This document shows positions 1-40,395 of a DNA stretch of 40,395 nt, in pieces. The notes beneath the pieces were generated by a model. The model saw nothing but the letters and a program-made list of their open reading frames with translations. It was not told the origin of the DNA and made no database searches. The DNA comes from Bifidobacterium breve (GTDB lineage Bacteria > Actinomycetota > Thermoleophilia > Miltoncostaeales > Miltoncostaeaceae). The position numbers and the translations under genes were made by a program. Position 1 is the stretch's first letter, and each line of letters opens with the position of its first letter. The stretch spans positions 1 through 40,395 of the forward strand of contig CAMAVU010000008.1 in assembly GCA_945861935.1 (NCBI GenBank). Reading direction: 5' to 3'.

Positions 1-483
1 GGGTGGCACCAGGATCGGGTTGGGTGTGGATCCCCCGTTGCCCGGCGTGGGAGGCTTGGGCGTCGGCGGTGTGGGGTTGGGTGTGGATCCCCCGTTGCCC
101 GGCGTGGGAGGCTTGGGCGTCGGCGGTGTGGGGTTGGGTGTGGATCCCCCGTTGCCCGGCGTGGGAGGCTTGGTGGGCGTCGGCTGCGTCGAGGTGTTCC
201 CCCCGCCGTTGCCCGGCGTGGGAGGCTTGGTGGGCGTCGGCTGCGTCGGGAAGGGCAACCCTCCACTGCCCGGCGTGCTGGGGTGGGACGGCTGCGTCGG
301 CGTGCGGACGGCGCGGTCTTCCGACGCACCCCGGTTGGTGGAGTCGTGTGCACCCGCGGCGCTGCCCAGCAGGTCGGCGCGAGCGGGCGAGCCCGGGCCT
401 GCGCCCACCCCCTGCGCGATACCTCCGGCCAGGAGTGCGCAGGCGGCTGCCAAGGGAACGATTCGGCGGCGGTGTGAATCCAC
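1..483 (-). CDS. Secreted Pro/Thr/Gly-rich tandem-repeat protein (C-terminus beyond window)
   Basis: The frame is open from a GTG at 483 to the window edge (161 codons, no stop). The N-terminus is basic (DSHRRR) and is followed by a hydrophobic stretch at residues 9-28 ending near an Ala/Gly-rich site, so it looks like a signal peptide. From about residue 70 the chain is low-complexity Pro/Thr/Gly, made of 19-residue units such as STPNPTPPTPKPPTPGNGG. Such segments are typical of extended wall-spanning or surface linkers. No catalytic domain is visible in the part seen. It lies about 100 bp downstream of the exopolysaccharide train on the same strand, so it may be a surface or wall protein expressed with it. 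The start is chosen because it directly precedes the signal-peptide-like region; a CATATT element lies 6 nt upstream. The function is not known. Confidence 0.7.
   Translation of the reverse strand, partial: MDSHRRRIVPLAAACALLAGGIAQGVGAGPGSPARADLLGSAAGAHDSTNRGASEDRAVRTPTQPSHPSTPGSGGLPFPTQPTPTKPPTPGNGGGNTSTQPTPTKPPTPGNGGSTPNPTPPTPKPPTPGNGGSTPNPTPPTPKPPTPGNGGSTPNPILVPP
14..245. repeat. 57-bp in-frame tandem repeats encoding Pro/Thr-rich units
   Basis: The motif ggatccccc recurs at 28, 85 and 142, an exact 57-bp (19-codon) period. More diverged copies of the same unit follow to about 245, carrying a TQPTPTKPPTPGNGG variant. The copies at 28-180 are nearly identical at DNA level, which implies recent expansion by slippage or unequal recombination. 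The repeats lie within the reading frame of the secreted protein, so length changes would keep the frame. Confidence 0.85.
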
Positions 484-585
484 ATCGCGAATATGCCGTA
501 TTTCCGGTGGATCGCACTGCCCCCCGGTCGTTCGCACACAATGTCCTTACAAGGCTCTTTCCGGCACCACCAGACTGCCCGGTGT

Positions 586-1290
586 TCAGGCCCTGGTCAC
601 CGGCTGGGCTCGCGCTGCCAGGCCCAGCACGGCCCAGGCGATCCGCAGGAAGTGCGTGCCCCCCGCCAGGCCGGCGTGCATGGACCGGCTGGTCGAGGGC
701 AGCATCACCACGGGGACCTCGCGGATCTGCACCCCGGCGCGGTGAAGGTGGATGAGCAGGCTGGTCTCCGTGAGGCCGGACGGGAAGCCCTGGACGGCAA
801 TGTGCTCGGCGACATGCGCGGACATCGCGCGGAGACCCGATGTCGGGTCGGTCAGGTCGAGCCCGTCCACTGCGGATGCCATCCACCGGCAGGCCACGAT
901 TCCGGTGTGGCGGAGCGTCGTGATCCGGTAACCGGGTCCCGGGCCGAGAAAGCGCGACCCGAGCACGAGGTCGGCGTCGTTCAGGGCCCCGAGCAGACGG
1001 GGCAGGTCGCATGGCCGGTGCTGGCCGTCGCCGTCCATCTGCAGCACGGCCTCCACGTGGTGCCCGAGCGCGACCCGGTAGCCCTCCCGGAGTGCGCCCG
1101 CGTAGCCCAGGTGGCGCCCGAGCGCCACTACCTCGGCACCCGCATCGCGGGCCCGCTGGGCCGTGGCGTCGCGGGATGCGTCATCAACGACGACGACCGG
1201 CGCCCCCGGAATGGCTGCACGCGCCCCGGCCACGACGTCCGCGATGGCACGCTCCTCGTTCCGTGCCGGGATGACGATGGCCGCCCGCAT
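586..1290 (-). CDS. GT2 family glycosyltransferase (DPM1/polyprenol-phosphate-like)
   Basis: A 234-residue cytoplasmic GT-A fold enzyme. It opens with the family start MRAAIVIPARNEE, then VVVVDDASRD (nucleotide-sugar binding), LQMDGDGQH (metal-binding DxD) and a later LVLGSRFLGPGPGY segment. Known relatives move a sugar from a nucleotide donor to polyprenyl phosphate or a glycan acceptor. No C-terminal membrane helices are seen, unlike GtrB/ArnC types. The reading frame extends upstream, but the ATG at 1290 is chosen because it starts exactly at the conserved beta-strand and has a TATCGT element 8 nt upstream. It lies 23 bp after the GT-C gene and so belongs to the exopolysaccharide train, possibly also transcribed from its own promoter. 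The sugar is unknown. Confidence 0.85.
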   Translation of the reverse strand: MRAAIVIPARNEERAIADVVAGARAAIPGAPVVVVDDASRDATAQRARDAGAEVVALGRHLGYAGALREGYRVALGHHVEAVLQMDGDGQHRPCDLPRLLGALNDADLVLGSRFLGPGPGYRITTLRHTGIVACRWMASAVDGLDLTDPTSGLRAMSAHVAEHIAVQGFPSGLTETSLLIHLHRAGVQIREVPVVMLPSTSRSMHAGLAGGTHFLRIAWAVLGLAARAQPVTRA

Positions 1291-1304
1291 CGCGCGCCAC
1301 GATA
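1291..1304 (-). promoter_or_regulatory. Candidate -10 element for leaderless transcription of the GT2 gene
   Basis: On the minus strand TATCGT (1304-1299) is followed by 8 nt and then the ATG at 1290. No Shine-Dalgarno sequence is visible between them. A start site 7-8 nt after a -10 box would fall on the A of ATG. No clear -35 is seen. Confidence 0.45.
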
Positions 1305-1313
1305 CGTGACGGG

Positions 1314-2828
1314 TCAGGGGGTCCAGCGCCAGATGGTGGCGCGTCCGATCCGGGCAACCGGCTGGAGTGCGTGCCACGGCACGCCCGCCCGTATCGCGCT
1401 CCGGGCAGTGCCCCAGTTCCGGGGCCAGCCCGCCGTGCGCCGCACGGGCCCGGTCACCACATATCCGCCCCGGTACCGAGCCGGATCGGGCAGGGGCAGC
1501 AGCAGGCGCGCCTCGGCCCTCCCTGCCTCATCGAGGAATCCCGGGTCCACCTCGCGGCGCACCGGCAGCCTGCCCAGCGGACGGAAAGCATTCATCTTGG
1601 CCCACCACGTGTAATCCTCGGTGAGCACGGGCCCGGGCGGCAGGTCGCGCAGCGCGGACGTGACCACCGCCACGAGCGCAACATTGGTCGCCCGGTACCC
1701 CGACTGAACATGTGGGCGGGCGGCCACGATGCCGATCACTGCGATCAGGGGGACGAGCAGCGGGCTCGCCCGGCCATCCAGGGCGAAGGCGATCAGCAAT
1801 GCGGCCGGCACAGACAGGAGGGTGAGGAAGCGCAGCGGCTTGTCCACGCTGATCAGGGTGCCCGCTTCGAGATAGAGGAACCCCCACGCCAGCCACGCCA
1901 CAGGAAGCCCGGCGGACGTGATGCGCCGCGTCACGGCCACGGCGATGGCGATGAGGACGAGCGGCAGCGCGAGGAAGAGCGGCGCCGATGGATCCGCGAC
2001 ACCCGTGACCATCTGGGCGAGATAGCCGGTGGTCGCGTGCCAGCCCTCCAGCGGGGATCGGAACGAGCCCGCACCGGCGGCGGAGGTGAGCGGCCAGAGC
2101 GGACGCCCATCCGTGGCGAACACGGCAACCTCCGCGAGGGGTATGGCGGCAATGCCCCCGATCAGCACCCACGTGCGTCGCCATGCCACACGAAGAGCGG
2201 GCCATGCCGCCAGACCCACGACCGGGAGCATCACGAGCGCGGTCTCGCGTACCGACCACGCCGCGCCCAGCAGGACACCGGCGGCCATCAACCACATCAC
2301 CGGGCGGTTGCCACGCCGGGATCGCAGTGCTGCCCACACGGCCAGCGCGATGAACCCCGGCAGTACCGCGTCCGGCCGGAGGCGTGTGGCCCACAGCACC
2401 TCGAGGGGGGCGAATGCCACCAGCCCGGCGGCGACGAGCGCGGGCCTCCTGCCCCCGATCTCACGGCCGATCAGGAACACCGCGAGGATGGAGAGCAGCG
2501 AGCAGGCGAGTGGCCACGCGACGGCGCGGTAATCGTCGGCACCCGCGATCCGGAAGATCACGGCCACGGGCCAGAGGAATACGGCACGGGATCCGAACCA
2601 TTCGGCCTCGCCGTCGGGGAGCATCCCCCCGGCGAGGTTCTGCGCCACCGCGACGTATCGCGCGTCGTCATCTCCGAGACCGAATTCGAGCCCCCCGAAC
2701 GCCCAGATGCGCACGGCTCCCCCGAGCACGAGCAGGGCAGCGACCGCGAGCCCCGTGAGCACCTGTGTGTTCCGGAGGTACCGGGCGGCCATCGTCGCCA
2801 CGCGCCGGCCGGAGTTCCCGGCGGTCAT
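1314..2828 (-). CDS. GT-C fold membrane glycosyltransferase (GT39/ArnT-like)
   Basis: A 504-residue polytopic membrane protein. After a short basic N-terminus and first helix (about residues 20-40) comes the first extracytoplasmic loop with GDDDARYVAVAQNL, the acidic DD/DA-x-Y motif typical of GT39/PMT-like enzymes that use polyprenyl-phosphate sugars. Multiple hydrophobic helices follow to about residue 390, with a soluble C-terminal tail of about 100 residues. The likely role is transfer of a lipid-carried sugar onto a glycan or protein outside the membrane. The ATG at 2828 overlaps the stop of the MviN-like gene (ATGA), which supports this start over a later internal ATG. The specific donor and acceptor cannot be read from sequence. 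Confidence 0.8.
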   Translation of the reverse strand: MTAGNSGRRVATMAARYLRNTQVLTGLAVAALLVLGGAVRIWAFGGLEFGLGDDDARYVAVAQNLAGGMLPDGEAEWFGSRAVFLWPVAVIFRIAGADDYRAVAWPLACSLLSILAVFLIGREIGGRRPALVAAGLVAFAPLEVLWATRLRPDAVLPGFIALAVWAALRSRRGNRPVMWLMAAGVLLGAAWSVRETALVMLPVVGLAAWPALRVAWRRTWVLIGGIAAIPLAEVAVFATDGRPLWPLTSAAGAGSFRSPLEGWHATTGYLAQMVTGVADPSAPLFLALPLVLIAIAVAVTRRITSAGLPVAWLAWGFLYLEAGTLISVDKPLRFLTLLSVPAALLIAFALDGRASPLLVPLIAVIGIVAARPHVQSGYRATNVALVAVVTSALRDLPPGPVLTEDYTWWAKMNAFRPLGRLPVRREVDPGFLDEAGRAEARLLLPLPDPARYRGGYVVTGPVRRTAGWPRNWGTARSAIRAGVPWHALQPVARIGRATIWRWTP

Positions 2829-4375
2829 CGTCTCCGGGCGAAGGAGAGGTTCCGCAGTGAGGTTCGTGCATCCGCGAATTCGCGCGGGGCGATGACGCGC
2901 GCGAGGCTCACGAAGCCCACGCCCCCCACGCCGAAGACCACGGCCAGCCACGCCGCGGCGCCCCAGAAGGTGCCCGTGCCATCGGGCATGAGGAACGCCG
3001 GCACCAGTGCGATGGCCCCGGCGACGGCACCTGCAACGAGGATGCGGCCCTGCTGCACGCCGAGGGCGCGGATGGACAGTTGCGGGGCGCGGCGGCGCAG
3101 GAACCACAGGGTGATGCCCGTGTTCGCATACACGGCGATGGCGCTGGCAAGGGCGAGGCCGGCTTGCTCGAGGGGACCGAGAAGGATCAGGTCGAGGGCG
3201 ATGGTCAGTGCCACGGTGATGACGGTGGCGATCATGATCTCGCGGGCATGGTTGTCGGCCGACAGCGTGCGGTTCAGCAGGTATCCGAGGAAGTTGCCCC
3301 ACACCGCGACGCCGTAGAAGGCGAGGGGCGCCCCGATCTCCGCGACGCAGGCGGTGTCGCACTGACCCCGCCCGAAGGCCACCTGTGCGATCTGGGTGGC
3401 GCCGATGAACATGAGGATCGACAACGGGATCGCCACGAGGGCGAGAATGCCGGCGGCGCGACGGAAGGCATTCACGCCGTCGTCCCTGCGGCCCTCCGCA
3501 AAGAACCGCGCGATCAGTGGGAATAATGGGATGAGCAGGGGGAACAGCAGTGCCGTCCGTGGTGCCGACCCGAGGGCATTGGCGAACGACAGTGCCGCGT
3601 TGCGCCCGGCCTCGAGTGAGGATGCGAACAGTTTGTCTGTGAACGAGTTGACCTGCTGCAAGATGGATGCGGCGGCCACCGGGATGGCGAGGACGGCCAC
3701 CGATCCCAGCCGTGGATGCGAGAGGGCCAGGCGCATGCCGCCACCGGCCCGTGATTCGCGCCTGAACTGCGGGATCTGGAGCAGTACCTGCAGCACCGCG
3801 CCCAGTGCGACGCCCCAGGCGGCTGCGGTGATCCCGATGCTGCCGGCCCCGACGATGACGCCGAGAAGGATTCCCGCATTGAAGGCCACGCCCACCGCTG
3901 CCGGGCCGGCGAAGCGACCGTGCACCTGCAGGATGGCGGTGAACAGAGCCGAGAAGCCCTGCAGCATGAGCGCTGGCGCCATGACCCGCAGGAGGTCCGA
4001 GGCGATGGCGGCGCGCTCGGGCCCCATCTGGAACAACCAGATGAACGCCTCGGGCACGATGGCCACGAGCCCGGTGAGCACGATCAGGGCGATCCCGATC
4101 CATGCCGCGATGACCCATAAGAGGCCCCAGGCGCTGTGCGCTCCGGATTGCTCGCGCTCCTGCTGGAAGACCGGGATCATCAGAGTGGTCAGCACGTACA
4201 GGAGAACGGCCGCGACGGTGTTGACCACGAACAGGGCGTTCACGAGGGCGTCGGTGGCGGCAGTTGCGCCGTAGACGCCGGCGAGCACCATTTCGCGCAC
4301 GAGGCCGAGAATCCGCGAGAGGATTCCGAAGAGCGCAACGACAGCCGCCGCGCGCGCGACCTGCCGGATGCTCAT
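2825..4375 (-). CDS. MviN/MurJ-family lipid-linked glycan flippase
   Basis: A 516-residue MOP-superfamily membrane protein with about 14 hydrophobic segments. The first helix region SRILGLVREMVLAGVYGA followed by ATDAL matches MviN/MurJ, including the conserved Arg and Asp of the central cavity. The NxxRRLFAEGA-type signature that follows in housekeeping MurJ is absent: here the region reads NTVAAVLLYVLTTLMIP. No Wzx-type flippase is seen elsewhere in the cluster, so this protein probably translocates the lipid-linked exopolysaccharide unit and is not the lipid II flippase itself. It is coupled at both ends by ATGA overlaps, to the beta-propeller gene upstream and the GT-C gene downstream. 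The family call is firm; the substrate is inferred. Confidence 0.85.
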   Translation of the reverse strand: MSIRQVARAAAVVALFGILSRILGLVREMVLAGVYGATAATDALVNALFVVNTVAAVLLYVLTTLMIPVFQQEREQSGAHSAWGLLWVIAAWIGIALIVLTGLVAIVPEAFIWLFQMGPERAAIASDLLRVMAPALMLQGFSALFTAILQVHGRFAGPAAVGVAFNAGILLGVIVGAGSIGITAAAWGVALGAVLQVLLQIPQFRRESRAGGGMRLALSHPRLGSVAVLAIPVAAASILQQVNSFTDKLFASSLEAGRNAALSFANALGSAPRTALLFPLLIPLFPLIARFFAEGRRDDGVNAFRRAAGILALVAIPLSILMFIGATQIAQVAFGRGQCDTACVAEIGAPLAFYGVAVWGNFLGYLLNRTLSADNHAREIMIATVITVALTIALDLILLGPLEQAGLALASAIAVYANTGITLWFLRRRAPQLSIRALGVQQGRILVAGAVAGAIALVPAFLMPDGTGTFWGAAAWLAVVFGVGGVGFVSLARVIAPREFADARTSLRNLSFARRR

Positions 4376-5613
4376 GGTGCGGGCTTCATCCCGTACAGGG
4401 TCCGTACCCCGGTGAGTACGAGGAGGCCCTCCACGCCGACGGCCGGGGTGTAGCGGCCATCACCGAACGTGAAGACCGGTTGCCCGGTGTGTGTATTCAC
4501 CGCGTAGGTCCGTCCCTCGCTCGGCTCGCGCGCGATGGTGGAGAACCACACCAGGTCGCCGATGACCGTCGGGGATCCCGCGATGCGCTCGCCCGCGTCG
4601 AACGTCCACTGCACGTCACCGGTGATCGCGCTCAGGGCGTAGAGATTCCCGTCGTAGGAACCCACGAAGACGGTCTCGTCGCTGATTGCCGGGCTCGAGT
4701 ACGCCCATCCACCGACCACGCGCACCCAGGCGGCGGACCCGTCCTGCGCGTTCAGGGCCAGGATCCGCCCGTTGACGTTGCTGGCGTAGACCCGGCCATA
4801 GGCCACGGCCGGGTTCGCGTAGAAGGCCCCGGCACTGGCAAGCAGGCGGCCGGGGCTGGTGGCGCGCCAGCGTATCCGTCCGCTGTGCATCCCGAACGAG
4901 GTGATGCGCCCGCCGTAGTCGCCCACGAGCACCTGATCGCGGTACAGGGCAAGGCTGGACTTCACCTCACCCGTGGCGCGAGCGGTCCACAACAGGCGTC
5001 CGGTGCGCACGTCCATGCAGAGGATGAGGCCTCCGAGGGTACCGACGTACGCCCGGTTCCCGACGACGAGAGGTGATGACTCCGTCGAGGCCCCGACGTC
5101 GCGGCGCCACACGACGTGCGAGGTGTCCTGCCGCAGCGCCTCGACGTACCCGTTGATCGTCGTGAACAGGACCAGATCCCCGGCGATGGCGGGGGAGGCC
5201 GCGGACCGCCCGGTGAGCCGCCGTGTCCAGGCGGTCCGTCCGGTCCGGGCATCCAGGGCGAACGCCTTCCGCCGGTTGGTGCCGATGAAGACGCGACCGT
5301 CGTTGATGACCGGCGGGAACTCCAGGAGCGAGCCGAGATCGCGCGTCCACACGCGCTGGTAGGGCGGCGGGAGACTGAGGCCGGGATTGGCCCGCGTGCG
5401 CCCGGCGTCATAGCCGTATTGGGGCCAGGCAGTGGTGCCCGGATGGCCACCTGGCCCGGCGGCGACCTGGAAGCCCTCGGCGGTGCCGATCTGGTCGCCT
5501 TCGTCGAGTCGGCCGGTGATGAGGAGGATGCCGATGAGGACGAGGGCGACCGTGCCGAGGACCCCCGAGATCGTCCATGCGCCGACCCTCTCGGAGCGCG
5601 GGAGCAGCCTCAC
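4372..5613 (-). CDS. Membrane-anchored PQQ-type beta-propeller protein
   Basis: A 413-residue protein with one N-terminal helix (about residues 12-34) and then repeated blades of the form SSPAIxDxxVFVGSxDGxLYAL, each followed by TG...W. These are PQQ-like/BamB-type propeller repeats, about seven or eight in number. No PQQ-dehydrogenase active-site signature is evident, so it is more likely a structural or carbohydrate-binding scaffold outside the membrane than an enzyme. The frame is open further upstream, but the GTG at 5613 lies 13 bp after the Wzz-like stop with a GGCGG ribosome-binding stretch, and the upstream extension is Ser/Pro/Arg-rich out-of-frame shadow of the Wzz gene. The 3' end overlaps the flippase start. 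Confidence 0.82.
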   Translation of the reverse strand: MRLLPRSERVGAWTISGVLGTVALVLIGILLITGRLDEGDQIGTAEGFQVAAGPGGHPGTTAWPQYGYDAGRTRANPGLSLPPPYQRVWTRDLGSLLEFPPVINDGRVFIGTNRRKAFALDARTGRTAWTRRLTGRSAASPAIAGDLVLFTTINGYVEALRQDTSHVVWRRDVGASTESSPLVVGNRAYVGTLGGLILCMDVRTGRLLWTARATGEVKSSLALYRDQVLVGDYGGRITSFGMHSGRIRWRATSPGRLLASAGAFYANPAVAYGRVYASNVNGRILALNAQDGSAAWVRVVGGWAYSSPAISDETVFVGSYDGNLYALSAITGDVQWTFDAGERIAGSPTVIGDLVWFSTIAREPSEGRTYAVNTHTGQPVFTFGDGRYTPAVGVEGLLVLTGVRTLYGMKPAP

Positions 5614-5626
5614 GCCGGAACCGCCG

Positions 5627-6418
5627 CTAGGCGGGCTCGGCGGCGCGCCGGATGCCCCCGCGGGTGGCGAGCGCGATGACCAGACCCAGGAGCAGGCCGA
5701 TGACGCCACCCACGATGGCGGTGCGGACGCGGTTCGATGTGCTGGCGGACGACGAGGCGCCCGTGGCCAGGGTGACGATGGCTGGCGCCTCGATCTGGCG
5801 GACACGCGCCAACTGCAACTCGGACACGGCGAGGAGTTCACGCAGGTCGGCCAGCTGCGTGAGGGTGTCGGGTGAGGGTTGCTGGCCGGCGAGGGCCTGC
5901 AGGCGTACCTCCTCGGCGTACAGGTCCCTGACCTGCTTCTCGAGCGTCACGCTGACCGCCTCGTAGCCGGTGCTGGCGGTGCCCAGTGCAGCCCGGGCGT
6001 AGGCGTTCGCCAAGCGGACCGCGGCGTCCCGGTCCGCCATGGTGGCAGCGATGCTCGCGATGGCCGGCTGGTTGGTGACGACCGTGCCGGGTGCGCGCGG
6101 GACGGAGACATCGGTACGTGCCCGCACCGTGCCGGGCGTGAGCCCCGTGGCCTCGGACACGGCGCCCACCACGTGATCGCCCTGAAGCATCGTGGCTGCG
6201 GTCAACGGATTCGTTCCGGGGGTGGAGGCGAGGTTGCCCATCATCGTGGTGGCCTGACCGAGGTATACGCGCGATGTGGCGGTGTAGGTCGTGTCGGACG
6301 CGAAGGTGATGGCGAAGGCGGCCAGTGCCGCGATGACCGTCGTGGCGACGATGGTCCACCTGCCGCGCCAGAGGACGCGCCCCACATCACCGAGGGTGAT
6401 CTCGCGCTCAGATGCCAC
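5627..6418 (-). CDS. Wzz-like polysaccharide co-polymerase (chain-length determinant), no kinase domain
   Basis: A 263-residue protein with the Wzz arrangement: a short cytoplasmic start (ITLGDVGRVLWRGRW), TM1 at about 20-40, an extracytoplasmic domain with a predicted helical region around 150-215, and TM2 at about 232-252. Actinobacterial and Gram-positive homologues control polymer length with a Wzy polymerase. No Walker A/B tyrosine kinase is fused or adjacent, which is unusual for capsule clusters that have Wzc/CpsD. The start is a GTG inside the upstream ATP-grasp gene (11-nt overlap). The order of neighbours (flippase, propeller, Wzz, initiator) supports assembly-stage function at the membrane. 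Confidence 0.82.
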   Translation of the reverse strand: MASEREITLGDVGRVLWRGRWTIVATTVIAALAAFAITFASDTTYTATSRVYLGQATTMMGNLASTPGTNPLTAATMLQGDHVVGAVSEATGLTPGTVRARTDVSVPRAPGTVVTNQPAIASIAATMADRDAAVRLANAYARAALGTASTGYEAVSVTLEKQVRDLYAEEVRLQALAGQQPSPDTLTQLADLRELLAVSELQLARVRQIEAPAIVTLATGASSSASTSNRVRTAIVGGVIGLLLGLVIALATRGGIRRAAEPA

Positions 6419-7436
6419 CGCTCACCGCCTCCTCGCGGCCGTCCACCGCACGCAGTCCGTCACCGTCGCGCACGAGGATGTGCTCCGACAGGAAGCGTGT
6501 CATCACCACGCCCGCCCTGTGTGTTCCGAGTCGGGGCGCAACGTCCTCCCCGGCTGCCATCGCGAGGATGAGAAACGGGTAGTCGCCACCCGCCGCAAGG
6601 GGAAGCGGGAAGCCACCGCCGAACCGTGTGTTGATGTCCGTGATACCGAGGATGCGCCCGTCCTCGCGGAAGCACTGGATGGTGCAGGGTCCCACCAAGC
6701 CGATCCCCTCAATGACGTCTGCTGCGAGGTCCACAAGTTGGGGGTCGTCGAGTGTTTCGCCCTTGATCTGCTCGCCGCCCTTGCTCTGGTACATCGCCCG
6801 GGGAATGGCCCCGATGGCACGCATCCCCGGCGACGCCAGGCAGTCGATGCTGAACTCCTCCCCGGGGAGCGCCTGCTGCAGCACGCTCGCCACCGGGGTG
6901 CGTGCCAGGAAGAAGTCCAGCTCCTCCTGGTCAGCGCAGCGATGGATCCAGCGCCCGGCGAAGCCGATGCGTGGCTTGATCATGATCGGGTAGGGCAGGC
7001 TGCCCAGGTCCGTGCCCGCGATGGGCCACGTGGGCGGAGAGGGAAGGTCCGCACCCTGCAGCATGTCGTGACACAGCCACTTGTCCTGACATGCGGCGGC
7101 GACACGCGGTGACGGGACGAATACCCTTCCCCCGGCCTGCTCGACAAGGATCTGGGCCTCGGCCAGCACCACCGGATCGAGGTCGGTGAGGGGAAGGACC
7201 GCGCCGACGTCCTCACGGGCCACGGCATCTGCCACCGCCTCGCCGTAGCCCGGGTCGTCCACCGGGGGGAGGTCCACGACGTGGTCGGCCGAGTACAAGG
7301 ACGGCGACAGCGGGTCGAGGTCGCTCACGATCACCCGACCGCCGTCGTCACGGCGCGTGAGGGCATCACGGAATGCGCGCACGATGTCGGCGCGCTGTCC
7401 CGCGCAGGTCAGCAGCACGGAGGAGTGGTCAGCCAC
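6408..7436 (-). CDS. ATP-grasp ligase, carbamoyl-phosphate-synthase-like, exopolysaccharide-cluster type
   Basis: A 342-residue soluble enzyme. The N-terminal pre-ATP-grasp Rossmann-like part (SVLLTCAGQR, VIVSDLDP) is followed by ATP-grasp elements: IMIKPR with nucleotide-binding Lys154, EEFSIDCL, and the metal-binding ITDINTRFGGG around residues 265-275, where the usual Glu is Asp267. Relatives are common in polysaccharide clusters and form amide bonds between a carboxylate and an amine through an acyl phosphate. That suggests decoration of the polymer or a precursor with an amino acid or similar amide, but the substrate is not readable. It begins with GTG inside the 3' end of the sugar transferase gene (8-nt overlap). 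Confidence 0.78.
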   Translation of the reverse strand: MADHSSVLLTCAGQRADIVRAFRDALTRRDDGGRVIVSDLDPLSPSLYSADHVVDLPPVDDPGYGEAVADAVAREDVGAVLPLTDLDPVVLAEAQILVEQAGGRVFVPSPRVAAACQDKWLCHDMLQGADLPSPPTWPIAGTDLGSLPYPIMIKPRIGFAGRWIHRCADQEELDFFLARTPVASVLQQALPGEEFSIDCLASPGMRAIGAIPRAMYQSKGGEQIKGETLDDPQLVDLAADVIEGIGLVGPCTIQCFREDGRILGITDINTRFGGGFPLPLAAGGDYPFLILAMAAGEDVAPRLGTHRAGVVMTRFLSEHILVRDGDGLRAVDGREEAVSGGI

Positions 7437-8139
7437 GTGTTCCCCCGGGCAGGTCGAAGCCCCCCTGCTCGCCGCGGTACTGGCCCTCGCCGCGCAGCAC
7501 CACGCGGACCGTGTCGGCCAGGATGCGCAGGTCGAGGGCGAGGGACCAGGTGTCCACGTACTGCACGTCCAGCGCGATGCGCTCGGACCACGGGATGGCC
7601 GCCCGCCCGCGCACCTGAGCCAATCCGGTGATTCCCGGCCGCGCGATCAGGCGTCGCCGCTGTTCCCCGTCGTAATGGGCCACCTGCGACGGCACCGTCG
7701 GCCGGGGTCCGACGATGCTCATGTCACCCCGGATCACGTTGATGAGTTGCGGCACCTCATCGAGTGACAGTCGGCGCAGCACCCGGCCGGCGCGCGTGAT
7801 GCGGTCGTCATCCTCTGTCACCGCGAGACCGGCGCCCTTGCCCTCGGCACCATCCACCATCGAACGGAACTTGAGGCAGGTGAAGGGGCGCCCGAAGGCC
7901 CCGGCGCGCTTCTGCCGGAACAGGGCGGGCCCCGGCGAGTCCACGCGCACCCATGCCGCAAGCCCGACCATCACGGGCGCCAGCACAATGGCTGCCGGGA
8001 CCGCGATGGCAAGATCGAAAGCGCGCTTGACGGCGCCGCCGACCGGACGGCTGTCCGGGATCGCGCGGCCCTGAGTATCGGGCACGGTGTGCTGCACGTC
8101 TGCATCACGGTAGCGCAGAGGCCCCCCGGCGCGTGTCAT
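7429..8139 (-). CDS. Initiating undecaprenyl-phosphate sugar phosphotransferase (PglC/WcaJ catalytic type)
   Basis: A 236-residue monotopic phosphoglycosyltransferase. After a 36-residue variable N-terminus come KRAFDL and one re-entrant hydrophobic helix (about 42-65), then SPGPALFRQKR, FTCLKFRSM, the catalytic Asp127-Glu128 dyad in SLDEVPQL, and SIVGPRP. Known members load sugar-1-phosphate from a UDP-sugar onto undecaprenyl phosphate on the cytoplasmic face, starting repeat-unit assembly. The short form without the four extra N-terminal helices of WcaJ/WbaP is seen. The ATG overlaps the upstream GT4 stop (ATGA). This is the only initiating enzyme visible in the cluster. The initiating sugar is unknown. 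Confidence 0.92.
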   Translation of the reverse strand: MTRAGGPLRYRDADVQHTVPDTQGRAIPDSRPVGGAVKRAFDLAIAVPAAIVLAPVMVGLAAWVRVDSPGPALFRQKRAGAFGRPFTCLKFRSMVDGAEGKGAGLAVTEDDDRITRAGRVLRRLSLDEVPQLINVIRGDMSIVGPRPTVPSQVAHYDGEQRRRLIARPGITGLAQVRGRAAIPWSERIALDVQYVDTWSLALDLRILADTVRVVLRGEGQYRGEQGGFDLPGGTRG

Positions 8140-9365
8140 CCGGGGTGCGTCGCCATCTGATCCACCAGCGCGGCGAAGCGCCCGGCCAGCACCCTGCGGT
8201 CGTAGTTCCGGAGTGCGTAGGAACGCCCTGCCTCCCCTCGGGCCCGGGCGTCGTCAGGTGTCTCCGCGGCCCGCCGGATGGCTGCGGCCATTGCCACGGG
8301 GTCCTCCGGTGGGACGCTCCACCCACATCTCGCAGCATCCACCAGGCGCGTCAATTCGCCCGTCGGTGCGGCTGCCAGGACCGGTCGGGACGCCGCCAGG
8401 TAGTCGAACACCTTGTTGGGCAGCGCCCCGGCGAACAATGCGCGGTCCTGGTAGGGCAGCAGGCACAGCCCCGCACGTGCCAGATACGCGGGTACCTGGC
8501 GCTTCGGTACCGGGTCAATGAACGTGACGTTCGGCAGGTTCAGGTCGCGGGCCATCTGCACGAGCGCGGGCTTCCGATCGCCGCCTCCCACGAGCACGAC
8601 GCGGATGCCGGGGTGATCCCGGAGCAGATCGGCCGCCCCGAGCACCGTTTCGAGGGACGAGTACGTGCCGTGCGCCCCGACGAACATGGCGATGAAGGCG
8701 TCGTCGGGCACGGGAAGGACCGCCGGGGTGGACGGGTCGGGCACGACGTCAAGATCCACGCCGTTGGTGATGAGGGTGACCCGGTTGGCGGGGACGACGC
8801 CGGACCCGACGATCCCCGACCGGATCCCCTCCGTGAGCGCCACGATGTGGTCGGCACGGCGGTAGCAGTAGTGCTCCATCCGGCGGGCGGCAGCGATGAC
8901 CCGCGGGTTGGAGACCAGCCCCATTTCCACGGCCGAGTCGGGCCAGAGGTCCCGGACCTCCAGCAGGAAGCGTGTCCGCCGCGCACGTGCCATCCCGGCA
9001 GCCACGGCCGCCGCGGGCAGGGATGGCGATGAGGCGATGACCACATCCTGCCGCGGCAGTTGCAGTTCGGCGATCAGTGACCAGAGGGCGAACGTGCCGT
9101 AGTTCGAGAGGCGCGAGCGCAGGTCACGGCCATACCCGGGGGTCGAATAGGTCCGCACCACCTCGAGGCCGTCCTCCGTGGAGTGCACGATGCGCCGCCC
9201 GCGGTACTCCTCGGGCACTGTGCGCTCCTTGTGCTGCACGTACGAGGTGACCACCGTCACGTCGTGGCCCGCACGCGCCAGCGCACGGCAGTGCTGCCAG
9301 TGGCGCACACCACCGGGCTGGTCCCCGCTGACGAAGTACTGCGACACGTACAGGACCCGCGCCAT
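8136..9365 (-). CDS. GT4 glycosyltransferase (WbuB-like)
   Basis: A 409-residue GT-B fold retaining glycosyltransferase. The N-terminal domain shows LYVSQYF...GGVRHWQHCRALARAGHDVTVVTSY and LLEVRDLWPDSAVEMGL, the pattern of WbuB-type transferases that act early in O-antigen units. The C-terminal donor domain has FVGAHGTYSSLETVLGAA, VGGGDRKPAL and ALPNKVFDYLAASRPVLA. Its coupling with the initiating phosphotransferase (4-nt overlap) and the WbuB resemblance suggest it adds the second sugar. The ATG overlaps the upstream stop by one base (TGATG). Confidence 0.88.
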   Translation of the reverse strand: MARVLYVSQYFVSGDQPGGVRHWQHCRALARAGHDVTVVTSYVQHKERTVPEEYRGRRIVHSTEDGLEVVRTYSTPGYGRDLRSRLSNYGTFALWSLIAELQLPRQDVVIASSPSLPAAAVAAGMARARRTRFLLEVRDLWPDSAVEMGLVSNPRVIAAARRMEHYCYRRADHIVALTEGIRSGIVGSGVVPANRVTLITNGVDLDVVPDPSTPAVLPVPDDAFIAMFVGAHGTYSSLETVLGAADLLRDHPGIRVVLVGGGDRKPALVQMARDLNLPNVTFIDPVPKRQVPAYLARAGLCLLPYQDRALFAGALPNKVFDYLAASRPVLAAAPTGELTRLVDAARCGWSVPPEDPVAMAAAIRRAAETPDDARARGEAGRSYALRNYDRRVLAGRFAALVDQMATHPG

Positions 9366-11707
9366 CAGCCGAGCACCTCCGCGTAGAAGGTGGTGAGCGC
9401 GTCGGCCTCCCGTTCGAAGGTGAGGCCGTCGAGGAATGCCGCGCGCCCTGCGCGCCCCATGTCCTGCGCGGCGACCGGATCCTCGAGCAGCCTGCGGATG
9501 GCCGCGGCGTGCGCTGCGGGATCGTCGGCGGGCACGACGATCCCGCAGCCGGTCGTCCGCACGATCGCTGCCATGCGCGGCAGGTCGCTCGCCACGACCG
9601 GGCGCCCCATGGCCATGGCCTCCACGAGTTTGGTGGGCACCGCGCGGTCATAGTTGCCGTGCCGCCGCAGGGGGATCCAGGCGACCGATGCGCGGGAGAG
9701 CAGCAGCGGCACCTCCGAGTGGTCCACCACGCCGAGGTGCTCGACTCCGGGAGGGAGGTCGCCCGGATCGCCCGGGCCGGCCAGGAGGAGCCGGGCACCG
9801 GGGACACCCACCTGAGGAAATGCCTCGAGCATGAGCGGGAGCCCACGCAGCGGTCCGAGGCCACCGACGTACAGCACGATGCCCCCCTCGGGCTCGCCTG
9901 CCGCCGAGAACTCCGAGGCGAAGGGGCTGTTGGCCACGCTGACCGAACGGCAGCCCGCCGCCGCGAACCGCGCCGCGAGATCCTCGTTGGCCGCCACGAC
10001 GCCGCCGAGCCGCCGCCCGGCCACACGCTCGGCGCCGGACGCCAGAGCGGCCACGGGTCGGCGCAGCGGGCCGGGGATCCACCGCTTGGTGCGCGTCGTC
10101 TCGCCCAGATACTCATGGGCGTCGTAGATGACCGGCCGCCCCGTGGTGCGCTGGAGCCACAGGGCCTGCGGCAGCAGTTCCGGATCATGCACGTGGTAGG
10201 CATCGGCCTTCATGCCGCGCGCACGCCGGGCGAGCCGCCAGCCAGCCCGGAGCCGGTGGATCCGGCGCGCGGGCTCATCGAGTGCGAGGACCGTGGTCTC
10301 CGCCCCGGCATCCTCCATCGCCCGGGCCTCCTTGTGGAAGATCCGTACGTCACGGGGCCGGTGCACGCTGGTGAGGTGGACGATGTGGCGTCCGTCCAGC
10401 CGTGCGCCAGGCGCGACGGGGATGGGTGCGATGGGCCCCATGCGCGCACCCCGGGCCTGCAGGTCATCGAGCAGGTTCTCCCAGAGCAGGTCGTAGCCGG
10501 GTGCGCGTTCGTCTGCGAGATAGGTGTTGTGCCACAGCAGGGCAGCCGCACCGCCGGTCCGGCGCACGGCATCGAGCACGTGCAGCGCCCGCTCGCGGGC
10601 CTCGTCGGGTGCCAGCCCCAGGTGCGAGTGCAGGGTGGTGTCCATGACGGCGAGTGGCACGAGCGTGACGCGAGCCTCGCGCTCCTCGCCCACGATCCAG
10701 GGGCGGAAGGGCCGGGCGTACCCGGCTGCGAACCCCGGGCGCTCGCTGAACCCCAGGCTGGCGTCGTACTCCAGGCCGGCACGCTCCACGCGGAGCGGCG
10801 TGTCGTGGTACCGGAAGCGCAGGTAGTGGAACCTGACCCCGCGCACCTGCCCGGCCTCCTCCCTGAGGATCGCCACCTCGGCCCGCAGGGCATCCTCCGA
10901 CTCCGATGATGCGAAGGCGCCATGCAGGGCGACCTCGGACCCGGCCGCGCGGACAGCGGCGGCGAGGTGCCGGCGCTCCCGCTCGTAGGTGCGCCGGGGC
11001 GTGCCGTCGAGGCGATGCTGGTTACGGCCGATCAGGAACACGGTGGCGCGCAGGCCGCGGCGCCACGTGGTTTCCAGTAGGTCGGGCACGTTGTCCCACG
11101 GGTCATGGCCCGGCAGGTCGCGCAGGGCGTGCAGGTGCCGGTGCTTGAGCGATCGCGCAATGCCGCGCGGGGTGCGCCGCCGGATGCGGTCGATGTCGTG
11201 GGTGAGGAAGATCGTCCAGGCATCGGGCGCCGGCACCCCGAGGGCGGTGCGCAACGCGGCGAGGTAGCCCTCAACAGCCGGCTCCTCGATGTCCAGCCCG
11301 TTGATGACCCCGAACGCGCTGCGGCTGAAGGGCAGACGACCGAACCGGTCGCGGTCGGCAACGCGGTACTCATCCCACCGTGCGAGGAGGTAGAAGGCGC
11401 TCGCCACGATGTCCCCGGGGATGGCCCGGTCCGGTGCGGCCGGCGGGAACAGCAGGGTCAGGCCGCCCGCGACATGCACAGCGGGACCGGGGAATGCCTC
11501 CTGCCCCTCGAAGAACGCCTGCGCGTCATCCTGCAGCGGTATCCACGTGCCCGACGCGGGGGGCACCGGGGCATACACGAGGTCGGCATCGCCATCTGTG
11601 ACCACCAGATCGCGGTCCATTCCGCGTGCGAGAGTGCGGAGCACCCACTCCGCGCGTGGGCGGAACGCAGGGCGGCAGCCCTCAATGCGCACCCTGAGGG
11701 CCGTCAC
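9365..11707 (-). CDS. Fusion of polysaccharide deacetylase (DUF7033-like) and GT4 glycosyltransferase
   Basis: A 780-residue two-enzyme protein in one unbroken frame. Residues 1-430 are a carbohydrate-esterase-4-like deacetylase with an N-terminal DUF7033-like region: FLTHDIDRI (Asp171, Asp173), EVALHGAFAS (His262), RFHYLRFRYHD, then YDASLGFSERPGFAAG and LLWHNTYL. Residues from about 438 are a GT4 enzyme: HIVHLTSVHRPRDVRIFHKEA, AYHVHDPELL, VIYDAHEYLGE, VLYVGGLGPLRGL and AVPTKLVEAMAMGRPVVA. No signal peptide is seen, so the deacetylase half probably works in the cytoplasm on a nucleotide- or lipid-linked sugar. The GTG start overlaps the upstream ATP-grasp stop (GTGA). Such deacetylases are normally separate genes next to GT4 genes. 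Confidence 0.85.
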   Translation of the reverse strand: MTALRVRIEGCRPAFRPRAEWVLRTLARGMDRDLVVTDGDADLVYAPVPPASGTWIPLQDDAQAFFEGQEAFPGPAVHVAGGLTLLFPPAAPDRAIPGDIVASAFYLLARWDEYRVADRDRFGRLPFSRSAFGVINGLDIEEPAVEGYLAALRTALGVPAPDAWTIFLTHDIDRIRRRTPRGIARSLKHRHLHALRDLPGHDPWDNVPDLLETTWRRGLRATVFLIGRNQHRLDGTPRRTYERERRHLAAAVRAAGSEVALHGAFASSESEDALRAEVAILREEAGQVRGVRFHYLRFRYHDTPLRVERAGLEYDASLGFSERPGFAAGYARPFRPWIVGEEREARVTLVPLAVMDTTLHSHLGLAPDEARERALHVLDAVRRTGGAAALLWHNTYLADERAPGYDLLWENLLDDLQARGARMGPIAPIPVAPGARLDGRHIVHLTSVHRPRDVRIFHKEARAMEDAGAETTVLALDEPARRIHRLRAGWRLARRARGMKADAYHVHDPELLPQALWLQRTTGRPVIYDAHEYLGETTRTKRWIPGPLRRPVAALASGAERVAGRRLGGVVAANEDLAARFAAAGCRSVSVANSPFASEFSAAGEPEGGIVLYVGGLGPLRGLPLMLEAFPQVGVPGARLLLAGPGDPGDLPPGVEHLGVVDHSEVPLLLSRASVAWIPLRRHGNYDRAVPTKLVEAMAMGRPVVASDLPRMAAIVRTTGCGIVVPADDPAAHAAAIRRLLEDPVAAQDMGRAGRAAFLDGLTFEREADALTTFYAEVLG

Positions 11708-12873
11708 GATGCCCGCCGCCGGATGATGCGGCCCACCTGCCCCAGACCCGGCCCCGGATCGCCGAGCGACATGACGCCGTCCACGACCGGCGGGCGGAGC
11801 GTGGCCATCGCGTCCCGACGGCCCCAGTGCCCCTGCCGCACCTCACCCGCGGTGGCAGGGAGATGCCGTGCCGAGAGCATCCAGCGCACGTCGCTGCGGT
11901 GGCCCTCGGGCCACGTCCGGGGGCGGCCCACGGCATCCAGATAGGCGGCCAGCGGGATGTTCACGCCCACCGCGGTGGCGAGCGAGACCCACAGCCACGA
12001 GCGGGGGTTCACCTCGATGAGGTAGTCCCGCCCATCCCGCGGGTCGCGTTTGACCTCGACCTGTGAGATGCCGTGGAACCCCATCTCGTCCAGCAGGGCG
12101 TGCCCGCGGCGGGCCACGCCGGGATCCCACCAGGCCTCGGCCGCCCGCGCTGTGCCGAACCCGGGGGGCCACTGGCGCAACTTGCGTCCTGTGAACGATG
12201 CGAGTGGCTGCCCGGTCGTATCGCGGTAGCTGCCGAGCGTCCAGAGGGCATCATCACCACCGGGGATCACCTCGCACACCTGCGGGCGATGTGCGGCTGA
12301 GCGGTGCCACTCCACGAGCAGTTCTTCGGGGTTCCCGGCCTGCAGCACCTGGCGTCCGAAGGTCCGCTTGAAGCCCGCAGGGTCGCGGCGGGGCTTCAGG
12401 ATCACGGGGAACCGCAGGTCACGCCCCATTGCCCGCAGGTCGTCCTCGTCGTCGGGCTCCACCGTGACCGGCACGGGGAACCCGATCCGCCGCGCCGCCG
12501 CGTGCTGGGCCGACTTGTCGAGGTATGGCGCCAGACGGGCCCACGGGCTCCAGGGCGTGTCGAACCACCGGGCGAGGCGCTCCTCGTGGGGACCAATGGC
12601 CTCGATGGCCTCGTCGTGCGTGGGGAAGAGCACGCCGCGGCCCGGGAGCGAGCGCCCAAGTGCCTCGAGTTCGTGGACGAACCGCGCGGGGTCGTCCACG
12701 GGATCGGGCAGCACTGCCGTCCGGCAGTGGCGGGAGCGCAGTCCCATCGCGTGTGGATCATGGTCAGTGGCGATTACGGGCACGCCCTCGATCGCAAGGG
12801 AGCGGATGATGCCGAGGGCGTTGGGGCCGGATGCCTGCAGCACCACGGCGACGGATTCGCCGGGTACCGTCAT
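11704..12873 (-). CDS. ATP-grasp carboxylate-amine ligase-like enzyme
   Basis: A 389-residue enzyme of a different ATP-grasp subfamily from the one at 6408. The N-terminal domain VAVVLQASGPNALGIIRSLAIEGVPV binds a substrate or nucleotide. The core has PVILKPRRD (ATP-binding Lys), CEVIPGGDDALW, and VEVKRDPRDGRDYLIEVNPRSWLW with the metal-binding Glu-x-Asn. Homologues sit in surface-polysaccharide clusters near GT4 and deacetylase genes. The likely chemistry is ATP-dependent ligation of an amino group to a carboxylate. The ATG at 12873 is preferred to the longer open frame because it overlaps the preceding stop (ATGA) and starts the conserved domain. The substrate is unknown. Confidence 0.78.
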   Translation of the reverse strand: MTVPGESVAVVLQASGPNALGIIRSLAIEGVPVIATDHDPHAMGLRSRHCRTAVLPDPVDDPARFVHELEALGRSLPGRGVLFPTHDEAIEAIGPHEERLARWFDTPWSPWARLAPYLDKSAQHAAARRIGFPVPVTVEPDDEDDLRAMGRDLRFPVILKPRRDPAGFKRTFGRQVLQAGNPEELLVEWHRSAAHRPQVCEVIPGGDDALWTLGSYRDTTGQPLASFTGRKLRQWPPGFGTARAAEAWWDPGVARRGHALLDEMGFHGISQVEVKRDPRDGRDYLIEVNPRSWLWVSLATAVGVNIPLAAYLDAVGRPRTWPEGHRSDVRWMLSARHLPATAGEVRQGHWGRRDAMATLRPPVVDGVMSLGDPGPGLGQVGRIIRRRAS

Positions 12874-14066
12874 GCCGGTATCACCGCCTCGTACACGGCC
12901 TCCATGCGCCGGGCATTGGCGGCCCACGTGTAGTCGGTCCCGGAACGGATCAGGGCCTCGGCACCCATGGCGGCACGGAGGGCGGGGTCGTCGAGCACCC
13001 GCGCGAGCGCCGCGGCCAGCCCAACGGGATCGCGCGGTTGCACGAGCAGCCCGGTGGCGGGGTCGTCGACGATCTCGGGAGTTCCGTCCACGGCGGTGGC
13101 CACGACCGGAAGGCCGCAGGCCATTGCCTCGCAGACCACTGTGGGCAGGCCTTCGGAGAGCGAGGGCAGCACGAACACATCGCCCGTGGACATCACCCAG
13201 CCCACGTCGTCGTGGGGGACCTTGCCGAGCCAGGTGATGTGGTGCGCGACGCCCAGTGCGGCCGCCCGGTGCTCCAGCGGCTCCCGCAATTCGCCGATGC
13301 CGGCCATCACGAGTCGCGGGGCGCCGCCCTCGCGTGCGGCGAGGAGGCCCATCGCCTCGATGAGCGCGTCCACTCCCTTTCGCGGCACCAACTTGCCAAC
13401 GAACGACACGACCAGTCCGTCCTCGGGGATGCCGATGCGCCTGCGCGCCTCGCCGGGATCCCGCGGCAGGAAGACCTCGGCATCTGCGCCGTTCGGCACC
13501 ACCGTGATGGGACGCCGCGGGCGCGCGATGGCATCGGCGGCGTCGCCGATGGCGCGGCTTACCGTGACCACGGCGTCGAGGGTCTGAATGGCCTCGGCGA
13601 CCCTCATCCGCGACTTGGGTCCTTCCGCGGGCACGTCGAGCACGTCGGCCCGGTGCGCCGTGCCGACCACCGGCACGCCCATCTCATGACCGATACGTGC
13701 GGCGGCCCACCCGTCGGGCACCATCATGTGGGCGTGGATCACGTCGAACGGCCACTCCTCGTGGATCCGTCGCACCGTCGTGCGAATACCCAGCAGGAAC
13801 GCATCCGCGTTGCGGTGGCCCAGGCGGCCCCCGGGCAGGGTGACCTTGCGTGGGTAGTACACGGTGATGCCATCAACGGTGTCCCGCGGCACCACGTCCC
13901 TGTACGCCGCCCACCGGCGCAGGCCGGGCGGTGCCCATCCCTTCGGCGACACCACGCGCACGTCGTGCCCGCGGTCCCGCAGCGCCTTGACCTGCTCGTG
14001 CACGAAGACGCCACCGGTCGGGTTGACCGGGCTGGGGTACATGTGGCTGATCATCAGGATCCTCAC
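12870..14066 (-). CDS. GT4 glycosyltransferase
   Basis: A 398-residue GT-B enzyme. It begins VRILMISHMYPSPVNPTGGVFVHEQVKAL, the acceptor-domain start of WcaL/PimB-like GT4 proteins, with FDVIHAHMMVPDGWAA and VVGTAHRADVLD next. The donor domain shows VVPNGADAEVFLP, VVSFVGKLVPRKGVDALIEA and LPSLSEGLPTVVCEAMACGLPVVAT with the sugar-nucleotide Glu. The GTG at 14066 is chosen because it overlaps the polymerase stop (GTGA); the frame upstream is only a shadow of that gene. It probably adds one sugar of the repeat unit in the cytoplasm. Linkage and donor cannot be assigned. Confidence 0.88.
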   Translation of the reverse strand: MRILMISHMYPSPVNPTGGVFVHEQVKALRDRGHDVRVVSPKGWAPPGLRRWAAYRDVVPRDTVDGITVYYPRKVTLPGGRLGHRNADAFLLGIRTTVRRIHEEWPFDVIHAHMMVPDGWAAARIGHEMGVPVVGTAHRADVLDVPAEGPKSRMRVAEAIQTLDAVVTVSRAIGDAADAIARPRRPITVVPNGADAEVFLPRDPGEARRRIGIPEDGLVVSFVGKLVPRKGVDALIEAMGLLAAREGGAPRLVMAGIGELREPLEHRAAALGVAHHITWLGKVPHDDVGWVMSTGDVFVLPSLSEGLPTVVCEAMACGLPVVATAVDGTPEIVDDPATGLLVQPRDPVGLAAALARVLDDPALRAAMGAEALIRSGTDYTWAANARRMEAVYEAVIPA

Positions 14067-15520
14067 CGACCCACCTCGTTCCCCGTCGTGCGCCGTGCGA
14101 GCACGATGGTGGTGAGGCAGAGCCCGAAGGTGATCCACATGGGGGCGAAGTGGATCGCGCTGGACGGCCCCAGGCTGCCCAGCAGGAACCCGAGCAGGGC
14201 GAGCGCGCCCGACAGGCCCATGTACCGCAGCCACGGGTCGTGGGTGCGCCGCGCCACGCGGAGGTTGCCCACGAGCGCGTAGAGGTACAGCGCGCCAAAG
14301 AGCGCCAGGCCGATGATCCCGGTGTCCACCAGCACCTCGAGGGCCCAGTTGTGCAGGTTGGCGACGCCCGCGTAACCCTCCTGCTCGCGCACCACGACCT
14401 CCGCGTTGCCCGCTCCTACACCGATGCCCCCGCTGCGTGCGGCGATGCTGATGCCCGTCCCGAGAAGTGACGAGCGGACGGCCCCCGAGCCCGATCCGCT
14501 TTCCACCTGGTCCTGAAGGACGCCGAAGTCGAGTTTCACCACCGCCTGCTCAGGAAGCGGCACGATGCCCGCCCCGAACATGGACGGGACGATCAGCATG
14601 ATCGACAGGCCGACCACCGCGACGGCCGCCATGAAGGCGCGTCGCATCGCGGGATCGGTGGCGAGCACGACCAGGATCCCCAGCAGGATGATGCCGGTGG
14701 CGAGCAGGTTCGCCTTGGATCCCGAGAACAGGATGAGGACGATGGCCGTCGCGGCCCCGGCAAGCCCGAGCGCGCGCAGCCGGATGTCGCGGGCGATGAT
14801 GGGCAGCACGAGGAGGTACGGCAGCGCGAGCGCGAGGTACGTGGCGAAGTTGTTCTGGTTGCCGAAGAACGACGTGGCCGCAAAGGCCCCCACCTTCTCC
14901 GCCAGCGCGCTGGTGGGAAGCCGGAAGCCGGTGGCGATCTCGGCGAGTGCCACCAGCACGGCGACCACGAATGTCAGCCCGAGGGCCCCGAGGAACCATG
15001 CGAGGCGCCGGCGTGTGGACGCCGCCAGAGGAATCGCCAGCATGAGCCCGCTCATCATGAGCAGGAAGATGGTCCAGCGCAGCGCGTCGGCCGTGGAGGT
15101 TGCCCACAGCGTCGAGACCAGAGCCCATCCCGTCCAGCCCGCGGCGATGGCGGCGGGCCATCCGAGGCCGTCCGGAACCGGCACGCCGCGGCCCAGGAGC
15201 AACCAGGTGCCGATGCCGAGGACGATGAGGCCGGCGAGGACCCGGAATGCGAAGGCCTCCCTCGCAGCCGGCACGGCCAGATTCGGACCGACGAGAGCGG
15301 TGACCATGGCCACGAGCACTGCCGCGCGTCCCAGATCGGGAAGTGCGACACGGCCGAGCAGCACGACGCCGAGCAGCACGATCGCCAGCACCGTGCCCGG
15401 GACCGGCGCGAATGCCGCGAGCGCACCGGCGCACAGCGCGGCAAGAAGGGCGAGGGTCGCGGCGCGGGTGCCGGGCCCCCCGGACGCGCCGGACGACCGC
15501 ATCGGAGCGGGTGCCGACAT
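14063..15520 (-). CDS. O-antigen polymerase/ligase family membrane protein (Wzy-type), copy 2
   Basis: A 485-residue protein with about 11-12 membrane helices. The hallmarks of the Wzy/WaaL superfamily are visible: FFGNQNNFATYLALALPYLL before a middle helix, FSGSKANLLATG, and after the large extracytoplasmic loop (about residues 300-390) VGAGN...NLHNWALEVLVDTGIIGLALF with the conserved His. Members join lipid-linked repeat units or transfer the polymer to an acceptor. The train holds a second such protein at 16641-18227, so one may polymerise and the other ligate. A 38-bp gap precedes it, one of the few real gaps in the train, and contains a TACCGT box 9 nt before the ATG. Confidence 0.87.
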   Translation of the reverse strand: MSAPAPMRSSGASGGPGTRAATLALLAALCAGALAAFAPVPGTVLAIVLLGVVLLGRVALPDLGRAAVLVAMVTALVGPNLAVPAAREAFAFRVLAGLIVLGIGTWLLLGRGVPVPDGLGWPAAIAAGWTGWALVSTLWATSTADALRWTIFLLMMSGLMLAIPLAASTRRRLAWFLGALGLTFVVAVLVALAEIATGFRLPTSALAEKVGAFAATSFFGNQNNFATYLALALPYLLVLPIIARDIRLRALGLAGAATAIVLILFSGSKANLLATGIILLGILVVLATDPAMRRAFMAAVAVVGLSIMLIVPSMFGAGIVPLPEQAVVKLDFGVLQDQVESGSGSGAVRSSLLGTGISIAARSGGIGVGAGNAEVVVREQEGYAGVANLHNWALEVLVDTGIIGLALFGALYLYALVGNLRVARRTHDPWLRYMGLSGALALLGFLLGSLGPSSAIHFAPMWITFGLCLTTIVLARRTTGNEVGR

Positions 15521-15535
15521 CGGATCGGCACGGTA
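15521..15535 (-). promoter_or_regulatory. Candidate internal promoter (-10) before the second polymerase gene
   Basis: On the minus strand TACCGT (15535-15530) is followed by 9 nt and the ATG at 15520, inside the 38-bp gap after the GT4 stop. No Shine-Dalgarno sequence is seen. It would let the downstream half of the train be transcribed separately. Confidence 0.4.
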
Positions 15536-15558
15536 GCAGCCGCCCCCCGAAATCCGTG

Positions 15559-16644
15559 TTACGCAGGGCCTCCTGCTGCTGCACGAAGCACATCAAGCAC
15601 CACGCCGGACTCGTGCGCGAGCGAGTGGGCGAGGGCGGCCTCGCGGCAGGCCAGGGCCGGGGGCGGAGCGTTGATCATCCGCGCGAGGGCCGAGGCGATG
15701 GCGTGGTCGTCGCGTGGGTCCACGATCACTCCCGCCACGCCGTCGGGCACCACCTCGCACAGACCGCCAACCGAAGTCCCGACCACGGGTCGGCCGCTCG
15801 CCATCGCCTCGAGGGCCGCGATGCCGAGAGGCTCGACCAGGCTCACCTGTGCCACCACGTCGGCCGATGTCATCCACGCAGCGACGCCGTCATCCGCAAG
15901 AACACCGGTCCGCACCACGCTGCCGTCCATGCCCAGACGACAGGCCTCGGCGTCGATGACCGACGCCAGCGGGCCGTCGCCCACGAACGCCAGCCGCACA
16001 TCGGGGTGGCCGAGGTCCCGGACGCGCGCGACCGCCCGTACGAGGCCCACGGGATTCTTCCGCTCGGTGAGGCCGCCTACCGCGAGGACCAAGGGTACGT
16101 CGGCCGGAATGCCGGTGCGGACCCGCGCCGCGCCGCGATCGCCGATGTCGAAGCGCCGGTCGTCCACGCCCATACTGACCACATGGAGGCGGGGCGGCGA
16201 AAGGCCCTGATCCCGCATCTGACCGGCGAGCCACCGGCTCACGCAGATCACGGCGCTGGCGCCATGGATTCCCGGGGCGGAGAGACGCCGGATCGGACCC
16301 CGTGACAGGTTGGCGACATCACCCCCATGCGCCGTCACCACCCACGGCGTGCGCGTGAGGCGCCCGGCTACTGCGGCGATGAGGCCGGTGGGGAACAGGT
16401 AGTGGGCCCAGATCACGTCTGCGCGCCGGGCCCCGCTCACGGCCCCCGTGGCGAGCGCGGCGTACTTGGCCGGCGTGCGCAGCGCACCCGAGGCCCGGGT
16501 GCGGATGACCACGCGGTCCACCTCGGCCCCCTTCTCCTCAAGCGCATCGCACATGCGCTCGACGAACGCCCCGTAGTCGGGCGCTCCCGGCCCCGGGTAC
16601 ATGTTGGAGAGGCACATGACCCGAAGCCCTGCCACGGCACTCAC
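15559..16644 (-). CDS. GT4 glycosyltransferase
   Basis: A 361-residue GT-B enzyme. It starts LRVMCLSNMYPGPGAPDYGAFVERMCDALEE, then DVIWAHYLFPTGLIAA and WVVTAHGGDVANLSRG (acceptor domain). The donor side reads VVSMGVDDRRFDIGD, LVLAVGGLTERKNPVGLVRA, AFVGDGPL and VSLVEPLGIAALEAMASGRPVVGTSVGG. The C-terminus is short for the family but contains the conserved Glu motif. The start is GTG at 16644, overlapping the upstream polymerase stop (GTGA). With three other GT4 modules in the train, this implies a repeat unit of several sugars. Confidence 0.87.
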   Translation of the reverse strand: MSAVAGLRVMCLSNMYPGPGAPDYGAFVERMCDALEEKGAEVDRVVIRTRASGALRTPAKYAALATGAVSGARRADVIWAHYLFPTGLIAAVAGRLTRTPWVVTAHGGDVANLSRGPIRRLSAPGIHGASAVICVSRWLAGQMRDQGLSPPRLHVVSMGVDDRRFDIGDRGAARVRTGIPADVPLVLAVGGLTERKNPVGLVRAVARVRDLGHPDVRLAFVGDGPLASVIDAEACRLGMDGSVVRTGVLADDGVAAWMTSADVVAQVSLVEPLGIAALEAMASGRPVVGTSVGGLCEVVPDGVAGVIVDPRDDHAIASALARMINAPPPALACREAALAHSLAHESGVVLDVLRAAAGGPA

Positions 16645-18227
16645 CTGACCTCCTCCGTTCCCGACCGCAGGGACGTCCCTGCGGTTGAGCCCGCGGTTGA
16701 CGTCCCTGCGGTTGAGCCCGCGGTTGACGGGGTCGCCGCCAGTGCTACGAGCCCCGCTGCCAGCACCCAGGTGAAGGGGTCCTCGAAGAGGGCCGCGTAC
16801 AGGAGCGCGTGCACGAAGATGCCGGCCAGCCCGGCCAGTAGCCTCGCCGCGGGCACGCCGATACCCTCATCCGGGTTCCGGGTCGCACGGATGCCGACGA
16901 GCCCGGCGATCACGCAGAGCCAGACGAACAGGGCGAAGCCAACTGCGCCTTCCTCGCTGAGGACCGTTACGGGCGCATTGTGCGAGATCACCACGCGTGT
17001 GCGGCGGATTTCATCCTCGGTGAGCAGTGCCGAGTAGTCGGTCGCGAACGATCCCACGCCCCCCCCGACCACGGGGTGCTGCCGGAAAATGTCCACCCCA
17101 CCACCGACGAGGTCGAACCGTCCCTCGCTGACCTTCTCCAGGCGGTCGGTGGACGTGAGCGCCGCGCGGACATGGCCGGATGCCGCGACGGCCGCACCAC
17201 CACCTGCCACCGCCATGATGGCCGCGGTGAGGAGCACCCGGCGCCAGCCGAACAGACGCAGCGCCATGATGAGCAGGCCCACCATCAGCATGAGCGCGCT
17301 CGAGCGCGAGAAGGTCACGACGAAGGCCAGGGCATCAACGGTGGCCACCACCGCGCAGGCGACGAGCACGCGGCCGTTCGCCCGCCACAGCCACGCGAGG
17401 GCCACCGTGAAGAGCAGGGCCAGGACCAGGTATCGGCCGAGGATGTTGGGGTCGTAGAAGATCGAGTTGACGCGGAAGAACCGGCTGTACACGTTGGCCT
17501 GCATGAGCCGGTGGTTCCAGAGCACCTCGCGTGCGGCGTATTCGCCCAGGGCCAGCAGGGCCACCGGCACGGACATGGCCACCGTCGTGATGGTCAGGGT
17601 CCGGAACGCACGACCCTCCCGCCAGAGCGCGACGACGATCAGGAACAGGAGGGTGAAGGGGATCCAGAAGAACGTCAGTTTGATGGCCCCCTCGGTGACG
17701 TCCGAGGACCACAGCAGCGAGACCACGGTGAAGCCCGTGAAGAGCATGAGGGGCAGGTCGAGCGGCGTGGTGGGCCAGCGACGCAGCCGGGTTCCGTCGC
17801 GCTCCATCCACCAGAGCACGCTGAGCCCGACGACGATCACCGCGTAGAGGGGCAGGAGGAGGTTGGCATCCTCGTTCCCGAGCGAGATGGGGATGCGTAC
17901 GGGGAGCGTGAGCCCCAGCAGCACGAACCAGACCCACGGGCGTCGGGCGATCACCCGCCCGACCAGCACCAGCGCGGCGAGGACGATCAGCACGCCCCCG
18001 ATACCGACGGCCATGCCGACTGGCTCCGAGAGCCGGTCGGTGACGGGGTCCGGCAGCAGGGTGCCGGCCATCACGACCCAGCCGGCCAATACGACGGCCA
18101 GACCCGCGATCCGGCGAGTGCGGTCGGGTAGCCGCACCCGTGCGGCGAGCGCGGCTGGCGTGAGCATCAGCACCAGCCCCACGGCGAGCGCGATGACAGC
18201 AGCGAACCGCACGGCCTCGGCGCTCAT
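16641..18227 (-). CDS. O-antigen polymerase/ligase family membrane protein (Wzy-type), copy 1
   Basis: A 528-residue polytopic protein with about 12-13 helices. Wzy_C-type landmarks are FYDPNILGRYLVLALLFTVALAW, FVVTFSRSSALMLMVGLLI, and after the periplasmic-side loop HPVVGGGVGSF...ISHNAPVTVLSEEGAVGFALFVW with a conserved His. It differs clearly from the polymerase at 14063 (different N-terminus, longer). The last 25 residues are a low-complexity STAGSTAGT tail encoded by a tandem DNA duplication. It is coupled to the FlgD-Ig-like gene before it (ATGA) and the GT4 after it (GTGA). Function as polymerase or ligase cannot be separated by sequence alone. Confidence 0.85.
   Translation of the reverse strand: MSAEAVRFAAVIALAVGLVLMLTPAALAARVRLPDRTRRIAGLAVVLAGWVVMAGTLLPDPVTDRLSEPVGMAVGIGGVLIVLAALVLVGRVIARRPWVWFVLLGLTLPVRIPISLGNEDANLLLPLYAVIVVGLSVLWWMERDGTRLRRWPTTPLDLPLMLFTGFTVVSLLWSSDVTEGAIKLTFFWIPFTLLFLIVVALWREGRAFRTLTITTVAMSVPVALLALGEYAAREVLWNHRLMQANVYSRFFRVNSIFYDPNILGRYLVLALLFTVALAWLWRANGRVLVACAVVATVDALAFVVTFSRSSALMLMVGLLIMALRLFGWRRVLLTAAIMAVAGGGAAVAASGHVRAALTSTDRLEKVSEGRFDLVGGGVDIFRQHPVVGGGVGSFATDYSALLTEDEIRRTRVVISHNAPVTVLSEEGAVGFALFVWLCVIAGLVGIRATRNPDEGIGVPAARLLAGLAGIFVHALLYAALFEDPFTWVLAAGLVALAATPSTAGSTAGTSTAGSTAGTSLRSGTEEVR
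16672..16725. repeat. Two exact 27-bp tandem copies in the tail of the polymerase gene
   Basis: A 27-bp unit beginning gacgtccctgcggttgagc occurs at 16672-16698 and again identically at 16699-16725. It encodes the STAGTSTAGS-type tail in frame (9 codons per unit). It is likely a recent slippage duplication with little effect on the membrane core. Confidence 0.85.
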
Positions 18228-19219
18228 CCGGTGCCCCCGAAGCCGATCAGCGCCTGATGGCCGCTGTCAGTGGAGGCGAGCAGCCAGACGTCCCTGGGGT
18301 CTGTGCCGCTGGGAATGGTGACCCGTGTGGTCGCAGCCGACCCGGTGATCCAGTAGCCGATGGAATCCCCGATGATGGGGGCGTCGGCACGTCCGCCCGG
18401 GGTCCCCAGACGGTGGTGGAGCGACAGCGTCACCTGTTCGTCGTCACCGATCCCGACGAGATCCACGCCCACCGTCCCGCCGGAGGAGGGACGGTGGGGC
18501 ACGGCTCGCGCGTTCAGGTGCGACACCCAGCAGGTGAGTGCACTCGCCGATGCATTGCCGCGCTCATCACGCACCTCGGTGTGCACCACCTGGATGCCCG
18601 GGCGCACGGGGCGGTTGTCCGAGTCATTCCCGTTCCAGTCCCACGACGTGGACGAGCGGGAACCGACGGCACGCACGCTCGACGTCACATTGGCGGTGGG
18701 CACCGAGAACGACACGGTCAGGGCCTCCCCCGGTGTGCTGACCTCGGCCCGGCACCCGGAGGGGATGGACCGCACGCTCACCTGTGGCGTGGGCACCGTG
18801 GTGTCCACGACGACGCGCCGGCTCTTCGAGAACTTCTTGTCGCCGGCCCGCGCCTCGAGGTCAACCGCATAGGCGCCATCGGCGACCGTGCGACCGTCCA
18901 CGCCGGTCCCGTCCCAGCGGACTGCCAGCGTGCGCCCGCGCACGGGCGCCTTCCCGTCTGCGAGTCGCGCCACGATCTCCCCCGTCGCGGGATCCTTGAT
19001 CGTGATCGAGATGGTGCTGGGCTCACTCAGGCGCACCGCGACCGTGGCGATGGCACCCAGCCCGTCCGTGCCCGGGCTGAACCCCCGCGTCGCCACGAAG
19101 CGTGTGATGATGGGTGGCGGTGTGGTGAATGCGAAGGGCAGGACGAACACGCCGAACGCCACGGCGACGAGGGTGATGATGCCCCCGGCGATGACGCCGC
19201 GACGCCCCCCCGCGGGCAT
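18224..19219 (-). CDS. Membrane-anchored protein with FlgD-type Ig-like domains
   Basis: A 331-residue protein with one N-terminal helix (about residues 8-31) and the rest outside the membrane. Residues about 55-125 match the FlgD Ig-like fold pattern: ISITIKDPATGEIVARL followed by LAVRWDGTGVDGRTVADGAYAVDLEA. A second similar unit is at about 165-235 (SWDWNGNDSDNRPVRPGIQVVHTEVRDERGN). The remaining C-terminal 90 residues are unassigned beta-rich sequence. Such domains bind or scaffold other surface parts. It is tightly coupled to the methyltransferase (1-nt overlap) and to the polymerase. A role in polymer anchoring or assembly is inferred only from context. Confidence 0.75.
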   Translation of the reverse strand: MPAGGRRGVIAGGIITLVAVAFGVFVLPFAFTTPPPIITRFVATRGFSPGTDGLGAIATVAVRLSEPSTISITIKDPATGEIVARLADGKAPVRGRTLAVRWDGTGVDGRTVADGAYAVDLEARAGDKKFSKSRRVVVDTTVPTPQVSVRSIPSGCRAEVSTPGEALTVSFSVPTANVTSSVRAVGSRSSTSWDWNGNDSDNRPVRPGIQVVHTEVRDERGNASASALTCWVSHLNARAVPHRPSSGGTVGVDLVGIGDDEQVTLSLHHRLGTPGGRADAPIIGDSIGYWITGSAATTRVTIPSGTDPRDVWLLASTDSGHQALIGFGGTG

Positions 19220-19992
19220 CAGGGGAGGGGCCGGAAGCCCAGGACGATGTAGAACCCGAAGCGGCCGAGCGGCGTCCGCGAGGTCCGGCGTTCGAGGTCG
19301 CGGACCGGGGCGTAGCGGTACAAGCGCCCGATCTGCGAGCCCACCCGGCCACCGGGCCGGAAGAAGATTCCGCGTCGGCTCACCGGCACCATGCCAGCCG
19401 CCGCTGCATGCGACTCGAGGTCCACCCAGGTCTGCCAGTTGTCAATGGGCGCGAGGCTGAGGTGGATACCGGGCACACCGTTCTCCGCCAGCCATCGGCG
19501 CGCGCCGGGCAGGCTGCGCCGGTTTGGTGTCGAGATCACCAGCAGCCCGCCCGGTGCCATTTGCTCGCGCAGGGCCTTGAGGCAGCCACGCGGATCCTCC
19601 AGGTGTTCGAGCACGTCCGTGAGGCAGACGAGGTCGAACGGTCCCTGTGGCGGCTCGTACGCGCTCCCCACCCGGGCGTCCAGGCTGTCGCCTGCGCCAC
19701 GTTCCAGGAGGCGCGCGCGGGCGATCGCCACCGATTCCGGCGAGAGGTCAATGCCGACTCCGGTATATCCCCGGCGCGCGAGCTCCTCCAGCAGGTAGCC
19801 CCCGCCGCACCCCACGTCGAGCACCCGTCCGCCGGGCCCCGGTCCGTAGGCGTCAATAGTGGCGAGCACGCACGACATGCGGCTTCGCAGGTGCCAGTTC
19901 TGTTGCTCCACGGCGCGCAGCCGGGGGGCGATGCGGTCGTAGTAGTCGCGGACGTCGTCGAGGTTCCCGTCGTCGCGTCCGCCGGGGCTCAC
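19219..19992 (-). CDS. Class I SAM-dependent methyltransferase
   Basis: A 257-residue cytoplasmic enzyme. Motif I is VLDVGCGGGYLLEELARRG followed by the acidic ribose contact in VGIDLSPESVAIA; motif II/III are FDLVCLTDVLEHLEDP and MAPGGLLVISTPN. This is the UbiG/methyltransf_11-like pattern often found in polysaccharide clusters, where it methylates a sugar hydroxyl or amino group. The GTG at 19992 is taken because it overlaps the preceding stop (GTGA) and just precedes the first helix; the longer frame upstream is antisense-like. It ends in TGATG shared with the next start. The target is unknown. Confidence 0.85.
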   Translation of the reverse strand: MSPGGRDDGNLDDVRDYYDRIAPRLRAVEQQNWHLRSRMSCVLATIDAYGPGPGGRVLDVGCGGGYLLEELARRGYTGVGIDLSPESVAIARARLLERGAGDSLDARVGSAYEPPQGPFDLVCLTDVLEHLEDPRGCLKALREQMAPGGLLVISTPNRRSLPGARRWLAENGVPGIHLSLAPIDNWQTWVDLESHAAAAGMVPVSRRGIFFRPGGRVGSQIGRLYRYAPVRDLERRTSRTPLGRFGFYIVLGFRPLP

Positions 19993-21110
19993 GGCGCCCA
20001 CGTCGCGGGGCGGGTGATACCGGCGACCCGGGCCACGAACCGCGACCACGCCGGCTTCTGCGAGAGGTCGCGGCGCAGCAGCCCGCCCGTCCAGAACGGG
20101 TTGTCCTGCAGGTTGAACCACATGACCACCTTCACCCGCGGATACCGGTTCGCGGCCTGCATCGTGTCGTCGAGCCATGCCGCCTGCTGGGCCTCGGTCA
20201 CGAAGTAGCGGTGGTAGCGGTTGTACGAGGTGTGATAGCCGGTCTCCGTCACATAGATGGGCGCGCCGGGCTTGAGCCTATCCACCAGGCGGGTGATCTG
20301 CGGGAGCGTCCTCCACGACGGAACGAAGTAGGCCTTGAGCGGCGGGCCGATCGGATACAGGTGCATGCTCCAGGCGTCAATCGGTACCCGCTGGCGGACC
20401 ATCTCCTCGGCGAACGTGATCGTGCCCACGGATGAGTCGGCCCCCGTGCACACCGAGCCCCCCACGGGGCCCGTGACACCACCGGCCACGATGGCCCCGG
20501 GGTTGACGGTCTTCACCATCGGGTACGCGGCCGCCACGAGTGCCGAGTACTGCCGGGCCGAGTCGAGCACGTACTGGCTGCCCTGCCTGCGGCACTGCGG
20601 GTACCAGAACGTCGCGATGTTCGGCTCGTTCCAGATCTCGATGCGCGTGACGAGTGGCAGGGTGCCGCCCGTACCCTTCGGCCACGTGCCGTTGTAGCGG
20701 CGTGCGATGGCAGCCGCGAAGGCGGCGGCGTCCGCCACGCGCGGTGCGGCGTTCGGTGTGCCGCTCCGGGATGCCCACACGGGGGTCCAGTAGTACGAGA
20801 GCATCGGTGTGATGTCACGCGCAACGAGGCCCGTGATCATCTGGTCGTACCGGCTCCAGTCGTATGCCGGGTCGCCGGGGTCGGTGGGCTCCGCAGGTCT
20901 GGTGGGCGCCACCCAGCGCCAGATCACGTCAACGCGTGTGACCTTCGTGCCGGTGGACGCCAGCAGATCGAGACGCTGGTCCAGTGCCGCGCCCGTGAGG
21001 TTCGGCAACTGGTCGTCCTGCAGGGCGAGCATGGCGCCGGTCGCCGGGAGGGCGAGGCCCATGGCGGCAGCGATCCCGGCGAGCCCGGCGGCGAGCCATC
21101 GCATTCTCAT
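19989..21110 (-). CDS. Secreted clan GH-A-like glycoside hydrolase (GH5/GH39-type TIM barrel)
   Basis: A 373-residue protein with a signal peptide (MRMRWLAAGLAGIAAAMGLALPATGA). The barrel shows the two GH-A catalytic glutamates: EIWNEPN (general acid/base Glu162, preceded by Asn) and IYVTETGYH (nucleophile Glu289), plus IDAWSMHLYP and a terminal VVMWFNLQDNPFW strand-8 motif. The length suits a single-domain enzyme. In exopolysaccharide clusters such enzymes trim or release the polymer or clear it from the assembly machinery. It is coupled by ATGA to the secreted protein upstream and GTGA to the methyltransferase. The exact GH family and linkage are not assigned. Confidence 0.8.
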   Translation of the reverse strand: MRMRWLAAGLAGIAAAMGLALPATGAMLALQDDQLPNLTGAALDQRLDLLASTGTKVTRVDVIWRWVAPTRPAEPTDPGDPAYDWSRYDQMITGLVARDITPMLSYYWTPVWASRSGTPNAAPRVADAAAFAAAIARRYNGTWPKGTGGTLPLVTRIEIWNEPNIATFWYPQCRRQGSQYVLDSARQYSALVAAAYPMVKTVNPGAIVAGGVTGPVGGSVCTGADSSVGTITFAEEMVRQRVPIDAWSMHLYPIGPPLKAYFVPSWRTLPQITRLVDRLKPGAPIYVTETGYHTSYNRYHRYFVTEAQQAAWLDDTMQAANRYPRVKVVMWFNLQDNPFWTGGLLRRDLSQKPAWSRFVARVAGITRPATWAP

Positions 21111-22141
21111 CGCACCGTCCCCGCGATGCGGACGGCGGTCGTGCGCTTCGTCGTCACGTGGCTGCCCGTCCCGGTGGTACGGGACACGCGCTCGAACACC
21201 ACCACTCGCGTGCCGTCGGTGGCCACTGCGGCGATCGGCCCGTGAGCGCTGGCCACCGTGCGGGCGGTACCCCCGCGGCTGGCGAGGATGGTGCGCCCGG
21301 CGCCGATGACGATCGCCTGCCCGCCAACCCCGACCTGCGGACGCACGGACCCCCGCCAGACCACACGCACGTCGCCCGTCGCCGTATCGGTGCGGGTGAC
21401 GCGCCACCCGGCCGCCCGGACCACTGCCACCACGAACCCCGGGAGGGCGCGCACCTGGACGACCTGCCCGCCCTGCGCGACCTCACGGATGCCGGACACC
21501 CCGGCGTCGGATGGCACGCCGATGCGAATGGCCGTTCCCCCCAGGTCGGCCCACGTGGCGATGCCCTGCGATATCGATGCCAGCCCGGGACCCGGATTCC
21601 CGGGGATCGGCGCAGACGTTGCGCGCTCGGCGTTCTCCACGGGGTCAGCCGATCCGAGGACGGCTCCTGCCGGGCCGGTGGCGATCCAGCGCACCCGCGC
21701 ACCGTCGAGGCCCACCCCATAGGGACGCGGTGCCGCACCGTCGCCGTCGCTCGACACCACCACCTCGACGTGTTCCGGCGTGCAGCACCAGATGACGGGG
21801 CCGGCGAAGGCCGCGCCGGTCGCGGCGAGCGTGAAGTCGCCCGGCGTGCCGGTGGCCCGGATCTCGCCCGCGGCGAGCGGACCGGCGCTGGTGCGGACGA
21901 CCACCGGCTTGCCGCCTGAGACGATGTGCGTGCCCGAAACGCGGGCGGTGCCGACATCGGTGCGCCAGTACGTGAAGGTCCTGGTCTTCGCGGGCTGGGC
22001 GTCGGACCACACGAGGGTGCCGTCCGACATGTCCGCGCGGATCGTGCCCCAGCCGCCGAGGCTGGCTGCCGATGCCGTCCCCGTCGTGGCGACGGCGAGC
22101 AGGGCTGTGACGGCGCCGGCCAGACCGATGCCCTGCCTCAT
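21107..22141 (-). CDS. Secreted beta-rich protein of unknown function
   Basis: A 344-residue protein starting with a clear signal peptide (MRQGIGLAGAVTALLAVATTGTASA). The mature part is beta-rich, Gly/Val/Thr-rich, with loosely repeated units such as VWSDAQ, VRWIATG, IATWADLGG and VVFERV spaced about 40-50 residues apart, so a small beta-propeller is possible. There is a CC pair (WCCTPEH). No catalytic motif is recognised. Its position between the oxidoreductase and the hydrolase, with ATGA overlaps on both sides, suggests it works with the exported hydrolase. Confidence 0.7.
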   Translation of the reverse strand: MRQGIGLAGAVTALLAVATTGTASAASLGGWGTIRADMSDGTLVWSDAQPAKTRTFTYWRTDVGTARVSGTHIVSGGKPVVVRTSAGPLAAGEIRATGTPGDFTLAATGAAFAGPVIWCCTPEHVEVVVSSDGDGAAPRPYGVGLDGARVRWIATGPAGAVLGSADPVENAERATSAPIPGNPGPGLASISQGIATWADLGGTAIRIGVPSDAGVSGIREVAQGGQVVQVRALPGFVVAVVRAAGWRVTRTDTATGDVRVVWRGSVRPQVGVGGQAIVIGAGRTILASRGGTARTVASAHGPIAAVATDGTRVVVFERVSRTTGTGSHVTTKRTTAVRIAGTVR

Positions 22142-23286
22142 ACGCCGGGCCCCGGCTGCTCTGCCCGCGCGCGGATCGCGGCAACGGCGTCACGCAGCAG
22201 CGCTTCGCTCGCAGCGGCCCGGGTGGGGTCGGCCAACGGGGTCATGTTGGTCAACTGCACGTGCTCTGCCCCGGCAGCATGAAGGGCAACGACCTGCCCG
22301 GCGACGTCGTCGGGTGTCCCGTGGATGACCGTGCCGAGCAGCACCTCATCGGGCACAGCCGCTGCCAGCCGGATTGCCTCCTCCCGGCCGACCCGCGTCG
22401 GCGCGAAGGACGTGAGGCCGAAGGCCCCGGCCCCGAGCGGATGCGCAGCGCCCACGGCCTCGAATGCCTCCGACGGGCGCGTGAGCGCGATGAAGCGCAT
22501 CAGCAGGGAGTCGAGAACGATGCGTCGTGCCTCGGCGGAGTCATCCGCGACGACCACACGGCAGTACGCGCCCGCGGTCACGGCCTCGTCGGGGCGCCCG
22601 GCGGCGCGTTGGGCCGTGCGTACCTGCGCGAGCATCGCCGCATATCCGGGTGCATCGGTCGCGAGGGGGAACCAGCCGTCGGCCAGCCGCCCTGCAAGGG
22701 CCATGCCGCGCGGCCGGTGCGCGGCCACCCAGATGGGCGGTGGAACATCGCCCAGCGGGCGGAGGCCCATGAACGCGCCCTCCAACCGGAACACATCGCC
22801 GTCGTAGTCCACGGGGCCGGGGTCGGTCATGAGCAGCCGCATGACCTCGAGCCCCTCCTCCAGTCGCCTGAGCGGCAGGGGATTCGACATCCCGTAGGGG
22901 GTCAGGTTCAGGTCCTCACCGGTGCCGACGCCCAGGAGGAACCGGCCGCCGGTGACGTGATCGAGGGTGAGCGCGGTCTGGGCGAGACTGGCCGGGTTGC
23001 GCCGCACGAGGTCCGTGACGCCGATTCCGAGTCGCACCGTCGAGGTCACGGCCGCCGCCGCGGCGATGAGCGGCACCGGGTCCATCCACGTGTGGGGGTT
23101 GGGCGCCGAGGCGGCCTGCGGCACGAGGTCGGGCGTCCATATGCCCAGGGGGAACCAGTGCAGCAGGTGGTCGGCCCACCAGACCGCATCGAAGCCGTCT
23201 GCCTCACGCGCCACCACGGCCGCAATCGCGGCCTCGGCCGGTGGCCGGGCCGAGCCCATGGCGGAGATCTCGAGGGCGCGTCCCAT
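22138..23286 (-). CDS. LLM-class F420-dependent oxidoreductase-like protein
   Basis: A 382-residue luciferase-like TIM barrel. Typical features are GFDAVWWADHLLHWFP, STVRLGIGVTDLVRRNPASLAQTALTLDHVTGGRFLLGVGTGE, and PPIWVAAHRPRGMALAGRLADGWFP. In Actinomycetota this family mostly uses coenzyme F420 (some use FMN) for hydride transfer. It is the first gene of the minus-strand train. The ATG at 23286 begins the conserved core; the frame continues upstream but runs into the divergent gene's opposite strand and is Arg/Pro-rich. Whether it acts on the polymer, on its lipid carrier or on something unrelated cannot be told. Confidence 0.82.
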   Translation of the reverse strand: MGRALEISAMGSARPPAEAAIAAVVAREADGFDAVWWADHLLHWFPLGIWTPDLVPQAASAPNPHTWMDPVPLIAAAAAVTSTVRLGIGVTDLVRRNPASLAQTALTLDHVTGGRFLLGVGTGEDLNLTPYGMSNPLPLRRLEEGLEVMRLLMTDPGPVDYDGDVFRLEGAFMGLRPLGDVPPPIWVAAHRPRGMALAGRLADGWFPLATDAPGYAAMLAQVRTAQRAAGRPDEAVTAGAYCRVVVADDSAEARRIVLDSLLMRFIALTRPSEAFEAVGAAHPLGAGAFGLTSFAPTRVGREEAIRLAAAVPDEVLLGTVIHGTPDDVAGQVVALHAAGAEHVQLTNMTPLADPTRAAASEALLRDAVAAIRARAEQPGPGV

Positions 23287-23302
23287 CGCGGCATCGAGGC
23301 TA
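23287..23302 (-). promoter_or_regulatory. Candidate promoter of the exopolysaccharide train
   Basis: On the minus strand TAGCCT (23302-23297) is followed by 10 nt and the ATG at 23286. It lies in the 122-bp gap between divergent operons. There is no obvious -35 or Shine-Dalgarno sequence. The spacing is at the long end for a leaderless start. Confidence 0.35.
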
Positions 23303-23394
23303 GCGAAGCCCGGGGGTCCGGGAGCAAGCGAGGGTCCGGGGTCACCTCCCTCGACCGGGAATCGCCCCCGCCGGGCCGGTTCCAGCCCCAGTGC

Positions 23395-23408
23395 GATACT
23401 CCCGCGAC
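23395..23408 (+). promoter_or_regulatory. Candidate -10 for leaderless transcription of the plus-strand operon
   Basis: GATACT (23395-23400) lies 8 nt before the ATG at 23409, with no Shine-Dalgarno sequence between. The GTG at 23391 is in the same frame but would overlap the -10 box, which favours the ATG. The rest of the divergent gap (23303-23394) shows no clear hairpin or operator. Confidence 0.45.
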
Positions 23409-25169
23409 ATGCTGAACGGGCGCCTCTACCGGCTCTCATGGCTCGTGGCGGCGCTGGCGCTGCTGGTGGCCCTGCTGACGCTGGAATCTCCGGGCGGCAC
23501 GCCGCCCCCGCCGCTGCCGCCCGCGTTTGACGCGGTGGCCGCACGCGGTATCTCGGTCGATCTGGCCGCCATCGCCCCCGATCGTGCCCCCGGGACCCCT
23601 GGGGATCTCGCCTCGGCCCAGTGGGTCGCCGGGCAACTGGGGGCTGTGCCCGGTGCCACTGCGGTGCGTCGCCAGCGGTTCTCCGTGATGACGTCCGGCG
23701 CACGGGTGGTGACCGAGAACGTCTATGTCTCGCTCCCGGCGCGGTCCGGGTCCGCCGCCGCCGCCGCTCTGGTGATCTCGGCACCGCGCGATACCCCACC
23801 GGGCGTGAAGGGGGGCGAGAGCGGCACGGCGGTTCTGGTGCAGTTGGCCCGGTCCCTCGGAACCGTGGCGCGTAACCGTTCCGTCCTGCTCGTGTCCACG
23901 GGCGCCTCGACCCTGGGGAATGCAGGCGCACGCTGGCTGGTCAGCCGGTTCTCGGGCACCCCCATCGCGGCTGCACTCTCGCTCGACGACCCCGCCGGTG
24001 TTCCCGGCGGCCTTCAGATCTGGGATGACGGGCAGGACGGCCGGCGTTCGATCGCGATGGCCTCTGCCGCCGAACAGGCCGCCGCCCGGGCCGATGCGCC
24101 GCTGGCGCCGCCGCCGGGTCCGTTCCCGCAACTCGCGGGGATGGCGGTTCCCCAGACGTCTGGTGATCAGGCCGCATACATCGCTGCGGGTATCCCATCC
24201 GTGTCGCTCGCGTCGCGTCCGGAGAGCCCGCTTGCCGGAGGTGATCCGGCGACCGAGGATGCCCTGGGCGATGCCGGACGCACGGCCGAGACGCTCCTGT
24301 CGTCGCTCGACGCGGCCGATGCGCCGGCGTCTCCCGCCGCTGGCGTGGTGATCAACGGCCGCGAGTTGCGCCCCGTGATGAGCCGCGTGGTCATCCTGCT
24401 GCTGGTGCTCCCGATCCTCGTTGCGGGTCTGGACCTCGTGGTGCGCCTGCGGCGTGCCGGCGTGCGCCTGATGCCCTTCATTGCGGCCCTGCTCTGGCGG
24501 CTCCTGCCCGTGGTGGTGGCGATCCTCGTGGCCCACCTGCTCGCCACGGCCGGAATGCTCGCCCCTCCCTCGGGCGGCTGGCCGCCACTCCCGGCGCAGG
24601 TCCCATTCGATCTCGCGGCGGTGGTGGCGGTACTGCTCTCGGTCGGTGCCGCGGTCCTGACGTGGGTGGTCGTCCGGCACCGCGCGATGCGCCGGAATGC
24701 CGAGGTGGCGTCGCGTGCCGCCGCGGGGGTGATCGCCCTCGGCGTCGTGTGCGTGCTCCTCTGGCTGGCCACCCCGTTCGGACTGCTCATCGCCCTTCCG
24801 GCGGCGCACGCGGCCCTGGTCGCCACGCGGGCCCGCAAGCCGTGGCACGTCGTGGCCCTCGCCCTCGTGTCCGCGGTGCCCGCAGTGCTGGTGGTCTGGT
24901 GGGCGTCGTCCCGGATCGACCGGGGAATCCCCTATTCGGCGTGGTACCTCATTGAGACCACGGCATCGGGTGCACGGGGGATCATCGGACCGGTGCTGGC
25001 CACAGCCGTGCTCGTGATCGTCTGGAGCCTCGGCTCGCTCGTGATGTCCAGGGTCCGGCGTGGGCTGGTGGCCGCTGGTCCGTACCGGCCGGTCCCCACC
25101 GATGACGAGCGCATGGCGCGCCGCGGCCGCAAGCGGCGTGGCACCCCGGTGGGCGGGGGAGACGCCTGA
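23409..25169 (+). CDS. M28-peptidase-like pseudoenzyme fused to a polytopic membrane domain
   Basis: A 586-residue protein: an N-terminal helix (10-24), an extracytoplasmic domain (about 40-310) and about eight helices (from about 325 to 560) with a basic tail. The soluble domain follows the M28 layout, but each metal-binding site is changed. ALVISAPRDTPPGVKGG replaces the AHYDS region (no His), GGESGTAVLVQLAR the DNASG region, STGASTLGNAGARWLV the EE-containing region, and SGDQAAYIAAGIPSV the SDHxPF region (His to Gln). It therefore probably binds rather than cleaves. It heads a glycolipid-type operon and ends TGATG with the GT2 gene. The fold assignment is by pattern only and should be taken as moderate. 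Confidence 0.65.
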   Translation: MLNGRLYRLSWLVAALALLVALLTLESPGGTPPPPLPPAFDAVAARGISVDLAAIAPDRAPGTPGDLASAQWVAGQLGAVPGATAVRRQRFSVMTSGARVVTENVYVSLPARSGSAAAAALVISAPRDTPPGVKGGESGTAVLVQLARSLGTVARNRSVLLVSTGASTLGNAGARWLVSRFSGTPIAAALSLDDPAGVPGGLQIWDDGQDGRRSIAMASAAEQAAARADAPLAPPPGPFPQLAGMAVPQTSGDQAAYIAAGIPSVSLASRPESPLAGGDPATEDALGDAGRTAETLLSSLDAADAPASPAAGVVINGRELRPVMSRVVILLLVLPILVAGLDLVVRLRRAGVRLMPFIAALLWRLLPVVVAILVAHLLATAGMLAPPSGGWPPLPAQVPFDLAAVVAVLLSVGAAVLTWVVVRHRAMRRNAEVASRAAAGVIALGVVCVLLWLATPFGLLIALPAAHAALVATRARKPWHVVALALVSAVPAVLVVWWASSRIDRGIPYSAWYLIETTASGARGIIGPVLATAVLVIVWSLGSLVMSRVRRGLVAAGPYRPVPTDDERMARRGRKRRGTPVGGGDA

Positions 25170-26119
25170 TGGAGCCGCACCGGCTGGTGTCGGTGGTCAT
25201 CCCGGTGTTCGACGAGCGGGACTCGCTCGAGGGGCTCGTGGACGAGTTGCTGCCTGTGCTCGGTGCGGTCGGATCCCCGTACGAGGTCATCTTCGTCGAC
25301 GATGGATCGAGGGATGGGGGCGCCATGGTGCTCGCCGATCTGGCACGGCGGCACGAGCCCATTCGCGTCGTTCGCCTGCGCAGCAACTTCGGGAAGGGCG
25401 CCGCCCTGACGGCGGGCTTCCGCGAGGCCCGCGGCGATGTGGTGATCACGATCGACGCCGATCTGCAGGACGACCCGGCGGAGATCCCGCGCCTGCTCGC
25501 GGCCCTGGACGGCGGCGCTGACCTCGTCTCGGGCTGGAAGCAGGATCGCGATGACCGGTGGACCAGAACCGTGCCGTCGCACATCTTCAACGCCGTTGCC
25601 CGCCGTGTCTCGGGGATCGCCCTGCATGACCTGAACTGCGGGTTCAAGGCCTACCGGGCCGATGTGGTCCGCGCGCTGGCCATTCCCGGCGAGATGTACC
25701 GGTTCATCCCCGTCATCGCCGCCGCGGAGGGCTTCCGGGTGGCCGAGGTGCCCGTGAACCACCGCGCCCGCCGCCATGGTCGGTCCAAGTACGGGCTCGA
25801 GCGCTATCTCCGGGGGTTGCTCGACCTCATCACGATCTCGTTCATGGGTCGCTACCGGCACCGCCCCATGCACTTCTTCGGCGGCCTCGGGCTGCTGATG
25901 TTCCTCGCCGGCGTCGCCATCTCGATCTACCTGACGATCGTGAAGTTCCTCGGTGAGGCCATCGGAGGGCGCCCGCTCCTCATCCTGGGGGTCCTGCTCA
26001 TCGTGGTGGGCATCCAGTTGTTCACCATCGGGCTGGTGAGCGAACTCATACAGCGTGGGCGGATGCGGTCGGATGATGACGAGGCCGCCTCACGTATCGA
26101 GCGTGTGATCCACGGGTGA
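25169..26119 (+). CDS. GT2 polyprenol-phosphate glycosyltransferase with C-terminal TM helices (GtrB/ArnC-like)
   Basis: A 316-residue enzyme. The GT-A domain has VSVVIPVFDERDSL, VIFVDDGSRDGG, LRSNFGKGAALTAGFREA and the metal-binding ITIDADLQDDPAE, followed by HDLNCGFKAYRADV and NHRARRHGRSKYGLERY. Two C-terminal helices (about 230-255 and 265-290) anchor it. Known members make polyprenyl-phosphate sugars such as mannose, glucose or aminoarabinose that feed GT-C transferases; a DUF2079 membrane protein three genes downstream could use this product. The ATG shares a base with the preceding TGA. Confidence 0.88.
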   Translation: MEPHRLVSVVIPVFDERDSLEGLVDELLPVLGAVGSPYEVIFVDDGSRDGGAMVLADLARRHEPIRVVRLRSNFGKGAALTAGFREARGDVVITIDADLQDDPAEIPRLLAALDGGADLVSGWKQDRDDRWTRTVPSHIFNAVARRVSGIALHDLNCGFKAYRADVVRALAIPGEMYRFIPVIAAAEGFRVAEVPVNHRARRHGRSKYGLERYLRGLLDLITISFMGRYRHRPMHFFGGLGLLMFLAGVAISIYLTIVKFLGEAIGGRPLLILGVLLIVVGIQLFTIGLVSELIQRGRMRSDDDEAASRIERVIHG

Positions 26120-27237
26120 TCCGCCCCATGCATGTGGAGTGGGTGGGCACGTACGAGCGCACATACCCGCGAACGCGCGTGCTGATCGAGGGCCTGCACC
26201 GGCACGGTGTGCGGGTGACCGAGAACCACCGGCCCGTCTGGGAGCGCACGCGCCACAAGGCCGGCCACTTCCTGTCACCCGGGCGTCTGGCGCGAAGCGC
26301 CGCGGAGTTCGCGGGTGCGTGGGCCGGGCTGGCGGTCGACGAGGCGCGTGCCCGGGGTCCCGTGGACGCGGTGGTGGCGGGATACCCCGCCCAGCCGGAT
26401 GCGGCCCCGGCGTGGGTGGTTGCGCAGGCGCGGCGCGCGCCGCTCGTCGTGGACATGATGATCTCACTGTCCGACGCACTGGGCGATGACCGGGCGCGCG
26501 TGAGCGGCCCGATGAGGCACGCCCTCGCTGGGGCCGACCGTGTGGCCCTGTGGGCGGCGGACATCGTGCTCACCGACACCGTCGCGAACGCGGCCTTCAT
26601 CTCGTCGCGCTTCGGCGTGGACCCTCGGCGCATTCTGGTGGCGCCGGTTGGCGCCGAGCCATCTGTGTTTCCGGCGACGCCGGTCCCCGACGGACCCTGT
26701 CACGCCCTCTGGGTCGGCAAACTCGCGCCCGTACACGGGGTGGACGTCATCCTCCGGGCCGCCCGTGTCCCCGGGACGCCACCCATCCGGCTTGTGGGCG
26801 AGGGCCAACTGGATGCGTGGCTGGCGGGCGAGTTGAGGCGTGACCGTCCCCGGCATCTGGAGCACATCCCATGGATCCCCTACGAGCGGCTCGGCGGTGA
26901 GGTGGCCTCCAGCGGCATCGTGCTCGGGATCTTCGGGTCGGGCGCCAGGGCCGCGCGCGTCGTGCCCAACAAGGTCTTTCAGGCCATGGCGGCCGGGCGG
27001 CCGATCATCACGGCCGACACGCCGGGCGCCCGCGAGGTGCTGACACATGGGGTGGATGCACTGCTGGTGCCTGCCGGGGATCCCGGAGCGCTGGCTGCGG
27101 CGCTGACATCGCTCGCGGGTGATCTCCCGGCCCGTATCGCCTTGGGGGCCGCGGCCCGCAGGCGGTACGAGGAGGTCGGCACGCCCGAGGCGGTGGCCCG
27201 CCCCCTCGTCGCCGCCCTGCGGGAGCACGCGCGATGA
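26116..27237 (+). CDS. GT4 glycosyltransferase
   Basis: A 373-residue GT-B enzyme with a less conserved acceptor domain (MHVEWVGTYERTYPRTRVLIEGL). The donor domain reads ILVAPVGAEPSVFPATP, HALWVGKLAPVHGVDVILRAA and GIFGSGARAARVVPNKVFQAMAAGRPIITADTPGAREVL. The last motif has NKVFQAMA in place of the usual Glu-containing EALA. The GTG at 26116 overlaps the preceding stop (GTGA); an ATG five codons later is an alternative. It lies between the GT2 and a UPF0104 membrane protein, so it probably builds a lipid-anchored glycan. Confidence 0.82.
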   Translation: MIRPMHVEWVGTYERTYPRTRVLIEGLHRHGVRVTENHRPVWERTRHKAGHFLSPGRLARSAAEFAGAWAGLAVDEARARGPVDAVVAGYPAQPDAAPAWVVAQARRAPLVVDMMISLSDALGDDRARVSGPMRHALAGADRVALWAADIVLTDTVANAAFISSRFGVDPRRILVAPVGAEPSVFPATPVPDGPCHALWVGKLAPVHGVDVILRAARVPGTPPIRLVGEGQLDAWLAGELRRDRPRHLEHIPWIPYERLGGEVASSGIVLGIFGSGARAARVVPNKVFQAMAAGRPIITADTPGAREVLTHGVDALLVPAGDPGALAAALTSLAGDLPARIALGAAARRRYEEVGTPEAVARPLVAALREHAR

Positions 27238-28151
27238 TGGGGCGGCCGTGGATGCGCTGGGCGGGCCTGGCCGTGGGCGTGCTGATCGTGGCGGCCCTCG
27301 CATGGACCGTTGTCAGGGCCTGGCCGGTCGTGACCGCGTTCGACTGGCAGTTGTCGCCGGGGTGGCTGGTGCTCGCCGTCGTGCTCGGGTTCGCGTCGCT
27401 CGGGCTCTCGGCCCTGGCGTACGAGGCCATTCTGGGCGGGCTGCACCGTCCGGCACCACCGGTACTGGCAACCGTGTCGGCGTGGGCGCGGTCAATGCTC
27501 GCGCGGTATGTGCCGGGCAACGTGCTGATGTTCGTGGGCCGGGCGGTACTGGCCGAGGCCCACGGGGTGCCGAAGCGCGTGACGCTGGCCGCCACCGTCT
27601 ACGAGGTGGTGCTCGCCGTCGCCGCAGCGGCGCTGCTGGCTGTCGTGGCGCTCCTCGACATCGGGTCGGCCAGCGCGGTGGGGCCCGTTGCCTGGTTGGT
27701 TCTGGCGGTGCCGCTGGCGGTGCTCCTCATGCATCCACGCGTATTCGGGCCCGCATCGGCATGGACGCTGCGCCGGGTGGGGAGGGAGCGGCTTCAGGCG
27801 CTGCTGCCATTCGGTCGCGTGATGATGATGGTGAGCTGGTACCTCGTCTCCTCGGCACTGATCGGGTTCTCGGTGTGGGCGTTCATGCGCGGGGTGGGCG
27901 GCCCGGACATCGGCGACCCGGTCGGCGTGGCGTCCGGGTTCCTGCTCGCATTCGTCGTCTCGATGGCCGTGTTCATCGTCCCGTCGGGCCTCGGGGTGCG
28001 CGATGCCATGCTGGCCCTGGTCCTGGCCCGCCAGGTGCCCGGTGGGGTGGCCATCGCTCTCAGCATCGGATCGCGCCTCTTCCTGATCGCCATCGAGTTG
28101 GTGTTCGTGATCGTCGCCACGGTCGCCGGGCGAGGGCGGGGCCGGACCTGA
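27234..28151 (+). CDS. Lysylphosphatidylglycerol-synthase-TM/UPF0104-like membrane protein
   Basis: A 305-residue protein with about eight helices. It shows family patterns: a first helix followed by WQLSPGWLVLAVVLGFASLGLSALAYEAIL, ARSMLARYVPGNVLMFVGRAVLAEAHGV, and near the end VPSGLGVRDAMLALVLARQVPGGVAIALSIGSRLFLIAIELVF. This is the flippase-like TM part of MprF without the synthetase domain. Stand-alone forms are frequent beside glycosyltransferases, and a glycolipid-translocating role has been proposed for them. The ATG overlaps the GT4 stop (ATGATG). Confidence 0.83.
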   Translation: MMGRPWMRWAGLAVGVLIVAALAWTVVRAWPVVTAFDWQLSPGWLVLAVVLGFASLGLSALAYEAILGGLHRPAPPVLATVSAWARSMLARYVPGNVLMFVGRAVLAEAHGVPKRVTLAATVYEVVLAVAAAALLAVVALLDIGSASAVGPVAWLVLAVPLAVLLMHPRVFGPASAWTLRRVGRERLQALLPFGRVMMMVSWYLVSSALIGFSVWAFMRGVGGPDIGDPVGVASGFLLAFVVSMAVFIVPSGLGVRDAMLALVLARQVPGGVAIALSIGSRLFLIAIELVFVIVATVAGRGRGRT

Positions 28152-28165
28152 CCAGAACGGCGTAC

Positions 28166-29653
28166 ATGGACCGTGTCCGTGACTGGCGCCTGGTTCGCGA
28201 CCTGCCGCTCACGCTGGTACTCCTTCTTGCGGGATGCTGGGCGGCACTGTTCTCGTGGCTGTCGCTTGCCCGTCACGAGGCCTGGTGGACCGGACGCTTC
28301 GACCTCGGCAACATGGTGCAGGCGATCTGGAACACGGCCCACGGCGACCTGCTGATGGCCACGAACGTGGGTGGCGATCAGGCGCCGCGCCTCGGATCGC
28401 ATGTGGATCCGCTGCTCGTCGCCCTGGCGCCGCTCCAGTGGCTCACCGACTCTGCGGCCCCCCTCCTCGTGGCGCAGGCAGTCATCGTGGCCGCAGGCGC
28501 GATCCCGGCGTTTCTGCTGGGGCGCCTGTGGCTTCGGGACGACCGCCTGGCCGTGGCCGCCGCCGTCATGTGGCTGCTGTACGCGCCCCTCCAGTGGGCG
28601 GTCGTGACCGACCTGCATGCGGTCACCCTCGCCGCCCCGCTGCTGATGCTCGCCATCTGGGCGGCCGAGACCCGCCGCGACTGGGTGCTGGGCGCCGCTG
28701 TTGTGCTCGCTCTCCTGGGCAAGGAGCAGGTGGGTCTGGCCGTGGCGGTTCTCGGCGTGTGGATGATCGTGCGCCAGCGACGACGGATCGCCGGCGCGGT
28801 CGTGGCGGTCACCTCCATCGCGTGGACCGCCCTCGCGGTGCTCGTCATCATCCCCGGGGCGGGCACCGGCGTGCCGCATCCGTTCGCGGAGCGCTTCGGC
28901 CGGTTCGGGGATACGCCGTCGGAGGCGCTGGTGGGCGCGATGACTCACCCGCTCGACGTCATCACGACCGTTGGCGGGTGGTCCCGGGTCTCATACCTGT
29001 TCGCGCTCCTCCTCCCCCTCCTCCTCCTGCCCCTGTTCGCGCCGCTTCTGGCCGCGGCGGCCCTGCCGGATCTCATGCTCAACATGCTGGCCGACTGGTG
29101 GCCCAACCACTCAATCGAGTTCCACTACGCCACCGTGATGAGCCCGTTCCTGGTGGCGGCCGCCATCCTGGGCCTGGCGGGGCTCCGGAGCCGTCCCCGT
29201 CCGCTCTGGCTGCCGCTCCTGCTCAGGCGGGGCGGCCGGGTGGCCGTCGGCCTGGTGGCTGCATCCGTGCTCGGCACGGTCGTGCTCGGCCCCATGCCCT
29301 TCTTCGGGCCCCTGTCGGCCGCCACGCAGTCGCGCCTGCGGCAGTACGAGGCCACCACCCATTCCACGGCTCTCCGGGAGGCTGCCTCGCTGATACCCGG
29401 CGATGTGGTGGTCTCGGCGGGTAACAACGAGGGCGGGCACCTCTCGGCGCGCCAGCGGATTCTGGTGTTCCCTGCCATCGGGGACGCGGCGTGGGTGATG
29501 GTGGATCGGACACGGCCGAATGTGCGGGATCGGCTCGATCCGTCGGGCTTCCATTACTGGCTCGACCGTCTGCGCGCCCGTACGGACTTCCGGCTGGTGT
29601 ACGACCGCGATGGGGTGATGGTGCTCCGCCGTATCGAGGCCATGGACCCGTGA
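28166..29653 (+). CDS. DUF2079 family membrane protein (GT-C-like)
   Basis: A 495-residue polytopic protein. DUF2079 features are FDLGNMVQAIWNTAHGDLL in the first loop, GSHVDPLLVALAPLQWL, VTDLHAVTLAAPLLML, LLGKEQVGLAVAVLGVWM, ADWWPNHSIEFHYATVMSPFLVAA and a soluble C-terminal tail. The family has a GT-C-like topology; biochemical function is poorly known. The frame is open far upstream, but that part is a shadow of the two preceding genes. The ATG at 28166 comes 14 nt after the preceding stop and directly before the first helix. No strong ribosome-binding site is seen. Confidence 0.82.
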   Translation: MDRVRDWRLVRDLPLTLVLLLAGCWAALFSWLSLARHEAWWTGRFDLGNMVQAIWNTAHGDLLMATNVGGDQAPRLGSHVDPLLVALAPLQWLTDSAAPLLVAQAVIVAAGAIPAFLLGRLWLRDDRLAVAAAVMWLLYAPLQWAVVTDLHAVTLAAPLLMLAIWAAETRRDWVLGAAVVLALLGKEQVGLAVAVLGVWMIVRQRRRIAGAVVAVTSIAWTALAVLVIIPGAGTGVPHPFAERFGRFGDTPSEALVGAMTHPLDVITTVGGWSRVSYLFALLLPLLLLPLFAPLLAAAALPDLMLNMLADWWPNHSIEFHYATVMSPFLVAAAILGLAGLRSRPRPLWLPLLLRRGGRVAVGLVAASVLGTVVLGPMPFFGPLSAATQSRLRQYEATTHSTALREAASLIPGDVVVSAGNNEGGHLSARQRILVFPAIGDAAWVMVDRTRPNVRDRLDPSGFHYWLDRLRARTDFRLVYDRDGVMVLRRIEAMDP

Positions 29654-30126
29654 GCGTGCGGCCCCGGATACTCGGCCTCGCCCTGGTGGTGTGCGGGGTT
29701 CTGATCGCCACGCTCCCCGCGCTCCCGTGGTACGCGGTCACATTCCCCACGGGGGCCTCGTCGCTCTCCGGCTATGGCGCGGGCGCCGCCGCCTGGCTCC
29801 TTCCCCCGATCGGCGCGTCGCTCGTCGTGACGGGGGTACTCGCCGCATGGTGGGCCGCACCGACCGGCACGCCGCCGGTGCGGGCGCTGGGCGCCGTCGC
29901 CGTGCTGGCCGCAGTGCTCGGCATGGGATGGTCCGCATTTCTGGCGCTCGCACCGCACGTGGAGGTGGTTGCCGTGCGGGCAGGCATGGCCGACTCACCC
30001 GTGGCGGGTGAGTGGTTCATCGGGGTGCTCCCCCCCGCGTGGGCGTGCTTGGCGGCGACCGCCCTTGCCGGCATGGCCGGCATCCTGCTGCTCGTCCCGG
30101 GCACTGGGCCCGCACCGCCGGCCTAA
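29650..30126 (+). CDS. Small four-helix membrane protein, unknown
   Basis: A 158-residue protein with four hydrophobic segments (about 5-25, 45-70, 80-105 and 130-150). Between helices 1 and 2 is PWYAVTFPTGASSLSGYGAGAAAW, loosely like the Trp-operon-associated membrane protein family of Actinomycetota, though that is not certain. The GTG at 29650 overlaps the DUF2079 stop (GTGA). It is the last gene of the plus-strand operon and its TAA overlaps the stop codon of the convergent penicillin-binding protein gene. Confidence 0.65.
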   Translation: MSVRPRILGLALVVCGVLIATLPALPWYAVTFPTGASSLSGYGAGAAAWLLPPIGASLVVTGVLAAWWAAPTGTPPVRALGAVAVLAAVLGMGWSAFLALAPHVEVVAVRAGMADSPVAGEWFIGVLPPAWACLAATALAGMAGILLLVPGTGPAPPA

Positions 30127-32246
30127 GGGGTCGTCGGTGCAGGTGCCGGCGTCGGTGCGGGTGCCGGCGTCGGTGCGGGTGCCGGCGTCGGTGCAGGTGC
30201 CGGGACCACGGTGGTCGGAGCGGGCGCCGGTACGCGCGTTGTGGTGCTGGGCTTGCCCGCGGCCACGGTGCTGATGCTCGTCGCGGTGGTCACCGAGTAC
30301 GTCCCCGCCGATTCAGTGAAGTCCGATGAGAACGGCGACCATGCCACGGGGTCCTTCGGGAGCGGCCAGCCGACCTCGGTGTCCTTCTCTGTTACCACCC
30401 GCATGAAGTCAGCCCAGATCCGCGCGGGGAACGACCCGCCTGACACGGTGATCCCGTGGACGCTGGTCATCGACCGGCGCACGCCGTCGTCGTTCGGGTA
30501 GCCCACCCACACCGCGCACACGTACTTCGGCGTGTACCCGACGAACCACGCATCGGTGTAGTCGTCGGTGGTTCCTGTTTTGCCCGCCACGGCCGGGCCG
30601 ATGTTCGCCGCCGTCCCGGTGCCGCCGGTCACGTTGCTGCGCAGGATGCGTGTGACCTCGTAGGCGACGCCGTCCGGGAATACGCGCGTGCGCTTTGGCG
30701 TGGCGATATCCCCCTTGGGGATGCCCTCTCCCAGATTGGTCACGGAGATGGGCTTCACGCGGAACCCCCCGTTGGCGAGTGGCGCGTACGCGGCAGCCAT
30801 CTCGAGGGGGGTCACCTCGCCTGCGCCGAGGCCGACGGAGGGCACCACGGGGAGGTCGCTCTCCACCCCCATGCGCTGGGCGATCTCGACGACCCGCTCC
30901 GGGCCGACGTCGAGGGTCAGCTGGATGTAAACCGTGTTGTCCGATGCGACCGTCGCCTGTGACACCGAGATGGCCCCGCGGTATTCCTTCGAGTACGTGG
31001 TCACCTCCACCGGCCCCCATCGTGGGTCATCGATGTCGATGGGCCGGCTGTCGTACAGCGTCGAATACGGGTTGATGCCGTCGGCGATCGCCCTGGTGAG
31101 CACGAAGGTCTTGAACGTCGAGCCCGACTGGCGGTGGGCCTGGGCGGCGTAGTTGAACTGGCTGTCCTGCCCGTATTGCGTGCTCGTGGCCATCGCACGG
31201 ATGTAGCCGGTCCGGGCATCGAGCAGCACCAGGGCGACGGCCGGGTCGCCCTCGTACCCCAAGTTGGTCTCGATGGCCTTCTCGGCCGCTCGCTGCAGGC
31301 GCGGGTCGATGGTGGTCCGGACGGCCATGCCACCCTGCTGCACGCGCTCGTCACCGAACTCGGAGATGAGTTCCTGCCGCACGTAGTCGAAGAAATAGCC
31401 CTCGTTCTTACGCTCGTATGTGTGCCCGCGCTTCAGCTGGAGTCCCGACGCCCGTGCCGCGTCGGCCTCCGCCCGGGTGATGTAGCCCTGGTTGGCCATC
31501 TCCTGCAGCACCACGTTGCGACGGGCCCTGGCGTCCTCGGGGTTCACGAAGGGGTTGTAGGCCGACGGCGCCTGCGGCAGCCCCGCCAGCAGTGCAGCCT
31601 GAGCGAGGTTGATTTTCCACACCGGCCGGTCGAAGTAGGTGAGGGCGGCGGCCTGCACGCCGACCGAGTTCTGCCCGTAGAACACGCCGTTCAGGTACTT
31701 CGCGAGGATCTCGTCCTTGGTGAAGTGCCTCTCCACCTCGCGGGCCAGATGGACTTCCTTGATCTTCTGATCGAAGTCGCGAGGGGCGTTCGGGTCGTAG
31801 AGGTTCTTCACGAGTTGCATCGTGATCGTGCTCCCGCCCTGACGCAGGCCGTCGGTGTCCAGGGCGTTGCGCACGGCGGCGCCGACCACGCGTACCCAGT
31901 CCACGCCGTCATGCTCGTAGAACCGCTTGTCCTCGATGGCAACCGTCGCCTCGCGCAGCGACACCGGGATCCGCGCGAGGGGTAGTTCGGTGCGGTTGGT
32001 GACACCTGCGATATACCCCAGCAACTTGCCGTTCCGGTCGTAGATCCGCGTGTTCTGCCCCAGGCCGACGGGCTGCAGGTCCTCGATGTCGGGCAGGTCG
32101 CTGGTGATGGCCTGGTATCGCGTGGACAGTGATACGCCGATGACGGTGGCGATCACCACGAATGCCATGAGGATCACCTTCCCGGCACCAATGCGCCCGT
32201 GCCGCGCCCGTCCCTCGCGCCGCCGCCGCAGGCGGCGGATTCTCAT
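30123..32246 (-). CDS. Class A penicillin-binding protein (PBP1A family)
   Basis: A 707-residue bifunctional peptidoglycan synthase. TM helix at 23-40; GT51 glycosyltransferase domain with catalytic Glu105 in EDKRFYEHDGVD, then GGSTITMQLVKN and KYLNGVFYGQNSVGVQAA. The transpeptidase domain has SGSTFK (Ser376/Lys379), SDN (435-437) and KTGTT (556-558). It polymerises lipid II and cross-links stems outside the membrane. The last 35 residues are a PAPAPTPAPAPTP tail. The ATG overlaps the upstream small membrane protein stop (ATGA). Its presence beside the glycolipid operon is consistent with an envelope locus. The motif set is complete, so it should be active. Confidence 0.95.
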   Translation of the reverse strand: MRIRRLRRRREGRARHGRIGAGKVILMAFVVIATVIGVSLSTRYQAITSDLPDIEDLQPVGLGQNTRIYDRNGKLLGYIAGVTNRTELPLARIPVSLREATVAIEDKRFYEHDGVDWVRVVGAAVRNALDTDGLRQGGSTITMQLVKNLYDPNAPRDFDQKIKEVHLAREVERHFTKDEILAKYLNGVFYGQNSVGVQAAALTYFDRPVWKINLAQAALLAGLPQAPSAYNPFVNPEDARARRNVVLQEMANQGYITRAEADAARASGLQLKRGHTYERKNEGYFFDYVRQELISEFGDERVQQGGMAVRTTIDPRLQRAAEKAIETNLGYEGDPAVALVLLDARTGYIRAMATSTQYGQDSQFNYAAQAHRQSGSTFKTFVLTRAIADGINPYSTLYDSRPIDIDDPRWGPVEVTTYSKEYRGAISVSQATVASDNTVYIQLTLDVGPERVVEIAQRMGVESDLPVVPSVGLGAGEVTPLEMAAAYAPLANGGFRVKPISVTNLGEGIPKGDIATPKRTRVFPDGVAYEVTRILRSNVTGGTGTAANIGPAVAGKTGTTDDYTDAWFVGYTPKYVCAVWVGYPNDDGVRRSMTSVHGITVSGGSFPARIWADFMRVVTEKDTEVGWPLPKDPVAWSPFSSDFTESAGTYSVTTATSISTVAAGKPSTTTRVPAPAPTTVVPAPAPTPAPAPTPAPAPTPAPAPTTP
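30136..30207. repeat. Four 18-bp tandem units coding the PAPAPT tail of the penicillin-binding protein
   Basis: Units of the form ggtgcgggtgccggcgtc run at 30136, 30154, 30172 and 30190; copies 2 and 3 are identical, copy 1 differs at one base and copy 4 at a few bases. Each codes six residues of the Pro/Ala/Thr tail in frame. Confidence 0.85.
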
Positions 32247-32755
32247 CGTGACTCACCGGGCACGGGGCGGATGTCCCACTCCACGTGCCCCGTGCGGTAG
32301 TCGAGCAGGCCGATGACCTGCTCCGGCCCGCCCCTGACCCGGCCGGTCACGACCCAGTTGAGTCCATGGTCGGGGCGCGCTTCCCCTCGTGTCCCGGCGG
32401 GCTCCACGCCCCCCGCGGGCACGGGGACGTCCCAGATGGCCGGGATGGTCTTGAGCGCGGCCCCGGATGCCACCGCGGGGGCCCCCGCCCAGACCTGCGA
32501 TGCCTGCTGCATGGCGGCATCGGCGGTGCCAAGGCGCGGGTTGCGGGACGCGGTCACGGCCTCCCAGAGGAAGGCCCAGCCCGAGGCAGGGTTTGCGAGG
32601 TGCCCGGATGCCTGTCCCTCCGCGTAGCCGACGGCCACGAACGAGGGTGCCCAGACCACGGCGACGACGCCCGCGATCATCAGGACCGAAGCGGCGGGAC
32701 CGGGGATGCGACGCGAGCGGCGGATGTCAGCGGTGGGCATGGCGACTGCGGGCAC
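32243..32755 (-). CDS. Single-pass membrane protein upstream of the PBP gene, unknown
   Basis: A 170-residue protein with a basic N-terminus (DIRRSRRIPG), one helix at about 20-43, and an extracytoplasmic part without a recognised domain. It contains GLNWVVTGRVRGGPEQVIGLLDYRTGHVEWDIRPVP near the C-terminus, which may be a small beta-sheet domain. It shares an ATGA overlap with the penicillin-binding protein gene and is probably co-translated with it, so an accessory role in wall synthesis is possible. GTG at 32755 is favoured because TATACT lies 8 nt upstream; an ATG five codons later is the alternative. Confidence 0.65.
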   Translation of the reverse strand: MPAVAMPTADIRRSRRIPGPAASVLMIAGVVAVVWAPSFVAVGYAEGQASGHLANPASGWAFLWEAVTASRNPRLGTADAAMQQASQVWAGAPAVASGAALKTIPAIWDVPVPAGGVEPAGTRGEARPDHGLNWVVTGRVRGGPEQVIGLLDYRTGHVEWDIRPVPGESR

Positions 32756-32769
32756 GGCTACCGAGTATA
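32756..32769 (-). promoter_or_regulatory. Candidate -10 for leaderless transcription of the PBP operon
   Basis: Consensus TATACT (32769-32764 on the minus strand) is followed by 8 nt and GTG at 32755, with no Shine-Dalgarno sequence. A 6-bp-arm inverted repeat (GCGGAC-5-GTCCGC, 32784-32800) sits just upstream, between the divergent promoters. Confidence 0.55.
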
Positions 32770-32809
32770 GGACTGCGTCTCTGGCGGACCCTTCGTCCGC
32801 GTTGCTCCA

Positions 32810-32823
32810 TACCCTTTCGTGCG
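32810..32823 (+). promoter_or_regulatory. Candidate -10 for leaderless transcription of the HAD gene
   Basis: TACCCT (32810-32815) is followed by 8 nt and the ATG at 32824, without a Shine-Dalgarno sequence. It is divergent from the PBP-operon promoter and shares the inverted repeat at 32784-32800. Confidence 0.45.
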
Positions 32824-33504
32824 ATGGCCCACCCCCGACCCAGTCTCGTGCTGTTCGATGCCTTCGGAACGCTCATCGGCGTGGAGCCCCCGGTCCCTGC
32901 GCTCGCAGCCCTCCTCGCGGATGCGGGGTACCCCCACGACGAGGACGTGGTCGCGGCCGCCCTCAGCGAGGAGATCCTCCACTACCGGGCACGCATGCAT
33001 ATCGCGCGGGATCCTGCCGGGCTGTCCGCCCTGCGGGGGGAGTGCGGCGCGGTCCTGGCCAGAGCCCTCGGACCCGGTGCGCCGGATGCCGCCACGACCA
33101 CGACCATGCTGGTGGAATCACTGCGATTCCGGTTGCAGGATGATGCCCTTCCGGCCTTGGAGGCGCTCCAGGCCGCGGGTATCCGCGTGGGCGTGGTGAG
33201 CAACTGGGACTGTGCCCTGCCCGATCACCTGGCCCGACTCGGGGTGGCAGGCCGCTTCGATGTGATCGCGGTGAGTGCCGTGGTGGGCGCAGCCAAGCCC
33301 GATCCCGCGATCTTCCGGCATGCCCTCCATGAGGCGGGGGTGGAGCCTGCTCGGGCCGTCCACGTGGGTGACCGGCGGGTCGAGGACTACGACGGGGCGC
33401 TGGGCGCGGGGCTGCGGGCCCTGCTGCTGGACCGCTCCGGCACATCGCAGGGTCCCGCTGTCATCACCACCCTCGCCGCGGTTCCCGGGAGAGTGGCAGC
33501 GTGA
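32824..33504 (+). CDS. HAD-superfamily hydrolase (subfamily IA)
   Basis: A 226-residue HAD enzyme. Motif I is VLFDAFGTLIG (nucleophile Asp, with the second acidic position replaced by Phe as in haloacid-dehalogenase-like members), motif II VGVVSNWD, motif III Lys in AAKPDPAIF, and motif IV HVGDRRVEDYDGALGAG. The helical cap lies between residues about 18 and 95. It probably acts as a phosphatase or similar hydrolase in the cytoplasm; the substrate is unknown. The ATG is favoured by the TACCCT box. The 3' end shares GTGA with the following small membrane gene. Confidence 0.85.
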   Translation: MAHPRPSLVLFDAFGTLIGVEPPVPALAALLADAGYPHDEDVVAAALSEEILHYRARMHIARDPAGLSALRGECGAVLARALGPGAPDAATTTTMLVESLRFRLQDDALPALEALQAAGIRVGVVSNWDCALPDHLARLGVAGRFDVIAVSAVVGAAKPDPAIFRHALHEAGVEPARAVHVGDRRVEDYDGALGAGLRALLLDRSGTSQGPAVITTLAAVPGRVAA

Positions 33505-33752
33505 AGAACGGCCTCGCCACCTACCTCCCGCGTGGCGGGGTTCTGTGCACCCTTGGCGCCGTGTACGTGCTCTCGTTCATCGTGGGGGCCGACCCCCTGC
33601 CCGCCGCCCCCGTGGTCGCCGTCCTGTCATTCGCCGTGGTCGGCACGTGGCAGACGCTGCGTTCGCCATTGCCCGTCACGCGGGTACCCGCGGATGGAGT
33701 GATGGCCGCCGTGATGGCCACCTGCGCCTGCCTGTTCCTCGCGCGCGAGTAG
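33501..33752 (+). CDS. Small membrane protein; probably the N-terminal part of a broken gene
   Basis: An 83-residue open frame starting with GTG (GTGA overlap with the HAD stop) and ending at TAG 33750-33752. It has helices at about 11-29, 36-52 and 66-80. The same frame continues after the TAG for more than 200 bp with typical membrane-protein sequence, so this is more likely the first part of a larger gene interrupted by a stop codon than a complete protein. No family is recognised. Confidence 0.5.
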   Translation: MKNGLATYLPRGGVLCTLGAVYVLSFIVGADPLPAAPVVAVLSFAVVGTWQTLRSPLPVTRVPADGVMAAVMATCACLFLARE

Positions 33753-34175
33753 GCGATCCCGCCACTCGTGGCGGTGGCGGCGTACGCCGGTGCGTTTGTC
33801 GGCCTCCTCACTCCCAACATCACGCCGGGGTGGTGGCGGGTGGCAGGGGCAGGTGCCGTGGCAGGTGCCCTGTGGATGCTCATCGGGCCGGCGGTGTTCG
33901 ACGGGGTGGGTGGCCGGGTGGGGGTCGTCGCCTTCATGGGGTCGGCGGTCATGTACCGGGTGGCGGATCTGGCGGGAGCCGGTACAGCGCGCTCCTCGTG
34001 CCGTCCGTGGACGGGATGGCGCACATCGCCGTCGTGCCCATCGGGGCGGCAGCAGCCGTGACCACCTGGACGCTGATGCGGCGTGCGGGCGGGGGGATGT
34101 ACCCGACCTCGGGGTTGCCGGCGCCCGTGGTGTGTGGTGGCATCGCGATGGCGGCGCTGCGTAGCGGTGGTGTGG
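33753..34175 (+). pseudogene. Remnant of a polytopic membrane protein (in-frame stop plus frameshift)
   Basis: Directly after the TAG at 33750 the same frame reads PPLVAVAAYAGAFVGLLTPN, then WRVAGAGAVAGALWMLIGP and VGVVAFMGSAVMYRVADLAGAG, all hydrophobic and Gly/Ala-rich. At about 33965-34000 the sensible reading passes to the third frame: YSALLVPSVDGMAHIAVVPI, GAAAAVTTWTLMRR and YPTSGLPAPVVCGG. Together with the 83-residue part this would make a membrane protein of about 220 residues. The end is unclear because it runs to the convergent CsoR-family gene. A sequencing error could explain one lesion, less easily both. Confidence 0.55.
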
Positions 34176-34460
34176 CTAGCGGGACAGCCGGGTGTGCCGC
34201 AGCAGGGTCGCCAGCCCCTCCTCGAGCCCGGCGGCGCACAACGTGCCATCGGTCTGCTGGCACTGGCGCAGCCGCTCGCCGATGAGGTGCAGCCCCACCT
34301 GATCGACGGCTGCGGTGACGGCGGCCAGTTGCACGAGGACATCGTCGCAGGATGCGCCCTCGTCCAGCATGCGCTGGACGCCGCGCAGTTGCCCCTCGGC
34401 GCGGCGCAGGCGCTTCTGGATCTGATCGCGGGTGGGCGGCCCGGAGGCCGTCGTGGCCAT
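34176..34460 (-). CDS. CsoR/RcnR-family (DUF156) transcriptional repressor lacking the copper-site His
   Basis: A 94-residue all-helical regulator. The DNA-binding face RDQIQKRLRRAEGQLRGVQRML is followed by Cys38 in SCDDVLVQLAAVTAA and Cys67 in RLRQC, 29 residues apart as in copper CsoR (Cys36/Cys65 in the M. tuberculosis protein). The copper ligand His61 aligns with Arg63, while a His lies five residues earlier (His58). Two Cys without the His is the pattern of persulfide-sensing CstR-type proteins. It is the last gene of the trxB-trxA-zinc-ribbon operon, 4 nt after the previous stop. The ATG at 34460 is preferred to the longer open frame, which is Pro/Ala-rich shadow. Confidence 0.85.
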   Translation of the reverse strand: MATTASGPPTRDQIQKRLRRAEGQLRGVQRMLDEGASCDDVLVQLAAVTAAVDQVGLHLIGERLRQCQQTDGTLCAAGLEEGLATLLRHTRLSR

Positions 34461-34464
34461 GGTC

Positions 34465-34713
34465 CTAGTGCCCCCCGCAGCCACAGCCGCCGTGGTGGTG
34501 GCCGGAGACGGGGGGGGAGGCACTCGCGACGGCTCCCGCGGCGTGGCCACGTGAGGTCTGGCTGCTCGACCGGCAGGTGACGAAGCCGGTGATCATCTGC
34601 TCGGCAGGGGCGCCGCACGACGGGCACACCCGGTCCTCATCGCGCAGGAACCCCTGGCGGAACACCTCAAACGCGTTGGTGCATCCCGTGCACCGCAGGT
34701 CGTAGGTCGGCAT
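34465..34713 (-). CDS. FmdB-type zinc-ribbon protein with a His/Gly/Cys-rich tail
   Basis: An 82-residue protein. MPTYDLRCTGCTNAFEVF and CPSCGAPAEQMI form the two CxxC knuckles of the FmdB/CxxC_CxxC_SSSS zinc ribbon. The family usually ends in a Ser/Gly-rich tail; here it ends GHHHGGCGCGGH, a strong potential metal- or thiol-reactive site. It lies between trxA (4-nt gap) and the CsoR-family gene (4-nt gap), so a role in redox or metal/sulfur handling is plausible. Function of the family is uncertain. Confidence 0.82.
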   Translation of the reverse strand: MPTYDLRCTGCTNAFEVFRQGFLRDEDRVCPSCGAPAEQMITGFVTCRSSSQTSRGHAAGAVASASPPVSGHHHGGCGCGGH

Positions 34714-34717
34714 GCGC

Positions 34718-35035
34718 TCAGGCGAGCCCGAGGGCCTGTTCGATGCCGGCCCGCGGCATGGCGCCGACCGCGTGCTTCACCAGTTGCCCGCCCTCGAACA
34801 GCCCGATGAACGGGATGCCCTGGATGCCGTAGGCCTGTGCGATGTCGGGGGCCTCGTCAACGTTCACCTTCGCCACGACGATGTCATCGCGGTCGTTCGC
34901 GATCTCCTCGATGACGGGGCCGATCATGCGGCATGGGCCGCACCACGGTGCCCAGAAGTCCACGAGCACCGGCTGCTCGCTTTCGAGCACGAGGCCCTGG
35001 AAGGTGTCGCTGGTGATCTCGATGACGTCGCCCAT
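34718..35035 (-). CDS. trxA: Thioredoxin
   Basis: A 105-residue thioredoxin with the active site WCGPC (Cys32/Cys35) in LVDFWAPWCGPCRMIGP, the buried-Asp region VAKVNVDEAPDIAQAYGI and the cis-Pro in GIQGIPFIGLFEGGQLV. It reduces cytoplasmic disulfides and is recycled by the reductase encoded 12 nt upstream. A GGGGAG ribosome-binding site lies 5 nt before the ATG. Confidence 0.96.
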   Translation of the reverse strand: MGDVIEITSDTFQGLVLESEQPVLVDFWAPWCGPCRMIGPVIEEIANDRDDIVVAKVNVDEAPDIAQAYGIQGIPFIGLFEGGQLVKHAVGAMPRAGIEQALGLA

Positions 35036-35047
35036 CAGGTCTCCCCG

Positions 35048-36016
35048 TCAGTCGGCGGACGCGCCTGCGCCCGCGTGGTCGGCGGCCGGGGCCGGGTTGG
35101 CCTCAAGCCATCTCTCGGCATCAATCGCCGCCATGCAGCCGGTGCCCGCGGCGGTCACGGCCTGCCGGTAGGTGGTGTCCTGCACGTCGCCGCACGCGAA
35201 CACCCCGTCAATGCTGGTGACGGTGCTCCCCGGCTGGGTGAGCACGTAGCCCTCGGAGTCCATGTCGAGGATGTCCGTGAACAGCGATGTGCTGGGCTGG
35301 TGCCCGATTGCCACGAACATCGCCGCGGCGGGGATCACGTCCTCCGTGCCGGTGTCTGCGTCCTTCACGCGCACCCCGGTGACCACCTGGTCCCCCTCGA
35401 CGTCCTCGACGACCGAGCCCCACCGAACGGTGATCCTGGGATGGTCGAGGGCACGCGCGGCCATGATTGCGGATGCCCGGAACTCGTGGCGCCGATGCAC
35501 GATGGTGACGCTCTCGCACATGCGCGTGAGGAACAGGGCCTCTTCCATCGCGGTGTCGCCGCCACCCACCACGACCACCGGCTTGTCCTTGAAGAAGAAG
35601 CCGTCACAGGTGGCGCAGGCGCTGACGCCCCTCCCCATCAGGCGCTGCTCGCCCTCGATCCCGAGCCACTTCGCCGACGCGCCCGTGGACACGATGATGG
35701 CGTTGCCTTCGTGCTCGGCGTCTCCGACCCACACGCGGAACGGGCGCCGGGACAGGTCAATGCGGGTCACATCGGCGGTGATGAAGCGGGTGCCGAAGCG
35801 CTCGGCCTGGGCGCGGAACAGCTGCATCATCTCCGGGCCCTCGATTCCGTCCGGGAAGCCCGGGTAGTTCTCGACGTCCGTGGTGATCATCAACTGGCCG
35901 CCGGCGCCGTAGCCCTCGATCACGAGCGGCTCCAGTCCCGCGCGCGCGGCATAGATGGCGGCCGTCAGACCCGCCGGTCCGCTGCCGATGATGATCACCT
36001 CGTTGACGTCCGCCAC
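35048..36016 (-). CDS. trxB: Thioredoxin reductase
   Basis: A 322-residue FAD/NADPH flavoprotein. FAD-binding VIIIGSGPAGLTAAIYAARAG at the N-terminus, the redox pair CATC (about residues 134-137) in GVSACATCDGFFF, NADPH-binding VVVGGGDTAMEEALFL, and the C-terminal FAD motif GVFACGDVQDTTYRQAVTAAGTG. It transfers electrons from NADPH to thioredoxin. The GTG at 36016 has the ribosome-binding site GGAGGGGGG about 5 nt upstream and is preferred to the TTG one codon earlier. The start region overlaps a palindrome resembling CsoR-family operators. Confidence 0.95.
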   Translation of the reverse strand: MADVNEVIIIGSGPAGLTAAIYAARAGLEPLVIEGYGAGGQLMITTDVENYPGFPDGIEGPEMMQLFRAQAERFGTRFITADVTRIDLSRRPFRVWVGDAEHEGNAIIVSTGASAKWLGIEGEQRLMGRGVSACATCDGFFFKDKPVVVVGGGDTAMEEALFLTRMCESVTIVHRRHEFRASAIMAARALDHPRITVRWGSVVEDVEGDQVVTGVRVKDADTGTEDVIPAAAMFVAIGHQPSTSLFTDILDMDSEGYVLTQPGSTVTSIDGVFACGDVQDTTYRQAVTAAGTGCMAAIDAERWLEANPAPAADHAGAGASAD

Positions 36017-36018
36017 CA

Positions 36019-36035
36019 ATACCCCCCTCCGGTAT
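36019..36035 (-). promoter_or_regulatory. Putative CsoR-family operator overlapping the trxB ribosome-binding site
   Basis: The coding strand reads ATACCGGAGGGGGGTAT, perfect 5-bp arms ATACC/GGTAT with a 7-bp spacer. From memory this is the arm and spacing form of CsoR-family operators (for example that of B. subtilis copZA). The outer pair TACCC (36020-36024) and GGGTA (36038-36042) gives a second, overlapping palindrome. A TACGCT box (36049-36044) would place the start site at about 36035, inside the operator. The operon's last gene encodes a CsoR-family repressor, so autoregulation is likely. Confidence 0.6.
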
Positions 36036-36049
36036 ATGGGTACAGCGTA

Positions 36050-36646
36050 TCAGGAACGCGGGATGGTGAAGACGAGCCTGTTGCCCGCGCCCCACGGACG
36101 CCGTCCGGCAGCCCAGTACACACGATCCTCGTCCTGCTGGGCGCGCTGGATACGGCGGCCGTCCTCCAGAGTCACGAGGCCCCATGCGAGCAGTACGCCG
36201 ATGACCACGCCCTCTGCCGTGCCGCCGCGCCCGAGCACGGCGACCAGGAAGATCAGCGTGGCGAAGGCCGAGACGAACAGCAGGACGCCGCTGAGGGCCG
36301 CGAACCGGCGCCAGTCGGCCGGAGCGGCGGCGAGCACGCGCGGTCCCTCCGCCGGCTGGGCATCGGGCAGCCGGATGGACGGGAGGCCGCCCTTGCGCAG
36401 CCATGAGCGGAGCAGGGGGAAGAAAATGAGTCCCGTGATGCCCGTGATGGCGCTGAGCACGCCGAGCCACGTCCACGACCAGCCGTCCTCCGAGGTTGCC
36501 TCGAGGATGCCCGAGACGACACCGAGCAGCAGCGCCACCACGATGATCTCGATCGCGTAGAGGCGCGCGAGGCGCGCGTAGTCCCACAGCAGGTCGCGTG
36601 CGCCGATGCGGATGGACACGGGCTTCTGACGTCGCTCTCTCGCCAC
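36050..36646 (-). CDS. Four-helix membrane protein, unknown
   Basis: A 198-residue protein with helices at about 27-48, 58-80, 112-134 and 138-155, a basic N-terminus (ARERRQKPVS) and a hydrophilic C-terminus (RRIQRAQQDEDRVYWAAGRRPWG). No family motif is recognised. It lies 33 nt upstream of trxB on the same strand and divergent from the MFS gene. GTG at 36646 is chosen because TAGCCT lies 8 nt upstream. Confidence 0.65.
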   Translation of the reverse strand: MARERRQKPVSIRIGARDLLWDYARLARLYAIEIIVVALLLGVVSGILEATSEDGWSWTWLGVLSAITGITGLIFFPLLRSWLRKGGLPSIRLPDAQPAEGPRVLAAAPADWRRFAALSGVLLFVSAFATLIFLVAVLGRGGTAEGVVIGVLLAWGLVTLEDGRRIQRAQQDEDRVYWAAGRRPWGAGNRLVFTIPRS

Positions 36647-36660
36647 GGCGGCGAAGGCTA
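36647..36660 (-). promoter_or_regulatory. Candidate -10 for leaderless transcription of the membrane-protein gene
   Basis: TAGCCT (36660-36655 on the minus strand) is followed by 8 nt and GTG at 36646; no Shine-Dalgarno sequence. It is back-to-back with the promoter-like box of the divergent MFS gene about 22 bp away. Confidence 0.45.
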
Positions 36661-36681
36661 GTCCGCGTTCGGCTCCGGGGG

Positions 36682-36696
36682 TATACGGTGGAGCGC
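36682..36696 (+). promoter_or_regulatory. Candidate -10 for the MFS/rlmN operon
   Basis: TATACG (36682-36687; or TACGGT at 36684-36689) lies 9 (or 7) nt before the GTG at 36697. The box sits within the palindrome GTATAC. No Shine-Dalgarno sequence at usable spacing precedes this GTG. Confidence 0.45.
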
Positions 36697-38205
36697 GTGC
36701 AGGAACCCATGCTTCCCGCGCGCCTGCGTGCGGTCCGCGCCCGCCTGAGGGCGAGCCCGCGCTGGCGGTGGATGGCCATGACCGTGGTGGCCGGGGGCAT
36801 GATGCTGTCGGTGCTGAACATCAGCATCGTCAACATCGCCCTGCCCGATATCTCGAGCGACTTCGACGTGGGCGTGTCCGCGGCGGGATGGGTGGTGACG
36901 GGGTTCCTCGTCACCCAGGCGGTGCTGCTCCCCATCGCGGGGCGGGCAGGCGACCTGTACGGCCGCCGCCGGATATTCGTGCTCGGCGTGCTCGTGATGG
37001 TCGTGGCGTCGGCCCTGTGCGCGCTGGCGTGGAACGAACCCTCGCTCGTGGTGTTCCGCATCCTTCAGGGCGTGGGTGCCTCAGCGATGGCCCCCACCGC
37101 GTATGCGTACGCCGCCATCCTCTTCCCGCCCGGCGAGCGCGGCCGGGCGATCGGCATCCTGACGGCCATCATCACGGTGGCGCCGGTGGTGTCGCTCAAT
37201 CTCGCCGGCCTGCTGGTGGGGGTATGGGGATGGCGGAGCGTCTTCTGGTTCACGCCCGTCGTCGGTGGTCTGGTCCTGGTGGGCGCCGCGCTGGTGATGC
37301 ATCGCCGTCCGCCGGGTCCGAAGCGACCGTTCGATCTGGCAGGCGCGGCGCTGGCTGCACTCGGTCTGTTCCCGATCCTCACTGCGCTGGCAGGCGCGGC
37401 GAGTTGGGGCTGGGCATCGCCGCGCGTCCTGCTCCTGCTTGCCCTGGGCGGGGTCGGCCTCGCCCTGTTCGTGTGGCGCGAGTCGCACGCGGCCGACCCC
37501 ATGATCGACCTCGGCCTGCTGCGCTTGAGGACGGTCCGCAACCCCAACCTGACCGGGTTCTGCGTGGGGGCTGCGATGTTCGGGACCCTGCTGCTGCTGC
37601 CCTTCTACTTCACTTCGGTGCTGGGGTACAGCGACGTGCTGCTGTCGCTCGCCATCACCCCCATCGCGCTCTGCTTCATGGTCGGATCGCCGATGTCGGG
37701 GCGCTTGCTCAACCGTGCCGGGAGCGACCGGATGCTGCGGATCGCGCTGGTCACGGCAATCATCGGGGCGGTGGTGCTGGCATGGGGCTTCACGTCTGAG
37801 GCGTACCCCCTGGTACTCCCCGGCATGGTCGTGCTCGCCCTCGGTCTGGCCATGTCCACAGCGCCGGTGACCACCACCGTCATCCACGAGGTGCCCGAGG
37901 ACCGGCTCGGGGTGGCGTCGTCCCTGCCCAACGTGTCGCGCTACGCGGGCGGGGCGCTTGGCGGGGCGCTGCTCAGCACCGTGGTGGCGATGTCCATCCC
38001 TGCCACCGTCACCGCCCAGGATGGCCTGGTGTCGGCGTCGCTGCGTGCCGAGGTGGCGGGCGGAATGCGTACGGCCCTCCTGGTGGCCGCCGGGATCCTC
38101 GTTCTCGGGGCGATCGCGGCGTTCCGTGTGCCACGGGTGCTCGGGCCGGGGGCGACGATCGCAGCACGCGTGACCGGGACTGCGGCGACGCGTGGCGGCC
38201 GGTGA
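36697..38205 (+). CDS. MFS transporter, DHA2-like (14 TM) drug/proton antiporter type
   Basis: A 502-residue protein with about 14 helices. After helix 1 (MAMTVVAGGMMLSVLNISIVNIALPDIS) comes the DHA2 motif AAGWVVTGFLVTQAVLLPIAGRAGDLYGRRRIFVLG (motif A, between helices 2 and 3), then FRILQGVGASAMAPTAYAYAA (motif B-like Arg) and GRAIGILTAIITVAPVVSLNLAGLL (motif C-like). It likely exports small hydrophobic or drug-like compounds with proton exchange. The frame is open back to 36598; GTG 36697 is chosen from the -10-like box, with ATG 36709 as alternative. It ends GTGA with the next transporter. Confidence 0.87.
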   Translation: MQEPMLPARLRAVRARLRASPRWRWMAMTVVAGGMMLSVLNISIVNIALPDISSDFDVGVSAAGWVVTGFLVTQAVLLPIAGRAGDLYGRRRIFVLGVLVMVVASALCALAWNEPSLVVFRILQGVGASAMAPTAYAYAAILFPPGERGRAIGILTAIITVAPVVSLNLAGLLVGVWGWRSVFWFTPVVGGLVLVGAALVMHRRPPGPKRPFDLAGAALAALGLFPILTALAGAASWGWASPRVLLLLALGGVGLALFVWRESHAADPMIDLGLLRLRTVRNPNLTGFCVGAAMFGTLLLLPFYFTSVLGYSDVLLSLAITPIALCFMVGSPMSGRLLNRAGSDRMLRIALVTAIIGAVVLAWGFTSEAYPLVLPGMVVLALGLAMSTAPVTTTVIHEVPEDRLGVASSLPNVSRYAGGALGGALLSTVVAMSIPATVTAQDGLVSASLRAEVAGGMRTALLVAAGILVLGAIAAFRVPRVLGPGATIAARVTGTAATRGGR

Positions 38206-39401
38206 CGCGCGGATCATCGCTGGCCCTTGTGGCCCTGCTCGTGTTCACGATGGGCACCAGCATCATCACCCCCCTCATCCCCCTCTACCAGCAGGGGTAC
38301 GGGCTCTCCAATGGCGTGCTGATGCTGCTGTTCGCCACCTATACGGCCACCGTGGTGCCCACGATGTTGCTGGCGGGGAACGCCTCAGACCGTCTGGGGC
38401 GCAAGCGGCTGGCAGTGCCCGCGATGCTGGTGATGACCACCGCATCCCTGGTATTCGCGTTCACCCAGTCGGTGCCGCTCCTGTTCGCGGGCCGGGTGCT
38501 GCAGGGGCTCGCGATCGGCATGTTCCTTGGTGTCGGCACGGCTTTCGTCATCGACCACGCGCGCCCCGGGGCGAAGGCGCTCGCCGCCATGACGGCGGGC
38601 GCGGCATTCAGGCTCGGTTTCGGTCTGGGGCCGCTCTTCGCGGGCATCGTCGCCCAGTACTGGGGTAACCCGCTCAACCGGCCGTTCCAGGTGCATGTGG
38701 TGCTGATGGTGGTGGGCATCGCCTGTGTCCTCGTCGCGCGCGAGACCGTGCCCCGGCGGCCGTACCGGTTCGAGATGCGGGTGGGGGTGCCGACGGGGCA
38801 GGGCCGCGGGTTCGCCGGCTTCATCGGTCCTGCGGTCTTCACCATGTCGTTCATGGAGGGCACCGTGCTCTCGATCGTCCCGCTGTTCCTCTACGACACG
38901 CTCGGCGCCACCAACGTGGCGATTGCCGGGCTGTGCGGGTTCCTGGTGCTCGGTATCGGCGGCATGACCCCGATCGTCACCCGGAACCTGGATCCCCGGA
39001 AGGCCGTGATGGTCGGGGTCGCCGTGTCGGCTGCGGTCACCTGGCTCATCGCCGGTGCCGCCCTTGCCGCCAGCGCGACCCTCGTGGTGGTGGCCGCCGG
39101 CATCCTCGGGTTCGTCAACGGCATGATCCTGCAGGGCGGCACCGTGATCTGCGGCACCATCGTTCCCCTCGAGGAGCGCGGGAAGCTGATGTCGAGCCTC
39201 TATATGTGCGCGTATGCGGGAACGATCCCCACCGTGGGCCTGGGGTACCTCTCGCAGGCGGTGGGGCTCACGACTGCACTCATGGTCTTCAGCACCATCG
39301 CGTGCGTGCTCGCCGTCTGGATCGTGCTGGTGGGGAGGAGGCTGTTCCCGCACGTGATTCCGTATGTGGAGCCGGTCACGGTATCGTCCCCGGTCGCATG
39401 A
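38202..39401 (+). CDS. MFS transporter, DHA1-like (12 TM)
   Basis: A 399-residue protein with about 12 helices. Helix 1 FTMGTSIITPLIPLYQQ is followed by motif A AGNASDRLGRKRLAVPAM and by FAGRVLQGLAIGMFLGVGTAFV. It resembles multidrug or sugar efflux members; the substrate is unknown. The GTG overlaps the previous stop (GTGA), and its own stop overlaps the rlmN ATG (ATGA). Two unlike MFS carriers in tandem suggest serial or related substrates. Confidence 0.86.
   Translation: MTRGSSLALVALLVFTMGTSIITPLIPLYQQGYGLSNGVLMLLFATYTATVVPTMLLAGNASDRLGRKRLAVPAMLVMTTASLVFAFTQSVPLLFAGRVLQGLAIGMFLGVGTAFVIDHARPGAKALAAMTAGAAFRLGFGLGPLFAGIVAQYWGNPLNRPFQVHVVLMVVGIACVLVARETVPRRPYRFEMRVGVPTGQGRGFAGFIGPAVFTMSFMEGTVLSIVPLFLYDTLGATNVAIAGLCGFLVLGIGGMTPIVTRNLDPRKAVMVGVAVSAAVTWLIAGAALAASATLVVVAAGILGFVNGMILQGGTVICGTIVPLEERGKLMSSLYMCAYAGTIPTVGLGYLSQAVGLTTALMVFSTIACVLAVWIVLVGRRLFPHVIPYVEPVTVSSPVA
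39382..39397 (+). promoter_or_regulatory. Weak candidate -10 for rlmN inside the transporter 3' end
   Basis: TATCGT (39382-39387) lies 10 nt before the rlmN ATG. The spacing is long, and the ATGA overlap already explains translation, so this is tentative. Confidence 0.25.
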
Positions 39402-40395
39402 GCGATCAGATTTCATCCATTCTCAGGGCGTGGGGCGAGCCCGCCTACCGCGTGCGCCAGGTGAATGATGCGCGGCGGGCGGGCGCGCGGGAGTGGGACG
39501 AGGTCACGACGCTGCCGAAGGACCTGCGCACACGGCTCGCGGAGGTCGTGCCGCTCTGGACGGTCACGCCCGACGCCATGGCCGAGAGCCGTGATGGCAC
39601 GATCAAGTGGCGGCTGCGCACTGCCGACGGCCTCGCCATTGAGAGCGTGCTCATCAAGCATGCACGCGGCCGGCGGACCCTGTGCGTGTCGAGTCAGGCC
39701 GGGTGTGCCCTGGGCTGCCGCTTCTGCGCCACCGGGGCGATGGGTGCGGGCCGTGACCTGACGGCCCGTGAGATCGCCGACCAGGCGCTGCTGGCAGCCG
39801 ACGCGGCCCGCGAGGACGGTGCGAGGCTCGGCAACGTGGTGTTCATGGGCATGGGGGAGCCGCTGCAGAACACCGGCGCGGTGTTCGACGCCATCCGCGA
39901 AATGAACTCGCCCGAGGGGCTCGGTATCTCCGCGCGCTCCATTGCGGTGTCCACGGCGGGGTGGGTCCCGGGAATCGAGGAGCTCGTGGCCTTCGAGGTG
40001 CCTGTGCGTCTGGCGCTATCGCTGCACGCGGCGGACGACGCCACCCGCACGGCGTTGATGCCCATCAACAACCGGTGGCCCATTGCGAACGTGCTGGCGG
40101 CCTGTCGGCGCTACGCCGACCGCACCGGCCGCAGGGTGTTCATCGAATACCTCCTGTTGGACGGGGTGAACGACGAGGTCTCCCACGCCCGCCGCCTGGC
40201 CGGGCATCTCCGCGACGGGCGCTTTCACGTGAACCTGATCGAGTACAACGCCACGGGCGGCCCGTACCGGGGCTCCCCGCCCGACCGTGTCCGCCGCTTC
40301 GCGGAGGAACTCACGACCGCGGGCCTCCACCCATCCTTCCGCCGCTCCCGCGGCGCGGATATCGCCGCCGCATGCGGCCAACTGGCCACCCCAAC
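39398..40395 (+). CDS. rlmN: 23S rRNA (adenine2503-C2)/tRNA methyltransferase RlmN (nearly complete, runs to window edge)
   Basis: At least 332 residues of a radical-SAM methyltransferase. The 4Fe-4S motif is Cys103-x3-Cys107-x2-Cys110 (SSQAGCALGCRFCATGAMG), followed by VVFMGMGEPLQN, ARSIAVSTAGWVPGI, LALSLHAADDATRTALMPIN and VFIEYLLLDGVND. The C-terminal ACGQLA holds the second catalytic Cys near residue 329. It methylates C2 of A2503 in 23S rRNA and A37 in some tRNAs through a Cys-methyl intermediate. The N-terminal accessory domain is intact though short. Only a few C-terminal residues and the stop are outside the window. Confidence 0.94.
   Translation, partial: MSDQISSILRAWGEPAYRVRQVNDARRAGAREWDEVTTLPKDLRTRLAEVVPLWTVTPDAMAESRDGTIKWRLRTADGLAIESVLIKHARGRRTLCVSSQAGCALGCRFCATGAMGAGRDLTAREIADQALLAADAAREDGARLGNVVFMGMGEPLQNTGAVFDAIREMNSPEGLGISARSIAVSTAGWVPGIEELVAFEVPVRLALSLHAADDATRTALMPINNRWPIANVLAACRRYADRTGRRVFIEYLLLDGVNDEVSHARRLAGHLRDGRFHVNLIEYNATGGPYRGSPPDRVRRFAEELTTAGLHPSFRRSRGADIAAACGQLATP

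Follow-up and report, generated by a model that had tools for sequence, protein, structure and literature searches.

TANNNT boxes in the window

The window, i.e., the whole stretch of 40,395 nt that was analysed (contig C8), belongs to a genome of 1.60 Mb present in 78 contigs with a completeness of 95.7%. Eight of its genes are preceded, 7–10 nt upstream of an ATG or GTG codon, by a hexamer resembling a -10 promoter element (Table 1). Judging by the labels of its sigma-factor matches, we take the host lineage to be actinobacterial (Actinomycetota, class Thermoleophilia). One of the two sigma factors with a region 3 match showed 91–95% identity to proteins in 11 records, nine of which are labelled Miltoncostaeales, Thermoleophilia, actinobacterium, Actinobacteria or plain bacterium. 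The other two, labelled Bifidobacterium breve and Acidobacteria, look like mislabelled bins.

Table 1. Putative -10 boxes of the window and their placement relative to the start codon
Feature	Position	Strand	Placement
-10 box TATCGT	1299..1304	-	8 nt before ATG at 1290
-10 box TACCGT	15530..15535	-	9 nt before ATG at 15520
-10 box TAGCCT	23297..23302	-	10 nt before ATG at 23286
-10-like box GATACT, TGC before it (extended -10 style)	23395..23400	+	8 nt before ATG at 23409
-10 box TATACT	32764..32769	-	8 nt before GTG at 32755
-10 box TACCCT	32810..32815	+	8 nt before ATG at 32824
-10 box TAGCCT	36655..36660	-	8 nt before GTG at 36646
-10 box TACGGT	36684..36689	+	7 nt before GTG at 36697

These sites had been listed in a first-pass annotation of the window as cases of a recurring TANNNT box. 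Each of the eight start codons was found where it had been placed, and so was its box, but only six of the eight hexamers (those before 1290, 15520, 23286, 32755, 32824, and 36646) are TANNNT as quoted. The hexamer before 23409 is not, and neither is TATACG (36682–36687), quoted for 36697, although the overlapping TACGGT, two bases off, is. Non-overlapped genes devoid of a box also occur in the window, e.g., those with coding-score starts at 34460 and 36016. A further box, at 8097, is probably due to chance, since the gene could also start at 8139, with an overlap. Another box lies 10 nt before the overlapping follower start at 39398.

Enrichment of the box at head genes and distribution of Shine-Dalgarno words

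The motif test covered 799 kb, the window included, which is roughly half of the genome. A codon-score script called 762 genes, which were classed as 351 heads (190 divergent and 161 same-strand with >60 nt upstream), 322 followers (≤25 nt), 76 intermediate genes and 13 without an upstream neighbour. All in-frame ATG and GTG codons from -150 to +90 nt around the coding-score start were taken as candidates, which avoids a box-driven choice of start; the boxed codon differed from the coding-score start in 48 of 119 cases. Among the 1358 candidate starts of the heads, 121 boxes were located at gaps of 6–9 nt as against 15.7 expected from off-peak positions, a 7.7-fold enrichment over the 351 heads with a Poisson p of about 1e-63. 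The gap counts were 39, 32, 37, and 13 at 6, 7, 8, and 9 nt, respectively, and any other single gap from 0 to 29 nt held 0–8 boxes, with a small tail at 10 nt (6) and 11 nt (5). The first T was thus found mostly 12–14 nt before the start codon, in line with the outcome that the first-pass annotation had forecast for such a motif search. In terms of genes, 119 of the 351 heads (34%) carried a strict TANNNT as against 15.6 expected, 62 of them at GTG and 57 at ATG, and the middle letters of the box were mostly G or C. Among the followers, 32 of 322 were boxed (6.0 expected).

The peak was specific to ATG and GTG codons in the frame of the gene and at its start. With CTG as the control codon, 4 genes were boxed as against 6.1 expected and no peak was seen; with TTG, a single box was present at gaps of 6–9 nt among 122 candidate starts. 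Internal in-frame ATG/GTG codons had a box at gaps of 5–11 nt in 27 of 11924 cases (0.23% vs. 0.25% off-peak), and out-of-frame ATG/GTG codons in heads showed no peak (23/1567; 1.47% vs. 1.67% off-peak). The chance of 0.3% per position estimated earlier is about right, A and T being 0.14 each locally, but it amounts to about 4% per head gene since the gap and the start codon are free to vary. The accompanying view that chance is insufficient is borne out by the count of boxed heads and by the flat controls.

A mixture model initialised at TANNNT and fitted to 349 heads returned the motif T(0.81)A(0.92)NNNT(0.98), with gaps of 6–8 nt dominant. The modelled fractions of boxed genes were 0.43 for heads, 0.53 for divergent heads, 0.30 for same-strand heads, 0.20 for genes at gaps of 26–60 nt and 0.11 for followers; those of pseudo-starts were 0.00 (CTG) and 0.04 (ACG/GAC). 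In some same-strand heads, the true start probably overlaps the upstream gene, since starts at, for example, 11707 and 32246 of the window are open, and hence the figure for divergent heads is the cleaner one. The earlier statement that the box stands before nearly every non-overlapped gene was, therefore, overstated, the share being 34% by the strict count, 43% by the model and 53% among divergent heads.

Shine-Dalgarno (SD) words were scarce at boxed heads, in agreement with the earlier claim, with 5-mers in 0 of 119 as against 4 of 119 in the control window and 4-mers in 5 of 119 (control 11). Part of this deficit follows from the design, as the box itself occupies half of the window tested, which does not apply to the enrichment of SD words at unboxed heads and at followers. 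At unboxed heads, with any candidate start allowed, 5-mers were found in 66 of 232 (control 28) and 4-mers in 110 of 232 (control 69). Same-strand neighbours overlapped by exactly 4 or 1 nt in 168 of 559 cases (137 and 31, respectively), and these overlapping followers carried SD 5-mers in 37 of 168 (control 9) and 4-mers in 72 of 168 (control 28). For followers at gaps of 0–25 nt, the corresponding counts were 15 of 123 (control 4) and 33 (control 13). Downstream cistrons indeed make use of overlaps or SD words, as had been proposed. The split between leaderless-type heads and coupled or SD-bearing followers was likewise observed, but it is not a clean one, because a tenth of the followers are boxed as well. 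The anti-SD tail was GGATCACCTCCTTTCT, the usual one, in all four family or class relatives examined; within the genus, 16S matches were lacking in 18 of 20 genomes, and those of this genome end at model position 741.

Conservation in the genus and occurrence among relatives

The 5' ends of the eight genes were read in orthologous loci of the same genus, the genome itself being counted. The genus members are related, and the loci are hence not independent; loci with weak or partial matches (L152–L157, L178–L187, L248–L258, L320–L331, and L333) were left out. All eight sites were found to be kept in sister species at gaps of 6–10 nt, with much of the flank drifting. TANNNT was present at a gap of 8–10 nt before 15520 in all 20 usable loci (22 minus two without the N-terminus) and at 7–8 nt before 36646 in 20 of 20, and TACNNT preceded 36697 at 6–9 nt in 20 of 20. 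For 23286, TAGCCT was seen at a gap of 10 or 7 nt in all nine orthologous loci; this gene was searched separately, and 11 of 20 genomes gave no close match. At 23409, TGCGATACT was conserved in 19 of 19 loci at gaps of 6–9 nt, and none of the 19 had TANNNT at gaps of 5–11 nt. The box before 32755 was present in 17 of 17 loci, at a gap of 8 nt throughout. A control window of 20–26 nt contained TANNNT in 10 of 17 loci for 32755, 2 of 19 for 1290 and 1 of 20 for 36697 and was otherwise empty or nearly so; the 32755 gene taken alone is, therefore, a weaker test. For five box-anchored genes, identity to this genome was 0.87–1.00 in the box and 0.34–0.52 in the spacer; further upstream it was mostly 0.3–0.7, with 0.64–1.00 in the six bases preceding the box. 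As the anchoring pattern partly fixes the letters of the box, the locus counts are fairer than these identities.

At two of the genes, the box was seen to follow the start codon. In the orthologues of the 1290 gene, the box preceded an in-frame start in 18 of 19 loci, with no box at L231. In six of them, protein alignment placed the start 15 nt further upstream, and TATCGT was found 6 nt before that GTG, i.e., box and start codon had shifted together. At the 32824 gene, TACCCT was followed by ATG or GTG in 17 of 17 loci, but the start was in frame in only 11. In the other six, a GTG located 7 nt after TACCCT opens an ORF of 20 codons out of the frame of the gene. This ORF ends, in five of the six, in a GTGA that overlaps a GTG in the frame of the gene and, in the sixth, in a stop 2 nt before an ATG. 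Such an arrangement is what a leaderless rule would predict, since the codon at the 5' end would be used whatever its frame and the gene would be reached by coupling.

Samples of 72–80 kb from each of ten relatives (genus, family, and class) and of 50 kb from each of three other bacteria were analysed in the same manner, all except E. coli being called with the G000 codon table. Nine of the ten relatives were at least 2.6-fold above their own off-peak expectation (1.1–3.0 boxed heads each): G018 12/35, G020 12/43, G022 8/41, G024 10/49, G025 8/46, G026 10/34, G027 7/51, G031 14/39, and G038 9/44. The gene calls of G024, G026, and G038 depend on the codon table, the boxed heads of G038 going from 3/53 to 9/44 with the G000 table. 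No excess was seen in the class relative G039, of 56% GC (3/35 vs. 3.0 expected). Of the three other bacteria, Deinococcus radiodurans MP1 had 7 boxed heads among 24 (1.6 expected), the Sinorhizobium meliloti replicon pSymB 2 among 22 (1.7 expected) and E. coli 2 among 26 (4.0 expected). A TA-like signal has also been reported in Deinococcus-Thermus (Zheng et al., 2011; PMC3160421).

Leaderless transcription as the proposed mechanism

TTGACA-like -35 hexamers (at most two mismatches, spacers of 15–19 nt) accompanied 11 of the 121 boxes as compared to 7–16 of 121 in six other windows. With no enrichment at these spacers, a -35 partner, and with it a classical sigma-70 promoter, was rejected. 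The letters before the box were CGN in 27 and TGN in 10 of the 121. We infer the transcription start site, the sigma factor reading the box and the use of the 5'-terminal codon by the ribosome as follows. The box would serve as the -10 element in actinobacterial-type promoters read by a housekeeping sigma factor (TANNNT with no -35 consensus), from which RNA polymerase would initiate 6–9 nt downstream, on or a few bases from the first letter of the ATG or GTG. A gap of 6–8 nt is what usually separates the -10 hexamer from +1. The mRNA would then be leaderless, and the ribosome would begin at its 5'-terminal AUG or GUG. Leaderless use may account for about two fifths of the heads and about half of the divergent heads; some of the remaining heads, which carry SD words, presumably have longer leaders, and the downstream genes would rely on stop-start overlap together with SD. 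The gaps of 9 and 10 nt at 15520 and 23286 could leave leaders of 1–3 nt.

As a whole, leaderless mRNAs arising from TANNNT -10 boxes are very probably the best explanation of the pattern, and the messages of many operon-leading genes probably begin on the start codon itself. Leaderlessness, as judged from the box, its spacing and the analogy with mapped actinobacterial promoters, appears strongly supported. In Mycobacterium tuberculosis, TANNNT lies upstream of 73% of the primary transcription start sites without a -35 motif, and 26% of the genes with a primary start site are leaderless (Cortes et al., 2013; PMC3898074). The boxes described here resemble those promoters in the TANNNT word, in the absence of a -35 and in CGN being commoner than TGN before the box; the start sites, however, were mapped in M. 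tuberculosis and are predicted here (Cortes et al., 2013; PMC3898074). Leaderless genes were reported in 86 of 89 Actinobacteria, making up on average 19.2% of the genes (2.3–29.8), and the high-GC genomes showed TANNNT about 10 bp before the start codon, as does the present genome (Zheng et al., 2011; PMC3160421). The percentages of head genes given above rest on a different denominator and cannot be compared directly with those values. The authors of that study argue that the operon-proximal gene alone can be leaderless and that distal genes usually need an SD; Thermoleophil-, Conexibacter and Rubrobacter do not occur in its main text (Zheng et al., 2011; PMC3160421). It is a known actinobacterial mechanism and not a new one, encountered in a lineage (Thermoleophilia, Miltoncostaea) for which no description of leaderless genes was found in the literature library searched. 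One paper on leaderless genes that does mention Thermoleophilia has the class once in its main text, among tabulated anti-SD types. The start-signal rule is thereby extended from model actinobacteria to a lineage of small genomes, as well as to the majority of the sampled class members, and it offers a practical means of correcting start codons in these genomes, namely, a box 6–9 nt before ATG or GTG.

Among the alternatives, the boxes may be -10 elements that leave very short leaders of 1–5 nt, the transcript starting close to the codon and not exactly on it. The gaps of 8–10 nt in the window and the small tail at 9–11 nt in the sampled genome fit such leaders, but the mode at 6–8 nt does not, and the specificity for ATG/GTG with exclusion of TTG suggests a codon at the 5' end; we consider this alternative unlikely, though worth keeping in view. 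A box that acts as a translation element, or is an unstructured AT-rich patch, with no promoter function is very improbable: its position near start codons and its presence at some followers would suit that role, but T-A-NNN-T is a fixed word with a middle mostly of G and C, it is identical to the mapped -10 of M. tuberculosis, in six genomes it precedes a short ORF out of the frame of the gene, and the fitted model places it at divergent heads about five times as often as at followers (53% vs. 11%). Chance combined with a favourable choice of start codons, for which the two misquoted hexamers among the eight and the background of boxed heads might speak, has practically no likelihood left and is already refuted by the 7.7-fold enrichment, the control counts and the conservation in the genus.

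Returning to leaderless initiation from the box, the sequence at the 32824 gene in six sister species suggests that a gene may also be served through a mini-ORF. It is conceivable, and we propose it with some doubt, that leaderlessness is the default for heads in the genus (more than half of them), that the start codon follows from the 5' end fixed by the box and that, once a box has slipped out of step with its gene, the ribosome still arrives by way of a new leaderless mini-ORF ending at or beside the start of the gene. An excess of mini-ORFs was not seen in the sampled 799 kb, where 506 out-of-frame candidates had 6 boxes at gaps of 6–9 nt and no peak. Leaderless mini-ORFs as a general account of the unboxed heads were rejected, as neither these 506 nor the 1567 out-of-frame triplets gave a peak. 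In mycobacteria, a leaderless RTG rule and RTGA-coupled small ORFs have been described (Shell et al., 2015; PMC4633059). The present case is similar in the restriction to ATG/GTG and in a leaderless-type small ORF ending in RTGA at the start of the next gene, but differs in that a single such ORF was noticed, in six sister species (Shell et al., 2015; PMC4633059). At the sites of the window, box and start codon were thus seen to move together, and one of the boxes precedes, in six sister species, a mini-ORF that would be coupled to the gene.

Closely opposed boxes in divergent gene pairs

The arrangement of two opposed −10 boxes between divergent genes was found to be retained in the sister species at all 20 loci examined for the 36655–36689 pair and at all 17 for the 32764–32815 pair. 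Two polymerases could hardly bind simultaneously at either of these closely spaced box pairs, and therefore expression of the two genes in each divergent pair may be mutually exclusive.

Divergent box pairs of the window and sigma factor genes of its genome (G000)
Feature	Location	Strands	Detail
Divergent pair, two −10 boxes	window 36655–36689	opposite	~24 bp between boxes
Divergent pair, two −10 boxes	window 32764–32815	opposite	~41 bp between boxes
Sigma factor with sigma-70 region 3 match	G000:C2 74480–75562		E 0.001 cut-off
Sigma factor with sigma-70 region 3 match	G000:C7 31357–32442		E 0.001 cut-off

Sequence between box and start codon

In six sister-species orthologues of the gene starting at 32824 (L144–L147, L150, and L151), a GTG located 7 nt after the conserved TACCCT box opens a 20-codon ORF, out of frame with the gene. 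This ORF terminates in GTGA, overlapping a start codon in the gene's frame, in five of the six, and its stop lies 2 nt before such a codon in the remaining one. In the class-level relative G038 (C1, 1000001–1080000), the gap between box and start was 7–12 nt, seemingly longer than in other relatives, albeit in small numbers.

Sigma factor complement

The two tabulated genes were the only sigma-70 region 3 matches in G000. The 21 relatives outside the genus contained 2–13 matches each, with at least four in all except one. A sigma factor encoded in two records titled Bifidobacterium breve and Acidobacteria (L058 and L059) was 94–95% identical to one of the two in G000, and owing to this sequence identity the bins behind them look mislabelled.

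Follow-up and report, generated by a model that had tools for sequence, protein, structure and literature searches.

The window, i.e. the whole stretch of 40,395 nucleotides that was analysed, encodes in a single reading frame a putative VimE-like deacetylase joined to a GT4 glycosyltransferase (GT), and this fusion is genuine and old and is kept throughout most of the order Miltoncostaeales. The chances seem to us about even that the protein is a cytoplasmic enzyme with two activities, encoded in a surface-glycan operon of the flippase/Wzz type, in which a Wbp-type sugar would be deacetylated, capped by an ATP-grasp protein and transferred by the GT4 half. A little-studied order makes one protein of two sugar enzymes that are kept as two neighbouring proteins in related bacteria, and the fusion and the adjacent ligase probably make a cell-surface amino sugar of an unusual kind.

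The fused protein and its two halves

The gene (11707..9365, minus strand) starts with GTG and encodes 780 amino acids with no internal stop, in agreement with the in-frame fusion of a deacetylase and a GT4 enzyme described in the earlier note. The motifs quoted there were all found (THDID at residue 169, HGAFAS at 262, HYLR at 294, VLYVGG at 611 and PTKLVEAMAMG at 691), and the join, which had been placed near residues 430-440, lies at about residues 425-441. The gene overlaps both flanking genes, by 4 nt (11704-11707) with the upstream ATP-grasp gene and by 1 base (9365) with the downstream GT4 gene, and is therefore tightly placed within the operon (Table 1). The protein has neither a signal peptide, a hydrophobic N-terminal stretch being absent, nor a transmembrane stretch, which supports the cytoplasmic location predicted earlier. 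The AlphaFold model of the whole fusion protein has a mean pLDDT of 92 and a pTM of 0.88.

Table 1. Parts of the fusion and neighbouring operon genes, with positions in the window
Feature	Position	Strand	Basis or remarks
MurJ/Wzx-like flippase, conserved in operon	2825..4375	-	Sequence reading, synteny; no family scan
PQQ-like beta-propeller repeat protein, conserved in operon	4372..5841	-	Sequence reading, synteny; no family scan
Wzz chain-length determinant	5627..6418	-	Pfam
PylC-like ATP-grasp, second candidate ligase of the operon	6408..7436	-	Pfam
Initiating sugar-phosphate transferase (Bac_transf)	7429..8139	-	Pfam
WcaI/WbuB-like GT4, directly downstream of fusion	8136..9365	-	Pfam, NCBIfam
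Fusion, GT4 (GT-B fold) half, residues 442-780 (about; 442-779 also given)	9368..10384	-	Pfam and fold matches
Fusion, linker, residues 425-441 (about)	10385..10435	-	Weak conservation
Fusion, deacetylase half, residues 1-424 (about)	10436..11707	-	DUF7033 and VimE/CE4-like catalytic domain
ATP-grasp ligase, directly upstream of fusion	11704..12927	-	4-nt overlap with fusion; ATP-grasp fold
GT4 glycosyltransferase, upstream member of conserved operon	12870..14234	-	Pfam, synteny
Multi-pass O-antigen ligase/polymerase-like protein, conserved upstream member	14063..15520	-	Sequence reading, synteny; no family scan

A domain search of both halves, as the earlier note had suggested, returned a DUF7033/VimE-like first half and a GT4 second half. 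In brief, Pfam places DUF7033 at residues 97-175 and a sub-threshold Polysacc_deac_1 match at residues 205-303, and the best NCBIfam match of the deacetylase half is VimE (NF053580; residues 96-416, E=1.5e-34, 119 bits), a model that NCBIfam names UDP-2,3-diacetamido-2,3-dideoxy-glucuronate deacetylase. Since the equivalog cut-off of NF053580 is 440 bits, the deacetylase half with its 119 bits is a homologue of VimE, not a certified VimE. Unfused, archaeal and Bacteroidota relatives of the deacetylase likewise have VimE as their best match in NCBIfam, and a Parabacteroides relative is over the cut-off (732 bits).

A CE4 (NodB homology) domain is recognized by a catalytic Asp in motif 1 and by Asp-His-His metal ligands. 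The aligned fused and unfused relatives show no variation at THDxD, H262, R292, H294, H301, D315 and WH393. The deacetylase half lacks the second His that CE4 motif 2 usually has, and H294 or H301 may stand in for it. The best 50 Foldseek matches listed were all to the GT half and none to the deacetylase fold, and a sequence-profile search of the PDB gave a single weak deacetylase match (3rxz, E=0.041).

The GT half carries GT4 domains at residues 607-755 and 453-590 (Pfam) that score above the Pfam cut-offs (PF13692, 80.9 bits vs 27; PF00534, 64 bits vs 26.4), and its best fold matches are GT4 structures, including Campylobacter PglA, PimA and BshA; both the GT-B fold and the above-threshold domains that define GT4 enzymes are thus present. 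In its EX7E motif, the first Glu is not conserved.

Conservation of the fusion and its origin

Among the 42 genomes of the order Miltoncostaeales that were searched, 29 encode the full-length, stop-free fusion and 10 more contain pieces of it that end at contig edges. It is missing in three genomes (G004, G006 and G016, the last of which is only 80% complete); in G006, a shortened relic (L150:8431-9450) is located at the same site, the deacetylase half and the C-terminal GT half being gone and the operon neighbours kept. This search for further genomes with the fusion had been suggested in the earlier note, which also named two ways in which the fusion could prove illusory. The first, an assembly error at the junction, is ruled out by the uninterrupted frame in 29/42 genomes, all separate assemblies. 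The second, that homologues always encode two proteins with a conserved stop at the join, does not hold either, as homologues are split in a sister family, not always, and no stop occurs at the join within the order. Whole-protein copies with 78-85% identity were also found in metagenome bins labelled Bifidobacterium breve or Acidobacteria (L001, L011 and L003); the contigs resemble this order, and their public labels are probably mistaken.

When the source sequence was compared with five relatives, dN/dS was about 0.15-0.18 for the deacetylase half and 0.10-0.17 for the GT half, both of which are subject to purifying selection; the 17-residue linker, with values of about 0.34-0.66, is relaxed.

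In the sister family (f2, another family of the same class), the deacetylase and the GT are encoded by separate neighbouring genes in the same order, which often overlap (by 4 nt in loci L145 and L147); adjacent separate genes, which the earlier note had proposed to look for, thus exist. Indeed, the gene order of the f2 loci (a polymerase-like gene, a GT4 gene, one or two ATP-grasp genes, the deacetylase gene, a GT4 gene and, later, another GT4 gene and Wzz) matches that of the fused loci. The fusion thus joined two operon neighbours. An f2 GT used as query had a match in 39 genomes of the order, and in 37 of these the best one was the GT half of the fusion, the exceptions being G004, where a stand-alone GT is best, and G021, where the GT half of the fusion is not assembled. 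The GT half is somewhat nearer to stand-alone GTs of Chloroflexi (45% identity) than to f2 GTs (34-41%), which leaves its vertical descent likely, not certain.

A single f2 genome (L134) has a deacetylase-GT fusion of its own, with a low-complexity linker of roughly 75 residues. Because the deacetylase of L134 clusters with those of f2 and not with the fused clade of the order, this is apparently a second, independent fusion, found in one genome only. An ATP-grasp-deacetylase fusion in L138 was set aside, as an ambiguous base in the frame makes the join unreliable.

In the order, the fusion is kept across 12 genera with no fission seen, and this retention, together with the purifying selection on both halves, argues against a fusion devoid of catalytic meaning, in which a stop would have been lost between co-expressed neighbours and the enzymes would work independently on a non-Wbp nucleotide sugar. 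We consider this explanation rather unlikely, even with the points in its favour, namely the short and weakly conserved linker, the long low-complexity linker of the other fusion, the separate genes with which the sister family works and the indirect nature of the Wbp link described below. A coupled action of both halves is plausible because the unfused relatives are encoded side by side, often with an overlap; co-expression and fixed stoichiometry account for the fusion equally well as the substrate channelling put forward in the earlier note.

Operon context and proposed function

The presence of the Bac_transf gene in the operon indicates that the glycan is assembled on a lipid carrier. An ATP-grasp homologue is encoded directly upstream in the examined fused loci and beside the deacetylase in the f2 loci, and an ATP-grasp gene, which the interpretation in the earlier note had left aside, adjoins the deacetylase in nearly every locus. 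In L141 (family f11), it lies directly upstream of the deacetylase without an adjacent GT; in two f3 loci (L148 and L208), it lies close by without adjoining the deacetylase in the same orientation; in L149, it was not seen. A Methanosarcina plasmid likewise encodes an ATP-grasp homologue (2e-31), annotated as 'hypothetical protein', upstream of its deacetylase. Tandem duplicated ATP-grasp genes were observed upstream of the unfused deacetylase in five f2 loci (L135, L137, L139, L145 and L146). The AlphaFold model of the upstream protein (pLDDT 91) has an ATP-grasp fold, and a fold search with it returned ATP-grasp enzymes of a generic kind, namely biotin carboxylases and an L-amino acid ligase, by which the substrate is not fixed; this protein is a candidate amino-acid or carboxylate ligase that would act on the exposed amine.

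The PylC-like ATP-grasp gene is itself conserved in most examined loci of the order, and it is noteworthy that a single glycan operon contains two enzymes of the ligase type. Elsewhere in the glycan region, a 597-aa frame (22138-23931, minus strand) has a C-terminal luciferase-like monooxygenase domain and an N-terminal part without Pfam match.

Furthermore, contig C65 of the same genome encodes a wecB/wbpI-type epimerase, a nucleotide-sugar dehydrogenase (wbpA-like), a WbpB-like Gfo/Idh/MocA enzyme (best family: UDP-GlcNAc 3-dehydrogenase) and a WbpD-like hexapeptide acyltransferase. For WbpE, two DegT candidates are present (contigs C18 and C35), and none was identified confidently in the genome. 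The C65 dehydrogenase, Gfo/Idh/MocA and hexapeptide proteins match counterparts around the haloarchaeal deacetylase relatives, which lie in or near acyltransferase-DegT-Gfo/Idh-NDP-sugar dehydrogenase clusters with a GNAT gene. A WbpB-like gene is found in 40/42 genomes of the order; outside it, DUF7033 and WbpB-like genes co-occur (25/29 vs 74/128, Fisher p=0.005, relatedness ignored). Co-occurrence with Wbp precursor genes, a criterion used here for VimE, is thus seen in this genome. The Wbp genes are located on a separate contig from the fusion here, are about 39-85 kb distant in three better assemblies and are also present in the fusion-less genomes G004, G006 and G016, so that the Wbp link is indirect, supportive and not decisive.

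As for the substrate, the order of the steps, the ATP-grasp reaction and any channelling, we infer the following. The deacetylase half would be a VimE-like metal-dependent N-deacetylase removing an N-acetyl group, most likely from a nucleotide-linked 2,3-diacetamido-uronic acid, the product of the Wbp pathway. The freed amine would be capped with an amino acid or another carboxylate, probably by the upstream ATP-grasp protein in the part ascribed to VimA in Porphyromonas, and the GT4 half would most likely pass the deacetylated or re-acylated sugar to the undecaprenyl-linked oligosaccharide begun by the Bac_transf enzyme.

The deacetylase half could also act after transfer, on the lipid-linked oligosaccharide sugar just made by the GT half. 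The fusion and the gene adjacency are compatible with either order, and the initiating transferase and the flippase-like gene of the operon imply lipid-linked substrates; however, VimE-like relatives adjoin nucleotide-sugar genes without a fixed GT partner, no GT gene directly adjoins the haloarchaeal and Methanosarcina deacetylases, and some relatives of the same class have an ATP-grasp gene without adjacent GT, which makes a post-transfer action unlikely. Finally, GlcNAc units are common targets of CE4 enzymes, but UDP-GlcNAc or lipid-linked GlcNAc, the substrate suggested in the earlier note, is very improbable here, as VimE is the best family match, the Polysacc_deac_1 match is sub-threshold and Wbp-type genes occur both in the genome and around the archaeal relatives.

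Comparison with known systems

In Porphyromonas gingivalis, where the genes vimA, vimE and vimF are mutually adjacent, the proposal is that VimE takes the C-2 acetyl off the product of the Wbp pathway, that VimA attaches serine or glycine and that VimF transfers the linking sugar (PMC7468200, PMC13086638); the removal of the 2-N-acetyl group from UDP-2,3-diacetamido-glucuronate by VimE is a proposal and not a purified-enzyme result (PMC7468200). As in the vim operon, a VimE-like deacetylase adjoins a GT, the gene of a possible amine-acylating enzyme is close and Wbp-type genes are encoded in the genome. In contrast, deacetylase and GT are one protein here, and the partner is an ATP-grasp protein whereas VimA is acetyltransferase-like. 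For a GNAT/FemAB-like protein of the VimA type, the sole Acetyltransf_6 match of the genome is weak (E=4.9e-6), outside the operon and at most a candidate VimA; the position of VimA is filled by the ATP-grasp gene. With phmmer, the GT half showed no similarity to the GT encoded near vimE in Parabacteroides, so that a VimF homologue is unsupported by this comparison, made with the Parabacteroides GT and not with P. gingivalis VimF itself. As the deacetylase half misses the VimE cut-off and the GT half has no recognisable kinship with the tested vim-cluster GT, the locus is not filed as a Vim operon. An exosortase-linked glycan system was set aside, PF09721 being absent from all 42 genomes of the order.

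The retained fusion of a VimE-like deacetylase and a GT4 enzyme is natural evidence that both act on linked steps. It bears on the Wbp/Vim linking-sugar pathway, whose deacetylation step has so far been inferred, and the recurring ATP-grasp neighbour suggests an alternative means of capping the freed amine. An actinobacterial Wbp/Vim pathway, in which an ATP-grasp protein would replace VimA and one protein would deacetylate and transfer, giving a surface 2,3-diamino-uronic acid that carries an amino acid as a possible protein-attachment site, is a tentative extension that we hold to be somewhat unlikely.

No earlier description of a VimE-like-GT4 fusion was found in the open papers that were searched (subscription journals not covered). 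The haloarchaeal plasmid clusters L212 and L213 share with the present locus a homologous deacetylase, an apparent Wbp/Vim context and, near one cluster, an ATP-grasp gene, but their deacetylase is stand-alone and not fused to a GT. Another deacetylase-glycosyltransferase fusion of Actinomycetota is Streptomyces MatB, a NodB-like deacetylase fused to a PgaC-like GT2 (PMC4391728); in contrast to this poly-GlcNAc-type synthase fusion, the protein described here joins a VimE-like domain to a soluble GT4 within a flippase-type operon.

Follow-up and report, generated by a model that had tools for sequence, protein, structure and literature searches.

A predicted CsoR-type operator at the promoter of a thioredoxin operon that ends in its own CsoR-family repressor gene in Miltoncostaeaceae

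The best-matching described repressors for the locus reported here belong to the CsoR family. In the accessible passages of the report on ScCsoR (SCO0620) of Streptomyces coelicolor, this protein represses itself and sulfane-sulfur genes, has a proven site (ATACC-n6-GGTAT) at -9 and -48, carries the pair Cys37/Cys66, and sheds DNA on persulfidation of Cys37 (PMC7533328); the targets named there are a persulfide dioxygenase, a rhodanese and a sulfite transporter, not thioredoxin, and no third cysteine is reported in those passages. CstR of Staphylococcus aureus and Streptococcus pneumoniae (PDB 7mq1) has a C-x-C thiol pair, lacks the copper His and regulates its own cst operon, whose targets serve sulfide detoxification. 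For the copper-responsive CsoR of Streptomyces lividans (PDB 4adz), an RLXR motif and a Gln (Q81) are the reported DNA-binding residues, and the operator rule is TAC-X9-GTA with a G-tract (PMC3902906). Sulfane sulfur is a substrate of thioredoxin systems and also induces them, through OxyR in Escherichia coli and AdpA in Streptomyces. OxyR-trxC, AdpA-trx and RexT-trx of Nostoc resemble the present case in that thioredoxin expression rises in response to sulfane sulfur or peroxide, but OxyR, AdpA and RexT are LysR-, AraC- and ArsR-family proteins, respectively, unrelated to CsoR in both protein and site. The earlier note on this DNA had held that CsoR-controlled thioredoxin operons are not widely described, and no trxB case was found in the literature searched (openly accessible titles, abstracts and passages, which is not proof of absence). 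Repressor family, operator and sensing chemistry are all of known kinds, and control of a thioredoxin operon by a CsoR-type repressor is absent from the literature searched.

The window, the whole stretch of 40,395 nucleotides that was analysed, comes from a little-known freshwater actinobacterium of the Miltoncostaeaceae (Thermoleophilia, Actinomycetota). On its minus strand lie, in order, a conserved upstream gene without a Pfam or NCBIfam match (36050-36646), trxB, trxA, fmdB and csoR, with gaps of 12, 4 and 4 nt among the last four. The thioredoxin reductase gene trxB (35048-36016; TIGR01292, 398 bits) is single-copy, with one strong match in the genome, and the thioredoxin gene trxA (34718-35035; TIGR01068, 113 bits) is the only one above the NCBI cut-off, two other thioredoxins being weaker. 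They are followed by a gene for an FmdB-family zinc-ribbon protein (34465-34713; PF09723, TIGR02605) and, closing the operon as the earlier note had proposed, by the gene for a CsoR-family repressor of 94 aa (34460-34176), of which family the genome holds no other member. The trxB-trxA-fmdB-csoR operon holds no sulfide-oxidation gene and no gene for a persulfide dioxygenase (PDO), SQR or rhodanese; its linked genes trxB-trxA encode a system able to reduce sulfane sulfur. Downstream of csoR, the window holds a PBP1A-like gene (30123-32246), and a PBP1A-like gene also follows csoR in another family of the class (f6; L202, L204), which hints at an old neighbourhood common to both.

The sequence ATACCCCCCTCCGGTAT at 36019-36035 (plus strand) reads ATACC-GGAGGGG-GGTAT on the coding strand, exactly the ATACC-N7-GGTAT palindrome that had been described. 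It is the single match in the window even with up to one mismatch allowed (shuffles give 0.14), and the exact form occurs once in the genome, at trxB, against an expectation from base composition of 0.24 per 1.6 Mb or 1.8e-5 per 120-nt upstream window; a reversed control pattern had no match genome-wide. Inverted TAC and GTA flank a G-tract of at least four in a TAC-X9-GTA arrangement that overlaps the promoter, the form of a CsoR-type operator. The overlapping outer arms, TACCC (36020-36024) and GGGTA (36038-36042), exist as claimed but are probably incidental, because they lie within an 8-nt spacer of variable sequence and relatives do not conserve them; they were rejected as part of the operator for lack of that conservation.

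The TACGCT proposed as a -10 candidate is present at 36049-36044 and forms part of an extended -10, TGATACGCT (TGN-TACGCT; 36052-36044), which precedes the operator by 8 nt. Its TGN coincides with the TGA that terminates the upstream gene. Scanning 33800-36800 for sigma-70 promoters and terminators gave no hit; the scan requires a -35, and the promoter here is of the extended -10 type. The Shine-Dalgarno sequence of trxB, GGAGG (36026-36030), lies inside the operator G-tract, and GTG (36016-36014) is more likely than TTG (36019-36017) to be the start codon, given its spacing from GGAGG and its retention in relatives. The upstream gene and an MFS efflux gene are separated by a divergent region, in which GGGGGTATACGG was seen at 36675-36690; GTATACCCC is kept at the corresponding place in six of eight relatives examined, and one (L079) has the near-palindrome ATACCCCCCGGGGGGTT. 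This element could be another CsoR-type site, weaker than the first, or merely a -10.

Conservation of the palindrome in relatives with the same operon had been set beforehand as the test on which the proposal could fail, and the site was found upstream of trxB in all 20 genomes sampled from the genus, with both arms exact in 15 and a left arm of ATACG in five; these genomes are mutually related, so the counts are not independent observations. The strict pattern occurred once per genome in nearly all matching genus genomes (reversed control, 0), and each genome has one CsoR-family gene. The extended -10 TGNTANNNT is invariant in the genus and lies 8 nt (14 genomes, by script) or 9 nt (six genomes, read off upstream sequences such as TGTTAGACT, TGCTAGGGT and TGATAGGGT) upstream of the operator. 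When 13 sequences were aligned on the operator, the upstream DNA was variable except for TGNTANNNT exactly 8 nt away. In most species of the genus, 2 nt separate the operator from the start codon, and its G-tract doubles as the Shine-Dalgarno sequence, which lies inside the palindrome in 15/20 genomes. In the other five, the start codon is 34-44 nt away and a separate Shine-Dalgarno sequence follows the operator, which argues that the operator is kept for its own sake and is no mere side effect of the ribosome-binding site.

Nearly all genomes of other Miltoncostaeaceae genera keep the trxB-trxA-fmdB-csoR operon, and at trxB they carry a textbook CsoR site, ATACCCC-n3/4-GGGTAT, which shares bases with TGCTAGGAT-type -10s; in the example TGCTAGGATACCCCCATGGGTAT, one AT both ends the -10 and opens the operator. 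This classic form was present in 17/17 genomes in which the region upstream of trxB could be read and the operon includes csoR, a count that leaves out G035 (contig end) and G036 (site present, contig ending before csoR). A strict pattern search placed the site once in most of the other-genus genomes; the reversed control had no match. One genome (G032) has neither a CsoR-family gene nor an operator, with no near-site within 500 nt. Relative to these genera, the operator of the window genus lies about 10 bp, or one helical turn, further downstream, which we infer to be a phase shift. In another genome (G037; L184), the trxB start lies 192 nt downstream of the operator with its -10, and C38 and C75 (window numbering) are both missing from the repressor; this may be a case of changed regulation.

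The window repressor scores 75.8 bits against PF02583 (DUF156, CsoR/RcnR; curated cut-off 22.8). An AlphaFold2 model (mean pLDDT 84) has helices at 11-33, 38-69 and 75-89, and the top 20 Foldseek hits to it were all CsoR, InrS, CstR or FrmR proteins (probability 1.00; the best E-value, 0.0012, is weak). The S. lividans protein is among the nearest solved relatives (43% identity in the Foldseek alignment). R17, L18 and R20 of the RLXR motif in helix 1, together with Q44, are invariant in 33 aligned sequences and match S. lividans CsoR, and the operator follows the same TAC-X9-GTA rule; the window protein differs in having Cys38-Arg63-Cys67 in place of the copper Cys-His-Cys fingerprint and in lacking linked copper genes. 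C38 and C67 correspond to the cysteine pair of sulfane-sulfur sensors without the copper His (C31/C60, C37/C66). The third cysteine, C75, is kept in all aligned family members but one. Four members that retain the operon (G026, G035, G037, G038) lack C38, so the sensing chemistry is not identical throughout the family. The repressor is most like the sulfane-sulfur sensors, of which Streptomyces ScCsoR is one. With ScCsoR it shares an actinobacterial origin, two conserved cysteines, an operator near the transcription start and autoregulation, binding, start position and autoregulation being predictions for the window protein; with CstR it shares the fold, the paired thiols without the copper His and the (predicted) autoregulated operon. 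It differs from both in its thioredoxin targets, and from CstR also in its extra cysteine.

The palindrome is thus probably the operator of the operon's own CsoR protein, which would exert autoregulated, thiol- or persulfide-responsive repression on the thioredoxin system. The site, the promoter geometry, the linkage and the co-loss of site and gene are supported by the comparisons above; binding, the transcription start, the effector and the chemistry of release are what we infer. In the unstressed cell, reduced repressor would occupy the operator, placed at roughly +1 to +17 of the trxB transcript and shortly after the extended -10, and would keep every gene of the operon, csoR included, from being transcribed. 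Sulfane sulfur (persulfide or polysulfide), or possibly another thiol oxidant, would modify C38/C67 and perhaps C75, causing the repressor to leave the DNA. TrxB and TrxA would then be made and would reduce the persulfides or disulfides, and fresh repressor would re-bind the operator to close a negative feedback loop. As the signal, sulfane sulfur is somewhat favoured and is the likeliest candidate, with general disulfide stress next and a metal least likely.

A tentative alternative for the signal is disulfide or oxidant stress in general, read through the redox state of thioredoxin, with disulfides in the repressor reduced by thioredoxin. It suits a regulated system that is itself a general disulfide reductant, and it has a precedent in the CsoR-like TTHA1953 of Thermus thermophilus, which loses DNA affinity on disulfide linkage and shows no response to NaHS. 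C67 and C75 are near in the chain, placed by the model at the end of helix 2 and the start of helix 3, and this pair is retained in three of the four members without C38. Most members, however, keep the C38/C67 pair typical of sulfane-sulfur sensors, and the operator nearly equals the site of the proven sulfane-sulfur sensor ScCsoR. The persulfide or thiol option is much better supported by the sequences than a metal option, because the copper fingerprint is absent. On a metal reading, copper or another metal bound by Cys/His would be sensed and the operon would be a metal-stress unit. Most characterised CsoR relatives do sense Cu(I), Ni or Co, the PDB neighbours include CsoR and InrS, heavy-metal P-type ATPases are present in the genus, and C75 with H58 could make a non-standard site. 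This reading is nevertheless improbable: the copper His is Arg in the window protein, the operon holds no metal transporter or chaperone gene, and the strict palindrome is absent at the heavy-metal P-type ATPases of the genus. A copper sensor proper was rejected on the missing Cys-His-Cys fingerprint.

The other two alternatives concern the palindrome itself. It would be an RNA hairpin around the Shine-Dalgarno sequence, or a by-product of that sequence, if control were exerted on translation, as its enclosing the Shine-Dalgarno sequence in most genus genomes could suggest. This is very improbable, since in five genomes the palindrome stands well upstream of another Shine-Dalgarno sequence, the palindromes of other genera overlap the -10 and hence are only partly transcribed, and the stability of the RNA is not unusual (z = 0.44). 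Moreover, the arms are nearly fixed across the genus, and the sole arm change (ATACG, five genomes) is one-sided and breaks a pair. The hairpin or Shine-Dalgarno artefact was ruled out on the separate Shine-Dalgarno sequence in five species and the fold z-score. It is likewise hardly probable that the site serves some other regulator while the linked CsoR acts elsewhere: the site is the consensus of CsoR-family sites, genomes of the genus have one CsoR gene each, G032 lacks both site and gene, and the same motif precedes csoR itself in other lineages.

Pairing of csoR with thioredoxin genes, with operators, was found again in no fewer than three further lineages of Actinomycetota and in a single genome of Lactobacillales, the gene order differing among them. 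In four genomes of three genera of a Thermoleophilia family (f4), csoR directly precedes trxB, with TACCC-GGGTA or TACCCCCTCCGGTA upstream of csoR. Two genomes (families f68 and f69) have the order csoR, PIN/TPR protein, trxB, trxA, DUF3842; the site at csoR is TACCCTCAAGGGTA, of the TACCC-GGGTA type, in one (G421), and only the weaker TACCCAATGAGGTA in the other (G431). In three genomes of family f51, csoR faces trxA-fmdB and both transcription units have their own site, one of them beside TATAAT. In Secundilactobacillus, a thioredoxin gene precedes the csoR gene, with TACCCTAGGTGGGTATAAT in front. Two CsoR-like sites were seen in a Lactobacillus relative (L139:3480-3600), one before trx-csoR and the other, ATACCCCACGCAGGTAT, before an oppositely directed gene. 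Some f4, f6 and f2 genomes with the same repressor type had no trxB match in the approximately 2 kb fetched on either side, so thioredoxin is a frequent but not a universal partner. A reading frame on L251, suspected of encoding a DUF302 protein, had no Pfam match with the coordinates used. One f4 genome (G112; L199) encodes a 204-aa protein with two CsoR-like domains in tandem. It is conceivable, though doubtful, that these repressors form a widespread CsoR-family class dedicated to thioredoxin, paired with trxB/trxA in several independent arrangements across Actinomycetota and some lactobacilli, which may sense through a shifted C67/C75 pair reset by thioredoxin and whose operator G-tract, in the window genus, also serves as the trxB Shine-Dalgarno sequence.

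The control of thioredoxin levels in bacteria is little understood outside the OxyR, SigR and Spx models, and the established roles of the CsoR family lie in copper and sulfide detoxification rather than in thioredoxin control. The window locus offers an operator, a repressor and a promoter that can be tested, and it cautions against labelling such csoR genes copper repressors. Placing the sole thioredoxin reductase under a CsoR-family switch, as predicted here for a whole actinobacterial family and again in other lineages, would tie the sensing of sulfane sulfur or thiols directly to the general reducing system of the cell.
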